Virus record (IMG/VR): IMGVR_UViG_3300043395_000254
Coordinates: 1 to 40,712 of that record
Length of the DNA stretch: 40,712 bases
Strand: one strand, 5' to 3'
From: a virus
The translations under genes and the position numbers were made by a program. The notes under the pieces were generated by a model that was not told the DNA's origin, did no database searches, and saw only the letters and a program-made list of their open reading frames with translations. Each line of letters opens with the position of its first letter. Within the stretch, counting starts at the first letter, position 1. Positions 1 to 40,712 of the stretch are shown piece after piece.

Positions 1-2
1 AG

Positions 3-224
3 CGCCTGTTAGAGCTTGGTGTAGCTAAGGAGTGTGCCAGAGAGGTGTTGCCACTTTGTACTCCGACTAGGTTGTATATGAATGGGACTGTTAGGTCGTG
101 GATTCATTATTGTCAGCTTAGGTGTGCAAATGGGACACAGAAAGAACATCAGATGATCGCTAGAGAGGCTTATAAGCTCCTAGAAGAGCACTTGCCTAAT
201 GTTTGTGTGTCTTTGGATGTTTAG
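3..224 (+). CDS. thyX: FAD-dependent thymidylate synthase ThyX, C-terminal part
   Basis: The open frame enters from the left edge and gives 73 residues before TAG. They match the ThyX C-terminus: the helix RLLELGVAKECAREVLP is followed by the family pattern TRLYMNGTVRSWIHYCQLR, where Arg-Ser and the downstream arginine line the dUMP/FAD site. ThyX makes dTMP from dUMP with methylene-tetrahydrofolate and FADH2. The N-terminal two thirds lie outside the window. The gene fits the nrdA/nrdB and MazG-like genes further right as phage-encoded dNTP supply. A terminator follows directly, so it closes its transcription unit. Confidence 0.88.
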   Translation, partial: RLLELGVAKECAREVLPLCTPTRLYMNGTVRSWIHYCQLRCANGTQKEHQMIAREAYKLLEEHLPNVCVSLDV

Positions 225-232
225 GTAATTTG

Positions 233-270
233 AAGGGCCTTCTAGGCGATTCTAGAGGGTCCTTAATTTT
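233..270 (+). terminator. Rho-independent-like terminator after thyX
   Basis: A 13-bp stem (233-245 with 252-264, including two G-U pairs) encloses a six-base loop and is followed by AATTTT. It starts nine bases after the thyX stop. The U-tract is short, so efficiency is uncertain. Confidence 0.7.
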
Positions 271-431
271 CAACATAAATTTCTCAAGTCATATAGCGGG
301 TGATCCATGGACGTATTCCCCCCATACGGGTATGTCGATCGCTGGAAATACTTATCGCTAGATATGCAATCTAACGCTCGCTGCTGGATATTCTCAATAA
401 CAGCTGTCTATTGATAATCAAGTATGAGTTG

Positions 432-461
432 TTGTTGAGAATGGTTCTCATTCTATCTAAT
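432..461 (+). promoter_or_regulatory. Candidate host sigma70-type early promoter
   Basis: TTGTTG at 432-437 (-35-like) lies 18 bases from TCTAAT at 456-461 (five of six matches to TATAAT). It is oriented toward the early genes and lies after the thyX terminator, where a T7-like phage needs a host-read promoter. A palindrome fills most of the spacer. Assigned by consensus only. Confidence 0.45.
436..450. promoter_or_regulatory. Fur-box-like 7-1-7 palindrome inside the promoter spacer
   Basis: TGAGAAT-G-GTTCTCA has near-perfect twofold symmetry. It follows the 7-1-7 layout of Fur sites (consensus half TGATAAT), matching 6/7 and 5/7 in the two halves. Its place between the -35 and -10 elements is that of a repressor operator. 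The binding protein could equally be a LexA-like or phage repressor. Confidence 0.4.
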
Positions 462-681
462 GCGATCTGTTTGCGATTAGCTATACTTATCAATGACCGT
501 TGAATGATAAGCACACATTATCAATAGACACACAGATACTACCAGCATCAACACACATCAACACACACAGCACAGTGTAATAAGTATTTCACACTCACGC
601 AAACTAACACAAATACATCAGCACCAACCTAATAAGACACACGAGTCCACACACCAGTAGGCATACCCATAAGGAACGCTG

Positions 682-801
682 ATGGCTATACTTAAGGGGC
701 TACACGGATCCACTGGGTTTTGGGGCTTGACACATCGGGGCAGCCATGTTATGGTAGGTTCATCGGTGGGGGAGAGACCGCCGAGAACATCGACAACCTG
801 A
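682..801 (+). CDS. Small early protein, 39 aa, unknown
   Basis: The ATG is preceded at six bases by AAGGA, one of the clearer ribosome sites in the early region. The product is basic and rich in Gly, Ser and Thr (begins MAILKGLHGS). I recognise no family. It lies first after the G-poor leader, where T7-like phages keep small host-takeover genes, but its short length leaves it uncertain. Confidence 0.4.
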   Translation: MAILKGLHGSTGFWGLTHRGSHVMVGSSVGERPPRTSTT

Positions 802-877
802 CTGATTCTCAACGCTCTGGCTCTGGAGCAGCACCGCTGCCTTCGTGAGTAGCTAACGACCTGGGGGACATACTCAG

Positions 878-961
878 ATGCCTCAGGGATTCACAAACTC
901 ACGATGGAGATCCACACAGACGAGAGAATACCTCACTGAGGATGGGGAAGCACACCCTTGA
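878..961 (+). CDS. Possible 27-aa early peptide
   Basis: A short frame (begins MPQGFTNSRW) with a purine-rich GGGGGA 9-14 bases upstream of the ATG. No family is recognised. It lies between two other tiny frames and could be a leader peptide or chance. Confidence 0.28.
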   Translation: MPQGFTNSRWRSTQTREYLTEDGEAHP

Positions 962-967
962 TAGTTC

Positions 968-1036
968 ATGCTAACCGATGCACAGCCAGCTGTGATTGAG
1001 CTTCGACTTGCTCACATCGGTATTGCTCGCCAATGA
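968..1036 (+). CDS. Possible 22-aa early peptide
   Basis: ATG six bases after the previous frame's stop; product begins MLTDAQPAVI. The close spacing would allow reinitiation. Nothing else supports it, and a TCACACTCAT copy lies just downstream at 1054. Confidence 0.2.
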   Translation: MLTDAQPAVIELRLAHIGIARQ

Positions 1037-1069
1037 GGTGAGCACACTATTGATCACACTCATCGCGCC

Positions 1070-1186
1070 ATGAACGACTACACCTACGACTCTGTAACTG
1101 CTGAACAATACGAAGACTACCTCAATGCTATGTATGGCACTGAGGAAGACTACATGCAAGCCACTGATACTGAGGAGAACAACTGA
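1070..1186 (+). CDS. Small acidic early protein, 38 aa
   Basis: Very acidic, Tyr-rich product (begins MNDYTYDSVT) whose TGA overlaps the next ATG in ATGA form, the junction used throughout this genome. The following frame also opens with N-Y-T-Y-D, suggesting an ancient duplication of the N-terminus. Function unknown; acidic mini-proteins in this position in T7-like phages often bind host enzymes, but that is only an analogy. Confidence 0.55.
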   Translation: MNDYTYDSVTAEQYEDYLNAMYGTEEDYMQATDTEENN

Positions 1187-1391
1187 TGACTAACTACACC
1201 TACGACCAACTGCGTGAAGCTGTGCAGGAATGCACCAGCTATGACTTAGTTCAAGTATTTGATGATGATCATGATGAATACATCCTCATTAGGATGGTGA
1301 TGCATTCTATGAGTTAGATGATGTTGTTGATTTCATCACTAACAACAAGCAAGTTGAAGAGTACCTGAATACGGAGTTCAACAATGACTGA
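1186..1391 (+). pseudogene. Acidic early gene interrupted by an apparent -1 frameshift
   Basis: Frame one runs from ATG 1186 (MTNYTYDQLR) to TAG at 1315-1317, giving 43 residues whose last few are out of character. From 1293 the -1 frame gives an acidic continuation (DGDAFYELDDVVDF through EFNND) ending at TGA 1389-1391, eight bases into the next gene. Joined, they make about 68 residues of uniform composition. One missing base near 1288-1292 explains the break; TAG at 1290-1292 blocks the second frame from reading in from upstream. No slippery heptamer is evident. It may be a real mutation or an assembly error. Confidence 0.6.
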
Positions 1392-1596
1392 CTATGATCG
1401 AATGCTTGAGCTTATTGCCCATCTTGATGGTCTTGATCCTGAGCATGGAGATAGCAATGTCTTCCTGAACTTCCTAGATGAATATGCACCTAGTGATTAC
1501 ATGTTAGATGCTGAGTTTGATATGTATGGATTCAGGGATGCACATGCTGCTGAGTATGTAGCAGTGCTTGAAGAGTATCTACAGGAGATGATGTAA
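1384..1596 (+). CDS. Small acidic early protein, 70 aa
   Basis: Starts ATGACTGA over the stop of the preceding frame and ends by sharing one base with the next ATG (TAATG), so it is locked into the early operon. The product (begins MTDYDRMLEL, ends YLQEMM) is strongly acidic and predicted mostly helical, with no membrane segment. No family recognised. Confidence 0.7.
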   Translation: MTDYDRMLELIAHLDGLDPEHGDSNVFLNFLDEYAPSDYMLDAEFDMYGFRDAHAAEYVAVLEEYLQEMM

Positions 1597-1877
1597 TGAA
1601 GACGTATCAAATGTTTATGGGTATGAACATCCCGAATGGTGATGTTGTTACCAATGCTGAATGGAATGAGTTTGTTAAAGTCCTTGATACTGTCTTTGAT
1701 GGATACACTGTCAGCACTGTTGATGGTGTATGGAAGAGTGAACACGAACCTACTAAGTGTGTCACTGTCTGTACGAAGTACAAGGATGATGTGATGTATG
1801 TTGCGTCTAAGTATAAAGACGCATTCATGCAGGACTCAGTGGCTATCCAACAATTACCTGCTATGGAGTTTGTCTAA
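1596..1877 (+). CDS. DUF3574-like small protein, 93 aa
   Basis: The middle reads VTNAEWNEF, then DGYTVSTVDGVWKSE, then a helix with YKDAFMQDSVAIQ. This follows the DUF3574 pattern (VTxxEWxxF, a GxTVxDxxGxW strand, YKxxFxQxSV near the end), a small alpha/beta family of unknown role. The match is from memory of the pattern. TAATG-coupled to the gene before; a TCACACTCAC copy begins five bases after its stop and a 93-base gap follows. Confidence 0.6.
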   Translation: MKTYQMFMGMNIPNGDVVTNAEWNEFVKVLDTVFDGYTVSTVDGVWKSEHEPTKCVTVCTKYKDDVMYVASKYKDAFMQDSVAIQQLPAMEFV

Positions 1878-1930
1878 GTAGTCACACTCACAAAAGCCCG
1901 TAGTGCTACCCAACTACCAACGCGCTAATG

Positions 1931-1954
1931 TTGTTAAAGAGACGCCGCTATAAT
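1931..1954 (+). promoter_or_regulatory. Candidate promoter with a perfect TATAAT
   Basis: TATAAT at 1949-1954 lies 16 bases before the next start, in one of the few real gaps of the early region. TTGTTA at 1931-1936 is a fair -35 but only 12 bases away, so the -35 may be poor or different. Just upstream, 1880-1894 carries TCACACTCAC followed by AAAAG, resembling a T3-type promoter core. Either could drive the endonuclease-methyltransferase pair separately. Confidence 0.4.
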
Positions 1955-1970
1955 TTACTTATGACTATCA

Positions 1971-2462
1971 ATGACACTGCAACAGGAATGGATTGATACC
2001 TTCAATAAACTACAACAACTTAGCGATTCATTGAATGTTGGTGACCCCTTTAATTATAACAGGGGTCGTGAGATACACACTGCATTTACCCTTGGGTTGA
2101 CTGTTAGTCAAACTTTCAGTGGAGCTGATGCTTACCTTGGTGATCAGCCAGTTGAACTTAAATCAACCACCACTAAAACCATCAAAGCCACATACAACGG
2201 CATCAGTGTTCAACCTACTTGGGATGATCAAGAGGACTATCTAATCAACGAAAAGCTTGGTAAGTATGTTTATCATTACTTCACTCGTTATGAGGGTTCC
2301 GAACTTGTAGAAGCTTGGCGTATGGATTGCGCTGATGTTCTGTCTATATTGCTCCCTAAACTCAAGGAGAGCTATAAGACTACACTAACTCGCAAGGACC
2401 CACGTCTTGGTGCCACCATCACTAAGAAGGAAATTGAGTCTTATGCAGAACGTATCATCTAA
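1971..2462 (+). CDS. PD-(D/E)XK restriction-endonuclease-like protein
   Basis: 163 residues. A helix with REIHTAF is followed by GADAYLGDQPVELKST, the PD-(D/E)XK pattern with Asp53, Glu62 and Lys64 as likely metal and catalytic residues. The rest is mixed alpha/beta with a basic C-terminus. The size fits small type II restriction enzymes or phage-encoded nucleases. An adenine methyltransferase begins 12 bases after it, so a restriction-modification-like pair is plausible; degradation of host DNA is the alternative. The ATG at 1962 dies after 11 codons, so 1971 is the start. Confidence 0.6.
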   Translation: MTLQQEWIDTFNKLQQLSDSLNVGDPFNYNRGREIHTAFTLGLTVSQTFSGADAYLGDQPVELKSTTTKTIKATYNGISVQPTWDDQEDYLINEKLGKYVYHYFTRYEGSELVEAWRMDCADVLSILLPKLKESYKTTLTRKDPRLGATITKKEIESYAERII

Positions 2463-2473
2463 CCTATCCACTA

Positions 2474-3022
2474 ATGAACAGCAACGCAATCCTTTATTCT
2501 CCTGGTAAGAACGACGAATGCTACACACCAGCATATGCGGTCGAGCCTATTCTCAAATACATACCTTCTGGGGCTACTGTATGGTGTCCATTTGATGACG
2601 AGTCTAGTGAGTTTGTTAAGCTAATCTCACAGCAAAACAAGGTTGTTCACACTCACATCTTTAGCGGCCAATCATTTCTTACATACAACCCAAACTTTGA
2701 CTGGGATGTCATTGTATCCAACCCACCATTCACAAATAAACGCAAATACTTCGAGAAAGCTTTATCGTTCAACAAACCATTCGCACTCATTATGAGTAAC
2801 ACTTGGCTTAACGATAGTGCTCCGAAGCAGCTCTTTAAGGATAAGGAGTTACAGTTGTTGATGTTTGATAAGCGAATAGAGTTCATTCAGCCAGATAGAG
2901 AGGTTACTGGTAAAGTGACATTCAGTAGCAGTTATTATTGCTGGAACTTCTTGCCTAAGCAGATCATTATGGAGACATTGAATCGTCCGCGTAAATCATC
3001 CACTACCGCACAAGCCAAATGA
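2474..3022 (+). CDS. Phage N6-adenine DNA methyltransferase-like protein
   Basis: 182 residues. Begins with a YTPAYAVEPIL segment, then WCPFD (residues 37-41) in the place of the AdoMet-binding motif, then VIVSNPPF (80-87) with catalytic motif NPPF. This is the layout of compact phage adenine methyltransferases. It probably methylates phage DNA, either against host restriction or against the nuclease-like product of the gene before. Its stop overlaps the next gene by four bases. A TCACACTCAC copy at 2647 lies inside it. Recognition site unknown. Confidence 0.72.
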   Translation: MNSNAILYSPGKNDECYTPAYAVEPILKYIPSGATVWCPFDDESSEFVKLISQQNKVVHTHIFSGQSFLTYNPNFDWDVIVSNPPFTNKRKYFEKALSFNKPFALIMSNTWLNDSAPKQLFKDKELQLLMFDKRIEFIQPDREVTGKVTFSSSYYCWNFLPKQIIMETLNRPRKSSTTAQAK

Positions 3023-3288
3023 CCTACCAACTCACTGTAGAAGATGTTGTTAGTCTGCGAGTCATTCCATTTCAACACTCTGAAGAATGTTTCCGTCGTA
3101 TCTCTAAGATGAGCAGAAATGAACTGGTTGACGCTTGCAAAGACTTCATTGCAGCTGAAGAGGCAATGAACTTGATGCACACTAAGTCTGTCGATCAATG
3201 CAAGGACGCACTACACCGTTTGTGTGTAGAGATCCAAGACTACCAAGACAGGCTTGGTTGGGAAGTCAACCGCTTTCCTGTTAAGTAA
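3019..3288 (+). CDS. Hypothetical early protein, 89 aa
   Basis: ATGA overlap with the methyltransferase stop, so probably translationally coupled. The product (begins MTYQLTVEDV) is predicted nearly all helical, with a long amphipathic stretch around residues 30-80. Three cysteines are present but do not form a clear zinc motif. No family recognised; context suggests the defence/counter-defence module. Confidence 0.65.
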   Translation: MTYQLTVEDVVSLRVIPFQHSEECFRRISKMSRNELVDACKDFIAAEEAMNLMHTKSVDQCKDALHRLCVEIQDYQDRLGWEVNRFPVK

Positions 3289-3304
3289 ACACTACCGATC
3301 ATTG

Positions 3305-3424
3305 ATGATGACTGAGACCAACATTATTCTTGCTGTGATTGGGATGATTGGATTGTTTGCTACGGCAACGATCTATCAGAGAGCCAATCGAATCACGAGT
3401 AAGTACTACAACAACCGTAAGTAA
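3305..3424 (+). CDS. Single-pass membrane peptide, 39 aa
   Basis: Begins MMTETN, followed by a hydrophobic segment (IILAVIGMIGLFATATIY, about residues 7-24) and a basic tail with Arg and Lys, predicting an inner-membrane protein with the tail in the cytoplasm. It fills the gap between two firm genes. The second ATG at 3308 is an equal start candidate. Holin-like size, but the early position makes lysis unlikely; membrane-acting exclusion or takeover peptides are possible. Confidence 0.55.
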   Translation: MMTETNIILAVIGMIGLFATATIYQRANRITSKYYNNRK

Positions 3425-3433
3425 TTCACAATC

Positions 3434-4000
3434 ATGACTGCCACCCAAACAATGATGCTCAAAGGCGATTCACTTATTGCACACAACACTGAATGGATGA
3501 CCCTCATCAATCGTGGTGAGAAGACACGCACCGATATGATCATGGACGCAGGTTATGCCTATGACAATGGCAAGGCTATGTATGTTGACTACTACACCGA
3601 ACTACTCAATGCTAAAGGAGTTATTCCTGTGACTACTGTTGATGTTGCTGATGTTGAGTATGACAACCTGTCCACAAATGAACAAGAGCTGTACGATGCA
3701 ATTACTAACCTGCTAGGTGAGAAATGGACTCATGAGGAAACGATTGAGTTCATGGACGAGTTAGAGGACATTGGTATTGAGACTGCCTCTGACTTTGAGG
3801 ATGCTTATGAGTACACCAGTGATGAGTATTGGGCAGAGAAAGACTTTGCTGAGTACTTCGTCATTGAGGTTATGGATGCACGTATCCCTGACATTGTAAT
3901 GGCAGCTATTGATTGGCAAGACGTATGGGATCACAACCTGCGTTATGACTACAACGCTATTGAGGCTGCTAACGGTACCTTCTTCTTTCGGAATCACTGA
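3434..4000 (+). CDS. ArdA-like antirestriction protein
   Basis: 188 acidic residues. The C-terminal half (about 118-188) reads like ArdA: DFEDAYEY, SDEYWAEKDFAEYFVIE, IPDIVMAAIDW, then a final aromatic stretch ending FFFRNH. ArdA proteins are elongated DNA mimics that occupy type I restriction enzymes, consistent with the many Asp and Glu. The N-terminal part matches less well and may be a separate module. It sits 400 bases after a methyltransferase gene, so the phage seems to combine two ways of avoiding restriction. Confidence 0.6.
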   Translation: MTATQTMMLKGDSLIAHNTEWMTLINRGEKTRTDMIMDAGYAYDNGKAMYVDYYTELLNAKGVIPVTTVDVADVEYDNLSTNEQELYDAITNLLGEKWTHEETIEFMDELEDIGIETASDFEDAYEYTSDEYWAEKDFAEYFVIEVMDARIPDIVMAAIDWQDVWDHNLRYDYNAIEAANGTFFFRNH

Positions 4001-4002
4001 TT

Positions 4003-4149
4003 ATGTTCAAAGAGTATGAAGTCACACTCACGTCGGGCATTTGGTATCTCATTGCCAAGGATGTAGAAGCAGCAGCATGGGCTGCATTAGAGCTAGCCAA
4101 TGAGGCTAGTGAGCAACTGATCAATGTACGTTTAGCGGAGGAATGGTAA
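4003..4149 (+). CDS. Hypothetical early protein, 48 aa
   Basis: Starts two bases after the ArdA-like stop; its TAA overlaps the next ATG. The product (begins MFKEYEVTLT) has a beta-type N-terminus and an Ala-rich helix (DVEAAAWAALELANEAS), the shape of small phage proteins with a host-protein-like WxxA helix. Function unknown. A TCACACTCAC copy starts at 4022, encoding V-T-L-T. Confidence 0.62.
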   Translation: MFKEYEVTLTSGIWYLIAKDVEAAAWAALELANEASEQLINVRLAEEW

Positions 4150-4331
4150 TGACTATTCATGACACATCCATCCCTGTTAGTGTCTTTCCTGATGAGTTCA
4201 TGCCCCTACTCAAGGTAATCAACTGTGCAATACAGATGCCTGAGAAGTTTGCATTAACTAATGAAGAGTTAGACAAGATTCGGTCATTTCAAAATGACTT
4301 CACTGACCTTGCATTTGAGTACGGAGTTTAA
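4149..4331 (+). CDS. Hypothetical early protein, 60 aa
   Basis: I chose ATG 4149 over the in-frame ATG 4143 because GGAGG at 4137-4141 is seven bases from 4149 but one base from 4143, and because TAATG overlap is the local rule. The product (begins MTIHDTSIPV) is acidic, with a helical C-terminal half (NEELDKIRSFQNDF). No family recognised. Confidence 0.65.
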   Translation: MTIHDTSIPVSVFPDEFMPLLKVINCAIQMPEKFALTNEELDKIRSFQNDFTDLAFEYGV

Positions 4332-4639
4332 TGGCTAAGAAAGAATACTTCCCTAACAACTGGCAAGAATACAAGGACGCAGATGACGACAGCTTCATCC
4401 CTCATACCTTTGAGGAGATCATGTCTTGGAAGGTTGCAGGTTGGGAGTTACCTAGCTCTGTGTGTTGTGTTATCCGTGTCACTGATGTAAACACCAAGAA
4501 AGTCAAAGAACATGTCTATAGCAAGCGTAGTGCTGCTCAAGCCAAGGTCAATCAACTGATTGATACACCTGGCATTGAGTTCACTGTTGCTGACCACGAC
4601 GCTATCCACCACCTTTCACCTGCTGATTTCAATGACTGA
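4331..4639 (+). CDS. Hypothetical early protein, 102 aa
   Basis: TAATG-coupled. The product begins MAKKEYFPNN and carries a central SSVCCVIRVTD strand followed by a basic helix (KEHVYSKRSAAQAKVNQLID), a strand-helix layout common in small phage nucleic-acid-binding proteins. It ends acidic. I recognise no named family; it looks like a cyanophage-conserved hypothetical. Confidence 0.68.
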   Translation: MAKKEYFPNNWQEYKDADDDSFIPHTFEEIMSWKVAGWELPSSVCCVIRVTDVNTKKVKEHVYSKRSAAQAKVNQLIDTPGIEFTVADHDAIHHLSPADFND

Positions 4640-4769
4640 AGCCACCTTTAACTTCCTTGTTGACACTCTTGTTGAGGAAGTGCGTATGCACCCGTATCGT
4701 GATGAACTGCTTGAGCTTGTTGCTGATCAACTAGCTGATGATGTCTATGTTATCGATGCCTCTTACTGA
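4632..4769 (+). CDS. Hypothetical early protein, 45 aa
   Basis: ATGACTGA overlap with the preceding stop fixes the start at 4632. Acidic and largely helical (begins MTEATFNFLV; DELLELVADQLADDVYV near the end). It overlaps the beginning of the integrase frame by 32 bases, so the two are probably co-translated. Function unknown. Confidence 0.6.
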   Translation: MTEATFNFLVDTLVEEVRMHPYRDELLELVADQLADDVYVIDASY

Positions 4770-5622
4770 ACTCACCACCTGGGGAGAAGCACTTGACTAC
4801 ACATTCAAAACCCGTCATTCATGGCGACATGGAAACGGAGCAAAGACTGCTGCAATCAATGCAGGACACTTTACGAGACTTAGAGGGCTTAGCTTTCCAA
4901 TACATCGAATCACTCAACCGATCATCAACGAACTCAGTACAGAGTTGGAGGACGAAGGAAAGTCAGATGCGACAATCAATCGCATCGTCAGTGCTATCTC
5001 TACGGTACTTAATCACTGCGCTTTCGACGGACTGATCCCTGCACCACCTAAGTTCAGGCGTCGTAAGGAACATGAAGGACGCATCACTTTCTACACCAAG
5101 GAAGAAGTCAATCAGCTGTACCACTCAGCGATTGATCCATTCATGAGAGAGGATGCGGCTGACATTCTATTAGTTGCTGCTTACACAGGCATGAGGCAAG
5201 GTGAGCTACTCAAGCTCAAGGCTAAGGACATTGACCTTGGTCTGAATGTTATTCACGTTGGAGGTCGAGCTGATGTTGTCACTAAAGCAGGCAACTACCG
5301 TAGCATTCCTATTCACACTCATATTGAAACTGTTCTCAGCAAACGCATATCAAACGTCAACTCCAACGTACCGATCTTCGGTGATGAATGGAACGACAAG
5401 GACCAACTGTTACGAGTCTTCAAGAAGGTCAACCGTTATATCGGTAAGGACGATAGCTATGTGTTCCATACACTAAGGCACAGCTTTGGCACATGGTGTG
5501 CTGAAGCAGGCGTTCCCATTCGTACCATCATGGACCTTATGGGACACAAGCGTATCGAGACAACGCTGAGATACTCTAAGTGTACTGACAAAGCTCGCAC
5601 CAAAGCTGTTAACTCACTATGA
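4738..5622 (+). CDS. int: Tyrosine recombinase (phage integrase)
   Basis: 294 residues with a complete catalytic set: Arg153 (TGMRQGELL), Lys183, His244 and Arg247 (HTLRHSFGTW), His270 (LMGH) and nucleophile Tyr279 (TTLRYSK). Residues about 10-100 form the helical core-binding domain. Integrases occur upstream of RNA polymerase in P-SSP7-type cyanophages, where lysogeny has rarely been seen. Starts at 4741, 4747 and 4756 are also possible. No attP is recognisable; the inverted repeats at 405-530 are the best candidate protein-binding array. A TCACACTCAT copy starts at 5313. Confidence 0.93.
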   Translation: MMSMLSMPLTELTTWGEALDYTFKTRHSWRHGNGAKTAAINAGHFTRLRGLSFPIHRITQPIINELSTELEDEGKSDATINRIVSAISTVLNHCAFDGLIPAPPKFRRRKEHEGRITFYTKEEVNQLYHSAIDPFMREDAADILLVAAYTGMRQGELLKLKAKDIDLGLNVIHVGGRADVVTKAGNYRSIPIHTHIETVLSKRISNVNSNVPIFGDEWNDKDQLLRVFKKVNRYIGKDDSYVFHTLRHSFGTWCAEAGVPIRTIMDLMGHKRIETTLRYSKCTDKARTKAVNSL

Positions 5623-6083
5623 AAAAAGCTTTATTTGCTGCCCTCACACTCATTTCTGTGTGGGCTAACCCTGCTGAGGCAACTCCTCAACTGCGTAACC
5701 TATTCACTGCAGTACAGGCTACTGGCACCAGCATTGTCTTAGATGACCCACGCATCTGCAAAGACCCTCAGCTGATGGGTATGTACAGCTATCGCAAGGA
5801 TGTCATTGATCAGCTCACCATTTGTGTTGCTAACCACCGTGGTGATAACGCTGGGCTGTACGACACCATCCTCCATGAGTCAGTGCATGTAGCACAAGCC
5901 TGTAAAGGAGGCCCTCTCTACTCACTAAGTTCACTTCTCAAATCATCACCTGATAACGAGATTGACTTTGTAAATAGTCGCTATACAGGTGAGCAACTGC
6001 ATCGTGAACTCGAGGCACGGGTGATTGCTCGTGATCAAGACGAAGTGTATGTAACCAACCTGATTAAGGAGGAGTGCAAGTAA
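5619..6083 (+). CDS. Secreted HExxH zinc-metallopeptidase-like protein
   Basis: 154 residues. N-terminus MKKALFAALTLISVWANPAEA is a classical signal peptide with cleavage after A-E-A (residue 21). The mature part contains ILHESVHVAQACKG, a HExxH zinc site (HESVH), and a downstream Glu in REL-EARVIARDQDE that could be the third ligand. It is probably exported to the periplasm; a role in the cell wall or in superinfection exclusion is conjecture. Overlaps int by four bases (ATGA). The peptidase call rests on one motif. Confidence 0.68.
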   Translation: MKKALFAALTLISVWANPAEATPQLRNLFTAVQATGTSIVLDDPRICKDPQLMGMYSYRKDVIDQLTICVANHRGDNAGLYDTILHESVHVAQACKGGPLYSLSSLLKSSPDNEIDFVNSRYTGEQLHRELEARVIARDQDEVYVTNLIKEECK

Positions 6084-6377
6084 TTGGCTACTGATCGTAC
6101 AAAGAAACGCAAGGAGCAGCGATGGCGTCAGATCAATAGGTCTGTCGCTACTTCATGGCTAGAGCGTCAACCAGATGAAGTGCTGGACGCATTGGCACTG
6201 GCTGATCATCCAACCATCAAGGATGACTCTCATAGTCTCCTGTCTTATGTCTATTGGTTAATAGCACATAACCACATCACAAAAGCGGAGGAGATCGTAT
6301 TTGGCTACACCAGCACAGATTGCGGAACAAGTTGCACACGAACGGGAAGCGATCCGATGCGGGATCGAGAGGCTTGA
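6084..6377 (+). CDS. Small basic protein upstream of RNA polymerase, TTG start
   Basis: 97 residues from a TTG placed nine bases after AAGGAGGAG (6066-6074); no ATG fits. The N-terminus is very basic (MATDRTKKRKEQRWRQ), the middle helical. The last 26 codons overlap the polymerase start in another frame for 77 bases, so translation of the two must be linked. Its place matches where T7 keeps early regulators (0.7), but I see no kinase motif. Function unknown. Confidence 0.62.
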   Translation: MATDRTKKRKEQRWRQINRSVATSWLERQPDEVLDALALADHPTIKDDSHSLLSYVYWLIAHNHITKAEEIVFGYTSTDCGTSCTRTGSDPMRDREA

Positions 6378-8700
6378 TAAGGACACTAGAAAGGCCGAGG
6401 AACGTGAGTATGCGTCGTCCTCTATCTATGGTCGTGCTTCTATCAAGGCAGCTCAGGAGGCTGTAGCGCAAGCGATCAGAGATACGTTCAGCCGTGTTAC
6501 CGAGCGCAAGAATGGTCAGCACTTTGCTGAGATTAAACAGTATCTGATTCAGTTCAATACCGAAGAGGAATCTCACAAGCTCGCCAACATTGCACTCAAG
6601 CGTACCTTTGATCTTGTCTTCAGTCAAAAGCGCAAGGACTCCAGGCGACACCCCAACTCAGTCAGTAATGTCTGTGTTGGCATCGGACACGCAGTAGAAG
6701 CTGAGTGTCAGATCAGATGGTTTGAAGAGCAAGACCCTGAGCTGCTAAAACGAATCCAGCGTAAATACTGGAACAGTACAACTGGCACTGATCAGAAGAA
6801 GACAGTGGCACAGATCATGATGGGCCGCGAGGGCTATGTGTGGCCGTCTTGGCCTGCACCTATCCGAGCACGGCTTGGAGGCTGGCTGCTGGACCTTGTG
6901 ATCACCACTACAGGTTGGTTTGAATCAAGGCTTACTTATGAAGGTCGCCCAAAACTCACACTCATAGAACCCACTAAAGCTTATTTACAAATACAAGGTG
7001 AGTTAATGGATCAGGCCATGCTGTTTGCTCCAATGGCGTGGCCTATGCTCATCGAGCCCAACGATTGGACAAATGAACGTGCTGGTGGCTACCTCTTGAA
7101 TGAGGTGATGAGGGGCCACGATCTGGTCAGGCACGGCAATCCCTCAATTAAACAGCCGGAGATACCACTCGGGTTCTTGAACCGTCTGCAGAAGGTTGCT
7201 TACCGCATTAACCCGTTCATCTACGGAGTAGCGAAGCAGCTTGATGCTAAGGGTTACAAGCTTGATAAGTTCAAACCGCTGTCGGCTGCAGCCTTATGGC
7301 CAATGCCAACACCTCCTCCTGACATTGAAGAGAACCAGGAAGCTCGGTTCCAGTACAGGAAGGAGAGAACAGAAGCAGAGAACAACAAGAAGAAGTACGA
7401 GCGTTCTCTACATGTGAGGACAACCGTTACTCTTGACACTGCTTCCCGATTTGTTGGGAGGGATCGTTTCTTTTTACCTTGGAGCTTCGATTACCGTGGA
7501 CGTGCTTACCCGATCCCCCCATTTCTCACGCCACACGATACAGACTTTGGAAAGAGTCTGATTAGGTTTGCTGATGAGTCGTTCATCACGCCAGATGCTG
7601 AGGGTTGGCTTGCTTTTCAGGTAGCTACTACCTATGGGTTGGACAAGAAACCTATGAGCGATAGACTTGAGTGGGTTAAGAATAACCTCACACTCATCCA
7701 CAACATCGCTACCGACCCGATTGGTTATCTACCTGAATGGGAAGCGGCTGATGAGCCATGGCAATTCCTTGCAGCGTGCGAGGAGTATAACGCCTGTCTC
7801 ATTGACTGCACTAGGCACTACACAGGACTGATGGTCGCTACAGATGCAACCTGTAGTGGTCTTCAAATACTGGCAGGCCTAGCCCGTGATAAAGGCACAG
7901 CAGCACTGGTTAATGTCCTACCCTCAGACGCTCCTCAGGACGCCTACAAGACGGTCCTAGAGGCTATGGAGGGTATCCCGGAGAGGCTGATGCCTTACAT
8001 GGATAGAGGTGTGTCGAAGAGATCAGTTATGACCATCCCATACAATGCCACTATCCAGTCGTCACGTTCCTATATCAAGGATGCAGTCCACGAAAACATG
8101 CCTAAAGACTCGCAAGGTAACTTGCTAGTCGATAGGGTTACCTCAGAAGAGGCAACAGCTCTCGCTAAATCTCTTAGAGACGCCCTTAACAAGATAGCCC
8201 CTGGTTGTCTTGCTGTAAGGGATTGGATTGGCAAGGAGATGTCTGCCGCTATCAAGAGAGGTAAGACGGAGATCCGATGGACAACACCATCAGGGTTCAC
8301 TGTCGTACAGAAACGAGACAAGCTGAAGATGAAGCGGCTAGACCTAAAGCTTCTAGGTCGCTGTCAGTTCAGTGTTGTCGATAGCGTGGAAGGTCCAGAC
8401 TCAAACAAGCATAGAGCAAGTGGGGCACCTAATCTCATTCACTCTCTCGATGCTTCACTGCTACATCTGACCTTTACTGATTTCCTTGCACCATTCTCAG
8501 TCATCCATGACTCCGTGCTTTGTCGTGCAACAGACATGTCTGTCCTGTCCACTATTGTAAGGGAGACATACATGCACCTATTCGCGGAGCACGATTACCT
8601 GAAAGACTTTGCCCAACAGATTGGTGCAGAGACTGACCCACCGATCATTGGTGACCTTGAACCGGAAACCGTGATTGATTCCACCTACTTCTTTTGTTAA
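6301..8700 (+). CDS. T7-like single-subunit DNA-dependent RNA polymerase
   Basis: 799 residues (T7: 883). Catalytic signatures are in order: DYRGRAYP (397-404), TDATCSG with Asp515, KRSVMTIPYN with Lys573 and Tyr581, the specificity loop (about 670-695), PNLIHSLDAS with His714, and IHDSV with Asp737. The start is TTG, six bases after GGAGGAGA. In the specificity loop the residue aligned to T7 Asn748 is Asp681 (as in T3), and T7 Arg756 and Gln758 align with Gln689 and Ser691, so its promoter differs from T7's. It should transcribe the middle and late genes. Two TCACACTCAT copies (6956, 7688) lie inside. Confidence 0.97.
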   Translation: MATPAQIAEQVAHEREAIRCGIERLDKDTRKAEEREYASSSIYGRASIKAAQEAVAQAIRDTFSRVTERKNGQHFAEIKQYLIQFNTEEESHKLANIALKRTFDLVFSQKRKDSRRHPNSVSNVCVGIGHAVEAECQIRWFEEQDPELLKRIQRKYWNSTTGTDQKKTVAQIMMGREGYVWPSWPAPIRARLGGWLLDLVITTTGWFESRLTYEGRPKLTLIEPTKAYLQIQGELMDQAMLFAPMAWPMLIEPNDWTNERAGGYLLNEVMRGHDLVRHGNPSIKQPEIPLGFLNRLQKVAYRINPFIYGVAKQLDAKGYKLDKFKPLSAAALWPMPTPPPDIEENQEARFQYRKERTEAENNKKKYERSLHVRTTVTLDTASRFVGRDRFFLPWSFDYRGRAYPIPPFLTPHDTDFGKSLIRFADESFITPDAEGWLAFQVATTYGLDKKPMSDRLEWVKNNLTLIHNIATDPIGYLPEWEAADEPWQFLAACEEYNACLIDCTRHYTGLMVATDATCSGLQILAGLARDKGTAALVNVLPSDAPQDAYKTVLEAMEGIPERLMPYMDRGVSKRSVMTIPYNATIQSSRSYIKDAVHENMPKDSQGNLLVDRVTSEEATALAKSLRDALNKIAPGCLAVRDWIGKEMSAAIKRGKTEIRWTTPSGFTVVQKRDKLKMKRLDLKLLGRCQFSVVDSVEGPDSNKHRASGAPNLIHSLDASLLHLTFTDFLAPFSVIHDSVLCRATDMSVLSTIVRETYMHLFAEHDYLKDFAQQIGAETDPPIIGDLEPETVIDSTYFFC

Positions 8701-9275
8701 TGGCACAAACCATCCACGTAACACAGCAACCAGTAGTCCTTGAGGGCTATCAAGCTGTACTGAAACCTTCTAAGTTTGGTTACTCCTTGTCTGCAATTGT
8801 AGATGAGAAGCTGATTGAAGTACTGGAAGCTGATCGAGTAGAGACTCTCAAATGGGCAGAGTCGAAACTGAAGAACCCCAAGCGTTCAACGCTTAAGCCC
8901 GAACCCTGGGAGGAAGTCTCTGAGGGTAAGTACAAAGTCAAATTCAGTTGGAATGAAGAGACCCGTCCGCCCGTCGTCGATACTGAAGGCACACCTATTA
9001 CAGACGACTCCACTCCCATCTTCAGTGGCTCAACAGTTAAGTTGGCCTTTAGGCAGAAACCATACATCCTGCGTGACGGTGTTACCTACGGTACCAGTCT
9101 CAAACTTGTTGGAGTACAAGTGGTCTCACTTAACTCTGCAGCAGGCGTTGATACTGGGGATCTGGGTGAGACGGAAGTTGCCGCACTATTCGGTCAAACA
9201 AAAGGCTTCAAGGCTGGTGAGCCGAATGTTACACCTGCTGCTGAACCTGTAGAAGATACTGACGAAGACTTCTGA
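8700..9275 (+). CDS. Single-stranded DNA-binding protein, T7 gp2.5-like
   Basis: 191 residues from ATG 8700 (TAATG with the polymerase stop). A beta-rich OB-fold-like body is followed by a low-complexity linker and the acidic tail EPVEDTDEDF ending in phenylalanine, the feature by which gp2.5 contacts DNA polymerase and helicase. Order (RNA polymerase, SSB, endonuclease I) matches T7-like cyanophages. The body diverges from T7, so the call leans on tail and position. Confidence 0.82.
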   Translation: MAQTIHVTQQPVVLEGYQAVLKPSKFGYSLSAIVDEKLIEVLEADRVETLKWAESKLKNPKRSTLKPEPWEEVSEGKYKVKFSWNEETRPPVVDTEGTPITDDSTPIFSGSTVKLAFRQKPYILRDGVTYGTSLKLVGVQVVSLNSAAGVDTGDLGETEVAALFGQTKGFKAGEPNVTPAAEPVEDTDEDF

Positions 9276-9628
9276 TGGCATTCCGCTCAGGGTTGGAGGA
9301 GAAGGTGTCCGATCTTCTCACCAATCTTGGTGTGAAGTACGAGTACGAATCAACAAAGGTTCCTTACATCCTCCAATGCAACTACACCCCAGACTTTCTT
9401 TTGCCGAATGGCGTTTACTTAGAGACAAAGGGACACCTGACAGAGGAGGACAGAAGGAAGATGAAAGCAGTGAAAGCTGCGAATCCCGAGTTAGATATTC
9501 GCTTCGTCTTTCAAACACCCTATAACAAGATCTACAAAGGATCTAAAACCACATACGCCAAGTGGGCTGAGAAACACGGCTTCCCTTGGTGTGCATTCCA
9601 CTCAATACCAATCGAATGGCTAACCTGA
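9275..9628 (+). CDS. Endonuclease I (Holliday junction resolvase), T7 gp3-like
   Basis: 117 residues. YTPDFLLPNGVYLETKGHL carries the metal-binding set Asp40, Glu50 and Lys52, with the spacing of T7 Asp55-Glu65-Lys67. PELDIRFVFQ and KIYKGSKTTYAKWAEKHGFP follow as in T7 gp3. It resolves branched replication intermediates before packaging and helps break host DNA. ATGA-coupled to the SSB gene. Slightly shorter than T7's 149 residues, missing the basic C-terminal tail. Confidence 0.92.
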   Translation: MAFRSGLEEKVSDLLTNLGVKYEYESTKVPYILQCNYTPDFLLPNGVYLETKGHLTEEDRRKMKAVKAANPELDIRFVFQTPYNKIYKGSKTTYAKWAEKHGFPWCAFHSIPIEWLT

Positions 9629-9825
9629 CTTACGGCACTCCTGAATTCTACGCTGAAGGGTTTGCTGACTACCTTGCTGATGTCGATTCAGACAACCCTG
9701 CAACTACAGAGAACCTCATCCGTGGATTCTACCTAGCATTGGATGATTGGTTCAATTATCATGACCACCAAGCAACTGCATATGATGAACTCCGACAGCG
9801 AGTTCGTAAGGCACTCGCCGTGTGA
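9616..9825 (+). CDS. Hypothetical protein, 69 aa
   Basis: Start 9616 gives MANLTYGTPE, overlapping the endonuclease I stop by 13 bases; the 3' end overlaps the primase-helicase start. The product is acidic and Tyr-rich (TPEFYAEGFADYLADVDSD), ending in a basic helix. No family recognised. Sandwiched between two replication genes, so a replication accessory role is possible but unsupported. Confidence 0.6.
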   Translation: MANLTYGTPEFYAEGFADYLADVDSDNPATTENLIRGFYLALDDWFNYHDHQATAYDELRQRVRKALAV

Positions 9826-11359
9826 GAACTGTGGCAGTAGTGATGCCAATAGTCTTTACGATGATGGACATACCTACTGCTTTTCTTGCAACACCTACGG
9901 ACATACCGAAGAGTATGTTCACACTCACAAACAAATGTCCAATGTCCACCTTAAAGGCTCAGCCGAACGGCTGCAGAAACGAGGCATATCAGAAAAAGTA
10001 TGCCAACAATACAAAATCTACCGAGATGGAGATGTCCTACGCTTCCATTATTTCGACAGCTCTGGAATACTTAAGGGCTGCAAGCTAAAAACTAAAAACA
10101 AAATCTTCACCTACGAAGGAGAGACCCCTGGAACACTCTTTGGACAACATTTGTTTCCCTCCACTGGAAAACGAGTCGTTATCACTGAAGGGGAACTCGA
10201 TGCAGCTTCATGTAGTGAGGCTATGCCGGGGTGGCCGATGGTATCTCTACCTAGCGGTGCCGCAGCGGCAAGGAAGTCGATTCAACGGGCTATCCCATGG
10301 CTCCAGGGTTATGAGGAGATTGTCTTGTTCTTCGACAATGACGAGGCGGGCCGTAAGGCAACGGAGGAAGCAGCAAGCGTCCTACCACCTGGCAAGACAA
10401 AGATCGCACGTCTGGAGGCGTACAAGGATGCATCAGATGCCCTCCAAACCAATGACACTGAAGCGATTCGTCGAGCTATATGGGATGCAAAGCCGTACCG
10501 TCCAGATGGAATTGTAGACGGGAAGAGCCTCCTAGATCTTGTAACCACACCTAACCCACCTTGTGATTATGAGTATCCGTTTGAAGGTATAAATGCCAAG
10601 CTCCAAGGTATTCGCCTGGGCGAGCTGGTGACAATTACTGCTGGATCTGGAATCGGGAAATCGTCCTTTTGTCGTGAGTTAGCTGCCTATCTTCTGAACA
10701 AAGGAGAGAAGGTTGGTTATATCGCCTTGGAAGAGTCAAACCGCCGCACCGCCCTTGGACTGATGTCCGTTGCATGTGGTAAATCTCTTCACATCGGTGA
10801 GCACGACAAATCCACACTCACCGAGGCCTACAAAAACTCTATTGCCAAGTGGGACCTGTTTCTTTATGACGGCTGGGGCTCTGTAGACCCTGACATTATT
10901 TACAACAGAGTGGAGTATCTCGCTACTGGATTAGGTACTAGGGTGATCTTCCTTGACCACCTAAGCATCTTGCTGTCTGGTCTTGATGGCGATGAGCGTC
11001 GAATGATTGATCAGACAATGACTAAGTTGCGTTCACTTGTAGAGCGCACTGGTATTGCACTATTTCTTGTTTCACATTTACGAAGATCGTCCGATGACAA
11101 AGGACATGAAGAGGGCGCTCGGGTCACTTTGGGGCAGCTCAGGGGAAGCGCAGCTATTGCTCAACTCTCTGATGCAGTCATCGCACTCGAGCGAAATCAA
11201 CAGACCGACTCTGCTGGAAATAGCACGACAGTGCGAGTGCTTAAAAATCGCTATACAGGGCAAACTGGCATCGCTTGTCGATTGAGTTATGACTTGTCCA
11301 CTTGCAAATTCGAGGAGACTTTAGTCAATGACGACTTTGACCCAACCACTGATTTCTAA
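9785..11359 (+). CDS. Primase-helicase, T7 gp4-like
   Basis: 524 residues from ATG 9785, chosen because MNSDSEFVRHSPCENCGSSD lines up with the T7 gp4A N-terminus; 9761 and 9782 are alternatives. Zinc-binding domain: Cys13, Cys16, Cys32, Cys35. TOPRIM primase: Glu135 (TEGELDA) and DNDEAGR (184-190). RecA-type helicase: Walker A GSGIGKSS (287-294), Walker B VIFLDH (387-392), switch HLRRSSDD (431-438), probable arginine finger in KNRYTG, acidic tail ending TTDF. It unwinds the fork and makes primers. A TCACACTCAC copy is at 9919. Confidence 0.95.
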   Translation: MNSDSEFVRHSPCENCGSSDANSLYDDGHTYCFSCNTYGHTEEYVHTHKQMSNVHLKGSAERLQKRGISEKVCQQYKIYRDGDVLRFHYFDSSGILKGCKLKTKNKIFTYEGETPGTLFGQHLFPSTGKRVVITEGELDAASCSEAMPGWPMVSLPSGAAAARKSIQRAIPWLQGYEEIVLFFDNDEAGRKATEEAASVLPPGKTKIARLEAYKDASDALQTNDTEAIRRAIWDAKPYRPDGIVDGKSLLDLVTTPNPPCDYEYPFEGINAKLQGIRLGELVTITAGSGIGKSSFCRELAAYLLNKGEKVGYIALEESNRRTALGLMSVACGKSLHIGEHDKSTLTEAYKNSIAKWDLFLYDGWGSVDPDIIYNRVEYLATGLGTRVIFLDHLSILLSGLDGDERRMIDQTMTKLRSLVERTGIALFLVSHLRRSSDDKGHEEGARVTLGQLRGSAAIAQLSDAVIALERNQQTDSAGNSTTVRVLKNRYTGQTGIACRLSYDLSTCKFEETLVNDDFDPTTDF

Positions 11360-11771
11360 ACGGTGCAACCACTGCTTAGAGACAAAACCTCTTACAGAGT
11401 TCTACAAGAACCGTGCTAATAAAGACGGGCTACAAAAGAGATGCAAGCCATGCCAGGCAGCAGCCACTCTTGCTAGCAAAATCAAAGCTGGTAAGGAGTT
11501 GACTGATTATAGGCAGCACAGCACTCAGTTAAAGCGTAAGTATGGGATTACTCCTGATGACTACGCTGATATGCTCACTGCACAAGATGGTAAATGTGCC
11601 ATCTGCCAGTGCAATCAATGTACAACTGGCAGGAGGTTTGCAGTAGACCACGATCATAAAACTGGCAAGATCCGTGGTCTCCTGTGCGCCGACTGCAATA
11701 CAGCTCTTGGAAAATTCAACGATGACATCGAACGTATCCACTCAGCAATCCAATACCTTAAAGCGTCCTAA
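11328..11771 (+). CDS. Endonuclease VII-like HNH endonuclease
   Basis: 147 residues. N-terminal CNHCLETKP...CKPC zinc ribbon (about 13-42), then the endonuclease VII core: CAICQC, FAVDHDHKTGKIRGLLC, ADCNTALGKFNDD. His and Asp of VDHDH and the Asn of CNTALG are the usual catalytic and metal residues. Such free-standing genes cleave junctions (T4 gp49) or act as homing endonucleases in cyanophages. It overlaps the helicase 3' end by 32 bases. The apparent DNA polymerase break lies about 1.2 kb downstream. Confidence 0.88.
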   Translation: MTTLTQPLISKRCNHCLETKPLTEFYKNRANKDGLQKRCKPCQAAATLASKIKAGKELTDYRQHSTQLKRKYGITPDDYADMLTAQDGKCAICQCNQCTTGRRFAVDHDHKTGKIRGLLCADCNTALGKFNDDIERIHSAIQYLKAS

Positions 11772-11841
11772 CCCACCTACACCTGAAGCAATCAAGCGAG
11801 CACAGTTCGTCGATAAAACCTATCGCTGGACTGGTAAATGA
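11722..11841 (+). CDS. Possible 39-aa protein
   Basis: A short frame (begins MTSNVSTQQS) overlapping the endonuclease VII-like gene by 50 bases and the next ATG by four (ATGA). It fills a 66-base gap that would otherwise be odd in this compact genome. Composition is polar and basic with a Pro-rich middle. No family recognised and no ribosome site seen. Confidence 0.4.
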   Translation: MTSNVSTQQSNTLKRPNPPTPEAIKRAQFVDKTYRWTGK

Positions 11842-12224
11842 CACAACAACACCCAATCACCCCACCGTCGGAGCTGGTGCGGCAGTGGCTGGAAGAGCTA
11901 TACGGCGGTCCAGTTTCTGTGATTAGCCCGTTTGATCAACGCGTCCTTATAGCTGTCGCCCAATGGGGCGCAGACCAGGAGCTGGAGGAGTGCATCGACT
12001 GGATGAAGCGCATGGGCTACTGGGGCGATGACGGTAAAGCCATTCCGGCTCTCCGCGCCGCCCGCCGCCCCGAACCGCCAAACCCGGTAGAGAAGGCGCT
12101 TCGAGCCTTGGATCGTGTGCCTGGCCCTGGTGCCGATCCCGCCTATCTGCGGTCATGGGCAGACCGAGAAGCAGCGTCCCTAGTTGACACCATCCGCCTC
12201 GCCCTGGAGCAACTCGATGACTGA
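11838..12224 (+). CDS. GC-rich host-type hypothetical protein, 128 aa
   Basis: Product with SELVRQWLEELYGG, a WMKRMGY helix, a Pro/Arg linker (ALRAARRPEPPNPVEKAL) and an acidic helical end (IRLALEQLDD). DNA here is markedly richer in G and C than the flanking replication genes. From memory, such proteins form a family scattered in marine Synechococcus and their phages, hence probable recent acquisition. Function unknown. It is followed in overlap by a second gene of the same style. Confidence 0.7.
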   Translation: MTQQHPITPPSELVRQWLEELYGGPVSVISPFDQRVLIAVAQWGADQELEECIDWMKRMGYWGDDGKAIPALRAARRPEPPNPVEKALRALDRVPGPGADPAYLRSWADREAASLVDTIRLALEQLDD

Positions 12225-12429
12225 CCTCTCACCCGCCGCTCAGGCTGTGCTAGATGCTGCTAATGGCGCTGGCTGCTATGGCCCAGATGACGTGCTCAAT
12301 GATTCCCGATGGATTGCCGCCGCCGCCCTGCGTGCTCTAGACAGCCAACTTGGATACACAGTGCTTGGCGTTCGCTGCGTTGACTGCTCCCAGATTGAAC
12401 TTATCGCCGCCGAGCTGGAGGGTCAATGA
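12217..12429 (+). CDS. GC-rich host-type hypothetical protein, 70 aa
   Basis: ATGACTGA overlap fixes the start at 12217 rather than the in-frame ATG at 12184. Product begins MTDLSPAAQAVLDAANGAG and has WIAAAALRALDSQ; this opening is common to small proteins of Synechococcus and their phages. A CVDCSQ pair lies near the C-terminus. Same GC-rich composition as its neighbour, so they probably arrived together. It ends ATGA-coupled to DNA polymerase. Confidence 0.68.
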   Translation: MTDLSPAAQAVLDAANGAGCYGPDDVLNDSRWIAAAALRALDSQLGYTVLGVRCVDCSQIELIAAELEGQ

Positions 12430-12944
12430 ACCTGATCTTCGACCTAGAAACAGACGGCCTATACGATGATTGCACCCACATCCACTGCATTGGTGTCTAC
12501 GATCTCGACACTAGGCAGACCTTTACATTCAATGATGAAGGCAGTGAGCAACCGATTACCAAAGGTGTCCAACTTCTTGAGGATGCAGATACTCTCGTTG
12601 GTCATAACATTATCGGTTACGATCTTCCTGTTATCCGCAAGCTCTTCCCTTGGTTCCAGTTCGCTGGTACTGTTGTGGATACTTTGGTTCTCAGCCGTAT
12701 TTATCACGCTGACCTGTTGAAGACTGATCAGAAGCGTAAGTGGAAGAACATGCCACTACAGCTCTATGGTCGTCACTCACTTGAGGCTTATGGTCACAGG
12801 CTTGGTGAATATAAGGGCAGCTTCGGTAAAACCACTGACTGGAAAGAGTGGTCAGAGGATATGCAAGATTACATGATTCAAGATGTTGTTGTTACCACCA
12901 AACTTTGGCACCATTTCCTACCCTACCTGACTGGGTTGCGTTAG
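12426..12944 (+). CDS. DNA polymerase, 3'-5' exonuclease portion (N-terminal fragment)
   Basis: 172 residues with three exonuclease motifs: IFDLETDGL (Exo I, Asp and Glu), VGHNIIGYDLPVI (Exo II) and DYMIQDVVVTTKLW (Exo III). This is the proofreading domain of a T7 gp5-type family A polymerase. It stops at TAG 12942-12944 right after Exo III, and the polymerase part continues in the -1 frame. The last residues (PYLTGLR) are out of frame with the homologous continuation LPDWVALEHRVAQ. It may work as a separate subunit or be artificially cut. Confidence 0.85.
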   Translation: MNLIFDLETDGLYDDCTHIHCIGVYDLDTRQTFTFNDEGSEQPITKGVQLLEDADTLVGHNIIGYDLPVIRKLFPWFQFAGTVVDTLVLSRIYHADLLKTDQKRKWKNMPLQLYGRHSLEAYGHRLGEYKGSFGKTTDWKEWSEDMQDYMIQDVVVTTKLWHHFLPYLTGLR

Positions 12945-14167
12945 AGCACCGAGTCGCACAAATACTAACGGAGCAAGAGATCTATGGATGGGCTTTTGAT
13001 GAGCCTGCTGCACGGGAACTTGAATCGACTCTCAGACAGGAACTTGAAGGTCTTAATCAAGTACTACGAAACAGGTACCCTTACGTTGCAGGACCGGAGT
13101 TCACTCCTCGTAGACCTAATAAGACCCAAGGGTACATCGCAGGAGCTACTCTCACTAAACTGAAGGAGTTCAATCCAGGTAGTAGAGATCACATCGCATG
13201 GGTGATGGAGACACTACATGGTTGGAAGCCTGATAAAGAAACAGCTAGTGGCAAGACTGCCATTGACGAGACTGTGCTCAAAGACATTGGAACTGAGGAA
13301 GCCCTTCAGTTTTATCGATGTCTTGAGCTAACCAAGCAGCTCGGCATGTTATCTGAGGGTAAGAACGCCTGGCTCAAGTTAGTCAAGAACAACCGAATAC
13401 ACCACAACTGTTCAGTAAGCACAAATACTCATAGGTGTGCTCACAGAAACCCAAACCTTGCACAGGTACCCAGTGATCTTAACTTTAGAAAGTTATTCAG
13501 AGCTAGCCCTGGTTCTGTCATGGTTGGTGCTGATCTCGCAGGCATTGAACTACGAATGCTTGCCCACTATCTGGCTCGATATGATGGAGGCCGTTACGGA
13601 GACATTTTACTCCACGGTGATATTCACCAAGAGAACGCCAACAAGATAGGCATTAGCAGACAGCTAACAAAAACAGTTACATACGCATTTTTATATGGTG
13701 CAGGCGATCAAAAGATTGGGCTCTCGTACGATGCCCAGCTTCCCCCGAACAAGGCGAAAGAAAAGGGCGCAGAAATTCGCGCAGCTTATGTTGCTGCCAT
13801 TGACGGTTTGGGTGAGTTACTTACCGCTGTTCGTTCGGCAGCTGACAGAGGCTTTGTCAAGTCGATAGATGGTCGCAAGATCGCTGTAGATAGCCCTCAT
13901 AAAGCTCTCAACTACCTGCTTCAATCTTCAGCTGGGGTTATCGCTAAACGCTGGATGGTTATTGCCAATCAGAATCTGCCAGCCGATCACACTCATCAAG
14001 TATTGTTCTGCCACGACGAATTACAATACGAGACACTACCAAACCATGCCGACACTCTTAAGCAACACCTTGAATTCTGTTCCAGACTCGCTGGAGAGTA
14101 TTATGGACTCCGGGTCAGAATTGACGCAGAAGCTAAAGTCGGAGCAACCTGGGCAGACGTGCATTAG
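12848..14167 (+). CDS. DNA polymerase, family A polymerase portion (C-terminal fragment)
   Basis: The open frame starts at a GTG 12848, but its first 25 residues shadow the exonuclease domain; real sequence probably begins near LPDWVALEHRVAQ (about 12925). Motif A is VGADLAGIELRM, motif B is RQLTKTVTYAFLYGAG, motif C is CHDELQYE, all intact. Joined to the exonuclease fragment it gives a polymerase of about 580 residues, short against T7's 704. The frames differ by -1 over a 97-base overlap. I see no standard slippery heptamer, intron or intein, so a lost base, a real gene split or an assembly error are the options. Confidence 0.88.
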   Translation: MVRGYARLHDSRCCCYHQTLAPFPTLPDWVALEHRVAQILTEQEIYGWAFDEPAARELESTLRQELEGLNQVLRNRYPYVAGPEFTPRRPNKTQGYIAGATLTKLKEFNPGSRDHIAWVMETLHGWKPDKETASGKTAIDETVLKDIGTEEALQFYRCLELTKQLGMLSEGKNAWLKLVKNNRIHHNCSVSTNTHRCAHRNPNLAQVPSDLNFRKLFRASPGSVMVGADLAGIELRMLAHYLARYDGGRYGDILLHGDIHQENANKIGISRQLTKTVTYAFLYGAGDQKIGLSYDAQLPPNKAKEKGAEIRAAYVAAIDGLGELLTAVRSAADRGFVKSIDGRKIAVDSPHKALNYLLQSSAGVIAKRWMVIANQNLPADHTHQVLFCHDELQYETLPNHADTLKQHLEFCSRLAGEYYGLRVRIDAEAKVGATWADVH

Positions 14168-14212
14168 AAGAGTTAGACAAAATTACTGCATACCACCTAT
14201 CCACTAAAGTAA

Positions 14213-14350
14213 ATGGCTGTTAAATCAAAGACCGCACTCGGTCGTGTTGAATTCCAATCCAAAGCTAAGTTCAAGCACACCCGCCAGGGTCAAGGCACTC
14301 GCTCCCTGCCTAACCATGGTCGTAAACAACGGCGAGGTCAAGGTAAATGA
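14213..14350 (+). CDS. Small very basic protein, 45 aa
   Basis: Product begins MAVKSKTALGRVEFQSKAKF and ends GRKQRRGQGK, with about one third Lys/Arg/His and no hydrophobic core. It should bind nucleic acid or be disordered. Its stop overlaps the exonuclease start (ATGA), and it follows DNA polymerase, so a replication or recombination accessory is likely. I recall related basic peptides in cyanophages but cannot name a function. Confidence 0.7.
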   Translation: MAVKSKTALGRVEFQSKAKFKHTRQGQGTRSLPNHGRKQRRGQGK

Positions 14351-15114
14351 GTCTGCTCATCGACGCAGATTTTATTGTGTATAAGAGCTGTGCAGCAACT
14401 GAAACCGAAATTGACTTTGGAGAAGACCTCATTGTCGTCACGTCCAACTTCTCAGACGCATACGGGATGGTCGAGCGGGAGCTTGCATCCATCGCCAATG
14501 ATCTTGGATGTTTTGATGACAGCATTCTTTTCTTTTCTGATTCTGTCAACTTTCGTAAGAGTATCGATCCAGAATATAAAGGACACCGAAACCGCAAGAA
14601 ACCGTGCGGCTACAAAAGGGTTATCAATAAACTCAAGGAAGAGTATCAAGTCATTGTCATGCCGAAGCTAGAGGCAGACGACGCTATTGGTATTTATGCC
14701 ACCAAAGAGCCTGGTCACATCATTTGCTCACCTGATAAAGACATGCGTCAAATAGCAGGTGACCTATTCGACCTATCTACTGGTGTGGTGACTATCACCC
14801 CAGAAGAAGGCCGTAGGTGGCACCTAATCCAGACCATGGCAGGCGATCAGACCGATGGCTATGCAGGTATCCCTGGGATTGGTATCAAGCGAGCAGAGGC
14901 TCTCCTAGACGCCAATGGCTGCACATGGCAAACCGTAGTCGAAGCATTTGCTGCAAAGGATCTTTCTGAAGACGTTGCTCTACTTAATGCACGACTTGCA
15001 AAGATCTTACAGTATGAAGACTATGATTTCACCAATCAAGAACCAAGACTTTGGTCTCCCAGCACCAGTGTTGGAGCTGAAGATGGAGCAGCAGTTCAAA
15101 CTAGCTCAGATTGA
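14347..15114 (+). CDS. 5'-3' exonuclease, T7 gp6-like
   Basis: 255 residues. Opens with LIDADFIVYKS (metal-binding Asp), then FRKSIDPEYKGHRNRKKPCG, PKLEADDAIG, ICSPDKDMRQIAG and a helix-hairpin-helix-like GDQTDGYAGIPGIGIKRAEALL. These are the signatures of the FEN/5'-3' exonuclease family, with acidic clusters holding two metals. It degrades host DNA, removes primers and makes recombinogenic ends. About 40 residues shorter than T7 gp6, ending in a loose Ser/Glu tail. Confidence 0.92.
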   Translation: MSLLIDADFIVYKSCAATETEIDFGEDLIVVTSNFSDAYGMVERELASIANDLGCFDDSILFFSDSVNFRKSIDPEYKGHRNRKKPCGYKRVINKLKEEYQVIVMPKLEADDAIGIYATKEPGHIICSPDKDMRQIAGDLFDLSTGVVTITPEEGRRWHLIQTMAGDQTDGYAGIPGIGIKRAEALLDANGCTWQTVVEAFAAKDLSEDVALLNARLAKILQYEDYDFTNQEPRLWSPSTSVGAEDGAAVQTSSD

Positions 15115-15310
15115 AACTGCTCTACGTAATCCAGAAACAAGGAAGGAGGACATCATCACGATCTTCATGGCCCTCCAACATCAAAACTTTGTACTTACTA
15201 ACACAGTATCTAACCTAGTACAGAAATGGCCCACAGTAACCTCACAGGACCCACCTACTACAAAAGAGGGAACGTTGAAGTTTGGAACTTCATCCGAGAC
15301 CAAGGGCTGA
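15083..15310 (+). CDS. Hypothetical protein, 75 aa
   Basis: ATG 15083 is preceded by GGAG 10 bases upstream and gives MEQQFKLAQIETALRNPETR, a helical protein ending in a Thr/Ser tail. It overlaps the exonuclease end by 32 bases and DUF3310 by 85. An in-frame ATG at 15014 would add 23 residues but also a 101-base overlap. The pattern FKLAQIExAL...TRKEDIITIFMALQ looks like a conserved cyanophage hypothetical. Function unknown. Confidence 0.6.
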   Translation: MEQQFKLAQIETALRNPETRKEDIITIFMALQHQNFVLTNTVSNLVQKWPTVTSQDPPTTKEGTLKFGTSSETKG

Positions 15311-15510
15311 ACTACCACCTTGGTAATGCACTCAAATATATCTGCAGAGCTGGCTTTAAAGACAGCAAAGTAGACGATCTCAAGAAAGCCATCCACTACC
15401 TACAGAATGAACTCGAAGCAACAACAGGCAAAAGAATTCAGGAAAAGTTTCCAGGTCAAGAACAGTACGAGTCCAGCTTCACGGACTATGCAACGGACTT
15501 TGATCGTTGA
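15226..15510 (+). CDS. DUF3310 protein (T7 gp1.7-related)
   Basis: 94 residues. YYKRGNVEVWNFIRDQGLNYHLGNALKYICRAG and the helix DDLKKAIHYLQNELE match DUF3310, the helical core of T7 gp1.7, a nucleotide kinase affecting dTMP/dGMP supply. The rest of gp1.7 is absent, so kinase activity is not assured. Placed among nucleotide-metabolism genes (MazG-like, NrdAB), which supports a dNTP-related role. Overlaps both neighbours. Confidence 0.82.
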   Translation: MAHSNLTGPTYYKRGNVEVWNFIRDQGLNYHLGNALKYICRAGFKDSKVDDLKKAIHYLQNELEATTGKRIQEKFPGQEQYESSFTDYATDFDR

Positions 15511-15781
15511 AGAGTTCAAAGAGTTCCTAGATGCTGAGAACCAACTACTCCTGGGGTTCACTGTTAACGCTGCTGACTGCCTGAAAGAGCTAGCTGATCT
15601 TGTTTATGTCTGCTACCAATATGCAGAGAACCTCGGATGGAATTTGGATGAAGCACTAGATCGTGTTCATCAATCCAATCTATCCAAACTTGATGACAAC
15701 GGTAACCCTATCTTCCGAGAAGATGGGAAGGTTCTGAAGTCATCTAACTACCAACCACCAAACCTTAGCGATCTTGTTTGA
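15407..15781 (+). CDS. MazG-like nucleotide pyrophosphohydrolase
   Basis: 124 residues. The metal-binding pattern EEFKEF (EExxEF) and, after a helix, KELADLVYVCY (ExxD) fit the all-alpha NTP pyrophosphatase fold. QQAKEFRKSF...LIVEEFKEF matches the usual N-terminus, so the start at 15407 is kept despite a 104-base overlap with DUF3310. Cyanophage MazG proteins hydrolyse dNTPs or dGTP/dCTP; a ppGpp role was proposed but not well supported. Directly before the reductase genes. Confidence 0.82.
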   Translation: MNSKQQQAKEFRKSFQVKNSTSPASRTMQRTLIVEEFKEFLDAENQLLLGFTVNAADCLKELADLVYVCYQYAENLGWNLDEALDRVHQSNLSKLDDNGNPIFREDGKVLKSSNYQPPNLSDLV

Positions 15782-15782
15782 T

Positions 15783-17162
15783 ATGTCTGCTGAACTTATT
15801 GCACGGACTGGACGGGTTCAATCTTGGATTGATGACCCCACCTCTCGTCTGCCTGTGTCTTGTACTGTCTTCGTAGTTGAAGACGAAATGGAGGGACCTA
15901 ATGGTATCGAAGCCTCATGGCGTTTTGTTTCCCACGCTCTCCGCTACGGAGCTGGCGTGGCTGTCCATCTATCCAAGCTCCGACCCAAAGGCGCTGAAAA
16001 TGGCAAGGGACTTGTGGCTAGCGGCCCAGTATCCTTTGGAAAGATCTATTCCACACTCAACGAAATCTTGAGGCGTGGGGGTGTTTACAAAAATGGGGCT
16101 GTGGTTCTACACCTGGACCTTAACCATCCTGATGTCCTTGAGTTTATTACTGCTGACCGTGCTGATCTACCTTGGGTCAAGCGTTGCGTCAACATTAACA
16201 AGCTGTGGTGGGAAGAAACTACACCAGAAGTACGAGAAGCTCTCCTCCAAGGTATCCGTAAAGGGGACATCTGGCTCAACAAAACAAAGGTAGACAAGAA
16301 TGGCAATCGAATCAGGGGAAACGTATGCTTGGAGGTCTATCTGCCCTCACGGGGAACCTGTCTACTTCAACATGTCAATCTTGGGGGATGTGAACTCCAT
16401 GACATTCAACGTGCGTTTGTCAGCGGAATGTCCCAGCTGTGCGTCCTTCACGGCAAAACAAATGTTGGAGCTAGCGGAGAGTACCTCCCTTCGGAGACAG
16501 ATCGCCAAGTCGGTCTCGGATTATTGGGTCTCGCAAATTGTCTTGCCAACCATGGAGTGACCTATAAGCAGTTCGGTGAAGCTCTCACTGATCTACGCAA
16601 TAACAAGATGGCGCAAACACCTGCTCACATCTTGGCTGCTGAGATCAATGCAGGCATCATTGCTGCTGCAGAGGTTGCCCGACAGAACAACATGGATCGG
16701 GCGTTTGCTATTGCACCTACTGCAAGCTGCAGCTACCGATATAAAGATCTCAATGGGTACACCACCTGCCCTGAGATCGCACCTCCCATTGCCCGTCAAG
16801 TAGACCGTGATAGCGGTACCTTTGGCGTCCAGAGCTTCGATTACGGTCATGTTGAGATCGCATCTGAAGTTGGCTGGGATGATTATAAAGCAGTGGCAGA
16901 TGGCATCGTATCTCTGCTAGATAGAACTGGGCTTCTTCATGGGTATTCGTTCAATAGCTGGTCTGATGTGATCACCTATGACGAAGCATTCATTGAGGAG
17001 TGGCTGGATAGCCCCCAAACATCTCTTTACTATTCACTTCAGGTGATGGGAGACGTTCAGGACAAATCCAGTGCCTACGCTGCACTTGATGAGGCTGAAG
17101 TTGACGATTACCTGGAGTCTATTCTTAACGATCCTGCTCCACAGTGTAATTGCGGCGAATGA
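15783..17162 (+). CDS. nrdA: Ribonucleotide reductase large (alpha) subunit, short cyanophage class I type
   Basis: 459 residues from ATG 15783 (TTG 15774 also possible), much shorter than the roughly 760 of E. coli NrdA and without an ATP cone. Catalytic residues are present: Cys27 (PVSC), Asn180-Cys182-Glu184 in GNVCLEV, Cys193 before LLQHVNLGG, radical-transfer Tyr416-Tyr417 (SLYYS), and a C-terminal redox pair CNC. It reduces ribonucleotides to deoxy forms. ATGA overlap with nrdB. This is the small-reductase type described in T7-like cyanophages, once annotated as class II. Confidence 0.88.
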   Translation: MSAELIARTGRVQSWIDDPTSRLPVSCTVFVVEDEMEGPNGIEASWRFVSHALRYGAGVAVHLSKLRPKGAENGKGLVASGPVSFGKIYSTLNEILRRGGVYKNGAVVLHLDLNHPDVLEFITADRADLPWVKRCVNINKLWWEETTPEVREALLQGIRKGDIWLNKTKVDKNGNRIRGNVCLEVYLPSRGTCLLQHVNLGGCELHDIQRAFVSGMSQLCVLHGKTNVGASGEYLPSETDRQVGLGLLGLANCLANHGVTYKQFGEALTDLRNNKMAQTPAHILAAEINAGIIAAAEVARQNNMDRAFAIAPTASCSYRYKDLNGYTTCPEIAPPIARQVDRDSGTFGVQSFDYGHVEIASEVGWDDYKAVADGIVSLLDRTGLLHGYSFNSWSDVITYDEAFIEEWLDSPQTSLYYSLQVMGDVQDKSSAYAALDEAEVDDYLESILNDPAPQCNCGE

Positions 17163-17869
17163 ACCCTTATCAAAAACTACAAAGTCGAAAAAGGAAGTGG
17201 TCTCCTGTACAGACCACAGCTGGCAAGCTTGTAGAGGGTGCGGAGGAAGTGATCTTCCGTGCTCTCGCTATGCGTCATATGGAACTACCTGTAGGTGACT
17301 TTATTGAAGCATCCCTTTCTGAAATTCCAGTTCTATCACAAGACCTACTCCGATCTAACATTAAAGACGAGGAGAACCACGACTTGGCTCTCAACTTCAT
17401 CGCCAATGCTCTCGGTGTTGATCCTGAAGCCGAGAAAGAAGCTAAACGTATCCGAGAAGCGTGGCTTTCGCATCCAGATCACACGGTCGTCAAAGCGTTG
17501 GTTGCCGAGCGTGCATTGTTCTTCGTATTACTCCCACTGTTTCGGTTTAATGGTGACGCTGGTCTCAGGACCGTATCCGCTGACATTAGCCGAGATGAGC
17601 AAGTCCATGTGGCTGCAAACTCTCTTGTCTGCAGGGAACTTGGATACGAACCATCTGCAAGTCTCGACAAGCTCAGGAAGGCAACGATCAATTGGGTTAT
17701 GACACCTTTGAAATCGTCCACTAACAAATATCTGGACAAAAAATTTTGGCTGGATGCTAGCGATCGCCTGATGTATGAGGGTAAGGCACCTGAGCTTTCT
17801 GACACCAAGCGAGCCCGTATGCCCGCCTTCTTTGAACATGCAAACCCCAATCTCCCTCAGTACGCTTAA
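17159..17869 (+). CDS. nrdB: Ribonucleotide reductase small (beta) subunit lacking the radical tyrosine
   Basis: 236 residues from ATG 17159 (ATGA overlap). Dimetal ligands are seen in the order expected for NrdB: Glu near 29-30, Glu71-x-x-His74 (EENH), Glu117, Glu147-x-x-His150 (DEQVH). In canonical R2 the radical Tyr follows the first ExxH His by four residues; here that position is Leu78. The subunit therefore cannot store a tyrosyl radical there and probably relies on a metal-based oxidant. Small against the usual 320-375 residues. Confidence 0.86.
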   Translation: MNPYQKLQSRKRKWSPVQTTAGKLVEGAEEVIFRALAMRHMELPVGDFIEASLSEIPVLSQDLLRSNIKDEENHDLALNFIANALGVDPEAEKEAKRIREAWLSHPDHTVVKALVAERALFFVLLPLFRFNGDAGLRTVSADISRDEQVHVAANSLVCRELGYEPSASLDKLRKATINWVMTPLKSSTNKYLDKKFWLDASDRLMYEGKAPELSDTKRARMPAFFEHANPNLPQYA

Positions 17870-18026
17870 GCTTCACAACGAAAGACTTGGTGAGATCCTG
17901 AATGAACTAGAAGCACACTTCTCATTCAGGACTCCAACTCCTAGTGACCGCATTGAAGACATCATGTACAAAGCTGGTCAAGCTAGTGTTATTGACTACA
18001 TCAAACAAAAACTGGATGAAGACTAA
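17838..18026 (+). CDS. Hypothetical protein, 62 aa
   Basis: Starts at ATG 17838 inside the last 32 bases of nrdB and ends TAATG into the next gene. Product begins MQTPISLSTL; helical with acidic and hydrophobic heptads (LNELEAHFSF, EDIMYKAGQASVIDYI). It looks like a conserved cyanophage small protein at the boundary between nucleotide metabolism and virion genes. No function known. Confidence 0.66.
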   Translation: MQTPISLSTLKLHNERLGEILNELEAHFSFRTPTPSDRIEDIMYKAGQASVIDYIKQKLDED

Positions 18027-18265
18027 TGTGTTTCGGATCACCGCCTAAGCCACCTGACCCGCCGCCGCTCCCACCAGCACCTAAACCACCTCCGCCGCCT
18101 GCTCCTCCGCCGCCTGCACCTGCACCTGTACAACAGCCAGATGCACAGCCAATGCTTAAGACACGAGAGAGTCGTAAGGAAGAGGCAGGAACTCTCTCAC
18201 AAGGTACAGCTTCACTGCGTATCCCATTGAATGTGGGTAGCCGTGGAGGTCTCAATCAAGGTTAA
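18026..18265 (+). CDS. Proline-rich T7 gp7.3-like tail/host-range protein
   Basis: 79 residues. After MCFGSPP, residues 7-36 are nearly all proline with spaced Lys and Ala. The C-terminus (ESRKEEAGTLSQGTASLRIP, then GSRGGLNQG) resembles the end of T7 gp7.3 (ESGRKKARAGGKKSL, GGGIN). gp7.3 lies just before the portal gene in T7 too and is a virion protein needed for adsorption. The Pro-rich arm could be an extended spacer. Cys2 near the start is unusual. TAATG overlaps on both sides. Confidence 0.6.
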   Translation: MCFGSPPKPPDPPPLPPAPKPPPPPAPPPPAPAPVQQPDAQPMLKTRESRKEEAGTLSQGTASLRIPLNVGSRGGLNQG

Positions 18266-19857
18266 TGAAAGCTCGTGCTCGCTACACGCAGCTCACCAGT
18301 AATCGTAATCAGTTCCTTGACACGGCAGTTGAATGCTCAAAGCTGACGCTGCCGTATCTCGTACAGGATGATACCAACCATAGTAACTGGAAGAAGTTAG
18401 TCACTCCCTGGCAATCAGTGGGTGCTAAGTCAGTAGTCACACTCGCATCTAAGTTGATGCTTGCATTGCTACCTCCTCAAACAACCTTCTTTAAGTTTCA
18501 GATCCGTGATGATAAGCTAGGGACTGAGATCCCTGCTCAAGTCAGGAGTGAACTTGATCTTTCGTTCTCTAAGATGGAACGGATGGTGATGGATCACATC
18601 AATGGGTCTAGTGATCGAGTTGTTGTCCACCAAGCAGTCAAGCATTTGATTGTTAGTGGTAATGCTCTGATCTATATGGGTAAGGATGGCCTGAAGCACT
18701 TCCCTTTGAACCGCTACGTGGTCAATCGGGATGGCAACGGTAATGTCCTAGAGATCGTAACCAAGGAACTGATCTCACGTAAAGTACTAGGTGAACTGCT
18801 CCCTGAACCTAATCCCAATGCACCTGGAGATGATGGTTATAAAGATGGTGCAGATGATGACGACGTTGAGGTGTACACCTACGTCCGACTAGAGAATGGA
18901 CGCTGGGTTTGGCATCAGGAAGCACTCGATAAGATCCTTCCTAACAGCCGATCCACTGCTCCTAAAAATGCTAGTCCGTGGCTTGTCCTACGTTTCAATA
19001 CTGTAGATGGTGAAGACTATGGTAGAGGTCGAGTTGAGGAGTTCCTTGGAGATCTACGGTCTCTTGAAGGTCTCTCTCAGGCACTCGTAGAAGGCTCTGC
19101 AGCAGCCGCTAAGGTTGTCTTCGTAGTATCACCCTCAAGCACCACTAAACCTGCCACGCTAGCCGCTGCAGGCAACGGTGCAATCGTTCAAGGAAGACCT
19201 GATGACATTGGTGTTATTCAGGTAGGCAAGACTGCTGACTTCCGTACTGCTGCTGAGATGGCAAGTACGATTGAACGTCGTCTTGCTGAAGCATTCCTTG
19301 TTCTTAATGTAAGGCAATCTGAACGTACTACTGCAGAAGAAGTGCGTCTTACACAGATGGAACTAGAGCAACAGCTGGGAGGTCTCTTCTCACTGTTGAC
19401 TGTTGAGTTCCTAGTGCCTTATCTAAACCGTGTACTCCTTGTTCTCCAACGAGACAATGAGCTACCTAAGATCCCTAAAGATCTTGTCCGTCCTCAGATC
19501 GTGGCTGGTGTTAATGCACTTGGTCGTGGTCAGGATCGTGAGTCACTCACACAATTCATCACTCTCATAGCTCAAACACTTGGACCTGAGGCGTTGATGA
19601 AGTACATCGATCCCACCGAAGCTATCAAACGTCTGGCTGCTGCTCAAGGTATTGATGTTCTGAACCTTGTTAAAGGTATGGAACAGATCCAACAGGATCA
19701 AGCACAACAGATGCAGCGTCAAGCACAACAATCCCTTGTTGATCAAGCAGGACAACTAGTCCGTGCTCCTATGTTCGACCCATCTAAGAACCCTAATGGA
19801 CAACAAACCAACCCGCCCACAGAAGGTAGCCAAGCCCCCGCTCCCCCCAGTGAGTAA
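18265..19857 (+). CDS. Portal (head-tail connector) protein, T7 gp8-like
   Basis: 530 residues, the size of T7 gp8 (536). Recognisable stretches: an early LTLPYLVQDD, GAKSVVTLASKLMLALLPPQTTFFKF, GRVEEFLGDLRSLEGLSQALVEG, and RQSERTTAEEVRLTQMELEQQLGG, followed by a Gln-rich tail. The dodecamer forms the DNA gate and the docking ring for the tail. It heads the morphogenesis block and is followed by scaffold as in T7. Confidence 0.94.
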   Translation: MKARARYTQLTSNRNQFLDTAVECSKLTLPYLVQDDTNHSNWKKLVTPWQSVGAKSVVTLASKLMLALLPPQTTFFKFQIRDDKLGTEIPAQVRSELDLSFSKMERMVMDHINGSSDRVVVHQAVKHLIVSGNALIYMGKDGLKHFPLNRYVVNRDGNGNVLEIVTKELISRKVLGELLPEPNPNAPGDDGYKDGADDDDVEVYTYVRLENGRWVWHQEALDKILPNSRSTAPKNASPWLVLRFNTVDGEDYGRGRVEEFLGDLRSLEGLSQALVEGSAAAAKVVFVVSPSSTTKPATLAAAGNGAIVQGRPDDIGVIQVGKTADFRTAAEMASTIERRLAEAFLVLNVRQSERTTAEEVRLTQMELEQQLGGLFSLLTVEFLVPYLNRVLLVLQRDNELPKIPKDLVRPQIVAGVNALGRGQDRESLTQFITLIAQTLGPEALMKYIDPTEAIKRLAAAQGIDVLNLVKGMEQIQQDQAQQMQRQAQQSLVDQAGQLVRAPMFDPSKNPNGQQTNPPTEGSQAPAPPSE

Positions 19858-19996
19858 ACCTGATACTTCAGGTACTGAAAACAAGTACGCGAGGAAGCGT
19901 CGTATTGGACCTCCGAAATGTAAGGATGCAGTAACGACTGTAGGCCTTGGAAAACTAACTGTTGAAACCACCTATGGCAAACCTGATAACGATTGA
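19796..19996 (+). CDS. Hypothetical protein between portal and scaffold, 66 aa
   Basis: ATG 19796 lies within the portal 3' end (62-base overlap). Product begins MDNKPTRPQK, Lys/Pro-rich then KYARKRRIGPPKCKD; basic and probably disordered. It overlaps the scaffold start by 23 bases. The frame stays open through the portal end, so overlap coding is credible, but the family is not recognised. Possibly a minor head protein. Confidence 0.55.
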   Translation: MDNKPTRPQKVAKPPLPPVSKPDTSGTENKYARKRRIGPPKCKDAVTTVGLGKLTVETTYGKPDND

Positions 19997-20759
19997 TCCA
20001 ACTGAATCTGGTGATGAAGAGTTTACACCTGATGAACTAGAATCACTAGAGGTTGGTGAACAACTTGCTCAAGAAAACCAAGAGCTTCTTGCTGGTAAGT
20101 ACCGAGATGCAGCAGAGCTTGAGCAAGCATACTTAGAGCTGCAGAAGAAGCTTGGTCAACGAGATGAAGAACCAGAACAAGTAGCTGAAGAGGAAGAGAC
20201 AGAGGAGGAGGAGATTGAACTTCCTGCTGGTGCTCAGTTGATTCAAGAGGCATCTAATGAGTACTACCAGAATGGTGGTCAGCTCAGTGAGGAGACTCTT
20301 GAGCAGTTCTCTCAGATGTCTAGCCGTGATCTGGTAGAAGCATATCTAGCACTACAAGATAACCAACCTCAACAGGAAGTAGCACAGGTTACTGACCTCT
20401 CTGAACGTGAGGTGAACTTCATTCAGAATAGTGTTGGTGGTGAAGCAGCGTATTCCAACCTTGTCCAATGGGCAGCAGAGAACCTCCCTGCCGATTATGT
20501 CAACGCCTTCGATAGCGTGGTGGAGTCTGGTCAGGTTCAAGCTATTCAGCTTGCTGTCGCAGGTCTCCAGCGTGAGTACGAGAATGCTGTTGGCTATGAA
20601 GGACGGATTCTTAGTGGAAAGGCAGCAACTCAAACGGTTGATGTGTTCCGTTCTCAAGCAGAAGTAGTCCGTGCAATGCAAGACCCTCGCTATGACAATG
20701 ACCCTGCGTACCGTCAAGATGTCTTTGAAAAGATGGAACGCTCTAACATTCAATACTAA
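19974..20759 (+). CDS. Scaffolding (capsid assembly) protein, T7 gp9-like
   Basis: 261 residues from ATG 19974 (a TTG at 19962 is in frame). Extremely acidic between residues 60 and 90 (run of Glu), predicted helical throughout, with a C-terminal helix ending YRQDVFEKMERSNIQY, typical of scaffold tails that contact the capsid protein. It is expected inside the procapsid and absent from the mature head. Position between portal and capsid supports it, though hli and psbA intervene. Confidence 0.85.
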   Translation: MANLITIDPTESGDEEFTPDELESLEVGEQLAQENQELLAGKYRDAAELEQAYLELQKKLGQRDEEPEQVAEEEETEEEEIELPAGAQLIQEASNEYYQNGGQLSEETLEQFSQMSSRDLVEAYLALQDNQPQQEVAQVTDLSEREVNFIQNSVGGEAAYSNLVQWAAENLPADYVNAFDSVVESGQVQAIQLAVAGLQREYENAVGYEGRILSGKAATQTVDVFRSQAEVVRAMQDPRYDNDPAYRQDVFEKMERSNIQY

Positions 20760-20929
20760 TGCCTGAAAACCTCTGGGCTAAAGAGCCCCCTATGTATATG
20801 GACCCTAATTACACTGTAACTCACAACGAACGTGCAGAACTCCTTAATGGTCGCCTCGCTATGCTTGGCTTCGTGGCTGCTATTGGCGCTTACGTACTGA
20901 CTGGTCAGATTATTCCTGGAGTTTTCTGA
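20759..20929 (+). CDS. hli: High-light-inducible protein (Hlip)
   Basis: 56 residues with one transmembrane helix. The chlorophyll-binding signature AELLNGRLAMLGF (residues 26-38) is exact for the family, with Glu27, Asn30 and Arg32 as the expected ligands, then VAAIGAYVLTG. Hlips bind chlorophyll and carotenoid at photosystem II under light stress. Starts TAATG on the scaffold stop and ends before a hairpin. A cyanobacterial gene kept by cyanophages with psbA to maintain photosynthesis during infection. Confidence 0.95.
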   Translation: MPENLWAKEPPMYMDPNYTVTHNERAELLNGRLAMLGFVAAIGAYVLTGQIIPGVF

Positions 20930-20958
20930 AGCGATTAGCGTGCATTAAACGCTTCATG

Positions 20959-20994
20959 GGCTTAGCCTCCTGCGAGTGGTGCTAAGCCTTAATT
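20959..20994 (+). terminator. Hairpin after hli, probable terminator
   Basis: GGCTTAGC (20959-20966) pairs perfectly with GCTAAGCC (20981-20988) across a 14-base loop, followed by TTAATT. It sits 30 bases after the hli stop and 38 before the next start. The U-tract is weak, so it may slow or process rather than fully stop transcription. Confidence 0.6.
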
Positions 20995-21032
20995 GAGTAG
21001 ACGGAAATAAGAAAGTTCTTCGCTATCTTATT

Positions 21033-21329
21033 ATGCTACCTCTTCTAACAACTCTGTCGGTGATTAGTTCTTGGTATGGACCTGGCTTTGATGGCCGTCT
21101 TACTGCGAGCGGATCCCGATATAATCAACACGGCCTTACTGCTGCTCATAAGACACTCCCGTTTGGAACTAAACTAAAGGTTTGCTTCAAGCGATGTGCC
21201 GTAGTGACGGTCAATGATCGAGGACCATACGTCTATGGACGTTCTCTTGATCTCAGTAAAGGTGCGGCTGATGCTATCGGTCTCACTGGCTCTGGTGTTG
21301 GACGAGTCAAAGTAACTCGACTAACCTAA
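21033..21329 (+). CDS. RlpA-like double-psi beta-barrel protein
   Basis: 98 residues. [54 protein letters not shown] and AADAIG reproduce the RlpA core, a lytic transglycosylase or peptidoglycan-binding fold that acts on denuded glycan strands. A short hydrophobic N-terminus ([12 protein letters not shown]) might be a weak export signal. No SPOR domain. Placed between hli and psbA, so cell-wall work is encoded within the photosynthesis cassette; a lysis or wall-loosening role is inferred. Confidence 0.85.
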
Positions 21330-21337
21330 CTATTCTA

Positions 21338-22420
21338 ATGGTTGCAACAATCGCAGCTCGTGAGTCTCGCACTAACCCGTGGGACTCTTATCTCAACTGG
21401 GTAACCTCTACCCAAAACCGTCTTTATGTTGGGCACTTCGGTGTCCTGATGATTCCCTGCCTGTTGGCAGCCACCACTTGTTTTATTCTTGCGTTCATTG
21501 CCGCACCCCCGGTAGACATCGATGGAATACGAGAACCCGTGGCGGGCTCCCTACTCTACGGAAACAACATCATCTCAGGAGCTGTTGTTCCCAGCTCAAA
21601 CGCGATCGGACTCCATTTTTACCCAGTGTGGGAAGCTCATTCACTTGATGAGTGGCTCTACAACGGAGGCACGTATCAACTCACAGTCTTCCACTTCCTC
21701 ATTGGCGTCTTTGCTTACATGGGACGCGAATGGGAGCTTAGCTATCGACTAGGGATGAGGCCGTGGATTTTTGTAGCGTACTCAGCTCCCGTGGCCGCAG
21801 CGTTTGCTGTGTTTTTCATTTACCCGATTGGTCAAGGTTCCTTTAGTGATGGGATGCCTCTTGGTATTTCTGGAACCTTCAACTTCATGTTGGTGTTCCA
21901 GGCTGAGCACAACATCCTGATGAATCCATTTCATATGCTTGGTGTGGCTGGTGTGTTTGGCGGCAGCCTGTTCTCCGCCATGCACGGCTCCCTGGTGACC
22001 TCCTCCCTGGTGCGTGAAACCACCGAGAGCGAGAGCCAGAACTACGGCTACAAGTTCGGGCAGGAGGAGGAGACCTACAACATCGTGGCCGCCCACGGCT
22101 ACTTCGGTCGCCTGATCTTCCAATACGCGAGCTTCAACAACAGCCGCAGCCTGCATTTCTTCCTAGCGGCTTGGCCTGTTGTCGGCATCTGGTTCGCCGC
22201 TCTTGGTGTTGCCACTATGGCGACCAACCTGAACGGGCTTAACTTCAACCAGTCTATTCTCGATAGTCAAGGTCGAGTAGTTGATACTTGGGCTGACATT
22301 CTCAATCGTGCTGGTCTTGGCTTTGAGGTGATGCACGAACGTAACGCTCACAACTTCCCGCTTGACTTGGCAGCGAACAACATTGTTCCTATTGCCATGA
22401 AGGCTCCTACTATTGGTTAA
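21338..22420 (+). CDS. psbA: Photosystem II reaction-centre protein D1
   Basis: 360 residues, full length, with five transmembrane helices and the C-terminal extension after DLA that host CtpA removes. Begins [10 protein letters not shown] and ends MKAPTIG, as in marine Synechococcus D1. D1 binds the P680 chlorophylls, QB and the Mn cluster and turns over fast in light; phage copies replace it during infection. DNA from about 21955 to 22195 is distinctly GC-rich with host-like codons, while both flanks look phage-like, pointing to recombination with a host gene. No intron is seen. Confidence 0.98.
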
Positions 22421-22424
22421 ACCT

Positions 22425-22595
22425 ATGGCACTTGGTTACGATCCTAAAACTTCTAAAGCTATCCCAAACTATGTCGTAAAGGCAGCTGGTGATCGCTTCT
22501 TTATTCCTGCTTACCCTGAACCCCACGCTAAAGCTGGTGACCTTGCACAATGCAAGAAGCTTAGCCCTCTTGGTGTTGAACAGGTAGCAACCTGA
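22425..22595 (+). CDS. Hypothetical protein after psbA, 56 aa
   Basis: ATG 22425 starts two bases after the psbA stop (an in-frame TTG at 22413 is less likely). Product begins MALGYDPKTSKAIPNYVVKA and contains DRFFIPAYPEPHAKAGDLAQ; soluble, no membrane segment. Not recognised. Its stop codon is part of the stem of the following RNA structure, so translation of its end would open that fold. Confidence 0.62.
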   Translation: MALGYDPKTSKAIPNYVVKAAGDRFFIPAYPEPHAKAGDLAQCKKLSPLGVEQVAT

Positions 22596-22672
22596 TCCGT
22601 TAAGCGGACTGGGAGGTGCAAGTCCTCCCTCAGGTATTGGTTAAGGCCGAGTACGCTCGACACCCTTAGCCA
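22590..22672 (+). ncRNA. Folded intergenic RNA: three-way junction plus long hairpin
   Basis: ACCTGA (22590-22595) pairs with TCAGGT (22630-22635) to close a junction with two arms: TCCG/CGGA (22596-22599, 22605-22608) and GGGAGG/CCTCCC (22611-22616, 22624-22629). The second arm's seven-base loop TGCAAGT resembles a tRNA T-loop; it runs straight into the closing stem, as the T-arm does into the acceptor. A second hairpin pairs 22638-22646 with 22664-22672 and holds an inner CGAG/CTCG. No anticodon or D arm, so not a tRNA. It lies in the leader of the capsid gene; a role in processing, stability or translation is inferred. Confidence 0.55.
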
Positions 22673-22720
22673 TTGACAGTCTGGAGAGACAGACAACGAA
22701 TAATATAGCGCAAAAAATTT

Positions 22721-22734
22721 TCTCAGATCTGAGA
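22721..22734. repeat. Perfect 14-bp palindrome upstream of the capsid gene
   Basis: TCTCAGATCTGAGA is fully self-complementary and lies 32 bases before the capsid ATG, just after an A-run and T-run. It could be an operator or a short RNA hairpin. The AT-rich AATAATATAG immediately upstream (22699-22708) is a possible late-promoter core. Confidence 0.5.
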
Positions 22735-22766
22735 GCAAGTCCTTTAACTTCTCTCTTTAACTAACA

Positions 22767-23813
22767 ATGGCTCTCGCTCTTGGTTCGGCTCAAACTCCGC
22801 CGAACGCTAAGTACACCGCTGTCGGTAATATCAACAAGACTCCTGGTCTTGGTCTTACCCAAGGTGGTTCTCAATATGATTCTAAGTACGCCACGTACCT
22901 CAAGGTTTTTTCTGGGGAACTCTTTAAGGCGTATGAGTCTGCCTGTATCGCTAAAGGTACTGTGCAGAACCGCACCCTTCGCAATGCGAAGAGCGCACAG
23001 TTCATCTTCACGGGTCGTATGACTGCGGACTACCATGTCCCGGGCACCCCTATCCTTGGCTCTGGGGATCCCCCTGTGGCTGAGAAGACCATCATCATGG
23101 ATGACCTGCTGATCTCCAGCGCATTCGTGTATGACCTTGACGAAACGCTTGCCCACTACGACCTCCGTGGTGAGATTGCTAAGAAGATCGGCTATGCCCT
23201 CGCTGAGGCATATGATAAAAAGATCTTCCGCACTATTGCTAAGGCTGCTCGTGAAGCCCATCCGATCACTGCTGCTCCTGGTCCCGAGCCTGGTGGTTCT
23301 ATCATCAAGCTTGGTGCTGGTAATGAGTACAGTGCTCAACACCTTGTTGATGCCTTCTTTGAGGCTGCTGCTATTCTCGATGAGAAGAACCTGCCCAAGC
23401 AAGGTCGCTTTGCTGTGCTGACCCCGCGTCAGTACTACGCCCTGATCTCTCAGGTTGATACCAACATCCTGAACCGTGACTTCGGTGCCCAAGGTGGCTC
23501 CCTGAATAGTGGTGAAGGTCTCTATGAGATTGCTGGTATCAGCATCCGTCGCTCCAACAACCTGCCCTTTAAGGCTGGTACTGTGGCTCGTGTGGATGGT
23601 GAGAACAACGATTACGGTGGTGACTTCTCTAACCACTGCGGCCTCATCTACTACAAAGATGCTGCTGCTGTTGTTGAAGCTATTGGTCCTCAAGTGCAGA
23701 CCACCTCTGGTGACGTTTCCGTCATGTATCAAGGAGACATCATCGTGGGACGCCTTGCCATGGGCTGTGGCACCCTGAACCCTGCTGCAGCTATCGAACT
23801 GCAGGCTGCCTGA
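22767..23813 (+). CDS. Major capsid protein, T7 gp10-like
   Basis: 348 residues, close to T7 gp10A. N-arm MALALGSAQTPPNAKYTAVG, then YLKVFSGELFKAYESACIAKGTV, LLISSAFVYDLDETLAHYDLRGEIAKKIGYALAEAYDK (spine helix) and RFAVLTPRQYYALISQ are the HK97-fold landmarks of podovirus capsids. Codons are more C-ending and GC-rich than neighbours, as expected for the most highly translated gene. It ends with tandem stops TGA TAA. No gp10B-type frameshift product is evident. Confidence 0.95.
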   Translation: MALALGSAQTPPNAKYTAVGNINKTPGLGLTQGGSQYDSKYATYLKVFSGELFKAYESACIAKGTVQNRTLRNAKSAQFIFTGRMTADYHVPGTPILGSGDPPVAEKTIIMDDLLISSAFVYDLDETLAHYDLRGEIAKKIGYALAEAYDKKIFRTIAKAAREAHPITAAPGPEPGGSIIKLGAGNEYSAQHLVDAFFEAAAILDEKNLPKQGRFAVLTPRQYYALISQVDTNILNRDFGAQGGSLNSGEGLYEIAGISIRRSNNLPFKAGTVARVDGENNDYGGDFSNHCGLIYYKDAAAVVEAIGPQVQTTSGDVSVMYQGDIIVGRLAMGCGTLNPAAAIELQAA

Positions 23814-23831
23814 TAAAAGGAGGTAACCTAA

Positions 23832-24017
23832 ATGACTATGTCTGGTGGTTCCGGTACTGGCACTGGTGGTGGATCTCCTGCTTCCACTACTGTCTTGCCC
23901 ACAGTTACTGGTCACACGGTAGTTGAGGTTACCTTCCCCCGTCGTAATACCGATGCGGGGTTGGCAGCCTATTCTATCAAGTCTGAAACATACGATCCTC
24001 GCTCCTCTAAGTACTAA
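23832..24017 (+). CDS. Small virion-region protein, 61 aa
   Basis: Preceded by AAAAGGAGGT (23815-23824), a near-perfect anti-16S match seven bases from the ATG and the strongest ribosome site in the window, so high output is expected. Product begins MTMSGGSGTGTGGG, Gly/Ser/Thr-rich, then a beta-type segment (GHTVVEVTFPRRNTDAGL). Placed after capsid and before the terminator, it is a good candidate for a head decoration or minor capsid protein; not recognised by family. Confidence 0.68.
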   Translation: MTMSGGSGTGTGGGSPASTTVLPTVTGHTVVEVTFPRRNTDAGLAAYSIKSETYDPRSSKY

Positions 24018-24019
24018 TC

Positions 24020-24220
24020 ATGGCTGCAAATAAAGCTACTGAATTGGGCACTGCAGCTGCTACTAACGGCGGCTGTGGTGATCCCACTGTTCGTGTGAGC
24101 GTTGCCCGTACCCGTCGTGCCTTTGGTGGCACTGCTGTTCCTGCTTCCACTGTGAAGTCGGAGAGCAAGGGTATGCGTACTGCTTACGCTGGACAAGAAT
24201 GTAACATTCCTGCTATCTAA
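24020..24220 (+). CDS. Small virion-region protein, 66 aa
   Basis: Starts two bases after the previous stop. Product begins MAANKATELGTAAATNGGCG, Ala/Thr-rich, then VRVSVARTRRAFGGTAVPAS; small, basic, with two cysteines. C-biased codons resemble the capsid gene, implying strong expression. It ends 14 bases before the terminator stem. Probably a structural partner of the preceding protein; function unknown. Confidence 0.66.
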   Translation: MAANKATELGTAAATNGGCGDPTVRVSVARTRRAFGGTAVPASTVKSESKGMRTAYAGQECNIPAI

Positions 24221-24234
24221 GATAGCTAACCACT

Positions 24235-24264
24235 GGGAGTCCTTAACTGGGCTCCCTTTTTTTT
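24235..24264 (+). terminator. Strong rho-independent terminator after the capsid block
   Basis: GGGAGTCC (24235-24242) pairs with GGGCTCCC (24249-24256, one G-U) around a six-base loop and is followed by eight Ts. This is the textbook form and sits where T7 has T-phi, after gene 10. It would make capsid-block transcripts more abundant than tail transcripts. Confidence 0.92.
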
Positions 24265-24267
24265 AAT

Positions 24268-24287
24268 TAACATATGTCATTATAGTG
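24268..24287 (+). promoter_or_regulatory. Weak T7-class promoter-like sequence before the tail genes
   Basis: Between the terminator and ATG 24290, TAACATATGT-CATTATAGTG matches the T7 promoter at 13 of 20 positions, including TATAG at the start site. The implied start at 24285 leaves only five leader bases, and the polymerase's specificity residues differ from T7, so I hold this weakly; read-through from upstream may suffice. Confidence 0.25.
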
Positions 24288-24289
24288 AT

Positions 24290-24895
24290 ATGATTCCCAC
24301 TACCTATGATAGCGATACCGAACTATCCGCAGTAAATACAATCCTGGGTGTGATCGGGCAATCGCCTATCACTACGCTTGACTTCGATAACCCTGAGATC
24401 AGCTTTGCCTATAACCTGTTGATGAATACCTCACAGGATGTACAAGCTGAGGGCTGGGTATTTAATAAAGAAGTTAACTATCCATTGACCCCAAACTCCA
24501 ACGATGAAGTACTTCTCCCTGAGAACATCCTACAAATGGACTTCTCAGATGATCCTGTCTACAGGACCCAAGATGTAATTCGTCGTGATGGTAAGCTCTA
24601 CGATAAGAAGAACCACACCTATAAGTTTAGTGGTATTCTTCACTGCGACATTACCTGGGAGTTTCCATTCACTGATCTCCCTCCCTGCTTCAAACGCTAC
24701 ATCGCTCTGAGAGCTGCTAGACAGGCTGCTGCACAGATGATTGGTAACCCTGAAGCCTATAAGTATGCAGCTGATGCTGAAGGTGTTGCTAGGGCTGCCT
24801 GCGTTGAGTATGAATGTAACCAAGGTGATTATAGTTACTTTGGTTTTGAAGGAGGGTACTCAGCATATCAACCGTTTAAGGCGCTTGCACGATGA
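24290..24895 (+). CDS. Tail tubular protein A, T7 gp11-like
   Basis: 201 residues (T7 gp11: 196). The N-terminus with DTELSAVNTILGVIGQSPITTL and the helices CFKRYIALRAARQAAAQMIG and AADAEGVARAACVEYECNQGDYS are the conserved gatekeeper-adapter pattern. It forms a ring between portal and nozzle. ATGA overlap with gp12-like, as usual. Confidence 0.94.
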   Translation: MIPTTYDSDTELSAVNTILGVIGQSPITTLDFDNPEISFAYNLLMNTSQDVQAEGWVFNKEVNYPLTPNSNDEVLLPENILQMDFSDDPVYRTQDVIRRDGKLYDKKNHTYKFSGILHCDITWEFPFTDLPPCFKRYIALRAARQAAAQMIGNPEAYKYAADAEGVARAACVEYECNQGDYSYFGFEGGYSAYQPFKALAR

Positions 24896-27800
24896 CAGCT
24901 ATCACGCAAAGTATCCCTAACTTCTCTCATGGGATCTCACAACAACCTGACTACCTGAAGAGACCTGGGCAAGTGCGTGACCTTGTTAACGGTCTCCCTG
25001 ATGTTACACAGGGTCTTCTGAAGCGTCCTGGTGGTAAGTATATTAGCACCTTGGATACAACTTCTGGAGGTAAGTGGTTCACCATTTACCGTGATGAAGA
25101 AGAGCAATACGTTGTTCAATATAAAGATGGTTTGTTTAGGGTGTGGTCTTTACTAGATGGTACTATCCGTCCTGTTAACTACACTACTGTCCCATCCACT
25201 GGTAATGATTCAGTGGCTGATGGAACACCTAATCCCGGTCTTCCTATTTGTGATAATGTAGAACTTGAACGTACCACTCAAGCGTATCGAGTAGCTAAAG
25301 AGAATGTTGATAGTATGCGTAGGGAGATCAATGAGCAGCAGAGCTATCTGAATAGATTGATCAATGAGATCAATAGTGTTCAACAGGATAAGCGGCTGTA
25401 TGATCTCAAAAAGACAGGAAAGGATACCTATGAAGTTATTGTAGCTCACATTATTCAGAAAATACCTGGCACCTCTGCTGCGACCCCTCGTGATTTTGGT
25501 AAGCCTGTAGCGCCTGTAGGGTACAAGGTAGTGGTAGGTGAAAGGCGACTTAAGAATGCAACCCTAAAGGTACCTAACACTACTGGACAAAACAACAACT
25601 GGCAGCACTTCATAGCTTATGGTGATGCTTACGAGTACAAATTTGAGAAGCTTGGAGTCTCAGAAGACCCAACAGTACCCGTACAGAATCACATCAATCA
25701 CCTTAAGACTCTACTTGTTGGTCTTGAAAAAGCACTAGCACAGGCTAGAGAGGCATATGAACAAGCAGCTGTACCTTGTGGTATCTCAAGTTATCCTGTT
25801 GCCCTAAGCAATAACAATGTACCTGTAGTCCCTGACTACCTTAAGGATACTGCTCCAGAAGATCTCCAGTTTCTAACCATTAACGATTACACGTTTATCT
25901 CCAATAGGAAACGTCAAGTCGTAATGGCTTCTGACCTGTCTAGGAACCGTCCACACGAAGCTTTTGTTTCCATCAATACGCTGGCTCCTAACACACAGTA
26001 TTCAATTGACGTGGCTTGGACTGATGACCCTACATCTAGCACTGTTAGTCGTGCTGCAAAGCTATCGGTTAGCCCGTCTAGCTGGAAGGATAACAAAGAT
26101 GCTACAACCAAGTACGTTGATGTACAAGAGTTTACTACAACCAACGCCAATGGTAGTGACCTACGCTTCACTCTAGAAACACGAGGTCAACAGGTACCAA
26201 AGAGCTATAAAGATGCAAGCAAAGGTTACTACTCTGAGTACACCACTACAGTGACTCTTGTCTATGGTGGACATGATTGGACAGTTGGTGAGAGTGTTAC
26301 GGTTACAATGGCTGGTAAAGAGTACACAGTTACTGTTTCTGAAGTCAACGTAGATAACATCTATTCTTCTGCATCTGGTGGTTCACCGATCGAAGCGATT
26401 ACACCATCTACTGGTGTGATCAGTATGTCTACTCTCCTCAATGATCTAAAGACAGATATTGAGACTAAAACATTTGGCATCACTGCTCAAGTCGTTGGGA
26501 ACGGTCTCTACATCCAACACTTAACCAAGCCATTTACCATCTCAACAAGAGCTACAGCTTACATGACGGCATTCTCTAATGAGATCCAGAATGTTAGTAA
26601 GCTTCCACTAGAGTGTGTCAATGGTTATGTTGTCAAAGTCGTTAACAGTGGTGAGAAAGAAGATGATTACTACCTTGAGTTTCAAGGTAAAGATGGGAAC
26701 AATGGAGTTGGTGTCTGGGTTGAAACGATCAAACCAAACATTGCTACTAACTTCTCCTACTCCTCTATGCCTCATCAGCTACGTCGTCTAAAGGATGGTA
26801 GCTTTGAGTTTGGACCTGTTGATTGGGAATCACGTCTAGTAGGTGATAACACTTCTAACCCTCTCCCTAGCTTCGTTGGTAAATCTATTAACAAGATGTT
26901 CTTCTTTAGGAACAGACTTGGATTCATTAGCGATGAGAATGTTATCCTCAGTCGAGCTGGTGACTACTTCAACTTCTGGTCTAAGACTGCTCTTACTGTA
27001 CAACCTTCTGACCCTGTAGACATCTCAGCTAGTAGTACATACCCTGCTATTCTCTATGATGCTGTTCCATTTATGAATGGAGTGGTGCTGTTCTCAGAGA
27101 ACCAGCAGTTCCTGCTTACTACTGATCAAGATGTATTTGGTCCTGAAACAGCTAAGCTAACACTAACCTCTACCTTTAGGTATAGCTCAGAACTACCAGC
27201 CTTTAATATGGGAACCACACTTGGTTTCATCAATAAAGGTGGTCGCTATGCTCGCTTCATGGAGGTTGCTAACATCAATCGTCAAACACCACCTGAACTA
27301 ATTGAGCAATCTAAGATTGTCTCTGAACTGATTGCTGGAACTGTTAACTGCTTAGCTGATAGCAAAGAGAGTGATCTAGTTCTGCTAGGCACATCACCAC
27401 GCTATGACTATGAAGACGGTAAACTTTTGGTAGAACCCTCAAAGCATGTCTTTGGTTACCGATACTTTAATGATGGTGAGAAGCGTGTTCAATCAGCATG
27501 GTTCAAGTGGGACTTAACTGGTGACCTTGAACATCATGCCATCCTTGGTGATGTGTACTACTCAATCACATCTCACTCTACACCAGATGGTCCTAAGCTA
27601 TTCCTCAATAGACATGACCTGAATCCTAAAGTTGACTCTGCTTACATCAGTGATAACTCAGGTCTTGAGTACCCTGTATCTCTTGATAACTACAAAACCG
27701 TTAGTCCTATTGGTATTACCTTCGACCTTAACACACGTAAGTCTCATTTTACACTACCGTGGCATCATTCTACACAGCATCGTCTAGTAGTCTTTTCTGT

Positions 27801-28293
27801 TGGTAATGGTACTAAACAAGGGTGGCTGAGCTATCCTACACCTGTAGAAGAGAAGGGTAAAACCATCTGCTACATGGATGGTGACTGGACTGACTCTATC
27901 CTTGTCGTAGGGTATGACTATGAGATGAAAGTAATCTTACCTAATCTCTATCTAGGTCAAGAGGATACCACAGCTAACCGAGTCACTCGTGATACCAGAT
28001 CGTCACTAAGGATCAATCGAGTTAAGTTTAGGTTTGGTGAGTCGGGTACCTTTGATACTACTGTTAAACGTAAGGGAAGAGAAGACTACACTGAGCTATG
28101 GGAAACAAGACTTAGTGATGCTTATGTTGCTGATACCCATTCTGTTTCCTCTGAGCGTGGTCTGACTATTCCTATCTACGAGAAGAACACCAACACTATC
28201 ATTGAACTAACAAGTAAGCACCCAACACCAGCTACATTGTTCTCAATGGACTGGGAGGGTAATTACACTCCAATGTTCTATAAGCGTGTCTAA
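24892..28293 (+). CDS. Tail tubular protein B (nozzle), T7 gp12-like, enlarged
   Basis: 1133 residues against 794 in T7. The opening TQSIPNFSHGISQQPDYLKRPGQ and the core (FRNRLGFISDENVILSRAGDYFNFW) are typical nozzle sequence. An expansion after about residue 120 includes a coiled-coil (about 125-170), a second helix (about 265-295) and a beta-rich region with a DVAWTDDPTSS segment. Six copies form the tail tip that releases DNA. The inserts could reach or modify the cyanobacterial surface. It overlaps the next gene by eight bases. Confidence 0.94.
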   Translation: MTAITQSIPNFSHGISQQPDYLKRPGQVRDLVNGLPDVTQGLLKRPGGKYISTLDTTSGGKWFTIYRDEEEQYVVQYKDGLFRVWSLLDGTIRPVNYTTVPSTGNDSVADGTPNPGLPICDNVELERTTQAYRVAKENVDSMRREINEQQSYLNRLINEINSVQQDKRLYDLKKTGKDTYEVIVAHIIQKIPGTSAATPRDFGKPVAPVGYKVVVGERRLKNATLKVPNTTGQNNNWQHFIAYGDAYEYKFEKLGVSEDPTVPVQNHINHLKTLLVGLEKALAQAREAYEQAAVPCGISSYPVALSNNNVPVVPDYLKDTAPEDLQFLTINDYTFISNRKRQVVMASDLSRNRPHEAFVSINTLAPNTQYSIDVAWTDDPTSSTVSRAAKLSVSPSSWKDNKDATTKYVDVQEFTTTNANGSDLRFTLETRGQQVPKSYKDASKGYYSEYTTTVTLVYGGHDWTVGESVTVTMAGKEYTVTVSEVNVDNIYSSASGGSPIEAITPSTGVISMSTLLNDLKTDIETKTFGITAQVVGNGLYIQHLTKPFTISTRATAYMTAFSNEIQNVSKLPLECVNGYVVKVVNSGEKEDDYYLEFQGKDGNNGVGVWVETIKPNIATNFSYSSMPHQLRRLKDGSFEFGPVDWESRLVGDNTSNPLPSFVGKSINKMFFFRNRLGFISDENVILSRAGDYFNFWSKTALTVQPSDPVDISASSTYPAILYDAVPFMNGVVLFSENQQFLLTTDQDVFGPETAKLTLTSTFRYSSELPAFNMGTTLGFINKGGRYARFMEVANINRQTPPELIEQSKIVSELIAGTVNCLADSKESDLVLLGTSPRYDYEDGKLLVEPSKHVFGYRYFNDGEKRVQSAWFKWDLTGDLEHHAILGDVYYSITSHSTPDGPKLFLNRHDLNPKVDSAYISDNSGLEYPVSLDNYKTVSPIGITFDLNTRKSHFTLPWHHSTQHRLVVFSVGNGTKQGWLSYPTPVEEKGKTICYMDGDWTDSILVVGYDYEMKVILPNLYLGQEDTTANRVTRDTRSSLRINRVKFRFGESGTFDTTVKRKGREDYTELWETRLSDAYVADTHSVSSERGLTIPIYEKNTNTIIELTSKHPTPATLFSMDWEGNYTPMFYKRV

Positions 28294-28741
28294 ATACATT
28301 CACCCATGTACGATTGAGGCTGCCATTGAGGTGGCCTCTAACTTACGCCAGGATGACCTGAGAGAGCTTGTGGAAGGTCATGGACTAGATCCTATGGTTG
28401 TCCTACCACAAGCCTCTTCCTGGACCTCTACGGTGTATTTCACAGTGCCTGACGGCAGGATTGCTGGACTGGCAGGAGTAGCAGATGGAAACGCTATATG
28501 GATGCTCTGTACTCCAGCTGTTGAAGACTTCCCACATACCTTTGCTAGAGAAGCAAAGCGGTTCATCAATTCAAGAGAAGAACCATTATTGTGGAACATC
28601 GTAGATAAACGAAATACAATCCACCTTAAGCTTCTCCAATTTCTTGGATTTAAGTTTCTCCGTGAACTTACTCACGGTCCTAATAATTTAACCTTTATCG
28701 AATTTTGCCGTGTGCGCTCCTGCAATCGGAGCAATAGCTAG
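28286..28741 (+). CDS. Internal virion protein A, T7 gp13-like, GTG start
   Basis: 151 residues from GTG 28286. The acetyltransferase-like fold seen in gp13 is suggested by GLAGVADGNAIWMLCTPAVEDF and by the C-terminal LWNIVDKRNTIHLKLLQFLGFKF, where a GNAT enzyme binds acetyl-CoA; activity is not expected. In T7 the protein aids virion assembly. It overlaps the nozzle stop by eight bases and the next gene by 32. Confidence 0.82.
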   Translation: MSKYIHPCTIEAAIEVASNLRQDDLRELVEGHGLDPMVVLPQASSWTSTVYFTVPDGRIAGLAGVADGNAIWMLCTPAVEDFPHTFAREAKRFINSREEPLLWNIVDKRNTIHLKLLQFLGFKFLRELTHGPNNLTFIEFCRVRSCNRSNS

Positions 28742-29501
28742 TGTAGCTTCTGGCGCTATGGGTGCTGTTGGATCTTTCCAACAAGGCCAAGCAGCCAATG
28801 CTAATGCTATTGCCAGCTACAAGCATCAACTACAGATGCGTGAACATGATTGGCGTATGCAGCTCAGTACTTGGGCTCATCGTCGATTGGAATATAAGAA
28901 TGAAATCCGTTCCAATAGTCAGGCTGCTGCTCGTAGTTATGCTTCAGAGCAAACACGACTTAATGAGCAGTTTATGCAAGCTGCTTTCCAGAAACAAGAT
29001 ATGCTTGCTGGACTCCTTAAAGAACAAGGTGCTCTTGGTGAGATGACTGGCAAGTCAGCAGCTCGTATCAATCAATCAATGCTTGCTCAATACGGAAGGA
29101 ATAACGCAACCATTGCACAGAATCTTACATCTGCTAGAGATGCAATGATTCAACGTAATGAGGACACTCGTCTTCAACTCCAAGGTGCTAACAATAAGGC
29201 TTATAGCCAGATTGCACTACGGCCTATTGCTGGCATTGCTCCGCCTAAACCTGTACTCAGTGATCCTAGTATTGGTCTTGCTGCAGGGCTACTTGGTTCA
29301 GTAGCTAGCGGTGTCAGTGCATTCAATGCTTTGAAGGCTCCTAGTGCTGGGAACTTCGGTAGTAACAATAACTGGGGTGGTTCTGGGGCTTCTAACTTCC
29401 AACCTAATACCACCATTCCTGGTATCAATTACGGCGGTGTCCCATCCTTCTCTATGCCTAGTGCAGCTGGATGGAGTAACTCATTCAACTACCAAGTCTA
29501 A
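28710..29501 (+). CDS. Internal virion protein B, T7 gp14-like, GTG start
   Basis: 263 residues from GTG 28710. The hydrophobic, Ala/Gly-rich N-terminus (APAIGAIASVASGAMGAVGSF) is followed by long Gln/Asn-rich helices and a Gly/Ser/Asn-rich tail. In T7 gp14 forms the outer-membrane pore at ejection, and the small-residue N-terminal helix suits this. Order gp13-gp14-gp15-gp16 is kept. Confidence 0.85.
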   Translation: MCAPAIGAIASVASGAMGAVGSFQQGQAANANAIASYKHQLQMREHDWRMQLSTWAHRRLEYKNEIRSNSQAAARSYASEQTRLNEQFMQAAFQKQDMLAGLLKEQGALGEMTGKSAARINQSMLAQYGRNNATIAQNLTSARDAMIQRNEDTRLQLQGANNKAYSQIALRPIAGIAPPKPVLSDPSIGLAAGLLGSVASGVSAFNALKAPSAGNFGSNNNWGGSGASNFQPNTTIPGINYGGVPSFSMPSAAGWSNSFNYQV

Positions 29502-32248
29502 TGGCAAACTCAATTCAATTCCAAGGGTCTGCCGAGTCTAAAGGTTTCGCACCTGTTGAGCAGACTACCTATATCCCTCGTCTCCAAGAGAACCATAAGC
29601 GTCAACTCGATTCACTACAGACTAACTTTGAACTTGAGCAGACCTATGCTCGGACTAGAGAGTTTGTAGATAATAAGAATATCCAAGCTCTCACTCAGTT
29701 CTCCTCTACTCTTACTGACCTCATTATGGAGGAAGGCAAGAAGCAAAATGAACGAGATATGGAAGAGGGTCTAATGCAAGCCTATATGGACGGCATTGAT
29801 CCTGCTGAGTCTATGGCGTTTGATATTGCTGAGGGTTATCTCAAAAACAATGATGAACAAATCCAAGGCATTGGTGATGCTGCACAGGCTTCAGGTGCTC
29901 CGTTCATGGGTGTGCAGAAGATCCGTGAACTTAGTGGTTGGAAAGCCTATGGCTATGCAATGGGTATGGCACAGAATGCTGGTAGCTCCTATGCAGCATT
30001 CATGGAGGAAGCTCTCGCTGATGTACCTCCTAATGCAGATCCAGCAGAGAAAGCTGTTTACCTATCTAATGCCCGTGCTCAGTTCCTTAGACAATCTGGT
30101 CTAATGGGAATGAACCCTGCTCTACTCAACAAATACGCTTTCCCTAGTATGAGGGAAGCTGATTCAGTATTCCTGAATCGTTGGCGTAAGATGCAGGAAG
30201 ATGAGATCAAGTCTCAATACATTGATGAAGCACAAACCATTATGGGAGCTGATGCTGTAGGGAACTTCCCTAAAGCACTGGACATGATGGTACGTGGTGG
30301 TGTTGATCGTCGTAAGGCAAGAACTGAACTGTTAGGGATGATGAGTCCTGAAGAGTTAGAAGGTCTTGCTGGTACTACTTCATGGGATGGAAAGCTTACG
30401 TGGGAAGAGAAGTATCCTAATGACTTCCGTCTTGCACGTCGGAATGCTATTCAAAGTGAGGTAGCTGATTATGAATCAGAACAATCTGCTGCTGCTCTAG
30501 AAGGTAAGCAATGGTTTGATCAGGTTCAGGAGATGTGGGAGAAAGAACCTCCTACTGATGCTGAGGTAGAGGCTGCTGAACGTTACATGTCAGATAACTT
30601 CAACTATGTTGATGGTCGTCTTGGTGAGCGTTGGAAGAGTCGTACCACTGATGCTGAATCTAAGCAGTACTACATGCAGCAGTTTGAACAGTTGGAGAGA
30701 GCAGGGCAACTTACAGAAGCTATGCTCAATGATCCAGCTGTACCGTCTGATGTTCGTAGGAGCTATCTAGCAGCGGCTCAGCAGCAAGATAAAGCAAGGA
30801 AGGAAACTCCTGAGTTCAAGCAGTACACCAAGCAGATTGAAGCCGATCTCAAACGCCACTCTGGTCAAGAGACGGTAGACACTATTGGTGCTCCTGGTTA
30901 TGAACTAGCTCTTGCTAAGGCTCAATCTAAGTTCCAACGGGATATGATGAATGCCATCTCTGGTGGTGCTAGTCCTGCAGAAGCTGCTGCTAATGCTTAC
31001 GCTAAGTTCCAACAGGAACTACAGAATGGTGCTAATGGCATTGGTGATTATGTAGTAAACCCTGAGGATGGTTTCACTCGGATTATCCCTACTGCTACTG
31101 GAGCAGGTTGGCAGAAGCATAAAGCTGCTGTTGATAACATCCTTAGTGCTGGTGTAACTACACTGGATAGCCATGCATTGATTCCTGAGACTACCCTAAA
31201 GGAAGCTATTAAGAACATCAACAGTCCCAACTACTCCTATCCTCCCATTGCTACTTATATCTCCGATAGATTCGGTGGTACCATTAGTCCATGGGAAGTG
31301 TTGAATAGACAGGCTAAAGCTCGTGGTATTGGTGAACTGCCAATGAACCCACGCCTTCAAGCACAGACTCAAGGTATGCGTCCAGAGTTTGTACGGCTAC
31401 TGCATTACAAACCCTCCTATAACCGTGTCTCTAGGGCTTATGCCAGCGTTGGTAACTTCAACCCTGAGATGGTACCTAAAGGCTACGGTAACGCTATTGC
31501 ACAGGCTTCTGCTAAGTACGGTATCCCTCCATCTATTCTTGCTGGTTTGATTGAGGTTGAAAGTAACTTCAATCCTAATGCTCGTAGTGGTGCAGGTGCT
31601 GTAGGTATTGCACAGATCATGCCTGGGTATCACCCGACTGTAGATCCGACTAATGCTCTGGCTAGTATTGACTACGCTGCTAAATACCTCAGTCAACTAC
31701 AACAGCAACTAGGTAGTCTCGATGAAGCTATCTACGCTTATAACGGTGGTCCTGGTGGTATTCGTAAGTCGGCAGAGAACAGAGCCTATCAACCTAAGGT
31801 AATGAGAGCTGCTGCTAAGTATGGCTATAACCCTACTGGTGGTAGTCCTTGGAGGAACCCTGCTCTACTGAATCCTAGGGTAGCTTACATTACTGGTGAC
31901 ATTATGCCTGGCGGTGCTAGGTCTGAACATCTAGATATTAAACAAGCAGATGGTGGTCGTTTCGCTGAGAATGCACTAGATCGTTATGTAGAGATTGAGG
32001 ACCCTCAGTTTGACCGAGTAGCACCTAGTACCTTAAGGGCAAAGCTTCCTGGTCGTGGAGATAACTTTGATCAACACGTAGCCCGTGGCTCACACGGTAT
32101 TGACTACCCAACTGCTAACGGCTCTAAGGTCTACCTTAAAGGTGGAGCAAAAGTAATAAGTTCCCAGAGCACTGCCTGGGGAGATAAACTAACAATTCAA
32201 TTACCTAACGGTAAAAAATACACATTCTTACACGGTAGAAGTGCGTAA
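29501..32248 (+). CDS. Internal virion protein C, gp15-like, with lytic transglycosylase and M23-like domains
   Basis: 915 residues (T7 gp15: 747). Residues 1-650 are helical, as in the gp15 ejection tube. About 664-775 is an SLT-type lytic transglycosylase domain: IPPSILAGLIEVESNFNPNA with catalytic Glu, AVGIAQIMPG, AIYAYNGGPGG. In T7 that activity is in gp16, not gp15. The end (about 860-915) has GSHGIDYP, a beta core and KYTFLHG, resembling an M23/LytM peptidase with His-Asp ligands, though the final HxH is incomplete. The protein would open the cell wall at entry. Confidence 0.88.
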   Translation: MANSIQFQGSAESKGFAPVEQTTYIPRLQENHKRQLDSLQTNFELEQTYARTREFVDNKNIQALTQFSSTLTDLIMEEGKKQNERDMEEGLMQAYMDGIDPAESMAFDIAEGYLKNNDEQIQGIGDAAQASGAPFMGVQKIRELSGWKAYGYAMGMAQNAGSSYAAFMEEALADVPPNADPAEKAVYLSNARAQFLRQSGLMGMNPALLNKYAFPSMREADSVFLNRWRKMQEDEIKSQYIDEAQTIMGADAVGNFPKALDMMVRGGVDRRKARTELLGMMSPEELEGLAGTTSWDGKLTWEEKYPNDFRLARRNAIQSEVADYESEQSAAALEGKQWFDQVQEMWEKEPPTDAEVEAAERYMSDNFNYVDGRLGERWKSRTTDAESKQYYMQQFEQLERAGQLTEAMLNDPAVPSDVRRSYLAAAQQQDKARKETPEFKQYTKQIEADLKRHSGQETVDTIGAPGYELALAKAQSKFQRDMMNAISGGASPAEAAANAYAKFQQELQNGANGIGDYVVNPEDGFTRIIPTATGAGWQKHKAAVDNILSAGVTTLDSHALIPETTLKEAIKNINSPNYSYPPIATYISDRFGGTISPWEVLNRQAKARGIGELPMNPRLQAQTQGMRPEFVRLLHYKPSYNRVSRAYASVGNFNPEMVPKGYGNAIAQASAKYGIPPSILAGLIEVESNFNPNARSGAGAVGIAQIMPGYHPTVDPTNALASIDYAAKYLSQLQQQLGSLDEAIYAYNGGPGGIRKSAENRAYQPKVMRAAAKYGYNPTGGSPWRNPALLNPRVAYITGDIMPGGARSEHLDIKQADGGRFAENALDRYVEIEDPQFDRVAPSTLRAKLPGRGDNFDQHVARGSHGIDYPTANGSKVYLKGGAKVISSQSTAWGDKLTIQLPNGKKYTFLHGRSA

Positions 32249-35200
32249 TGGGTTACGATCCAATCGGCAATATGTTGTCTGGTACCACTGAAGCTTCCAT
32301 TGATCCTATTAGTCAGCAACAGGCTTACGAGTCTAACAAGTTGGCAGCAGAGGAAGAAGAAGAGCGTAAACGACAACAAGCAGAAGCTCAAGCTCAACAG
32401 GAGCAAGCTGCTGCACAACAGAAACAGAAAGAAGTGGCAGCATCTGCTAACCCTGTAGGTGAGGTTGGCGCTGCTGTAGTAGGTGGGCTTATCGACTTTA
32501 CTGATGATATTGGTGAAGTAGCAGGAAAACTTACTGGTAATGACTGGGAGTTTATTCCTGAAGATTGGGGTCCTCAGAATAAGACACAATGGGGTAAAGC
32601 TGCTAGGGCTATCGTATCCTTTATTGGACCTACGATTGGTCTTAGCTCCCTCACTAAAGCAGGTCTCCTACAAGTAGCTAGGATGACTAAACTAGCTAAT
32701 ACCAGCAAAGCTGTATCTCTCATCGGTAACCTCGGTGTTGAGATGGCTGCTGGTACAGCTGTTGATGCTATCAATAGTCACTCTGAAGAGGATAACCTAT
32801 CTGGTTATTTGAAGAAACAGTTTCCTGGTACGTTTGATTGGATCCCTGATGATCTGGCTACCATGGATACTGATAGCCCAGATCTCAAGCGTAAGAAGAA
32901 CATCCTTGAAGGTGCTGGTCTTGGTCTCATCTCTTCTGTTATTGAAGGTGGTATCGCCTTTGCTCGTGGTCTTAAAGGCTTGGATCCTGGTGTTGTCTTC
33001 AAGCCTAAGGATGATGCAGCTAAAGAAGCATTCAGTAAGACTGCTAATAAGTCACCTCAAACACGGTCTGCTCACCCAATCATTGACCGTCTACTGAAAG
33101 ATGAGAACTACCGTCAACAGCACATCGATGAGATGGCTTTGAGGGAGTTAGATGAGTTAGGTGGTATTGATTATGTTGATCGATACTCTCCTAACCTCCA
33201 TAGTGAAATATCTGACCTCAGCGAGACAGTACCGTTCTCGGTGCGCCCTGATGCCATCCCACAGATGATGGTAGATAACGCTCGTATCCTTAATAACATT
33301 GATACGTATTATGGTCGTCCTGCTAAGTTCCACACAGATGCTTTCCTGAAGAGTCTTGATCTTGGTACACTAGCTGGCCGTAAGATCATTAAAGAACTTG
33401 ATAATAAAATCAAGGAATACGGTAACTTTGAAGCTGTCCTTCCTAATGGACGGATGATGGATAGTAAGGAACTCTTTGCTGCTGGTGATGACCTTGCAGC
33501 TAAGATCCTTGATCCTGCCATGAACGGCAAACAGTTACGGGCACTTCTTGACGGCTACCGTGACAGGATTGAAATTATTGCTAATGCACCGTCTGCTAAA
33601 CCAATCAATGCTACCGCCTCTAACGCTGCTAACTCTGCATTGAGAGAGCTTGGTCAGTTCTACTTGAATATGGATATGCAGAGAGCTTCTGCTTATCTAC
33701 AGACTGGTCTCGCTGGTGAAGCCTCTGATATGGCTAATGCAGCTAGGGTGATGGGTGATGCTGTAGACATGACTTATGTCCAGGAGCGTATCCTTGATAA
33801 GATGGAGATCCTTTGGTTTGAGACGGATATGTCTCAGTCCATCAAAGGTTGGGCACTTAACAATGAGAAGATCTGGCAGGAAGCTATCAAGGCACGCAGT
33901 CAGAACCCTGCTGAATTGAAGGCATTTGGTCGTGAAGCCCTTGATCACTTCAAGGCTGCTAAGAAACTAAAGGCTGAACAGAACCGTACCTTCTGGGTTG
34001 GTATGAAGGACATGAACAAGAGTAACCCTCAGTTCGTTGCACCTCTCATGCGAGCCTATGAACTGACAGATGGTGATGTTAATAGTATTCATAAACTCAA
34101 CAACTACATGAAGGAAGTGTTGGGTGTTACCAATAAGGCGTTTGTTGATGGTAACCCTCAGATTCCTAGTCAAGTTGTACAGGGTATGTGGGCTACGTTC
34201 TACAACCTGAAGCTATCTTCACTGCTCACACCAGTCAAGGCAATGTCTAACAACTTTGCATTGCTGTTGATGAAGCCAATGAACGTAGCACTTGGTGCTG
34301 CTCTACGTGGTGATTGGCACACACTCCAACGGTCTTGGATGCAGTATGTAACTCATATGGATACGACTATGAAGGCATCTGGGGACTATATGTCTCAGAT
34401 GTTCCGTCGTATTGCTGCTGATCCTACACTGACTCAACGGCTTGACTTTAAGACAACGAACAGCGAGATGCTGCAGTTGGCTAGGGAGTATGCAGAAGCT
34501 GAGCTATCTAAAGGTAACTTCGGTCCTGCCTTTAAGGTTCAATGGGTCGATACCATGGAGAAGATTAACAACCATCCATGGGTTCGTTACTCAATGAACA
34601 TGATGGAAAGTGGTGATGCTTTCGTTAAAGCAGCCGTTGGTATGTCTGAAGCAAGAGGTCGTGCTTATGATGAGATCTTCAAAGCTACTGGTAAAGCACC
34701 TAGTGCAGATGATCTTCAGAAAGCAGCTAACGACATCTACCGTCAGATGTTCGATGATAAAGGTTTGATCACTGATAGTGCTGTTAAGTACGCATCTAGT
34801 GAGATCGCTATGAACTTGGATAACGAGTTTGCAGATGGTCTTAATACGATGCTCAATAGGGCACCACTGTTGAAAACCGTTGTACTGTTCCCGAGGACTT
34901 CAGTGAATGTCCTTGACTTTATTCATAAGCACTCTCCACTGTCGTACTTCATTGGTGATCTTCAGAAGGTTCGTAACCTTAAAGAAACTGATGAAATTGC
35001 CCAATACCTTGCTAGTAAAGGTATTGATGTAGCTAAGCAACCAATTGATCAAGCATGGAAATCTTATCGTGCTGAAGTAGAAGGTCGTGTTGCTATGGGC
35101 ACAATGCTCGTCACTATGGGTGGCTGGCTGTATGCCTCTGGTAACCTAACTGGTAATGGTAACTACGATAAGCAAGTACAGAAGTTCCAACAAAACGCAG

Positions 35201-36126
35201 GAGAGAAGCCTCTACGCTCCTGGAAGGGTCCTGATGGTAAGTGGCGTAGTTATGACGGCATTGAACCTATAGCCACCTTCCTGGCCCTTACAGCGGACAT
35301 TCTGGAGAACTTTAATACACTTGGTGCTACTCGTTCTGAACAGCTCCTACAGAAGCTTGGTTTTGCCTTCTCTATGAACATGACTAACAAGTCATTCCTG
35401 CAAGGTCTTCAACCGATCTCTGATCTGATGAGTGGACAACCTGCTGCATTTAGTCGTTGGGCATCTAACACTGCAAGTGTTGGTCTCTTCAATCAAATGT
35501 CTAGGATTATGATGCCTGGTCTTCGTGAAGTAGATACTGACCTTAACTCGATGCTCCGTAATAAGTGGAACATCCTAGATGCTGCTGGTATTGGTACTGC
35601 ACTGCCTAAGGCGTATGACTTTATTGATGGTACTGTAGTTGGTGATAATGACCCGATTACTAACTTCCTCAATAACACACTACCCTTCAAGACAAACTCT
35701 GATCCGTCTCCTGTTAAGCAGTTCTTGATTGATACTGAGTTTGATGTACAACCTTCACTTAAGAAGTCACTAAAAGGTGCTACCTATAACGTTGAGCAAC
35801 GCTCTCGTCTTGCACAGATCATGGGTGAATCTGGTCACTTCCGTACAGGTCTTGAGTTGTTGATGAAGGATAAGCGAGTTACTGCTGACCTACAAGCTAT
35901 TCGTAAGGCACGAGAACGTGGTATCACACAAGATCAAGCGGACCTATCTAACTCCTACACCCACATCCGTATTCGTCGTCTACTGACTGCTTCCCTTAAC
36001 CACGCTAAACGTCAACTAGCACAAGAGATTCCTGATATTAGAGCTGCTGAACTTACTGCTAAGAAAACACGTCAAGCGCAACGTACCAGTGATTACGAGG
36101 CGATCTATCAACTCCAGAATAAATAA
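32248..36126 (+). CDS. Internal virion protein D, T7 gp16-like
   Basis: 1292 residues (T7 gp16: 1318). A Glu/Gln-rich coiled N-terminus (AEEEEERKRQQAEAQAQQEQ) precedes a hydrophobic Gly/Ala stretch and very long helical regions, ending in a basic helix. The N-terminal transglycosylase found in T7 gp16 is absent; that activity appears in the preceding protein. It is expected to be ejected and to span the periplasm during DNA entry. Confidence 0.87.
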   Translation: MGYDPIGNMLSGTTEASIDPISQQQAYESNKLAAEEEEERKRQQAEAQAQQEQAAAQQKQKEVAASANPVGEVGAAVVGGLIDFTDDIGEVAGKLTGNDWEFIPEDWGPQNKTQWGKAARAIVSFIGPTIGLSSLTKAGLLQVARMTKLANTSKAVSLIGNLGVEMAAGTAVDAINSHSEEDNLSGYLKKQFPGTFDWIPDDLATMDTDSPDLKRKKNILEGAGLGLISSVIEGGIAFARGLKGLDPGVVFKPKDDAAKEAFSKTANKSPQTRSAHPIIDRLLKDENYRQQHIDEMALRELDELGGIDYVDRYSPNLHSEISDLSETVPFSVRPDAIPQMMVDNARILNNIDTYYGRPAKFHTDAFLKSLDLGTLAGRKIIKELDNKIKEYGNFEAVLPNGRMMDSKELFAAGDDLAAKILDPAMNGKQLRALLDGYRDRIEIIANAPSAKPINATASNAANSALRELGQFYLNMDMQRASAYLQTGLAGEASDMANAARVMGDAVDMTYVQERILDKMEILWFETDMSQSIKGWALNNEKIWQEAIKARSQNPAELKAFGREALDHFKAAKKLKAEQNRTFWVGMKDMNKSNPQFVAPLMRAYELTDGDVNSIHKLNNYMKEVLGVTNKAFVDGNPQIPSQVVQGMWATFYNLKLSSLLTPVKAMSNNFALLLMKPMNVALGAALRGDWHTLQRSWMQYVTHMDTTMKASGDYMSQMFRRIAADPTLTQRLDFKTTNSEMLQLAREYAEAELSKGNFGPAFKVQWVDTMEKINNHPWVRYSMNMMESGDAFVKAAVGMSEARGRAYDEIFKATGKAPSADDLQKAANDIYRQMFDDKGLITDSAVKYASSEIAMNLDNEFADGLNTMLNRAPLLKTVVLFPRTSVNVLDFIHKHSPLSYFIGDLQKVRNLKETDEIAQYLASKGIDVAKQPIDQAWKSYRAEVEGRVAMGTMLVTMGGWLYASGNLTGNGNYDKQVQKFQQNAGEKPLRSWKGPDGKWRSYDGIEPIATFLALTADILENFNTLGATRSEQLLQKLGFAFSMNMTNKSFLQGLQPISDLMSGQPAAFSRWASNTASVGLFNQMSRIMMPGLREVDTDLNSMLRNKWNILDAAGIGTALPKAYDFIDGTVVGDNDPITNFLNNTLPFKTNSDPSPVKQFLIDTEFDVQPSLKKSLKGATYNVEQRSRLAQIMGESGHFRTGLELLMKDKRVTADLQAIRKARERGITQDQADLSNSYTHIRIRRLLTASLNHAKRQLAQEIPDIRAAELTAKKTRQAQRTSDYEAIYQLQNK

Positions 36127-37232
36127 TGGCAACCAACGTATGCGATAGCGTACAGATCACTTATAAAGGTGACGGTACAACTAAATTATTCACTTTCCCA
36201 TTCACTTACATCTCTGCAGCAGACATCAATGTATTGCTGTGGGATCAACCTACAAAAAAATACTCACTGCTAGCAAGGGACAAATGGCGACTTGCTAATG
36301 CTACTACAATTGAATTTACTGACGCACCTCCCCCTCCTCCAGTAAAGGTTTTCCCTACTGATCCTAATATCTTTAATGTCAAGATTGCTAGGAGCACTGA
36401 TCTGAATGACATGGTAGCCACGTTCTACCCTGGCTCTGCTATCCGTGCTGAGGATCTTAATGATGACTTTGATCAATTACGTCTTGCCATCCTAGAAGGT
36501 CGGTGTGAGCTATTTGGTGAAGTAACTAGAATTGTAAGGGATATTGCATGGACTAAGTTTCAAATTAGTGATACCCTTAACGCTGGTGAAACAATCTATG
36601 AACAAGATCAGAAGAACAAACGGTGGACTACTGGTCTAAATGATAGGTATATTGCCACTAGCGATGCTATTGCTGCACGACTTGATCCTTACGTTCAAGA
36701 CACTACCCCTGCTGTTATCCCTCTTCCTGGAGTAGAACAAAGAGGTAAAACATGGTTCGATACACAGGACCTTGTTGAACGCTACTGGGATGATAAAGCT
36801 GGAGCCTGGGTAACGTTAGCTAATACAGGCCCTAAAGGTGACTCCTATCAAGCTATTGTTTCGGAAACTCCTCCGACAACTCGTAATGATGGTACACCTA
36901 TCCTTAATGGAGACCTCTGGTTTAATTCACTGACTGGTTTTTGCTTTGTCTATTACGACGATGGTGATTCAATTCAGTGGGTCTCTATTAGCAAGGTAGG
37001 TAATCAGGGTCCTGCTGGTCCTGCTGGTGCTACTGGTCCTGCTGGACAAAAAGGTGACCAAGGTTTGCAAGGTATTCCTGGAACTCCAGGTGCTGCTTCG
37101 ACAGTGCCTGGTCCTGCTGGTCCTCCTGGTCCTGCTCCTACTGTAACTGGACACGCTCCAATCACTGCCACAACTGTTGGCACAAACGTTGATCTTACAT
37201 TCGATCCGATTCCTCTTACTACTCTTCCGTAA
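36126..37232 (+). CDS. Tail fibre N-terminal (gp17-like) protein with collagen-like repeats
   Basis: 368 residues. The first 140 (TYKGDGTTKLFTFPFTYISA through SAIRAEDLNDDFDQLRLAIL) match the phage T7 tail-fibre N-terminal domain that docks on the tail. After a beta segment (DLWFNSLTGFCFVYYDDGDS), residues about 297-345 carry Gly-X-Y triplets (GPAGPAGATGPAGQKG), a collagen-like triple-helix stalk. There is no receptor-binding tip, so later genes in the cassette must supply it. Confidence 0.92.
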   Translation: MATNVCDSVQITYKGDGTTKLFTFPFTYISAADINVLLWDQPTKKYSLLARDKWRLANATTIEFTDAPPPPPVKVFPTDPNIFNVKIARSTDLNDMVATFYPGSAIRAEDLNDDFDQLRLAILEGRCELFGEVTRIVRDIAWTKFQISDTLNAGETIYEQDQKNKRWTTGLNDRYIATSDAIAARLDPYVQDTTPAVIPLPGVEQRGKTWFDTQDLVERYWDDKAGAWVTLANTGPKGDSYQAIVSETPPTTRNDGTPILNGDLWFNSLTGFCFVYYDDGDSIQWVSISKVGNQGPAGPAGATGPAGQKGDQGLQGIPGTPGAASTVPGPAGPPGPAPTVTGHAPITATTVGTNVDLTFDPIPLTTLP

Positions 37233-37234
37233 TC

Positions 37235-37936
37235 ATGGCTCTTCAGAATAACGACCTGTTTGTGGTCAACCGTGCTGGTACTAGCTACAAGCTTGATTAT
37301 CAGTCTCTCAAAACTGCTCTTGCCTATACCCTGCCTGCTGCTGATGGTACTAACCTTGGTGGTATCAAAGTTGGTACTAACCTGTCTATTGACGGTAATG
37401 GTGTCCTGAGTGCCAACCTGCCTGGTGCTCTTGTCTATAAGGGTACTATTGCTAATACTGCTGCTGCTCCTGGTGGTGTTACCTCTGGAGCTGTCTATCT
37501 GCTTAGCTCTGCTGGCAAACTGACTGATGCTTCCTGGGGTGCCCTTCAGAATACTAATGTGAACACTGGTGACATGCTGGTTTATACCGGCACTGCCTGG
37601 GATCACGTTGGTTCTGCTGGTGGCGCTGGCGGTCTTACTGGTGTTGATGTTACCGCTCCCATCACCAAAGCTGGTACTGCTGCTCAACCGTTGATTGGCG
37701 TCTCTGCTGCTACCGACTCTGCTGCTGGTGTTGTTCAGCTGGCTAATGCTGCTGCTATCGCCGCTGGTACCACTGGGCGTGTCGTTGATGCTGCTCAGCT
37801 TGCTGCAGCTGCTGTTGTCTATGCAAGCTCTGCTGAAACACTGGCTGGCACTATCACTAATAAAGCCGTTACCCCTGCTGGTGGTAAAGCTACCTACTTG
37901 CCTCTTAACTTCACCACCCTTACCGCCCTTCCCTGA
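37235..37936 (+). CDS. Tail fibre-associated structural protein, 233 aa
   Basis: N-terminal module NDLFVVNRAGTSYKLDYQSL recurs in the next gene. The body is Gly/Ala/Thr-rich beta (LVYKGTIANTAAAPGGVTSG) with AAGVVQLANAAAIAAGTTGR, a repeat style of phage fibres. Codons are biased to GCT, suggesting good expression. It probably extends the gp17-like fibre as a separate chain; the exact role is not known. Confidence 0.72.
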   Translation: MALQNNDLFVVNRAGTSYKLDYQSLKTALAYTLPAADGTNLGGIKVGTNLSIDGNGVLSANLPGALVYKGTIANTAAAPGGVTSGAVYLLSSAGKLTDASWGALQNTNVNTGDMLVYTGTAWDHVGSAGGAGGLTGVDVTAPITKAGTAAQPLIGVSAATDSAAGVVQLANAAAIAAGTTGRVVDAAQLAAAAVVYASSAETLAGTITNKAVTPAGGKATYLPLNFTTLTALP

Positions 37937-37938
37937 TC

Positions 37939-38133
37939 ATGAAAGCATTACTTGGTACTGATCTCCTAGCTGTAGGTCGTGGTGCCGCCACGTTCAAGGC
38001 TGAGTTTAGTGATCTGAACCAAGTGGTGTCGGTTGGTACCACTCCACCGGCTTCACCTCAGAAAGGATCACTTTGGTATAACACTGATAAGGGTGTTACT
38101 TATGTTTATGACAGCACGTATTGGGTAGGTTAA
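37939..38133 (+). CDS. Small tail fibre protein, 64 aa
   Basis: Two modules only: TDLLAVGRGAATFKAEFSDL, like the start of the preceding protein, and TPPASPQKGSLWYNTDKGVTYVYDSTYW, a WYN-type beta module also found in the genes on either side. It looks like a minimal connector joining fibre segments. TAATG overlap with the next gene. Confidence 0.68.
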   Translation: MKALLGTDLLAVGRGAATFKAEFSDLNQVVSVGTTPPASPQKGSLWYNTDKGVTYVYDSTYWVG

Positions 38134-39560
38134 TGGCTCTTAATTTTCCAAATAGTCCGACTAACGGACAAAAATATACCGACCCTAACGGTACTCCGTG
38201 GGTCTATGAAACAGCTACTAATAGCTGGACTGCTGGCAGTACCCTTACTGGTGGCATGGTTTATAAAGGTGGTCTTAATATCACCGCAACTCCTCCAACT
38301 GGAGCTGTCTCTGGTTGGACTTATAGCGTAACAACTGGTGGTACTGCCAATGCAGGTTTTACTGGTCTGACTGGTAACATCCCACAAGGATCTCAGATCA
38401 TCTTTGATGGTACTAACTGGCAACAAATAACTATTGGTGCTCCATCTGCCTCAGAGACAGTCAAGGGCATTGTTGAGCTAGCCACTGCAGCAGAGACCAC
38501 GACCGGCACCGATGCCACCAAGGCAGTGCATCCACAGGGCCTGAAGGTTGAGCTGGATAAGAAGGCACCGAAGACCATCACGAGTGATACGGCACCAGCG
38601 AATCCTGTCGATGGTCAGCTGTGGTACGACAGCGTTGGTCGTGAGCTGTGCGTCTGGTACGACAGCGATGATGCAGGCGCTGCACTAGGCACCTGGGTGC
38701 AAGCGAATCCGCAGGCACCTGCACCGCCAGCACCGCCTCAAGCAACAGCATCAGTTGCTGGCATTGATGTGAAGCTGTGGAAGAAGACAGGCGCCACGCT
38801 GGAGCCGGAGACAGCAGGGACCGGCGTTGCCTTAGGGGGGAGCATCGTTGCGAGCGCTTCTGTCGCAGGAGGGCTTGCTGTTTCGTCTTTCAACGGGTCA
38901 ACTGATCCCGCTGCCTATTCCGCCTTGCAGCTCAAATGTGGAACAAGCGAGTGGGACATCGGCGCAAAGAACGCGGCTAACGTCAACACACCAAACGGCC
39001 TGACCTTCGGCTATAACGGAACAACCTACGCATCGTTCTTTAACAACGGACATATCACGTTTGGGACTTCTTTCACAGAGAGAACAGGCGTTGTCAATGT
39101 TGCTTCAGCAGACCAGCATCATTTTGTTGCTCGGCACACGGCTGCTGCTGTCGGAAAGTTCTGGAGCTTCAGCGCAGACGGCACGAACAGCCTGAAGATC
39201 GTCAACAATGGCAGCTCTGGTGTGTTCATGGCTGACGGCAGCAACTCATGGGGAACGCTCTCCGACGAACGGGCTAAAGGCGGGCTGCAGCCAATCAAGA
39301 ATGGACTTGACAAGGTGGCTGCACTGCGCAGCGTCACTGGCCATTACATCAATGACGAACACAAGAAGTCTCAAAGCTTCTTGATTGCACAGGATGTGCA
39401 GGCTGTCTTGCCAGAAGCTGTGTCGGTCATTGACGAGTCTGGCTTCCTTGGCTTGCGTTATACCGACGTGATTCCACTACTTGTTGCCGCTCTAAAAGAA
39501 AGTAAAGAGCGCATCGAAGCCCTTGAAACCCGTATCGCAACCCTGGAGGCACGTCCCTAA
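38133..39560 (+). CDS. Tail fibre/spike with C-terminal S74 chaperone domain
   Basis: 475 residues from ATG 38133 (TAATG; an in-frame TTG at 38121 is less likely). Starts MALNFPNSPTNGQKYTDPNG, then a WYDS module, and ends with LSDERAKGGLQPI, GHYINDEHKKSQSFLIAQDVQ and a coiled-coil. The end is the peptidase S74 (endosialidase-type) intramolecular chaperone: Ser and Lys five residues apart in SDERAK cut the domain off after trimerisation. From about 38450 the DNA turns GC-rich with different codon use, so the distal part was probably acquired from elsewhere. Confidence 0.9.
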   Translation: MALNFPNSPTNGQKYTDPNGTPWVYETATNSWTAGSTLTGGMVYKGGLNITATPPTGAVSGWTYSVTTGGTANAGFTGLTGNIPQGSQIIFDGTNWQQITIGAPSASETVKGIVELATAAETTTGTDATKAVHPQGLKVELDKKAPKTITSDTAPANPVDGQLWYDSVGRELCVWYDSDDAGAALGTWVQANPQAPAPPAPPQATASVAGIDVKLWKKTGATLEPETAGTGVALGGSIVASASVAGGLAVSSFNGSTDPAAYSALQLKCGTSEWDIGAKNAANVNTPNGLTFGYNGTTYASFFNNGHITFGTSFTERTGVVNVASADQHHFVARHTAAAVGKFWSFSADGTNSLKIVNNGSSGVFMADGSNSWGTLSDERAKGGLQPIKNGLDKVAALRSVTGHYINDEHKKSQSFLIAQDVQAVLPEAVSVIDESGFLGLRYTDVIPLLVAALKESKERIEALETRIATLEARP

Positions 39561-39780
39561 TGGCTATCACATTCCCAACCTCGCCCACTAACGGGCAGGT
39601 CTTCACAGATCCCACCAGCGGTCAGAGCTGGACATTTGATGGCACCAAGTGGAAGGGTGCCAGTAGCACGGCGTATTGGAAACGCACTGGCACAGCGGTT
39701 GAGCCCTACACCGCTGGTGATCAGAGAAGCTGAAGGCAGCTGGCCTGACGGTGGAGGAGCTGAAAGCTCTTCTCAATTAA
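39560..39780 (+). pseudogene. Short fibre-module gene with an apparent -1 frameshift
   Basis: From ATG 39560: MAITFPTSPTNGQVFTDPTS, a tryptophan-rich segment and YWKRTGTAVEPYTAGDQ, then TGA at 39731-39733 (57 residues). The -1 frame continues with KLKAAGLTVEELKALLN to TAA 39778-39780, a sensible helix. One missing base near 39721-39728 would join them into about 73 residues. The parts copy the start and the WKKTGATLEPETAG segment of the preceding gene, so it is a compact paralogue, perhaps decaying. Confidence 0.6.
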
Positions 39781-39800
39781 ATACTATACAAGCATAACTA

Positions 39801-40712
39801 ATGGCATTTAACTTCCCACTCAATCCTATTGATGGGCAGGTTCATAGTGAAACTGCTTCTGATGGATCAATACTAACAGCTACATACAAACAAAGTAAGA
39901 ACGAGTGGGAGGTCCGCAGGGAACTTCCCGCACCAACAACTATCACTGGTAACCCTCCCATCCAAGTCAAACCGACTGCTGATGGTCAGGTGATTACCTG
40001 GGACAGTGTTCAGAATAAGTGGGTAGCTAAGGCTCCTAACCCTCCTGGTGGGTCTGGTGGAACGTTTGGTAAGGGTACTTTGACGGACCCTGATACCCCT
40101 AATCCACCTGACCCTACTAAGCCTACCGACGCCCTAAAGACAGGGATGCTGCAGAGCACCCTGGAGAACCTCCACAAGGAACTCAAGGTGTGGGATGGTA
40201 CAACTTGGGTTAAGCTCCTCACTGAGGATGACATTAAACAGTGGATTGCCGCAGGATCTCTGTTCCGCTCTACTGTTGATGAGACCAAAATCACCCCTCT
40301 TCCTACACCTGCTGCTGGTAACCGTGGTTACTACTGGACGTGGGCTGGAGCTTCTGGCTATATCGTTAAGTCCACAGATACCCCCCTGGCACCTTCGCTA
40401 ACCGGAGCTGTACTTAATCCGGGTGACTGGCTTCAGTCGGACGGAACTCAATACGTCCACGTTACTGGTGACCTGCTGTCTAAACAGCGTTGGCTGAGTC
40501 TTGGCGGCTTCCAGCCCTGGTCTGATACCAGCTGGGAATCAGGCTCAATCGTCAGCCATAACCAAGCCTTCTGGAGGGCAACTGGCAACGTCGTCGCGGG
40601 TGATGAGGAGCCTGGGGCAACAACTCCTGGTGGGGGTACGCCAACTGATGGCACGGCCCTCCGGTTCTCCATGCCAGATGGCCTGGCAGATGGCACCACA
40701 ATCCACTTCGTT
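39801..40712 (+). CDS. Tail fibre/structural protein, truncated by the window end
   Basis: 304 residues without stop to the right edge. Begins MAFNFPLNPIDGQVHSETAS, the third tandem gene with this FPxxPxxGQ opening. Then a Pro/Gly-rich linker (NPPGGSGGTFGKG), a KVWDGTTWVKLLTEDDIKQW module and beta-rich sequence with AGNRGYYWTWAGASGY and GDWLQSDGTQYVHV. The end is TALRFSMPDGLADGTTIHFV. It resembles an adhesin or receptor-binding part; the tip is not visible. Confidence 0.82.
   Translation, partial: MAFNFPLNPIDGQVHSETASDGSILTATYKQSKNEWEVRRELPAPTTITGNPPIQVKPTADGQVITWDSVQNKWVAKAPNPPGGSGGTFGKGTLTDPDTPNPPDPTKPTDALKTGMLQSTLENLHKELKVWDGTTWVKLLTEDDIKQWIAAGSLFRSTVDETKITPLPTPAAGNRGYYWTWAGASGYIVKSTDTPLAPSLTGAVLNPGDWLQSDGTQYVHVTGDLLSKQRWLSLGGFQPWSDTSWESGSIVSHNQAFWRATGNVVAGDEEPGATTPGGGTPTDGTALRFSMPDGLADGTTIHFV

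Follow-up and report, generated by a model that had tools for sequence, protein, structure and literature searches.

T7-like cyanophages, which infect Synechococcus and Prochlorococcus, are widespread. The stretch of DNA analysed here (40,712 nucleotides, taken at its full length and called the window below) raises the question of why such a virus would repeat one short word, TCACACTCAY (word 1), on a single strand through its early and replication genes. The pattern points to a control signal with its own reader. As the first-pass annotation of the window had supposed, no earlier description of the word was found in the literature searched.

A one-strand word in the early half of the window

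That annotation had listed eleven exact copies on the + strand with C or T as the tenth base, and every one was confirmed. The nine-base core TCACACTCA occurs 11 times on the + strand, always before 14.0 kb, and not once on the - strand, followed by C in 5 copies and by T in 6 (Table 1). Under a third-order Markov model of the window, the count that the annotation had recommended, 0.28 copies are expected on the + strand, and TCACACTCA is the top over-represented 9-mer. Conservation among the 11 copies is limited to the 10-base word, the flanks not being conserved, and the copies are spaced at one per 0.3-1.4 kb up to 7.7 kb and more sparsely beyond.

Table 1. Positions of word 1, word 2 and associated genes in the window
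Feature	Position	Strand	Context
Word 1, TCACACTCAC	589..598	+	noncoding
Word 1, TCACACTCAT	1054..1063	+	noncoding
Word 1, TCACACTCAC	1882..1891	+	noncoding
Word 1, TCACACTCAC	2647..2656	+	methyltransferase-like ORF 2474-3022, codon phase 2 (VHTH)
Word 1, TCACACTCAC	4022..4031	+	48-aa ORF 4003-4149 (phrog_29942), phase 1
Word 1, TCACACTCAT	5313..5322	+	within integrase gene
Word 1, TCACACTCAT	5644..5653	+	within ORF 5619-6083 (phrog_16003)
Word 1, TCACACTCAT	6956..6965	+	RNA polymerase gene, 5' part
Word 1	7688..7697	+	conserved RNA polymerase site, T-L-I codons; self-repeat peak z 14.3, 100 contigs
Word 1	9919..9928	+	conserved primase/helicase site, H-T-H codons; self-repeat peak z 14.8
Word 1	13987..13996	+	conserved DNA polymerase site; self-repeat peak z 9.5 (10.0 one base on)
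One-mismatch copy, TCACAATCAT	3426..3435	+	spelling used by other phages of the same dialect
One-mismatch copy, CCACACTCAC	10812..10821	+	
One-mismatch copy, CCACACTCAA	16051..16060	+	tenth base A
Word 2, CAAGGACGC	3201..3209	+	
Word 2, CAAGGACGC	4372..4380	+	in ORF 4331-4639
T7-like RNA polymerase gene	6301..8700	+	
Promoter-like region (tentative)	7135..7162	+	aligned by eye to relatives' internal promoter-like sequence
Primase/helicase gene	9743..11359	+	
DNA polymerase gene (polymerase part)	12848..14167	+	

Three exact copies are noncoding and eight lie inside ORFs, where they use two codon phases and read T-L-I/T or H-T-H, in agreement with the annotation, which had argued that protein sequence is not the cause. 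Synonymous shuffling bears this out: the 7 copies in coding sequence (a 50-aa ORF cut-off was applied, so that the copy at 4022, in a 48-aa ORF, was tallied as noncoding) compare with 0.41 +- 0.62 in shuffled versions, and none of 300 shuffles reached 7. The enrichment of word 1 in the window is real, and neither protein sequence nor codon use explains it.

The copies had also been described as non-random, strand-specific and confined to the early and replication half, with none in structural genes and none reversed, which is right for exact copies in the window but fails for copies with one mismatch. The list given for these was incomplete: further + strand copies start at 19129, 29689 and 39814, six more lie on the - strand (1512, 3655, 6702, 24345, 24805 and 35736), and those at 18437, 19129 and 19559 fall within the portal gene, which is structural.

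The word in other T7-like cyanophages

Among the viruses that infect cyanobacteria of oceans and lakes, many repeat a single word, almost always sense-oriented and mainly within early and replication genes, whose spelling depends on lineage. A lack of conservation in related phages was to have counted against the motif; the word is conserved, with some relatives carrying few or no copies. Pooled over 100 contigs, after removal of L043 and L054 (the IMG/VR copies of S-CBP1 and S-B28), TCACACTCA shows 108 extra within-genome copies against 0.32 expected, in 40 genomes, with 3 copies on the early - strand and 0 on the late + strand, the late parts coming from 22 genomes only. Its pooled score is 522; the highest for any late-gene 9-mer is 36, from about 40% of that amount of sequence. 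The 80-locus count, made on the best 80 of 595, still includes L043 and L054. The late-gene word AGACCATC, which came out of the pooled scan, was rejected as mostly one orthologous site, in the capsid gene in the window.

Across 22 genomes, word 1 numbers 53 against 14.2 in early coding sequence and 7 against 7.4 in late coding sequence. Noncoding DNA makes up 13.6% of bases and wholly or partly contains 37 of the 90 early copies, and the pooled coding copies occupy all three phases. The 13 clade-B genomes, each counted in its own 8-base spelling, hold 85 copies on the early + strand against 4 on the early - strand, and all 13 have none on the late + strand. The four clade-A genomes have 11 late + copies against 42 early + copies, the late ones being in Syn5 (6), S-TIP28 (3), P60 (1) and S-CBP42 (1).

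Synonymous shuffles were run for 16 genomes with the word picked beforehand from the scans, and the in-CDS count was reached by 0 of 300 shuffles in 10 genomes and by 1 to 22 of 300 in 6, among the latter S-B28 (22/300) and P60 (12/300). S-CBP3 is in the 17-genome count of clade-B and clade-A copies and not in this 16-genome test, and S-SRP01, S-TIP37, P-SSP10, P-GSP1 and S28-C3, with few or no clear copies, were omitted from both. Low copy numbers are found in S-SRP01 (2, in any word-1 spelling) and in S-RIP2 and S-SBP1 (3 each, in their own spelling). Word 1 ranked first in 14 of the 22 genomes in the exact scan and in only 7 of 22 in a 10-mer scan allowing one mismatch, and the strand-by-half scan returned strong Ala-type coding repeats in late genes; because of the one-mismatch and strand-by-half results, single genomes with 3-5 copies are not relied on alone. 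Chance, codon usage or protein repeats could be held responsible, in that late genes do contain such repeats and single genomes with 3-6 copies are weak by themselves, but the Markov, strand and synonymous-shuffle controls exclude this for the window and the pooled set, and we give it a negligible probability.

Spellings that track residues in core enzymes

The lineage spellings of the early sense word are CACA(C/A)TCAY, CACATTCAY, CACAATCGA, CACCATCA, CCACGAGAG and ATCTCTCAT. In the genes for RNA polymerase, primase and DNA polymerase its copies sit at orthologous positions: self-repeat profiles over orthologues, which compare each genome with itself and could be used on any phage family, gave dominant peaks at window positions 7688, 9919 and 13987, and the five other early/middle genes profiled had no position above z 5.2. 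DSL-LC07 has a copy (rotated 5726) within sequence that matches the window around 4022.

CACATTCAY forms one clade (28 contigs, SH-aLRT 99) beside 57 contigs with CACA(C/A)TCAY, on a tree of 99 rows (one RNA polymerase row of fewer than 600 residues was omitted) built by the program's quick method on 779 columns that include the motif codons; dialects were labelled automatically, and Syn5 fell into the CA group. Since the T spelling arose once on this tree, the coherent change counts as one event. The alternation of C/A and T is tracked by residues, Leu/Phe in RNA polymerase and Thr or Asn/Ile in primase. RNA polymerase has ACA-CTC in 39 CA contigs and ACA-TTC in 15 of the 28 T contigs, 13 of the 28 being without the word at this site, and its codon 463 is ACA in all 60 contigs that have Thr there. 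In primase, 44 of 49 contigs of the CA dialect have CAC-ACT or CAC-AAT, and 22 of 24 of the T dialect have CAC-ATT. It looks as though a constraint on the nucleic acid shapes the proteins encoded by the essential polymerase and primase genes.

Word 1 is distinct from the promoter-like pair

The leading suggestion of the first-pass annotation was a site for the phage RNA polymerase, and CACTCA does resemble part of the T7-class promoter core. Syn5 has an experimentally known promoter and, in the part of the published account consulted, only two polymerase promoters (PMC3950665). This pair lies at rotated 764 and 7110 and reads ATTGGGCACCCGTAA, which is not word 1. A separate two-copy promoter-like sequence is present in 20 of the 22 genomes, its copies lying at the left end and within the polymerase gene, the layout published for Syn5, and a third copy within two mismatches was found in none of these 20. 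In the window, no second copy of the tentative promoter-like region (Table 1) was found. The flanks of word 1 lack the conservation that a promoter would require, and the T7 genome, run in the same way, yielded 14 listed top words that are all promoter words. The separate pair and the published Syn5 promoter speak against a promoter role, which we reject, leaving it a very small probability.

Promoter-like sequences also vary among phages of one spelling, so that promoter specificity does not track the word. In the genomes listed, the first word 1 copy lies 3' of the left promoter-like sequence, and the three conserved sites all come 3' of the internal one. With this two-copy pattern (Syn5; 20 of 22 genomes), long transcripts would run through early, middle and late genes alike and the promoters could not by themselves tell the classes apart, which raises the question of how their expression is separated.

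A second early word

A second early sense word, CAWGGACG (word 2), sometimes stands just 3' of word 1. Among 413 matches to word 1 and 302 to word 2, the bin 0-19 bases past word 1 contains 30 starts of word 2, and the remaining 20-base bins contain 1 to 10 each; the spacing is loose, and the pairing involves a minority of copies, mostly of the T dialect. In the window CAWGGACG starts, besides the copy at 3201, at 306, 3541, 3751 and 4372, all on the + strand and before 4.4 kb. In sense coding sequence word 2 is enriched early (87 vs 32.5) and scarce late (2 vs 18.6), a late scarcity that is not unique to it: 244 of 20,973 8-mers are depleted in late genes at p<1e-3, of which 5, CATGGACG among them, are also enriched 1.8-fold early. 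Word 2 carries an SD-like AAGGA, a likeness to the SAS elements compared below.

Candidate readers

No reader of word 1 was found among the early/middle families shared by the 22 genomes. Those present in all 22 are RNA polymerase, SSB, endonuclease, primase and exonuclease, plus one unnamed single-linkage cluster; the integrase is present in 10. A small protein, phrog_4970 (window 17775-18026, 21 of 22 genomes), is a candidate viewed as sequence only. The 102-aa phrog_9569, encoded upstream of RNA polymerase in 18 of 22 genomes, is not supported as the reader. The four clade-A genomes lack it and yet have a word. Its AlphaFold model is modest (pLDDT 72.4, pTM 0.52), no fold match is convincing (Foldseek best E 0.21; VIA-align best Z 5.8, shared by Dmd and Top7), and searches of Pfam (to E 0.1) and of PDB sequences (to E 1) gave no match. 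An unlikely reader is phrog_16003 (clade A and the window), whose five aligned copies all contain HExxH and open with hydrophobic residues.

With primase/helicase and other replication proteins in all 22 genomes, one of them could be a co-evolving reader of a replication or recombination signal (primase recognition, a Chi-like site, helicase loading or a packaging mark), and the word is polar. Against this, T7 primase sites are a few bases long, and such a signal should serve the late half too, where clade B has 0 + copies against 85 early, and the position of the first copy downstream of the left promoter-like sequence in the listed genomes is that of a transcript signal. The primase, Chi and DNA-marking ideas of the first pass have no positive support and do not themselves predict early/middle confinement, and we consider this kind of role quite improbable.

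A possible tag on early and middle messages

We tentatively favour, at somewhat below even confidence, the reading that TCACACTCAY is a selected, oriented cis-signal of the early/middle units of T7-like cyanophages, with a co-evolving trans-acting reader that probably works at the RNA level. What argues for it is the enrichment, with sense-only and early/middle-only placement in the window and in clade B, independent of protein and codons, together with the three orthologous core-gene sites and their coherent, amino-acid-changing spelling, the separateness from the promoter-like pair and the association with word 2. A trans-acting factor would read word 1 and co-evolve with it, which would give each lineage its own spelling; it would most likely read the sense strand as RNA, and early/middle messages might thereby be given a fate unlike that of late ones, through processing, decay or translational shut-off. 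A separate step of this kind would be useful because each phage's promoter-like sequence has just the two close copies described above. The annotation's suggestion of a target for a phage DNA-binding protein may still hold in a broader form, as a site read by a co-varying trans-acting factor.

A more specific version is possible, and we hold it with less assurance: word 1, in the general form YCACANTCAY, and in part of the phages the loosely spaced word 2 (CAWGGACG), may tag early/middle messages for a phage-specific factor that would recognise the tag in RNA and divide one continuous transcript between early/middle and late fates. Selection on the tag would be so strong that RNA polymerase and primase, both essential, have the residues that preserve it where the spelling differs. 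Hints of action on RNA come from word 2, through its starts shortly after word 1 and its early bias in sense coding sequence. RNA accessibility gave no support to an RNA reader: over 111 folded sites the unpaired mean was 0.574 against 0.555 for transplanted copies (p 0.34), with no selected accessibility. Nearly all genes in the region run rightwards in the genomes examined, so that sense RNA, non-template DNA and DNA polarity are inseparable here.

Elongation control is a different reading, in which either the host RNA polymerase under a modifying phage factor (nut/ops-like) or the phage enzyme itself would pause, or be re-loaded with a factor, at the word in the non-template strand or the nascent RNA. 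The word is sense-only, restricted to transcribed regions, independent of frame and, in the window, repeated at intervals of 0.3-1.4 kb to 7.7 kb and more sparsely beyond, and lineage-specific spelling fits a phage factor. Promoter specificity, however, does not track the word, and Syn5 polymerase alone made no sequence-specific stops on the templates described in the consulted part of PMC3950665; one template was its own gene, where CACCATCA occurs at rotated 7271 and 8199, each time after a C. On balance elongation control seems unlikely. Word 1 provides a concrete handle, marking where to look in RNA-seq and serving as bait for finding the factor.

Comparison with known systems

The stoperators of L5-clade (Cluster A) mycobacteriophages offer a formally very similar pattern of many asymmetric sites in one orientation (11 + and 0 - in the window). 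In the consulted part of PMC6550527 they are asymmetric 13-bp sites in many copies, mostly in one orientation, with a genome-specific consensus that tracks repressor distance; word 1 varies in spelling by clade, and no cognate protein was identified. By analogy, a phage protein could bind the word in duplex DNA and block or modulate elongation in one direction. Stoperators, however, as described there, serve the lysogeny repressor and occur throughout the genome, whereas word 1 in clade B is restricted to the early/middle half (85 early +, 0 late +) and occupies orthologous core-enzyme codons, and no recognised repressor family is common to the motif-bearing genomes. Phage polymerase travelling from the internal promoter-like copy to the late genes would also be halted by blocks at the three conserved core-gene sites, unless host RNA polymerase alone were affected. 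We consider a stoperator-like role rather unlikely.

The SAS/ESAS elements of Cluster K mycobacteriophages, whose function is not established, are likewise short asymmetric repeats, mostly in one orientation, in the non-structural half, and word 1 in clade B matches SAS in this restriction and in its single orientation. SAS typically lie 3-7 bp upstream of start codons, whereas many word 1 copies lie deep inside genes: by our own ORF calls, at most 4 of 90 have their first base 10-19 nt from a gene start, and 21 of 90 within 60 nt. T7-class promoters resemble word 1 as directional, phage-specific sites partly inside genes, and differ in that word 1 is without promoter-like flanks and coexists with a separate promoter-like pair. 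T4 RegB, which acts at GGAG in early mRNAs, is a likeness as an early-message mark: the factor inactivates early mRNA, and some of its sites are in coding sequence. Words 1 and 2 are RegB-like in that, on the sense strand, they are enriched in early genes and rare in late ones. They differ in that the GGAG core is shorter, word 1 in the window has no G and word 2 has GGAC; word 1, known from sequence alone, is the longer word and varies in spelling by lineage.

Word 1 in the window and its relatives

The 40,712-base record is a T7-like cyanophage, since all 17 left-half matches in the near search were to phages of Synechococcus, DSL-LC07 and S-CBP1 among them, and besides the polymerase and integrase genes tabulated below it carries SSB, endonuclease, primase/helicase, split DNA polymerase, exonuclease, ribonucleotide reductase and portal genes. 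The first-pass annotation had described 11 + strand copies of TCACACTCA, each followed by C or T (word 1), and our count agrees, with 0.28 expected. Three copies are noncoding and eight lie within ORFs, in two frames; its further point that protein sequence is not the cause of the motif also stood, as none of 300 shuffles holding the proteins and codon pool constant reached the seven copies within coding sequence. Its claim that copies are confined to the early and replication genes, with none reversed, holds for exact copies (the last at 13,987) but not for one-mismatch copies, which extend into the portal gene and beyond, six of them on the opposite strand. Separately, a run of adjoining early ORFs in the window resembles DUF3574/SAM-lyase proteins, the PvuII endonuclease (weakly, under Pfam's cut-off) and, in a short ORF, DNA methyltransferases.

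Occurrence in related phages, which the annotation had proposed as a check, was confirmed: the exact 9-mer is found 132 times in sense and never in antisense in 837 kb, made up of the best 80 of 595 IMG/VR loci near related RNA polymerases (two copies of named phages included). Across 22 genomes, the window among them, oriented by RNA polymerase, a word of this type was the top early-half word in 14 by an exact-word scan but first in only seven by a one-mismatch 10-mer scan. Counting each of 17 genomes with its own 8-base spelling gave 127 early + copies, 11 late +, 5 early - and 6 late -. The late + copies are limited to clade A (Syn5 6, S-TIP28 3, P60 1, S-CBP42 1), and the 13 clade-B genomes have 85, 0, 4 and 3 respectively. 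Outside this count were S-SRP01, S-TIP37, P-SSP10, P-GSP1 and S28-C3, with few or no clear copies; in each of L013, L036, L076 and L089, a group made up of S-SRP01 (top early word GATGCATTG) and contigs like it, word 1 in any spelling was present 0-2 times in the forward direction. S-RIP2 and S-CBP42 share a recorded host (WH7803) but not a spelling, which suggests that spelling goes with the phage rather than the host. As regards gene content, phrog_9569 occurs in 18 of the 22 genomes, none in clade A, and phrog_16003 in the four clade-A genomes; both are present together in the window and in no other of the 22.

Features and lineage spellings (L-numbers are handles for compared genomes and contigs)
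Feature	Genome or contig	Position	Sequence
T7-like RNA polymerase	window	6301-8700	
Integrase	window	4738-5622	
Adjoining early ORFs	window	1596-3022	
phrog_9569	window	4331-4639	
phrog_16003	window	5619-6083	
Early word	DSL-LC07, S-CBP1		TCACACTCA
Early word	S-RIP1		CACATTCA
Early word	S-B28		CCACACTCA
Early word	P-SSP7		CACACTCAT
Early word	NATL1A-7		CACAATCGA
Early word	Syn5		TCACCATCA
Early word	P60		CACCATCAT
Early word	S-CBP42		CCACGAGAG
Early word	S-TIP28		ATCTCTCAT
Word 1 in phrog_4970	DSL-LC07 (L009)	rotated 17371	
Word 1 in phrog_4970	S-CBP3 (L012), L022, L023, L047, L049		
Word 2	window	306, 3201, 3541, 3751, 4372	CAWGGACG
Third word	window	2463, 3667, 8544, 14196	CCT(A/G)TCCAC
Third word	L018, L020, L038, L057		CCT(A/G)TCCAC
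Promoter-like pair	L010-L015, L096-L109	rotated 6795-7126 and left end	

In a pooled within-genome count TCACACTCA scored 522, with 108 extra copies where 0.32 were expected; the top 9-mer from late genes reached 36, on less sequence. We also used an unbiased self-repeat profile, which asks at each position of an orthologous gene whether the 9-mer has further same-strand copies in its contig, averaged over contigs. The dominant peaks fell at window 7688 in RNA polymerase (z 14.3, 100 contigs), 9919 in primase (z 14.8, 90 contigs) and 13987 in DNA polymerase (z 9.5, 54 contigs). Lesser peaks were present, for example CAAGGACGC at RNA polymerase offset 692 (z 6.5), and those of portal and capsid (5.6 and 6.7) were mainly GCTGCTG-type words of alanine runs; in SSB, endonuclease, exonuclease and the two reductase genes no position exceeded z 5.2. 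Word 1 also recurs, as in-frame Ser-His-Ser, in phrog_4970, a small gene that directly precedes portal, and is absent from the window's own copy of that gene.

Spelling and amino acid sequence

By automatically assigned labels, 57 contigs use the dialect CACA(C/A)TCAY (CA), 28 use CACATTCAY (T) and 14 neither, with the T group monophyletic in a quick tree (SH-aLRT 99). In primase, the site reads CAC-ACT (His-Thr) in 29 and CAC-AAT (His-Asn) in 15 of 49 CA-group contigs, and CAC-ATT (His-Ile) in 22 of 24 T-group contigs. In RNA polymerase it reads ACA-CTC in 39 and ACA-ATC in 3 CA-group contigs, and ACA-TTC in 15 of the T group, the remaining 13 T-clade contigs lacking the word there; codon 463 is ACA in all 60 contigs having Thr at that position. 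Since the base that varies is the first of its codon in one gene but the second in the other, the nucleic-acid word is indicated as the driver of the spelling-linked codon change, although this coherent change counts as one event, because the T spelling originated once on the quick tree. That word 1 is a site selected as nucleic acid is well supported, and we naturally infer that a trans-acting factor reads it.

Further early words

The pooled scan found a second sense-only early word, CAAGGACGC, with 89 extra copies against 0.54 (early - 2, late + 0). Synonymous shuffles over the 22 genomes gave CAWGGACG (word 2) 87 copies in early coding sequence against 32.5, and 2 in late against 18.6. Scarcity in late genes alone is not special: 244 of 20,973 8-mers show late-gene depletion, but only five of them are in addition enriched 1.8-fold early. 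Word 2 starts 0-19 bases past word 1 in 30 cases, against 1 to 10 per other 20-base bin, and contig L093 carries the pair three times over; this pairing is a minority pattern, mainly of the T dialect, and its spacing is not fixed. A third, weaker word, CCT(A/G)TCCAC (66 sense and 5 antisense in 100 contigs), has a recurrent site close to the 3' end of the RNA polymerase gene.

A separate promoter-like pair and the level of reading

Exact 13-26-base repeats mark a promoter-like pair in 20 of the 22 genomes: one copy stands close to the early region's left end, and the other lies within the RNA polymerase gene, in a similar place across genomes. In Syn5 this pair is the published promoter (PMC3950665); according to the authors Syn5 has just two, one of which transcribes over 37 kb. 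Syn5's is the one pair of the 20 for which we found a published assignment, and we infer that the other pairs act as promoters. Scanning those 20 genomes gave no third copy within two mismatches, and matches with three or four mismatches in few; the left copy in DSL-LC07 has four mismatches, and none was found in the window. Thus the suggestion that word 1 is itself a phage RNA polymerase site was not upheld. Furthermore, phages with one and the same word-1 spelling have different promoter-like sequences, which means that word 1 is not read by the part of the polymerase that recognises the promoter.

Of the levels at which word 1 may be read, we favour RNA on two grounds. The word keeps to the sense strand, is independent of frame and has a loose spacing to its partner; and, with such a promoter layout, transcripts would be shared by early, middle and late genes, whose messages a post-transcriptional mark could separate. 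Against this, selected accessibility of the sites in RNA folding was not seen, and we know of no RNA-binding reader. The preference for RNA is also slightly weakened by the small protein phrog_4970, a possible reader, and by the minority share of word-1 copies that are paired with word 2. Polarity of the DNA is a possible source of the strand bias, since nearly all genes share one direction and sense-only placement fits it too. It speaks against a simple roadblock to elongation that a phage polymerase, once launched from the internal promoter-like copy, has to cross the sites in RNA polymerase, primase and DNA polymerase before it reaches the late genes.

Comparison with known systems

In T7 the same enrichment scan returned promoter words for all of its top 14. 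The phenomenon may reach beyond cyanophages, because Pelagibacter phage HTVC019P has a modest early sense word, TCAACAATCA (5 early, 0 late, 0 reverse). The annotation knew of no description of the motif, and we likewise found none among the open-licence papers listed, passages on T7-like cyanophages included, so that one could be missed. The closest described patterns are the L5-type stoperators (PMC6550527), the Start Associated Sequences (PMC3203893) and the RegB targets (PMC3014915), each of which has some features in common with word 1 and differs from it in others.

Follow-up and report, generated by a model that had tools for sequence, protein, structure and literature searches.

Two adjacent genes in the early region of the viral genome analysed here, one for a PvuII-like PD-(D/E)XK endonuclease (RE) and one for a compact NPPF methyltransferase (MT), are best read as a virus-borne type II restriction-modification pair that would spare phage DNA and cut unmarked DNA. 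Both activities are predicted, and the probability of this reading is put at roughly 70%. RE has a restriction-type catalytic core, a separate DNA methyltransferase gene is linked to it, and the two occur together at most of the loci collected. The proposal of the earlier note that the first two genes of this region form a restriction-modification pair is thus very probably right.

The window, meaning the whole stretch of DNA analysed, comprises 40,712 bases and corresponds to positions 1 to 40,712 of IMG/VR virus record IMGVR_UViG_3300043395_000254. Its genes for an integrase, a T7-type RNA polymerase, a single-strand binding protein and endonuclease I follow the order of Synechococcus podoviruses, and within the phage collection it is most closely related to two such phages, S-CBP1 and DSL-LC07. 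A psbA gene (photosystem II D1), typical of cyanophages, is found at 21338-22420 (+). Elsewhere, an endonuclease VII-like (HNH/Zn) protein is encoded at 11328-11771 (+) adjoining the primase-helicase gene, and a DNA polymerase I-like protein is divided between two overlapping ORFs in different frames (12426-12944 and 12848-14167, both +), the result either of a gene that is split or of an indel in the sequence record. The phage had been described as lytic, a label that is unproven because the window carries a tyrosine integrase gene (4738-5622, +; PF00589, E 1.1e-24) that separates the early genes from the RNA polymerase gene; judging from it, the phage may have the capacity for integration. 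Directly after the integrase, 5619-6083 (+) encodes a protein that looks secreted and contains a metalloprotease-like motif, HESVH; the protein is also present in the related contig L005.

The region at 1971-4000 lies among the early genes that precede the RNA polymerase gene. It contains the five ORFs previously listed for it, all on the plus strand and at the positions given: RE (1971-2462), MT (2474-3022), an 89-aa ORF with no family assigned (3019-3288), a small membrane peptide gene (3308-3424) and an acidic ArdA-like anti-restriction candidate (3434-4000). Homology backs four of the five as genes, namely RE, MT, the membrane peptide and the acidic protein. Searches for Rfam RNAs and tRNAs found none in the region. 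The best sigma-70-like match of the early region lies at 727-755, and such matches are no commoner in the early region than in shuffles. Just upstream of the pair lies the gene for a 93-aa protein (1596-1877, +), 81% identical in S-CBP1. It has a match to DUF3574 (E 8.7e-10) and a weak one to the S-adenosylmethionine lyase family (E 4.7e-4); were it such a lyase, it would make a strange neighbour for a methyltransferase that depends on SAM.

The RE gene encodes 163 amino acids assigned to PHROG 35715 (E 3.8e-54). Against the Pfam PvuII endonuclease family (PF09225) the window protein reaches 18.2 bits (E 0.0026), short of the gathering score of 25 bits, and 27 of 39 homologues match the same family at E<0.1, the best at 2.3e-7. 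A profile built from 42 homologues recovered PvuII from the PDB both as the single-chain dimer 3ksk (E 6.7e-7) and as the monomer 2pvi (E 1.3e-3). With the AlphaFold model of RE (pLDDT 93.4) as the Foldseek query, PvuII chains make up the 12 best matches among solved structures (E 3.6e-6 to 3.2e-5; TM about 0.6), and no homing or resolvase family ranked above them. In the profile alignment, from which the PvuII residue numbers were counted, the catalytic D58, E68 and K70 of PvuII align with D53, E62 and K64 of RE, the predicted catalytic residues, which are invariant in 42 homologues at identities down to 25%. Sequence and model thereby identify RE as a PD-(D/E)XK nuclease with the PvuII fold and an intact catalytic triad, and cleavage is predicted. 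Profile, structure and invariant residues all confirm the PD-(D/E)XK assignment made in the earlier note; the modelled structure, on which that note had let the assignment depend, does contain the core.

The catalytic and recognition roles of individual PvuII residues are well established, and the recognition residues have been replaced in RE: in the profile alignment, D34 corresponds to Y29, H83-H85 to Q81-P82-T83, and N141 to D143. We take H83-H85 and N141 of PvuII to be residues that recognize CAGCTG. Asp34 is listed as a recognition residue in the title of PDB entry 3pvi. Because these residues are not conserved, the recognition site of RE is likely other than that of PvuII, and CAGCTG, probably not the site, is not favoured as a candidate. 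Within the RE family, D143 is invariant and Y29 is present at 90% or more, a pattern which suggests a site that differs from PvuII's but is fairly constant among family members. CAGCTG itself occurs 23 times in the window, a count that argues neither for nor against a methylated site. The most depleted 4-mer palindromes in the window are CCGG, AATT and CATG, as judged with no pair-less control set. In 660 kb of pooled marine loci, also with no control set, the strongest depletion is that of GTGCAC, seen 8 times against 101 expected, and of CATG, seen 714 times against 2675.

The MT gene (METHYLTRANSFERASE) encodes 182 amino acids that match PHROG 799, a DNA methyltransferase family, at E 2.8e-37. 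The match to the EcoRI methylase family PF13651 (E 4.6e-5, 23.3 bits) lies below the cut-off of 26.4; the same family was matched in all 36 homologues scanned, and the NPPF motif is invariant across MT homologues. The top fold match of the MT model (pLDDT 79.6) is M.TaqI (E 1.9e-5), an adenine-specific DNA methyltransferase. MT consists of the catalytic part only, with no separate target-recognition domain, and from sequence and model it is an NPPF methyltransferase with an M.TaqI-like domain. The motif and the neighbouring gene make adenine in DNA, presumably at N6, its likely substrate. Among the weaker fold matches are rRNA and tRNA methyltransferases, and going by the model MT could in principle act on RNA instead. 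Of the former description as an NPPF adenine methyltransferase, the methyltransferase part is borne out by PHROG 799, PF13651, the motif and the fold; the adenine specificity is only probable.

The association between RE and MT was examined from both sides. Of 80 MT-anchored loci from viral contigs, 78 were informative and two uninformative; RE lies less than 100 bp upstream of MT in 54 of the 78 and at 955 bp in one, and is absent in 23. Anchored on RE, MT is adjacent in 55 of 80 loci, within about 3 kb in nine, and not on the fragment in 16, these 16 records being incomplete fragments. Another adenine/cytosine-type methyltransferase is carried by five of the 16. It is not established that RE never occurs without a methyltransferase, as 11 of the 80, all incomplete fragments, show neither MT nor a PF01555 methyltransferase, in a look-up for MT that had no positive control. 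MT loci without RE often have a conserved metalloprotease-like gene with the motif HELVHLRQW directly upstream (L036:854-1376, L039, L042, L052, L066 and L071).

The incomplete overlap leaves room for the view that the two genes are no pair: MT would be a stand-alone anti-restriction mark, and RE an unconnected nuclease, for host DNA or for homing/recombination, that travels along. The MT loci lacking RE and the RE fragments lacking MT both fit this view, as does the fact that orphan methyltransferases are common in cyanomyoviruses. We nevertheless consider it unlikely. Linkage is about 70%, the order of RE then MT is constant among adjacent pairs, and the gaps are of a few bases (11 nt from the RE stop codon to the MT start in the window). 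The closest structures, moreover, are all of PvuII, a type II restriction enzyme, and not of a homing or resolvase family. Among 50,697 phage records the co-occurrence is exact: RE is found in only three isolates, P-SSM2, P-SSM5 and P-TIM68, and MT, at 60% identity or more, in the same three only. P-TIM68 has the two genes side by side; in P-SSM2 they share a strand and are separated by about 6.6 kb.

Also against independence, an unrelated DPPY methyltransferase (PF01555) stands directly behind RE in place of MT in two loci, L124 and L149. This arrangement counts for pairing, as it is expected if RE needs some methyltransferase; L096, which has a distinct DPPY family methyltransferase with RE, is a less direct case. 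The closest PDB structure to the enzymes encoded at L124:3638-4519 and L149:4556-5494 is the DpnA-type adenine methyltransferase 5hek (E 6.2e-31). A cyanomyovirus SPPY methyltransferase was rejected as evidence of partner exchange because it is widespread with or without RE. As a point against the RE-MT pair, cyanomyoviruses commonly carry a methyltransferase other than MT, and in some of these phages that enzyme may be the true partner of RE.

Both genes are under purifying selection, with a median dN/dS of 0.095 for RE and 0.096 for MT, and their distance matrices are correlated (r 0.60 in a Mantel test, a value reached in 0 of 2000 permutations). Linkage and correlation are support for the pair rather than proof, because shared contig ancestry inflates both. 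At L055:4478-4993 and L016:788-1351, RE homologues only 25-27% identical to that of the window lie beside or near an MT about 70% identical to the window's, and by these sequences RE diverges much faster than its partner.

Turning to genomic place, the pair occupies the same early neighbourhood in the podovirus contigs L005, L006, L007 and L060/L061 as in the window, lying upstream of the RNA polymerase gene and of homologues of the window genes at 4003-4149 and 4331-4639. The same neighbour genes occur with no pair in S-CBP1 and, in the stretch read, in DSL-LC07, and T4-like myoviruses carry the pair as well. In the podovirus early region, then, it behaves as an optional cassette. Presence or absence of two genes at one early neighbourhood in related podoviruses, along with their occurrence in T4-like myoviruses, would also be compatible with a selfish addiction cassette, in which loss of MT exposes the phage genome to RE and the phage gains no other benefit. 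This seems improbable, given that a lytic cycle leaves little time for post-segregational killing (though the integrase allows a lysogenic setting) and that MT-only loci are common, so that loss of RE is evidently tolerated.

The same patchy carriage, and the presence of the pair in only three isolates, may instead point to a superinfection-exclusion weapon. Here the pair would be kept for destroying co-infecting phages that lack MT, with the host either protected by a methyltransferase of the same specificity or irrelevant. The marseillevirus system provides a precedent, as host DNA remains undegraded and competitor DNA is susceptible (PMC7253447). A bacterial chromosome, however, has no sheltering compartment and would be cut too unless methylated, and mutual exclusion among chloroviruses is not caused by their restriction enzymes (PMC7019647). 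As the sole purpose of the pair, exclusion is on balance rather unlikely.

For the restriction-modification pair itself, the following course of infection is proposed. RE would cut a short adenine-containing DNA site, and MT would mark that same site. Virion DNA would enter a new host already marked by MT in the previous infection, and the phage genome would be spared. Upon early expression, RE would cut unmarked sites and MT would mark phage DNA as it is synthesized. Cleavage of the host chromosome at unmethylated sites would be unavoidable, and the unmarked genome of a rival phage would be cut as well. Pairs of this logic have viral precedents in chloroviruses (PMC7019647) and marseilleviruses (PMC7253447). 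With regard to the selected benefit, we lean towards host takeover and nucleotide release, with competitor exclusion a close second. The early-region position of both genes upstream of the phage RNA polymerase counts in favour of the pair; the T7-like endonuclease I already encoded at 9275-9628, which serves host-DNA breakage, counts against it.

The pair does not extend to the remaining genes of the region, and the five-gene island put forward as a single module is rejected, linkage across phages being found only for RE and MT. The ATG of the 89-aa ORF overlaps the MT stop codon; no homologue was found in any fetched locus and no family match was significant, so its suggested part in the system is not borne out. 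The membrane peptide, 38 aa from its ATG with a longer TTG-start reading from 3254, matches PHROG 29551 (E 9.6e-12) and is 89% identical in DSL-LC07 (L003), where the stretch read has no RE/MT pair. It is regarded as an early gene of cyanopodoviruses that does not depend on the pair, and the earlier suggestion that it is a component finds no support.

Early-region neighbours are often anti-restriction proteins, and the acidic protein (3434-4000; 188 aa) may well be one, encoded separately from the pair. Its pI is 4.05, with 41 acidic and 11 basic residues, and other cyanopodovirus loci encode proteins 57-69% identical to it, in podoviruses with the pair and in those without it (S-CBP1 and DSL-LC07). 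It matches the anti-restriction protein family PHROG 36653 at E 0.0012. The ArdA family PF07275 gave no match to the window protein and matched three of nine homologues (best E 0.0032), and no ArdA appeared among the PDB profile matches. The former label of ArdA-like DNA mimic therefore holds for the strongly acidic character and weakly for the ArdA family; an ArdA-like protein is plausible, if weakly supported, and DNA mimicry putative.

Outside viruses, there is hardly any trace of the RE/MT variant in the bacterial genomes and plasmids that were searched. The plasmid search returned no match to the RE subfamily, the genome collection returned one, where a MAG contig of 3.3 kb ends, and a known bacterial or plasmid origin was accordingly not found. 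PADLOC and NCBIfam gave no match for RE. In the open-access literature searched, no description of the RE/MT pair in cyanophages was found; N6A-methylases are mentioned in a cyanomyovirus comparison of 2010, whose main text nowhere uses the word 'restriction'. Virus-borne restriction-modification is already known, and what is new is a PvuII-fold RE with a one-domain NPPF MT common to T7-like and T4-like marine phages. At somewhat short of even odds, and tentatively, these phages may share a virus-specific restriction-modification lineage, a PvuII-fold RE of new specificity with a one-domain MT, that is used offensively on the host chromosome and on unmarked rivals, much like the chlorovirus systems.

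Restriction-modification normally serves bacteria as a defence against phages. If the present reading is correct, a conserved mobile pair in abundant marine phages turns it into a tool of attack and supplies a mechanism, open to test, by which hosts may be taken over or cyanophages may exclude one another. It would also explain PHROG 35715, annotated as of 'unknown function', and PHROG 799, annotated just as 'DNA methyltransferase'. RE would in addition provide a nuclease that is small and whose specificity is probably new. Since isolates with both genes exist (P-TIM68, P-SSM2 and P-SSM5), the idea is directly testable.

Compared with known systems, RE is closest to R.PvuII (PF09225), of similar length (157 versus 163 aa) and alignable over almost the whole chain with the catalytic triad aligned; the two differ in sharing about 20% identity and in their recognition residues. 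Their partners differ as well: RE is accompanied by an NPPF methyltransferase, and the methylase of PvuII, found in the PDB as 1boo, is an N4-cytosine enzyme. MT resembles the EcoRI-type and TaqI-type adenine methyltransferases (PF13651, M.TaqI) in its NPPF motif and Rossmann methyltransferase core, but with only 182 aa it has no separate target-recognition domain and falls below Pfam gathering scores. Among viruses, the likeness is drawn at the level of description. Chloroviruses likewise carry methyltransferase and endonuclease genes side by side, and their restriction-modification pairs are thought to degrade host DNA; in contrast to the present phages, they infect eukaryotic algae and package the nuclease in the virion (PMC7019647). 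The marseillevirus GATC system, also likened by description only, consists of an adjacent REase and adenine MTase found in some family members; it differs in belonging to a giant virus of amoebae and in leaving host DNA undegraded, and exclusion of competitors has been proposed as its role (PMC7253447).
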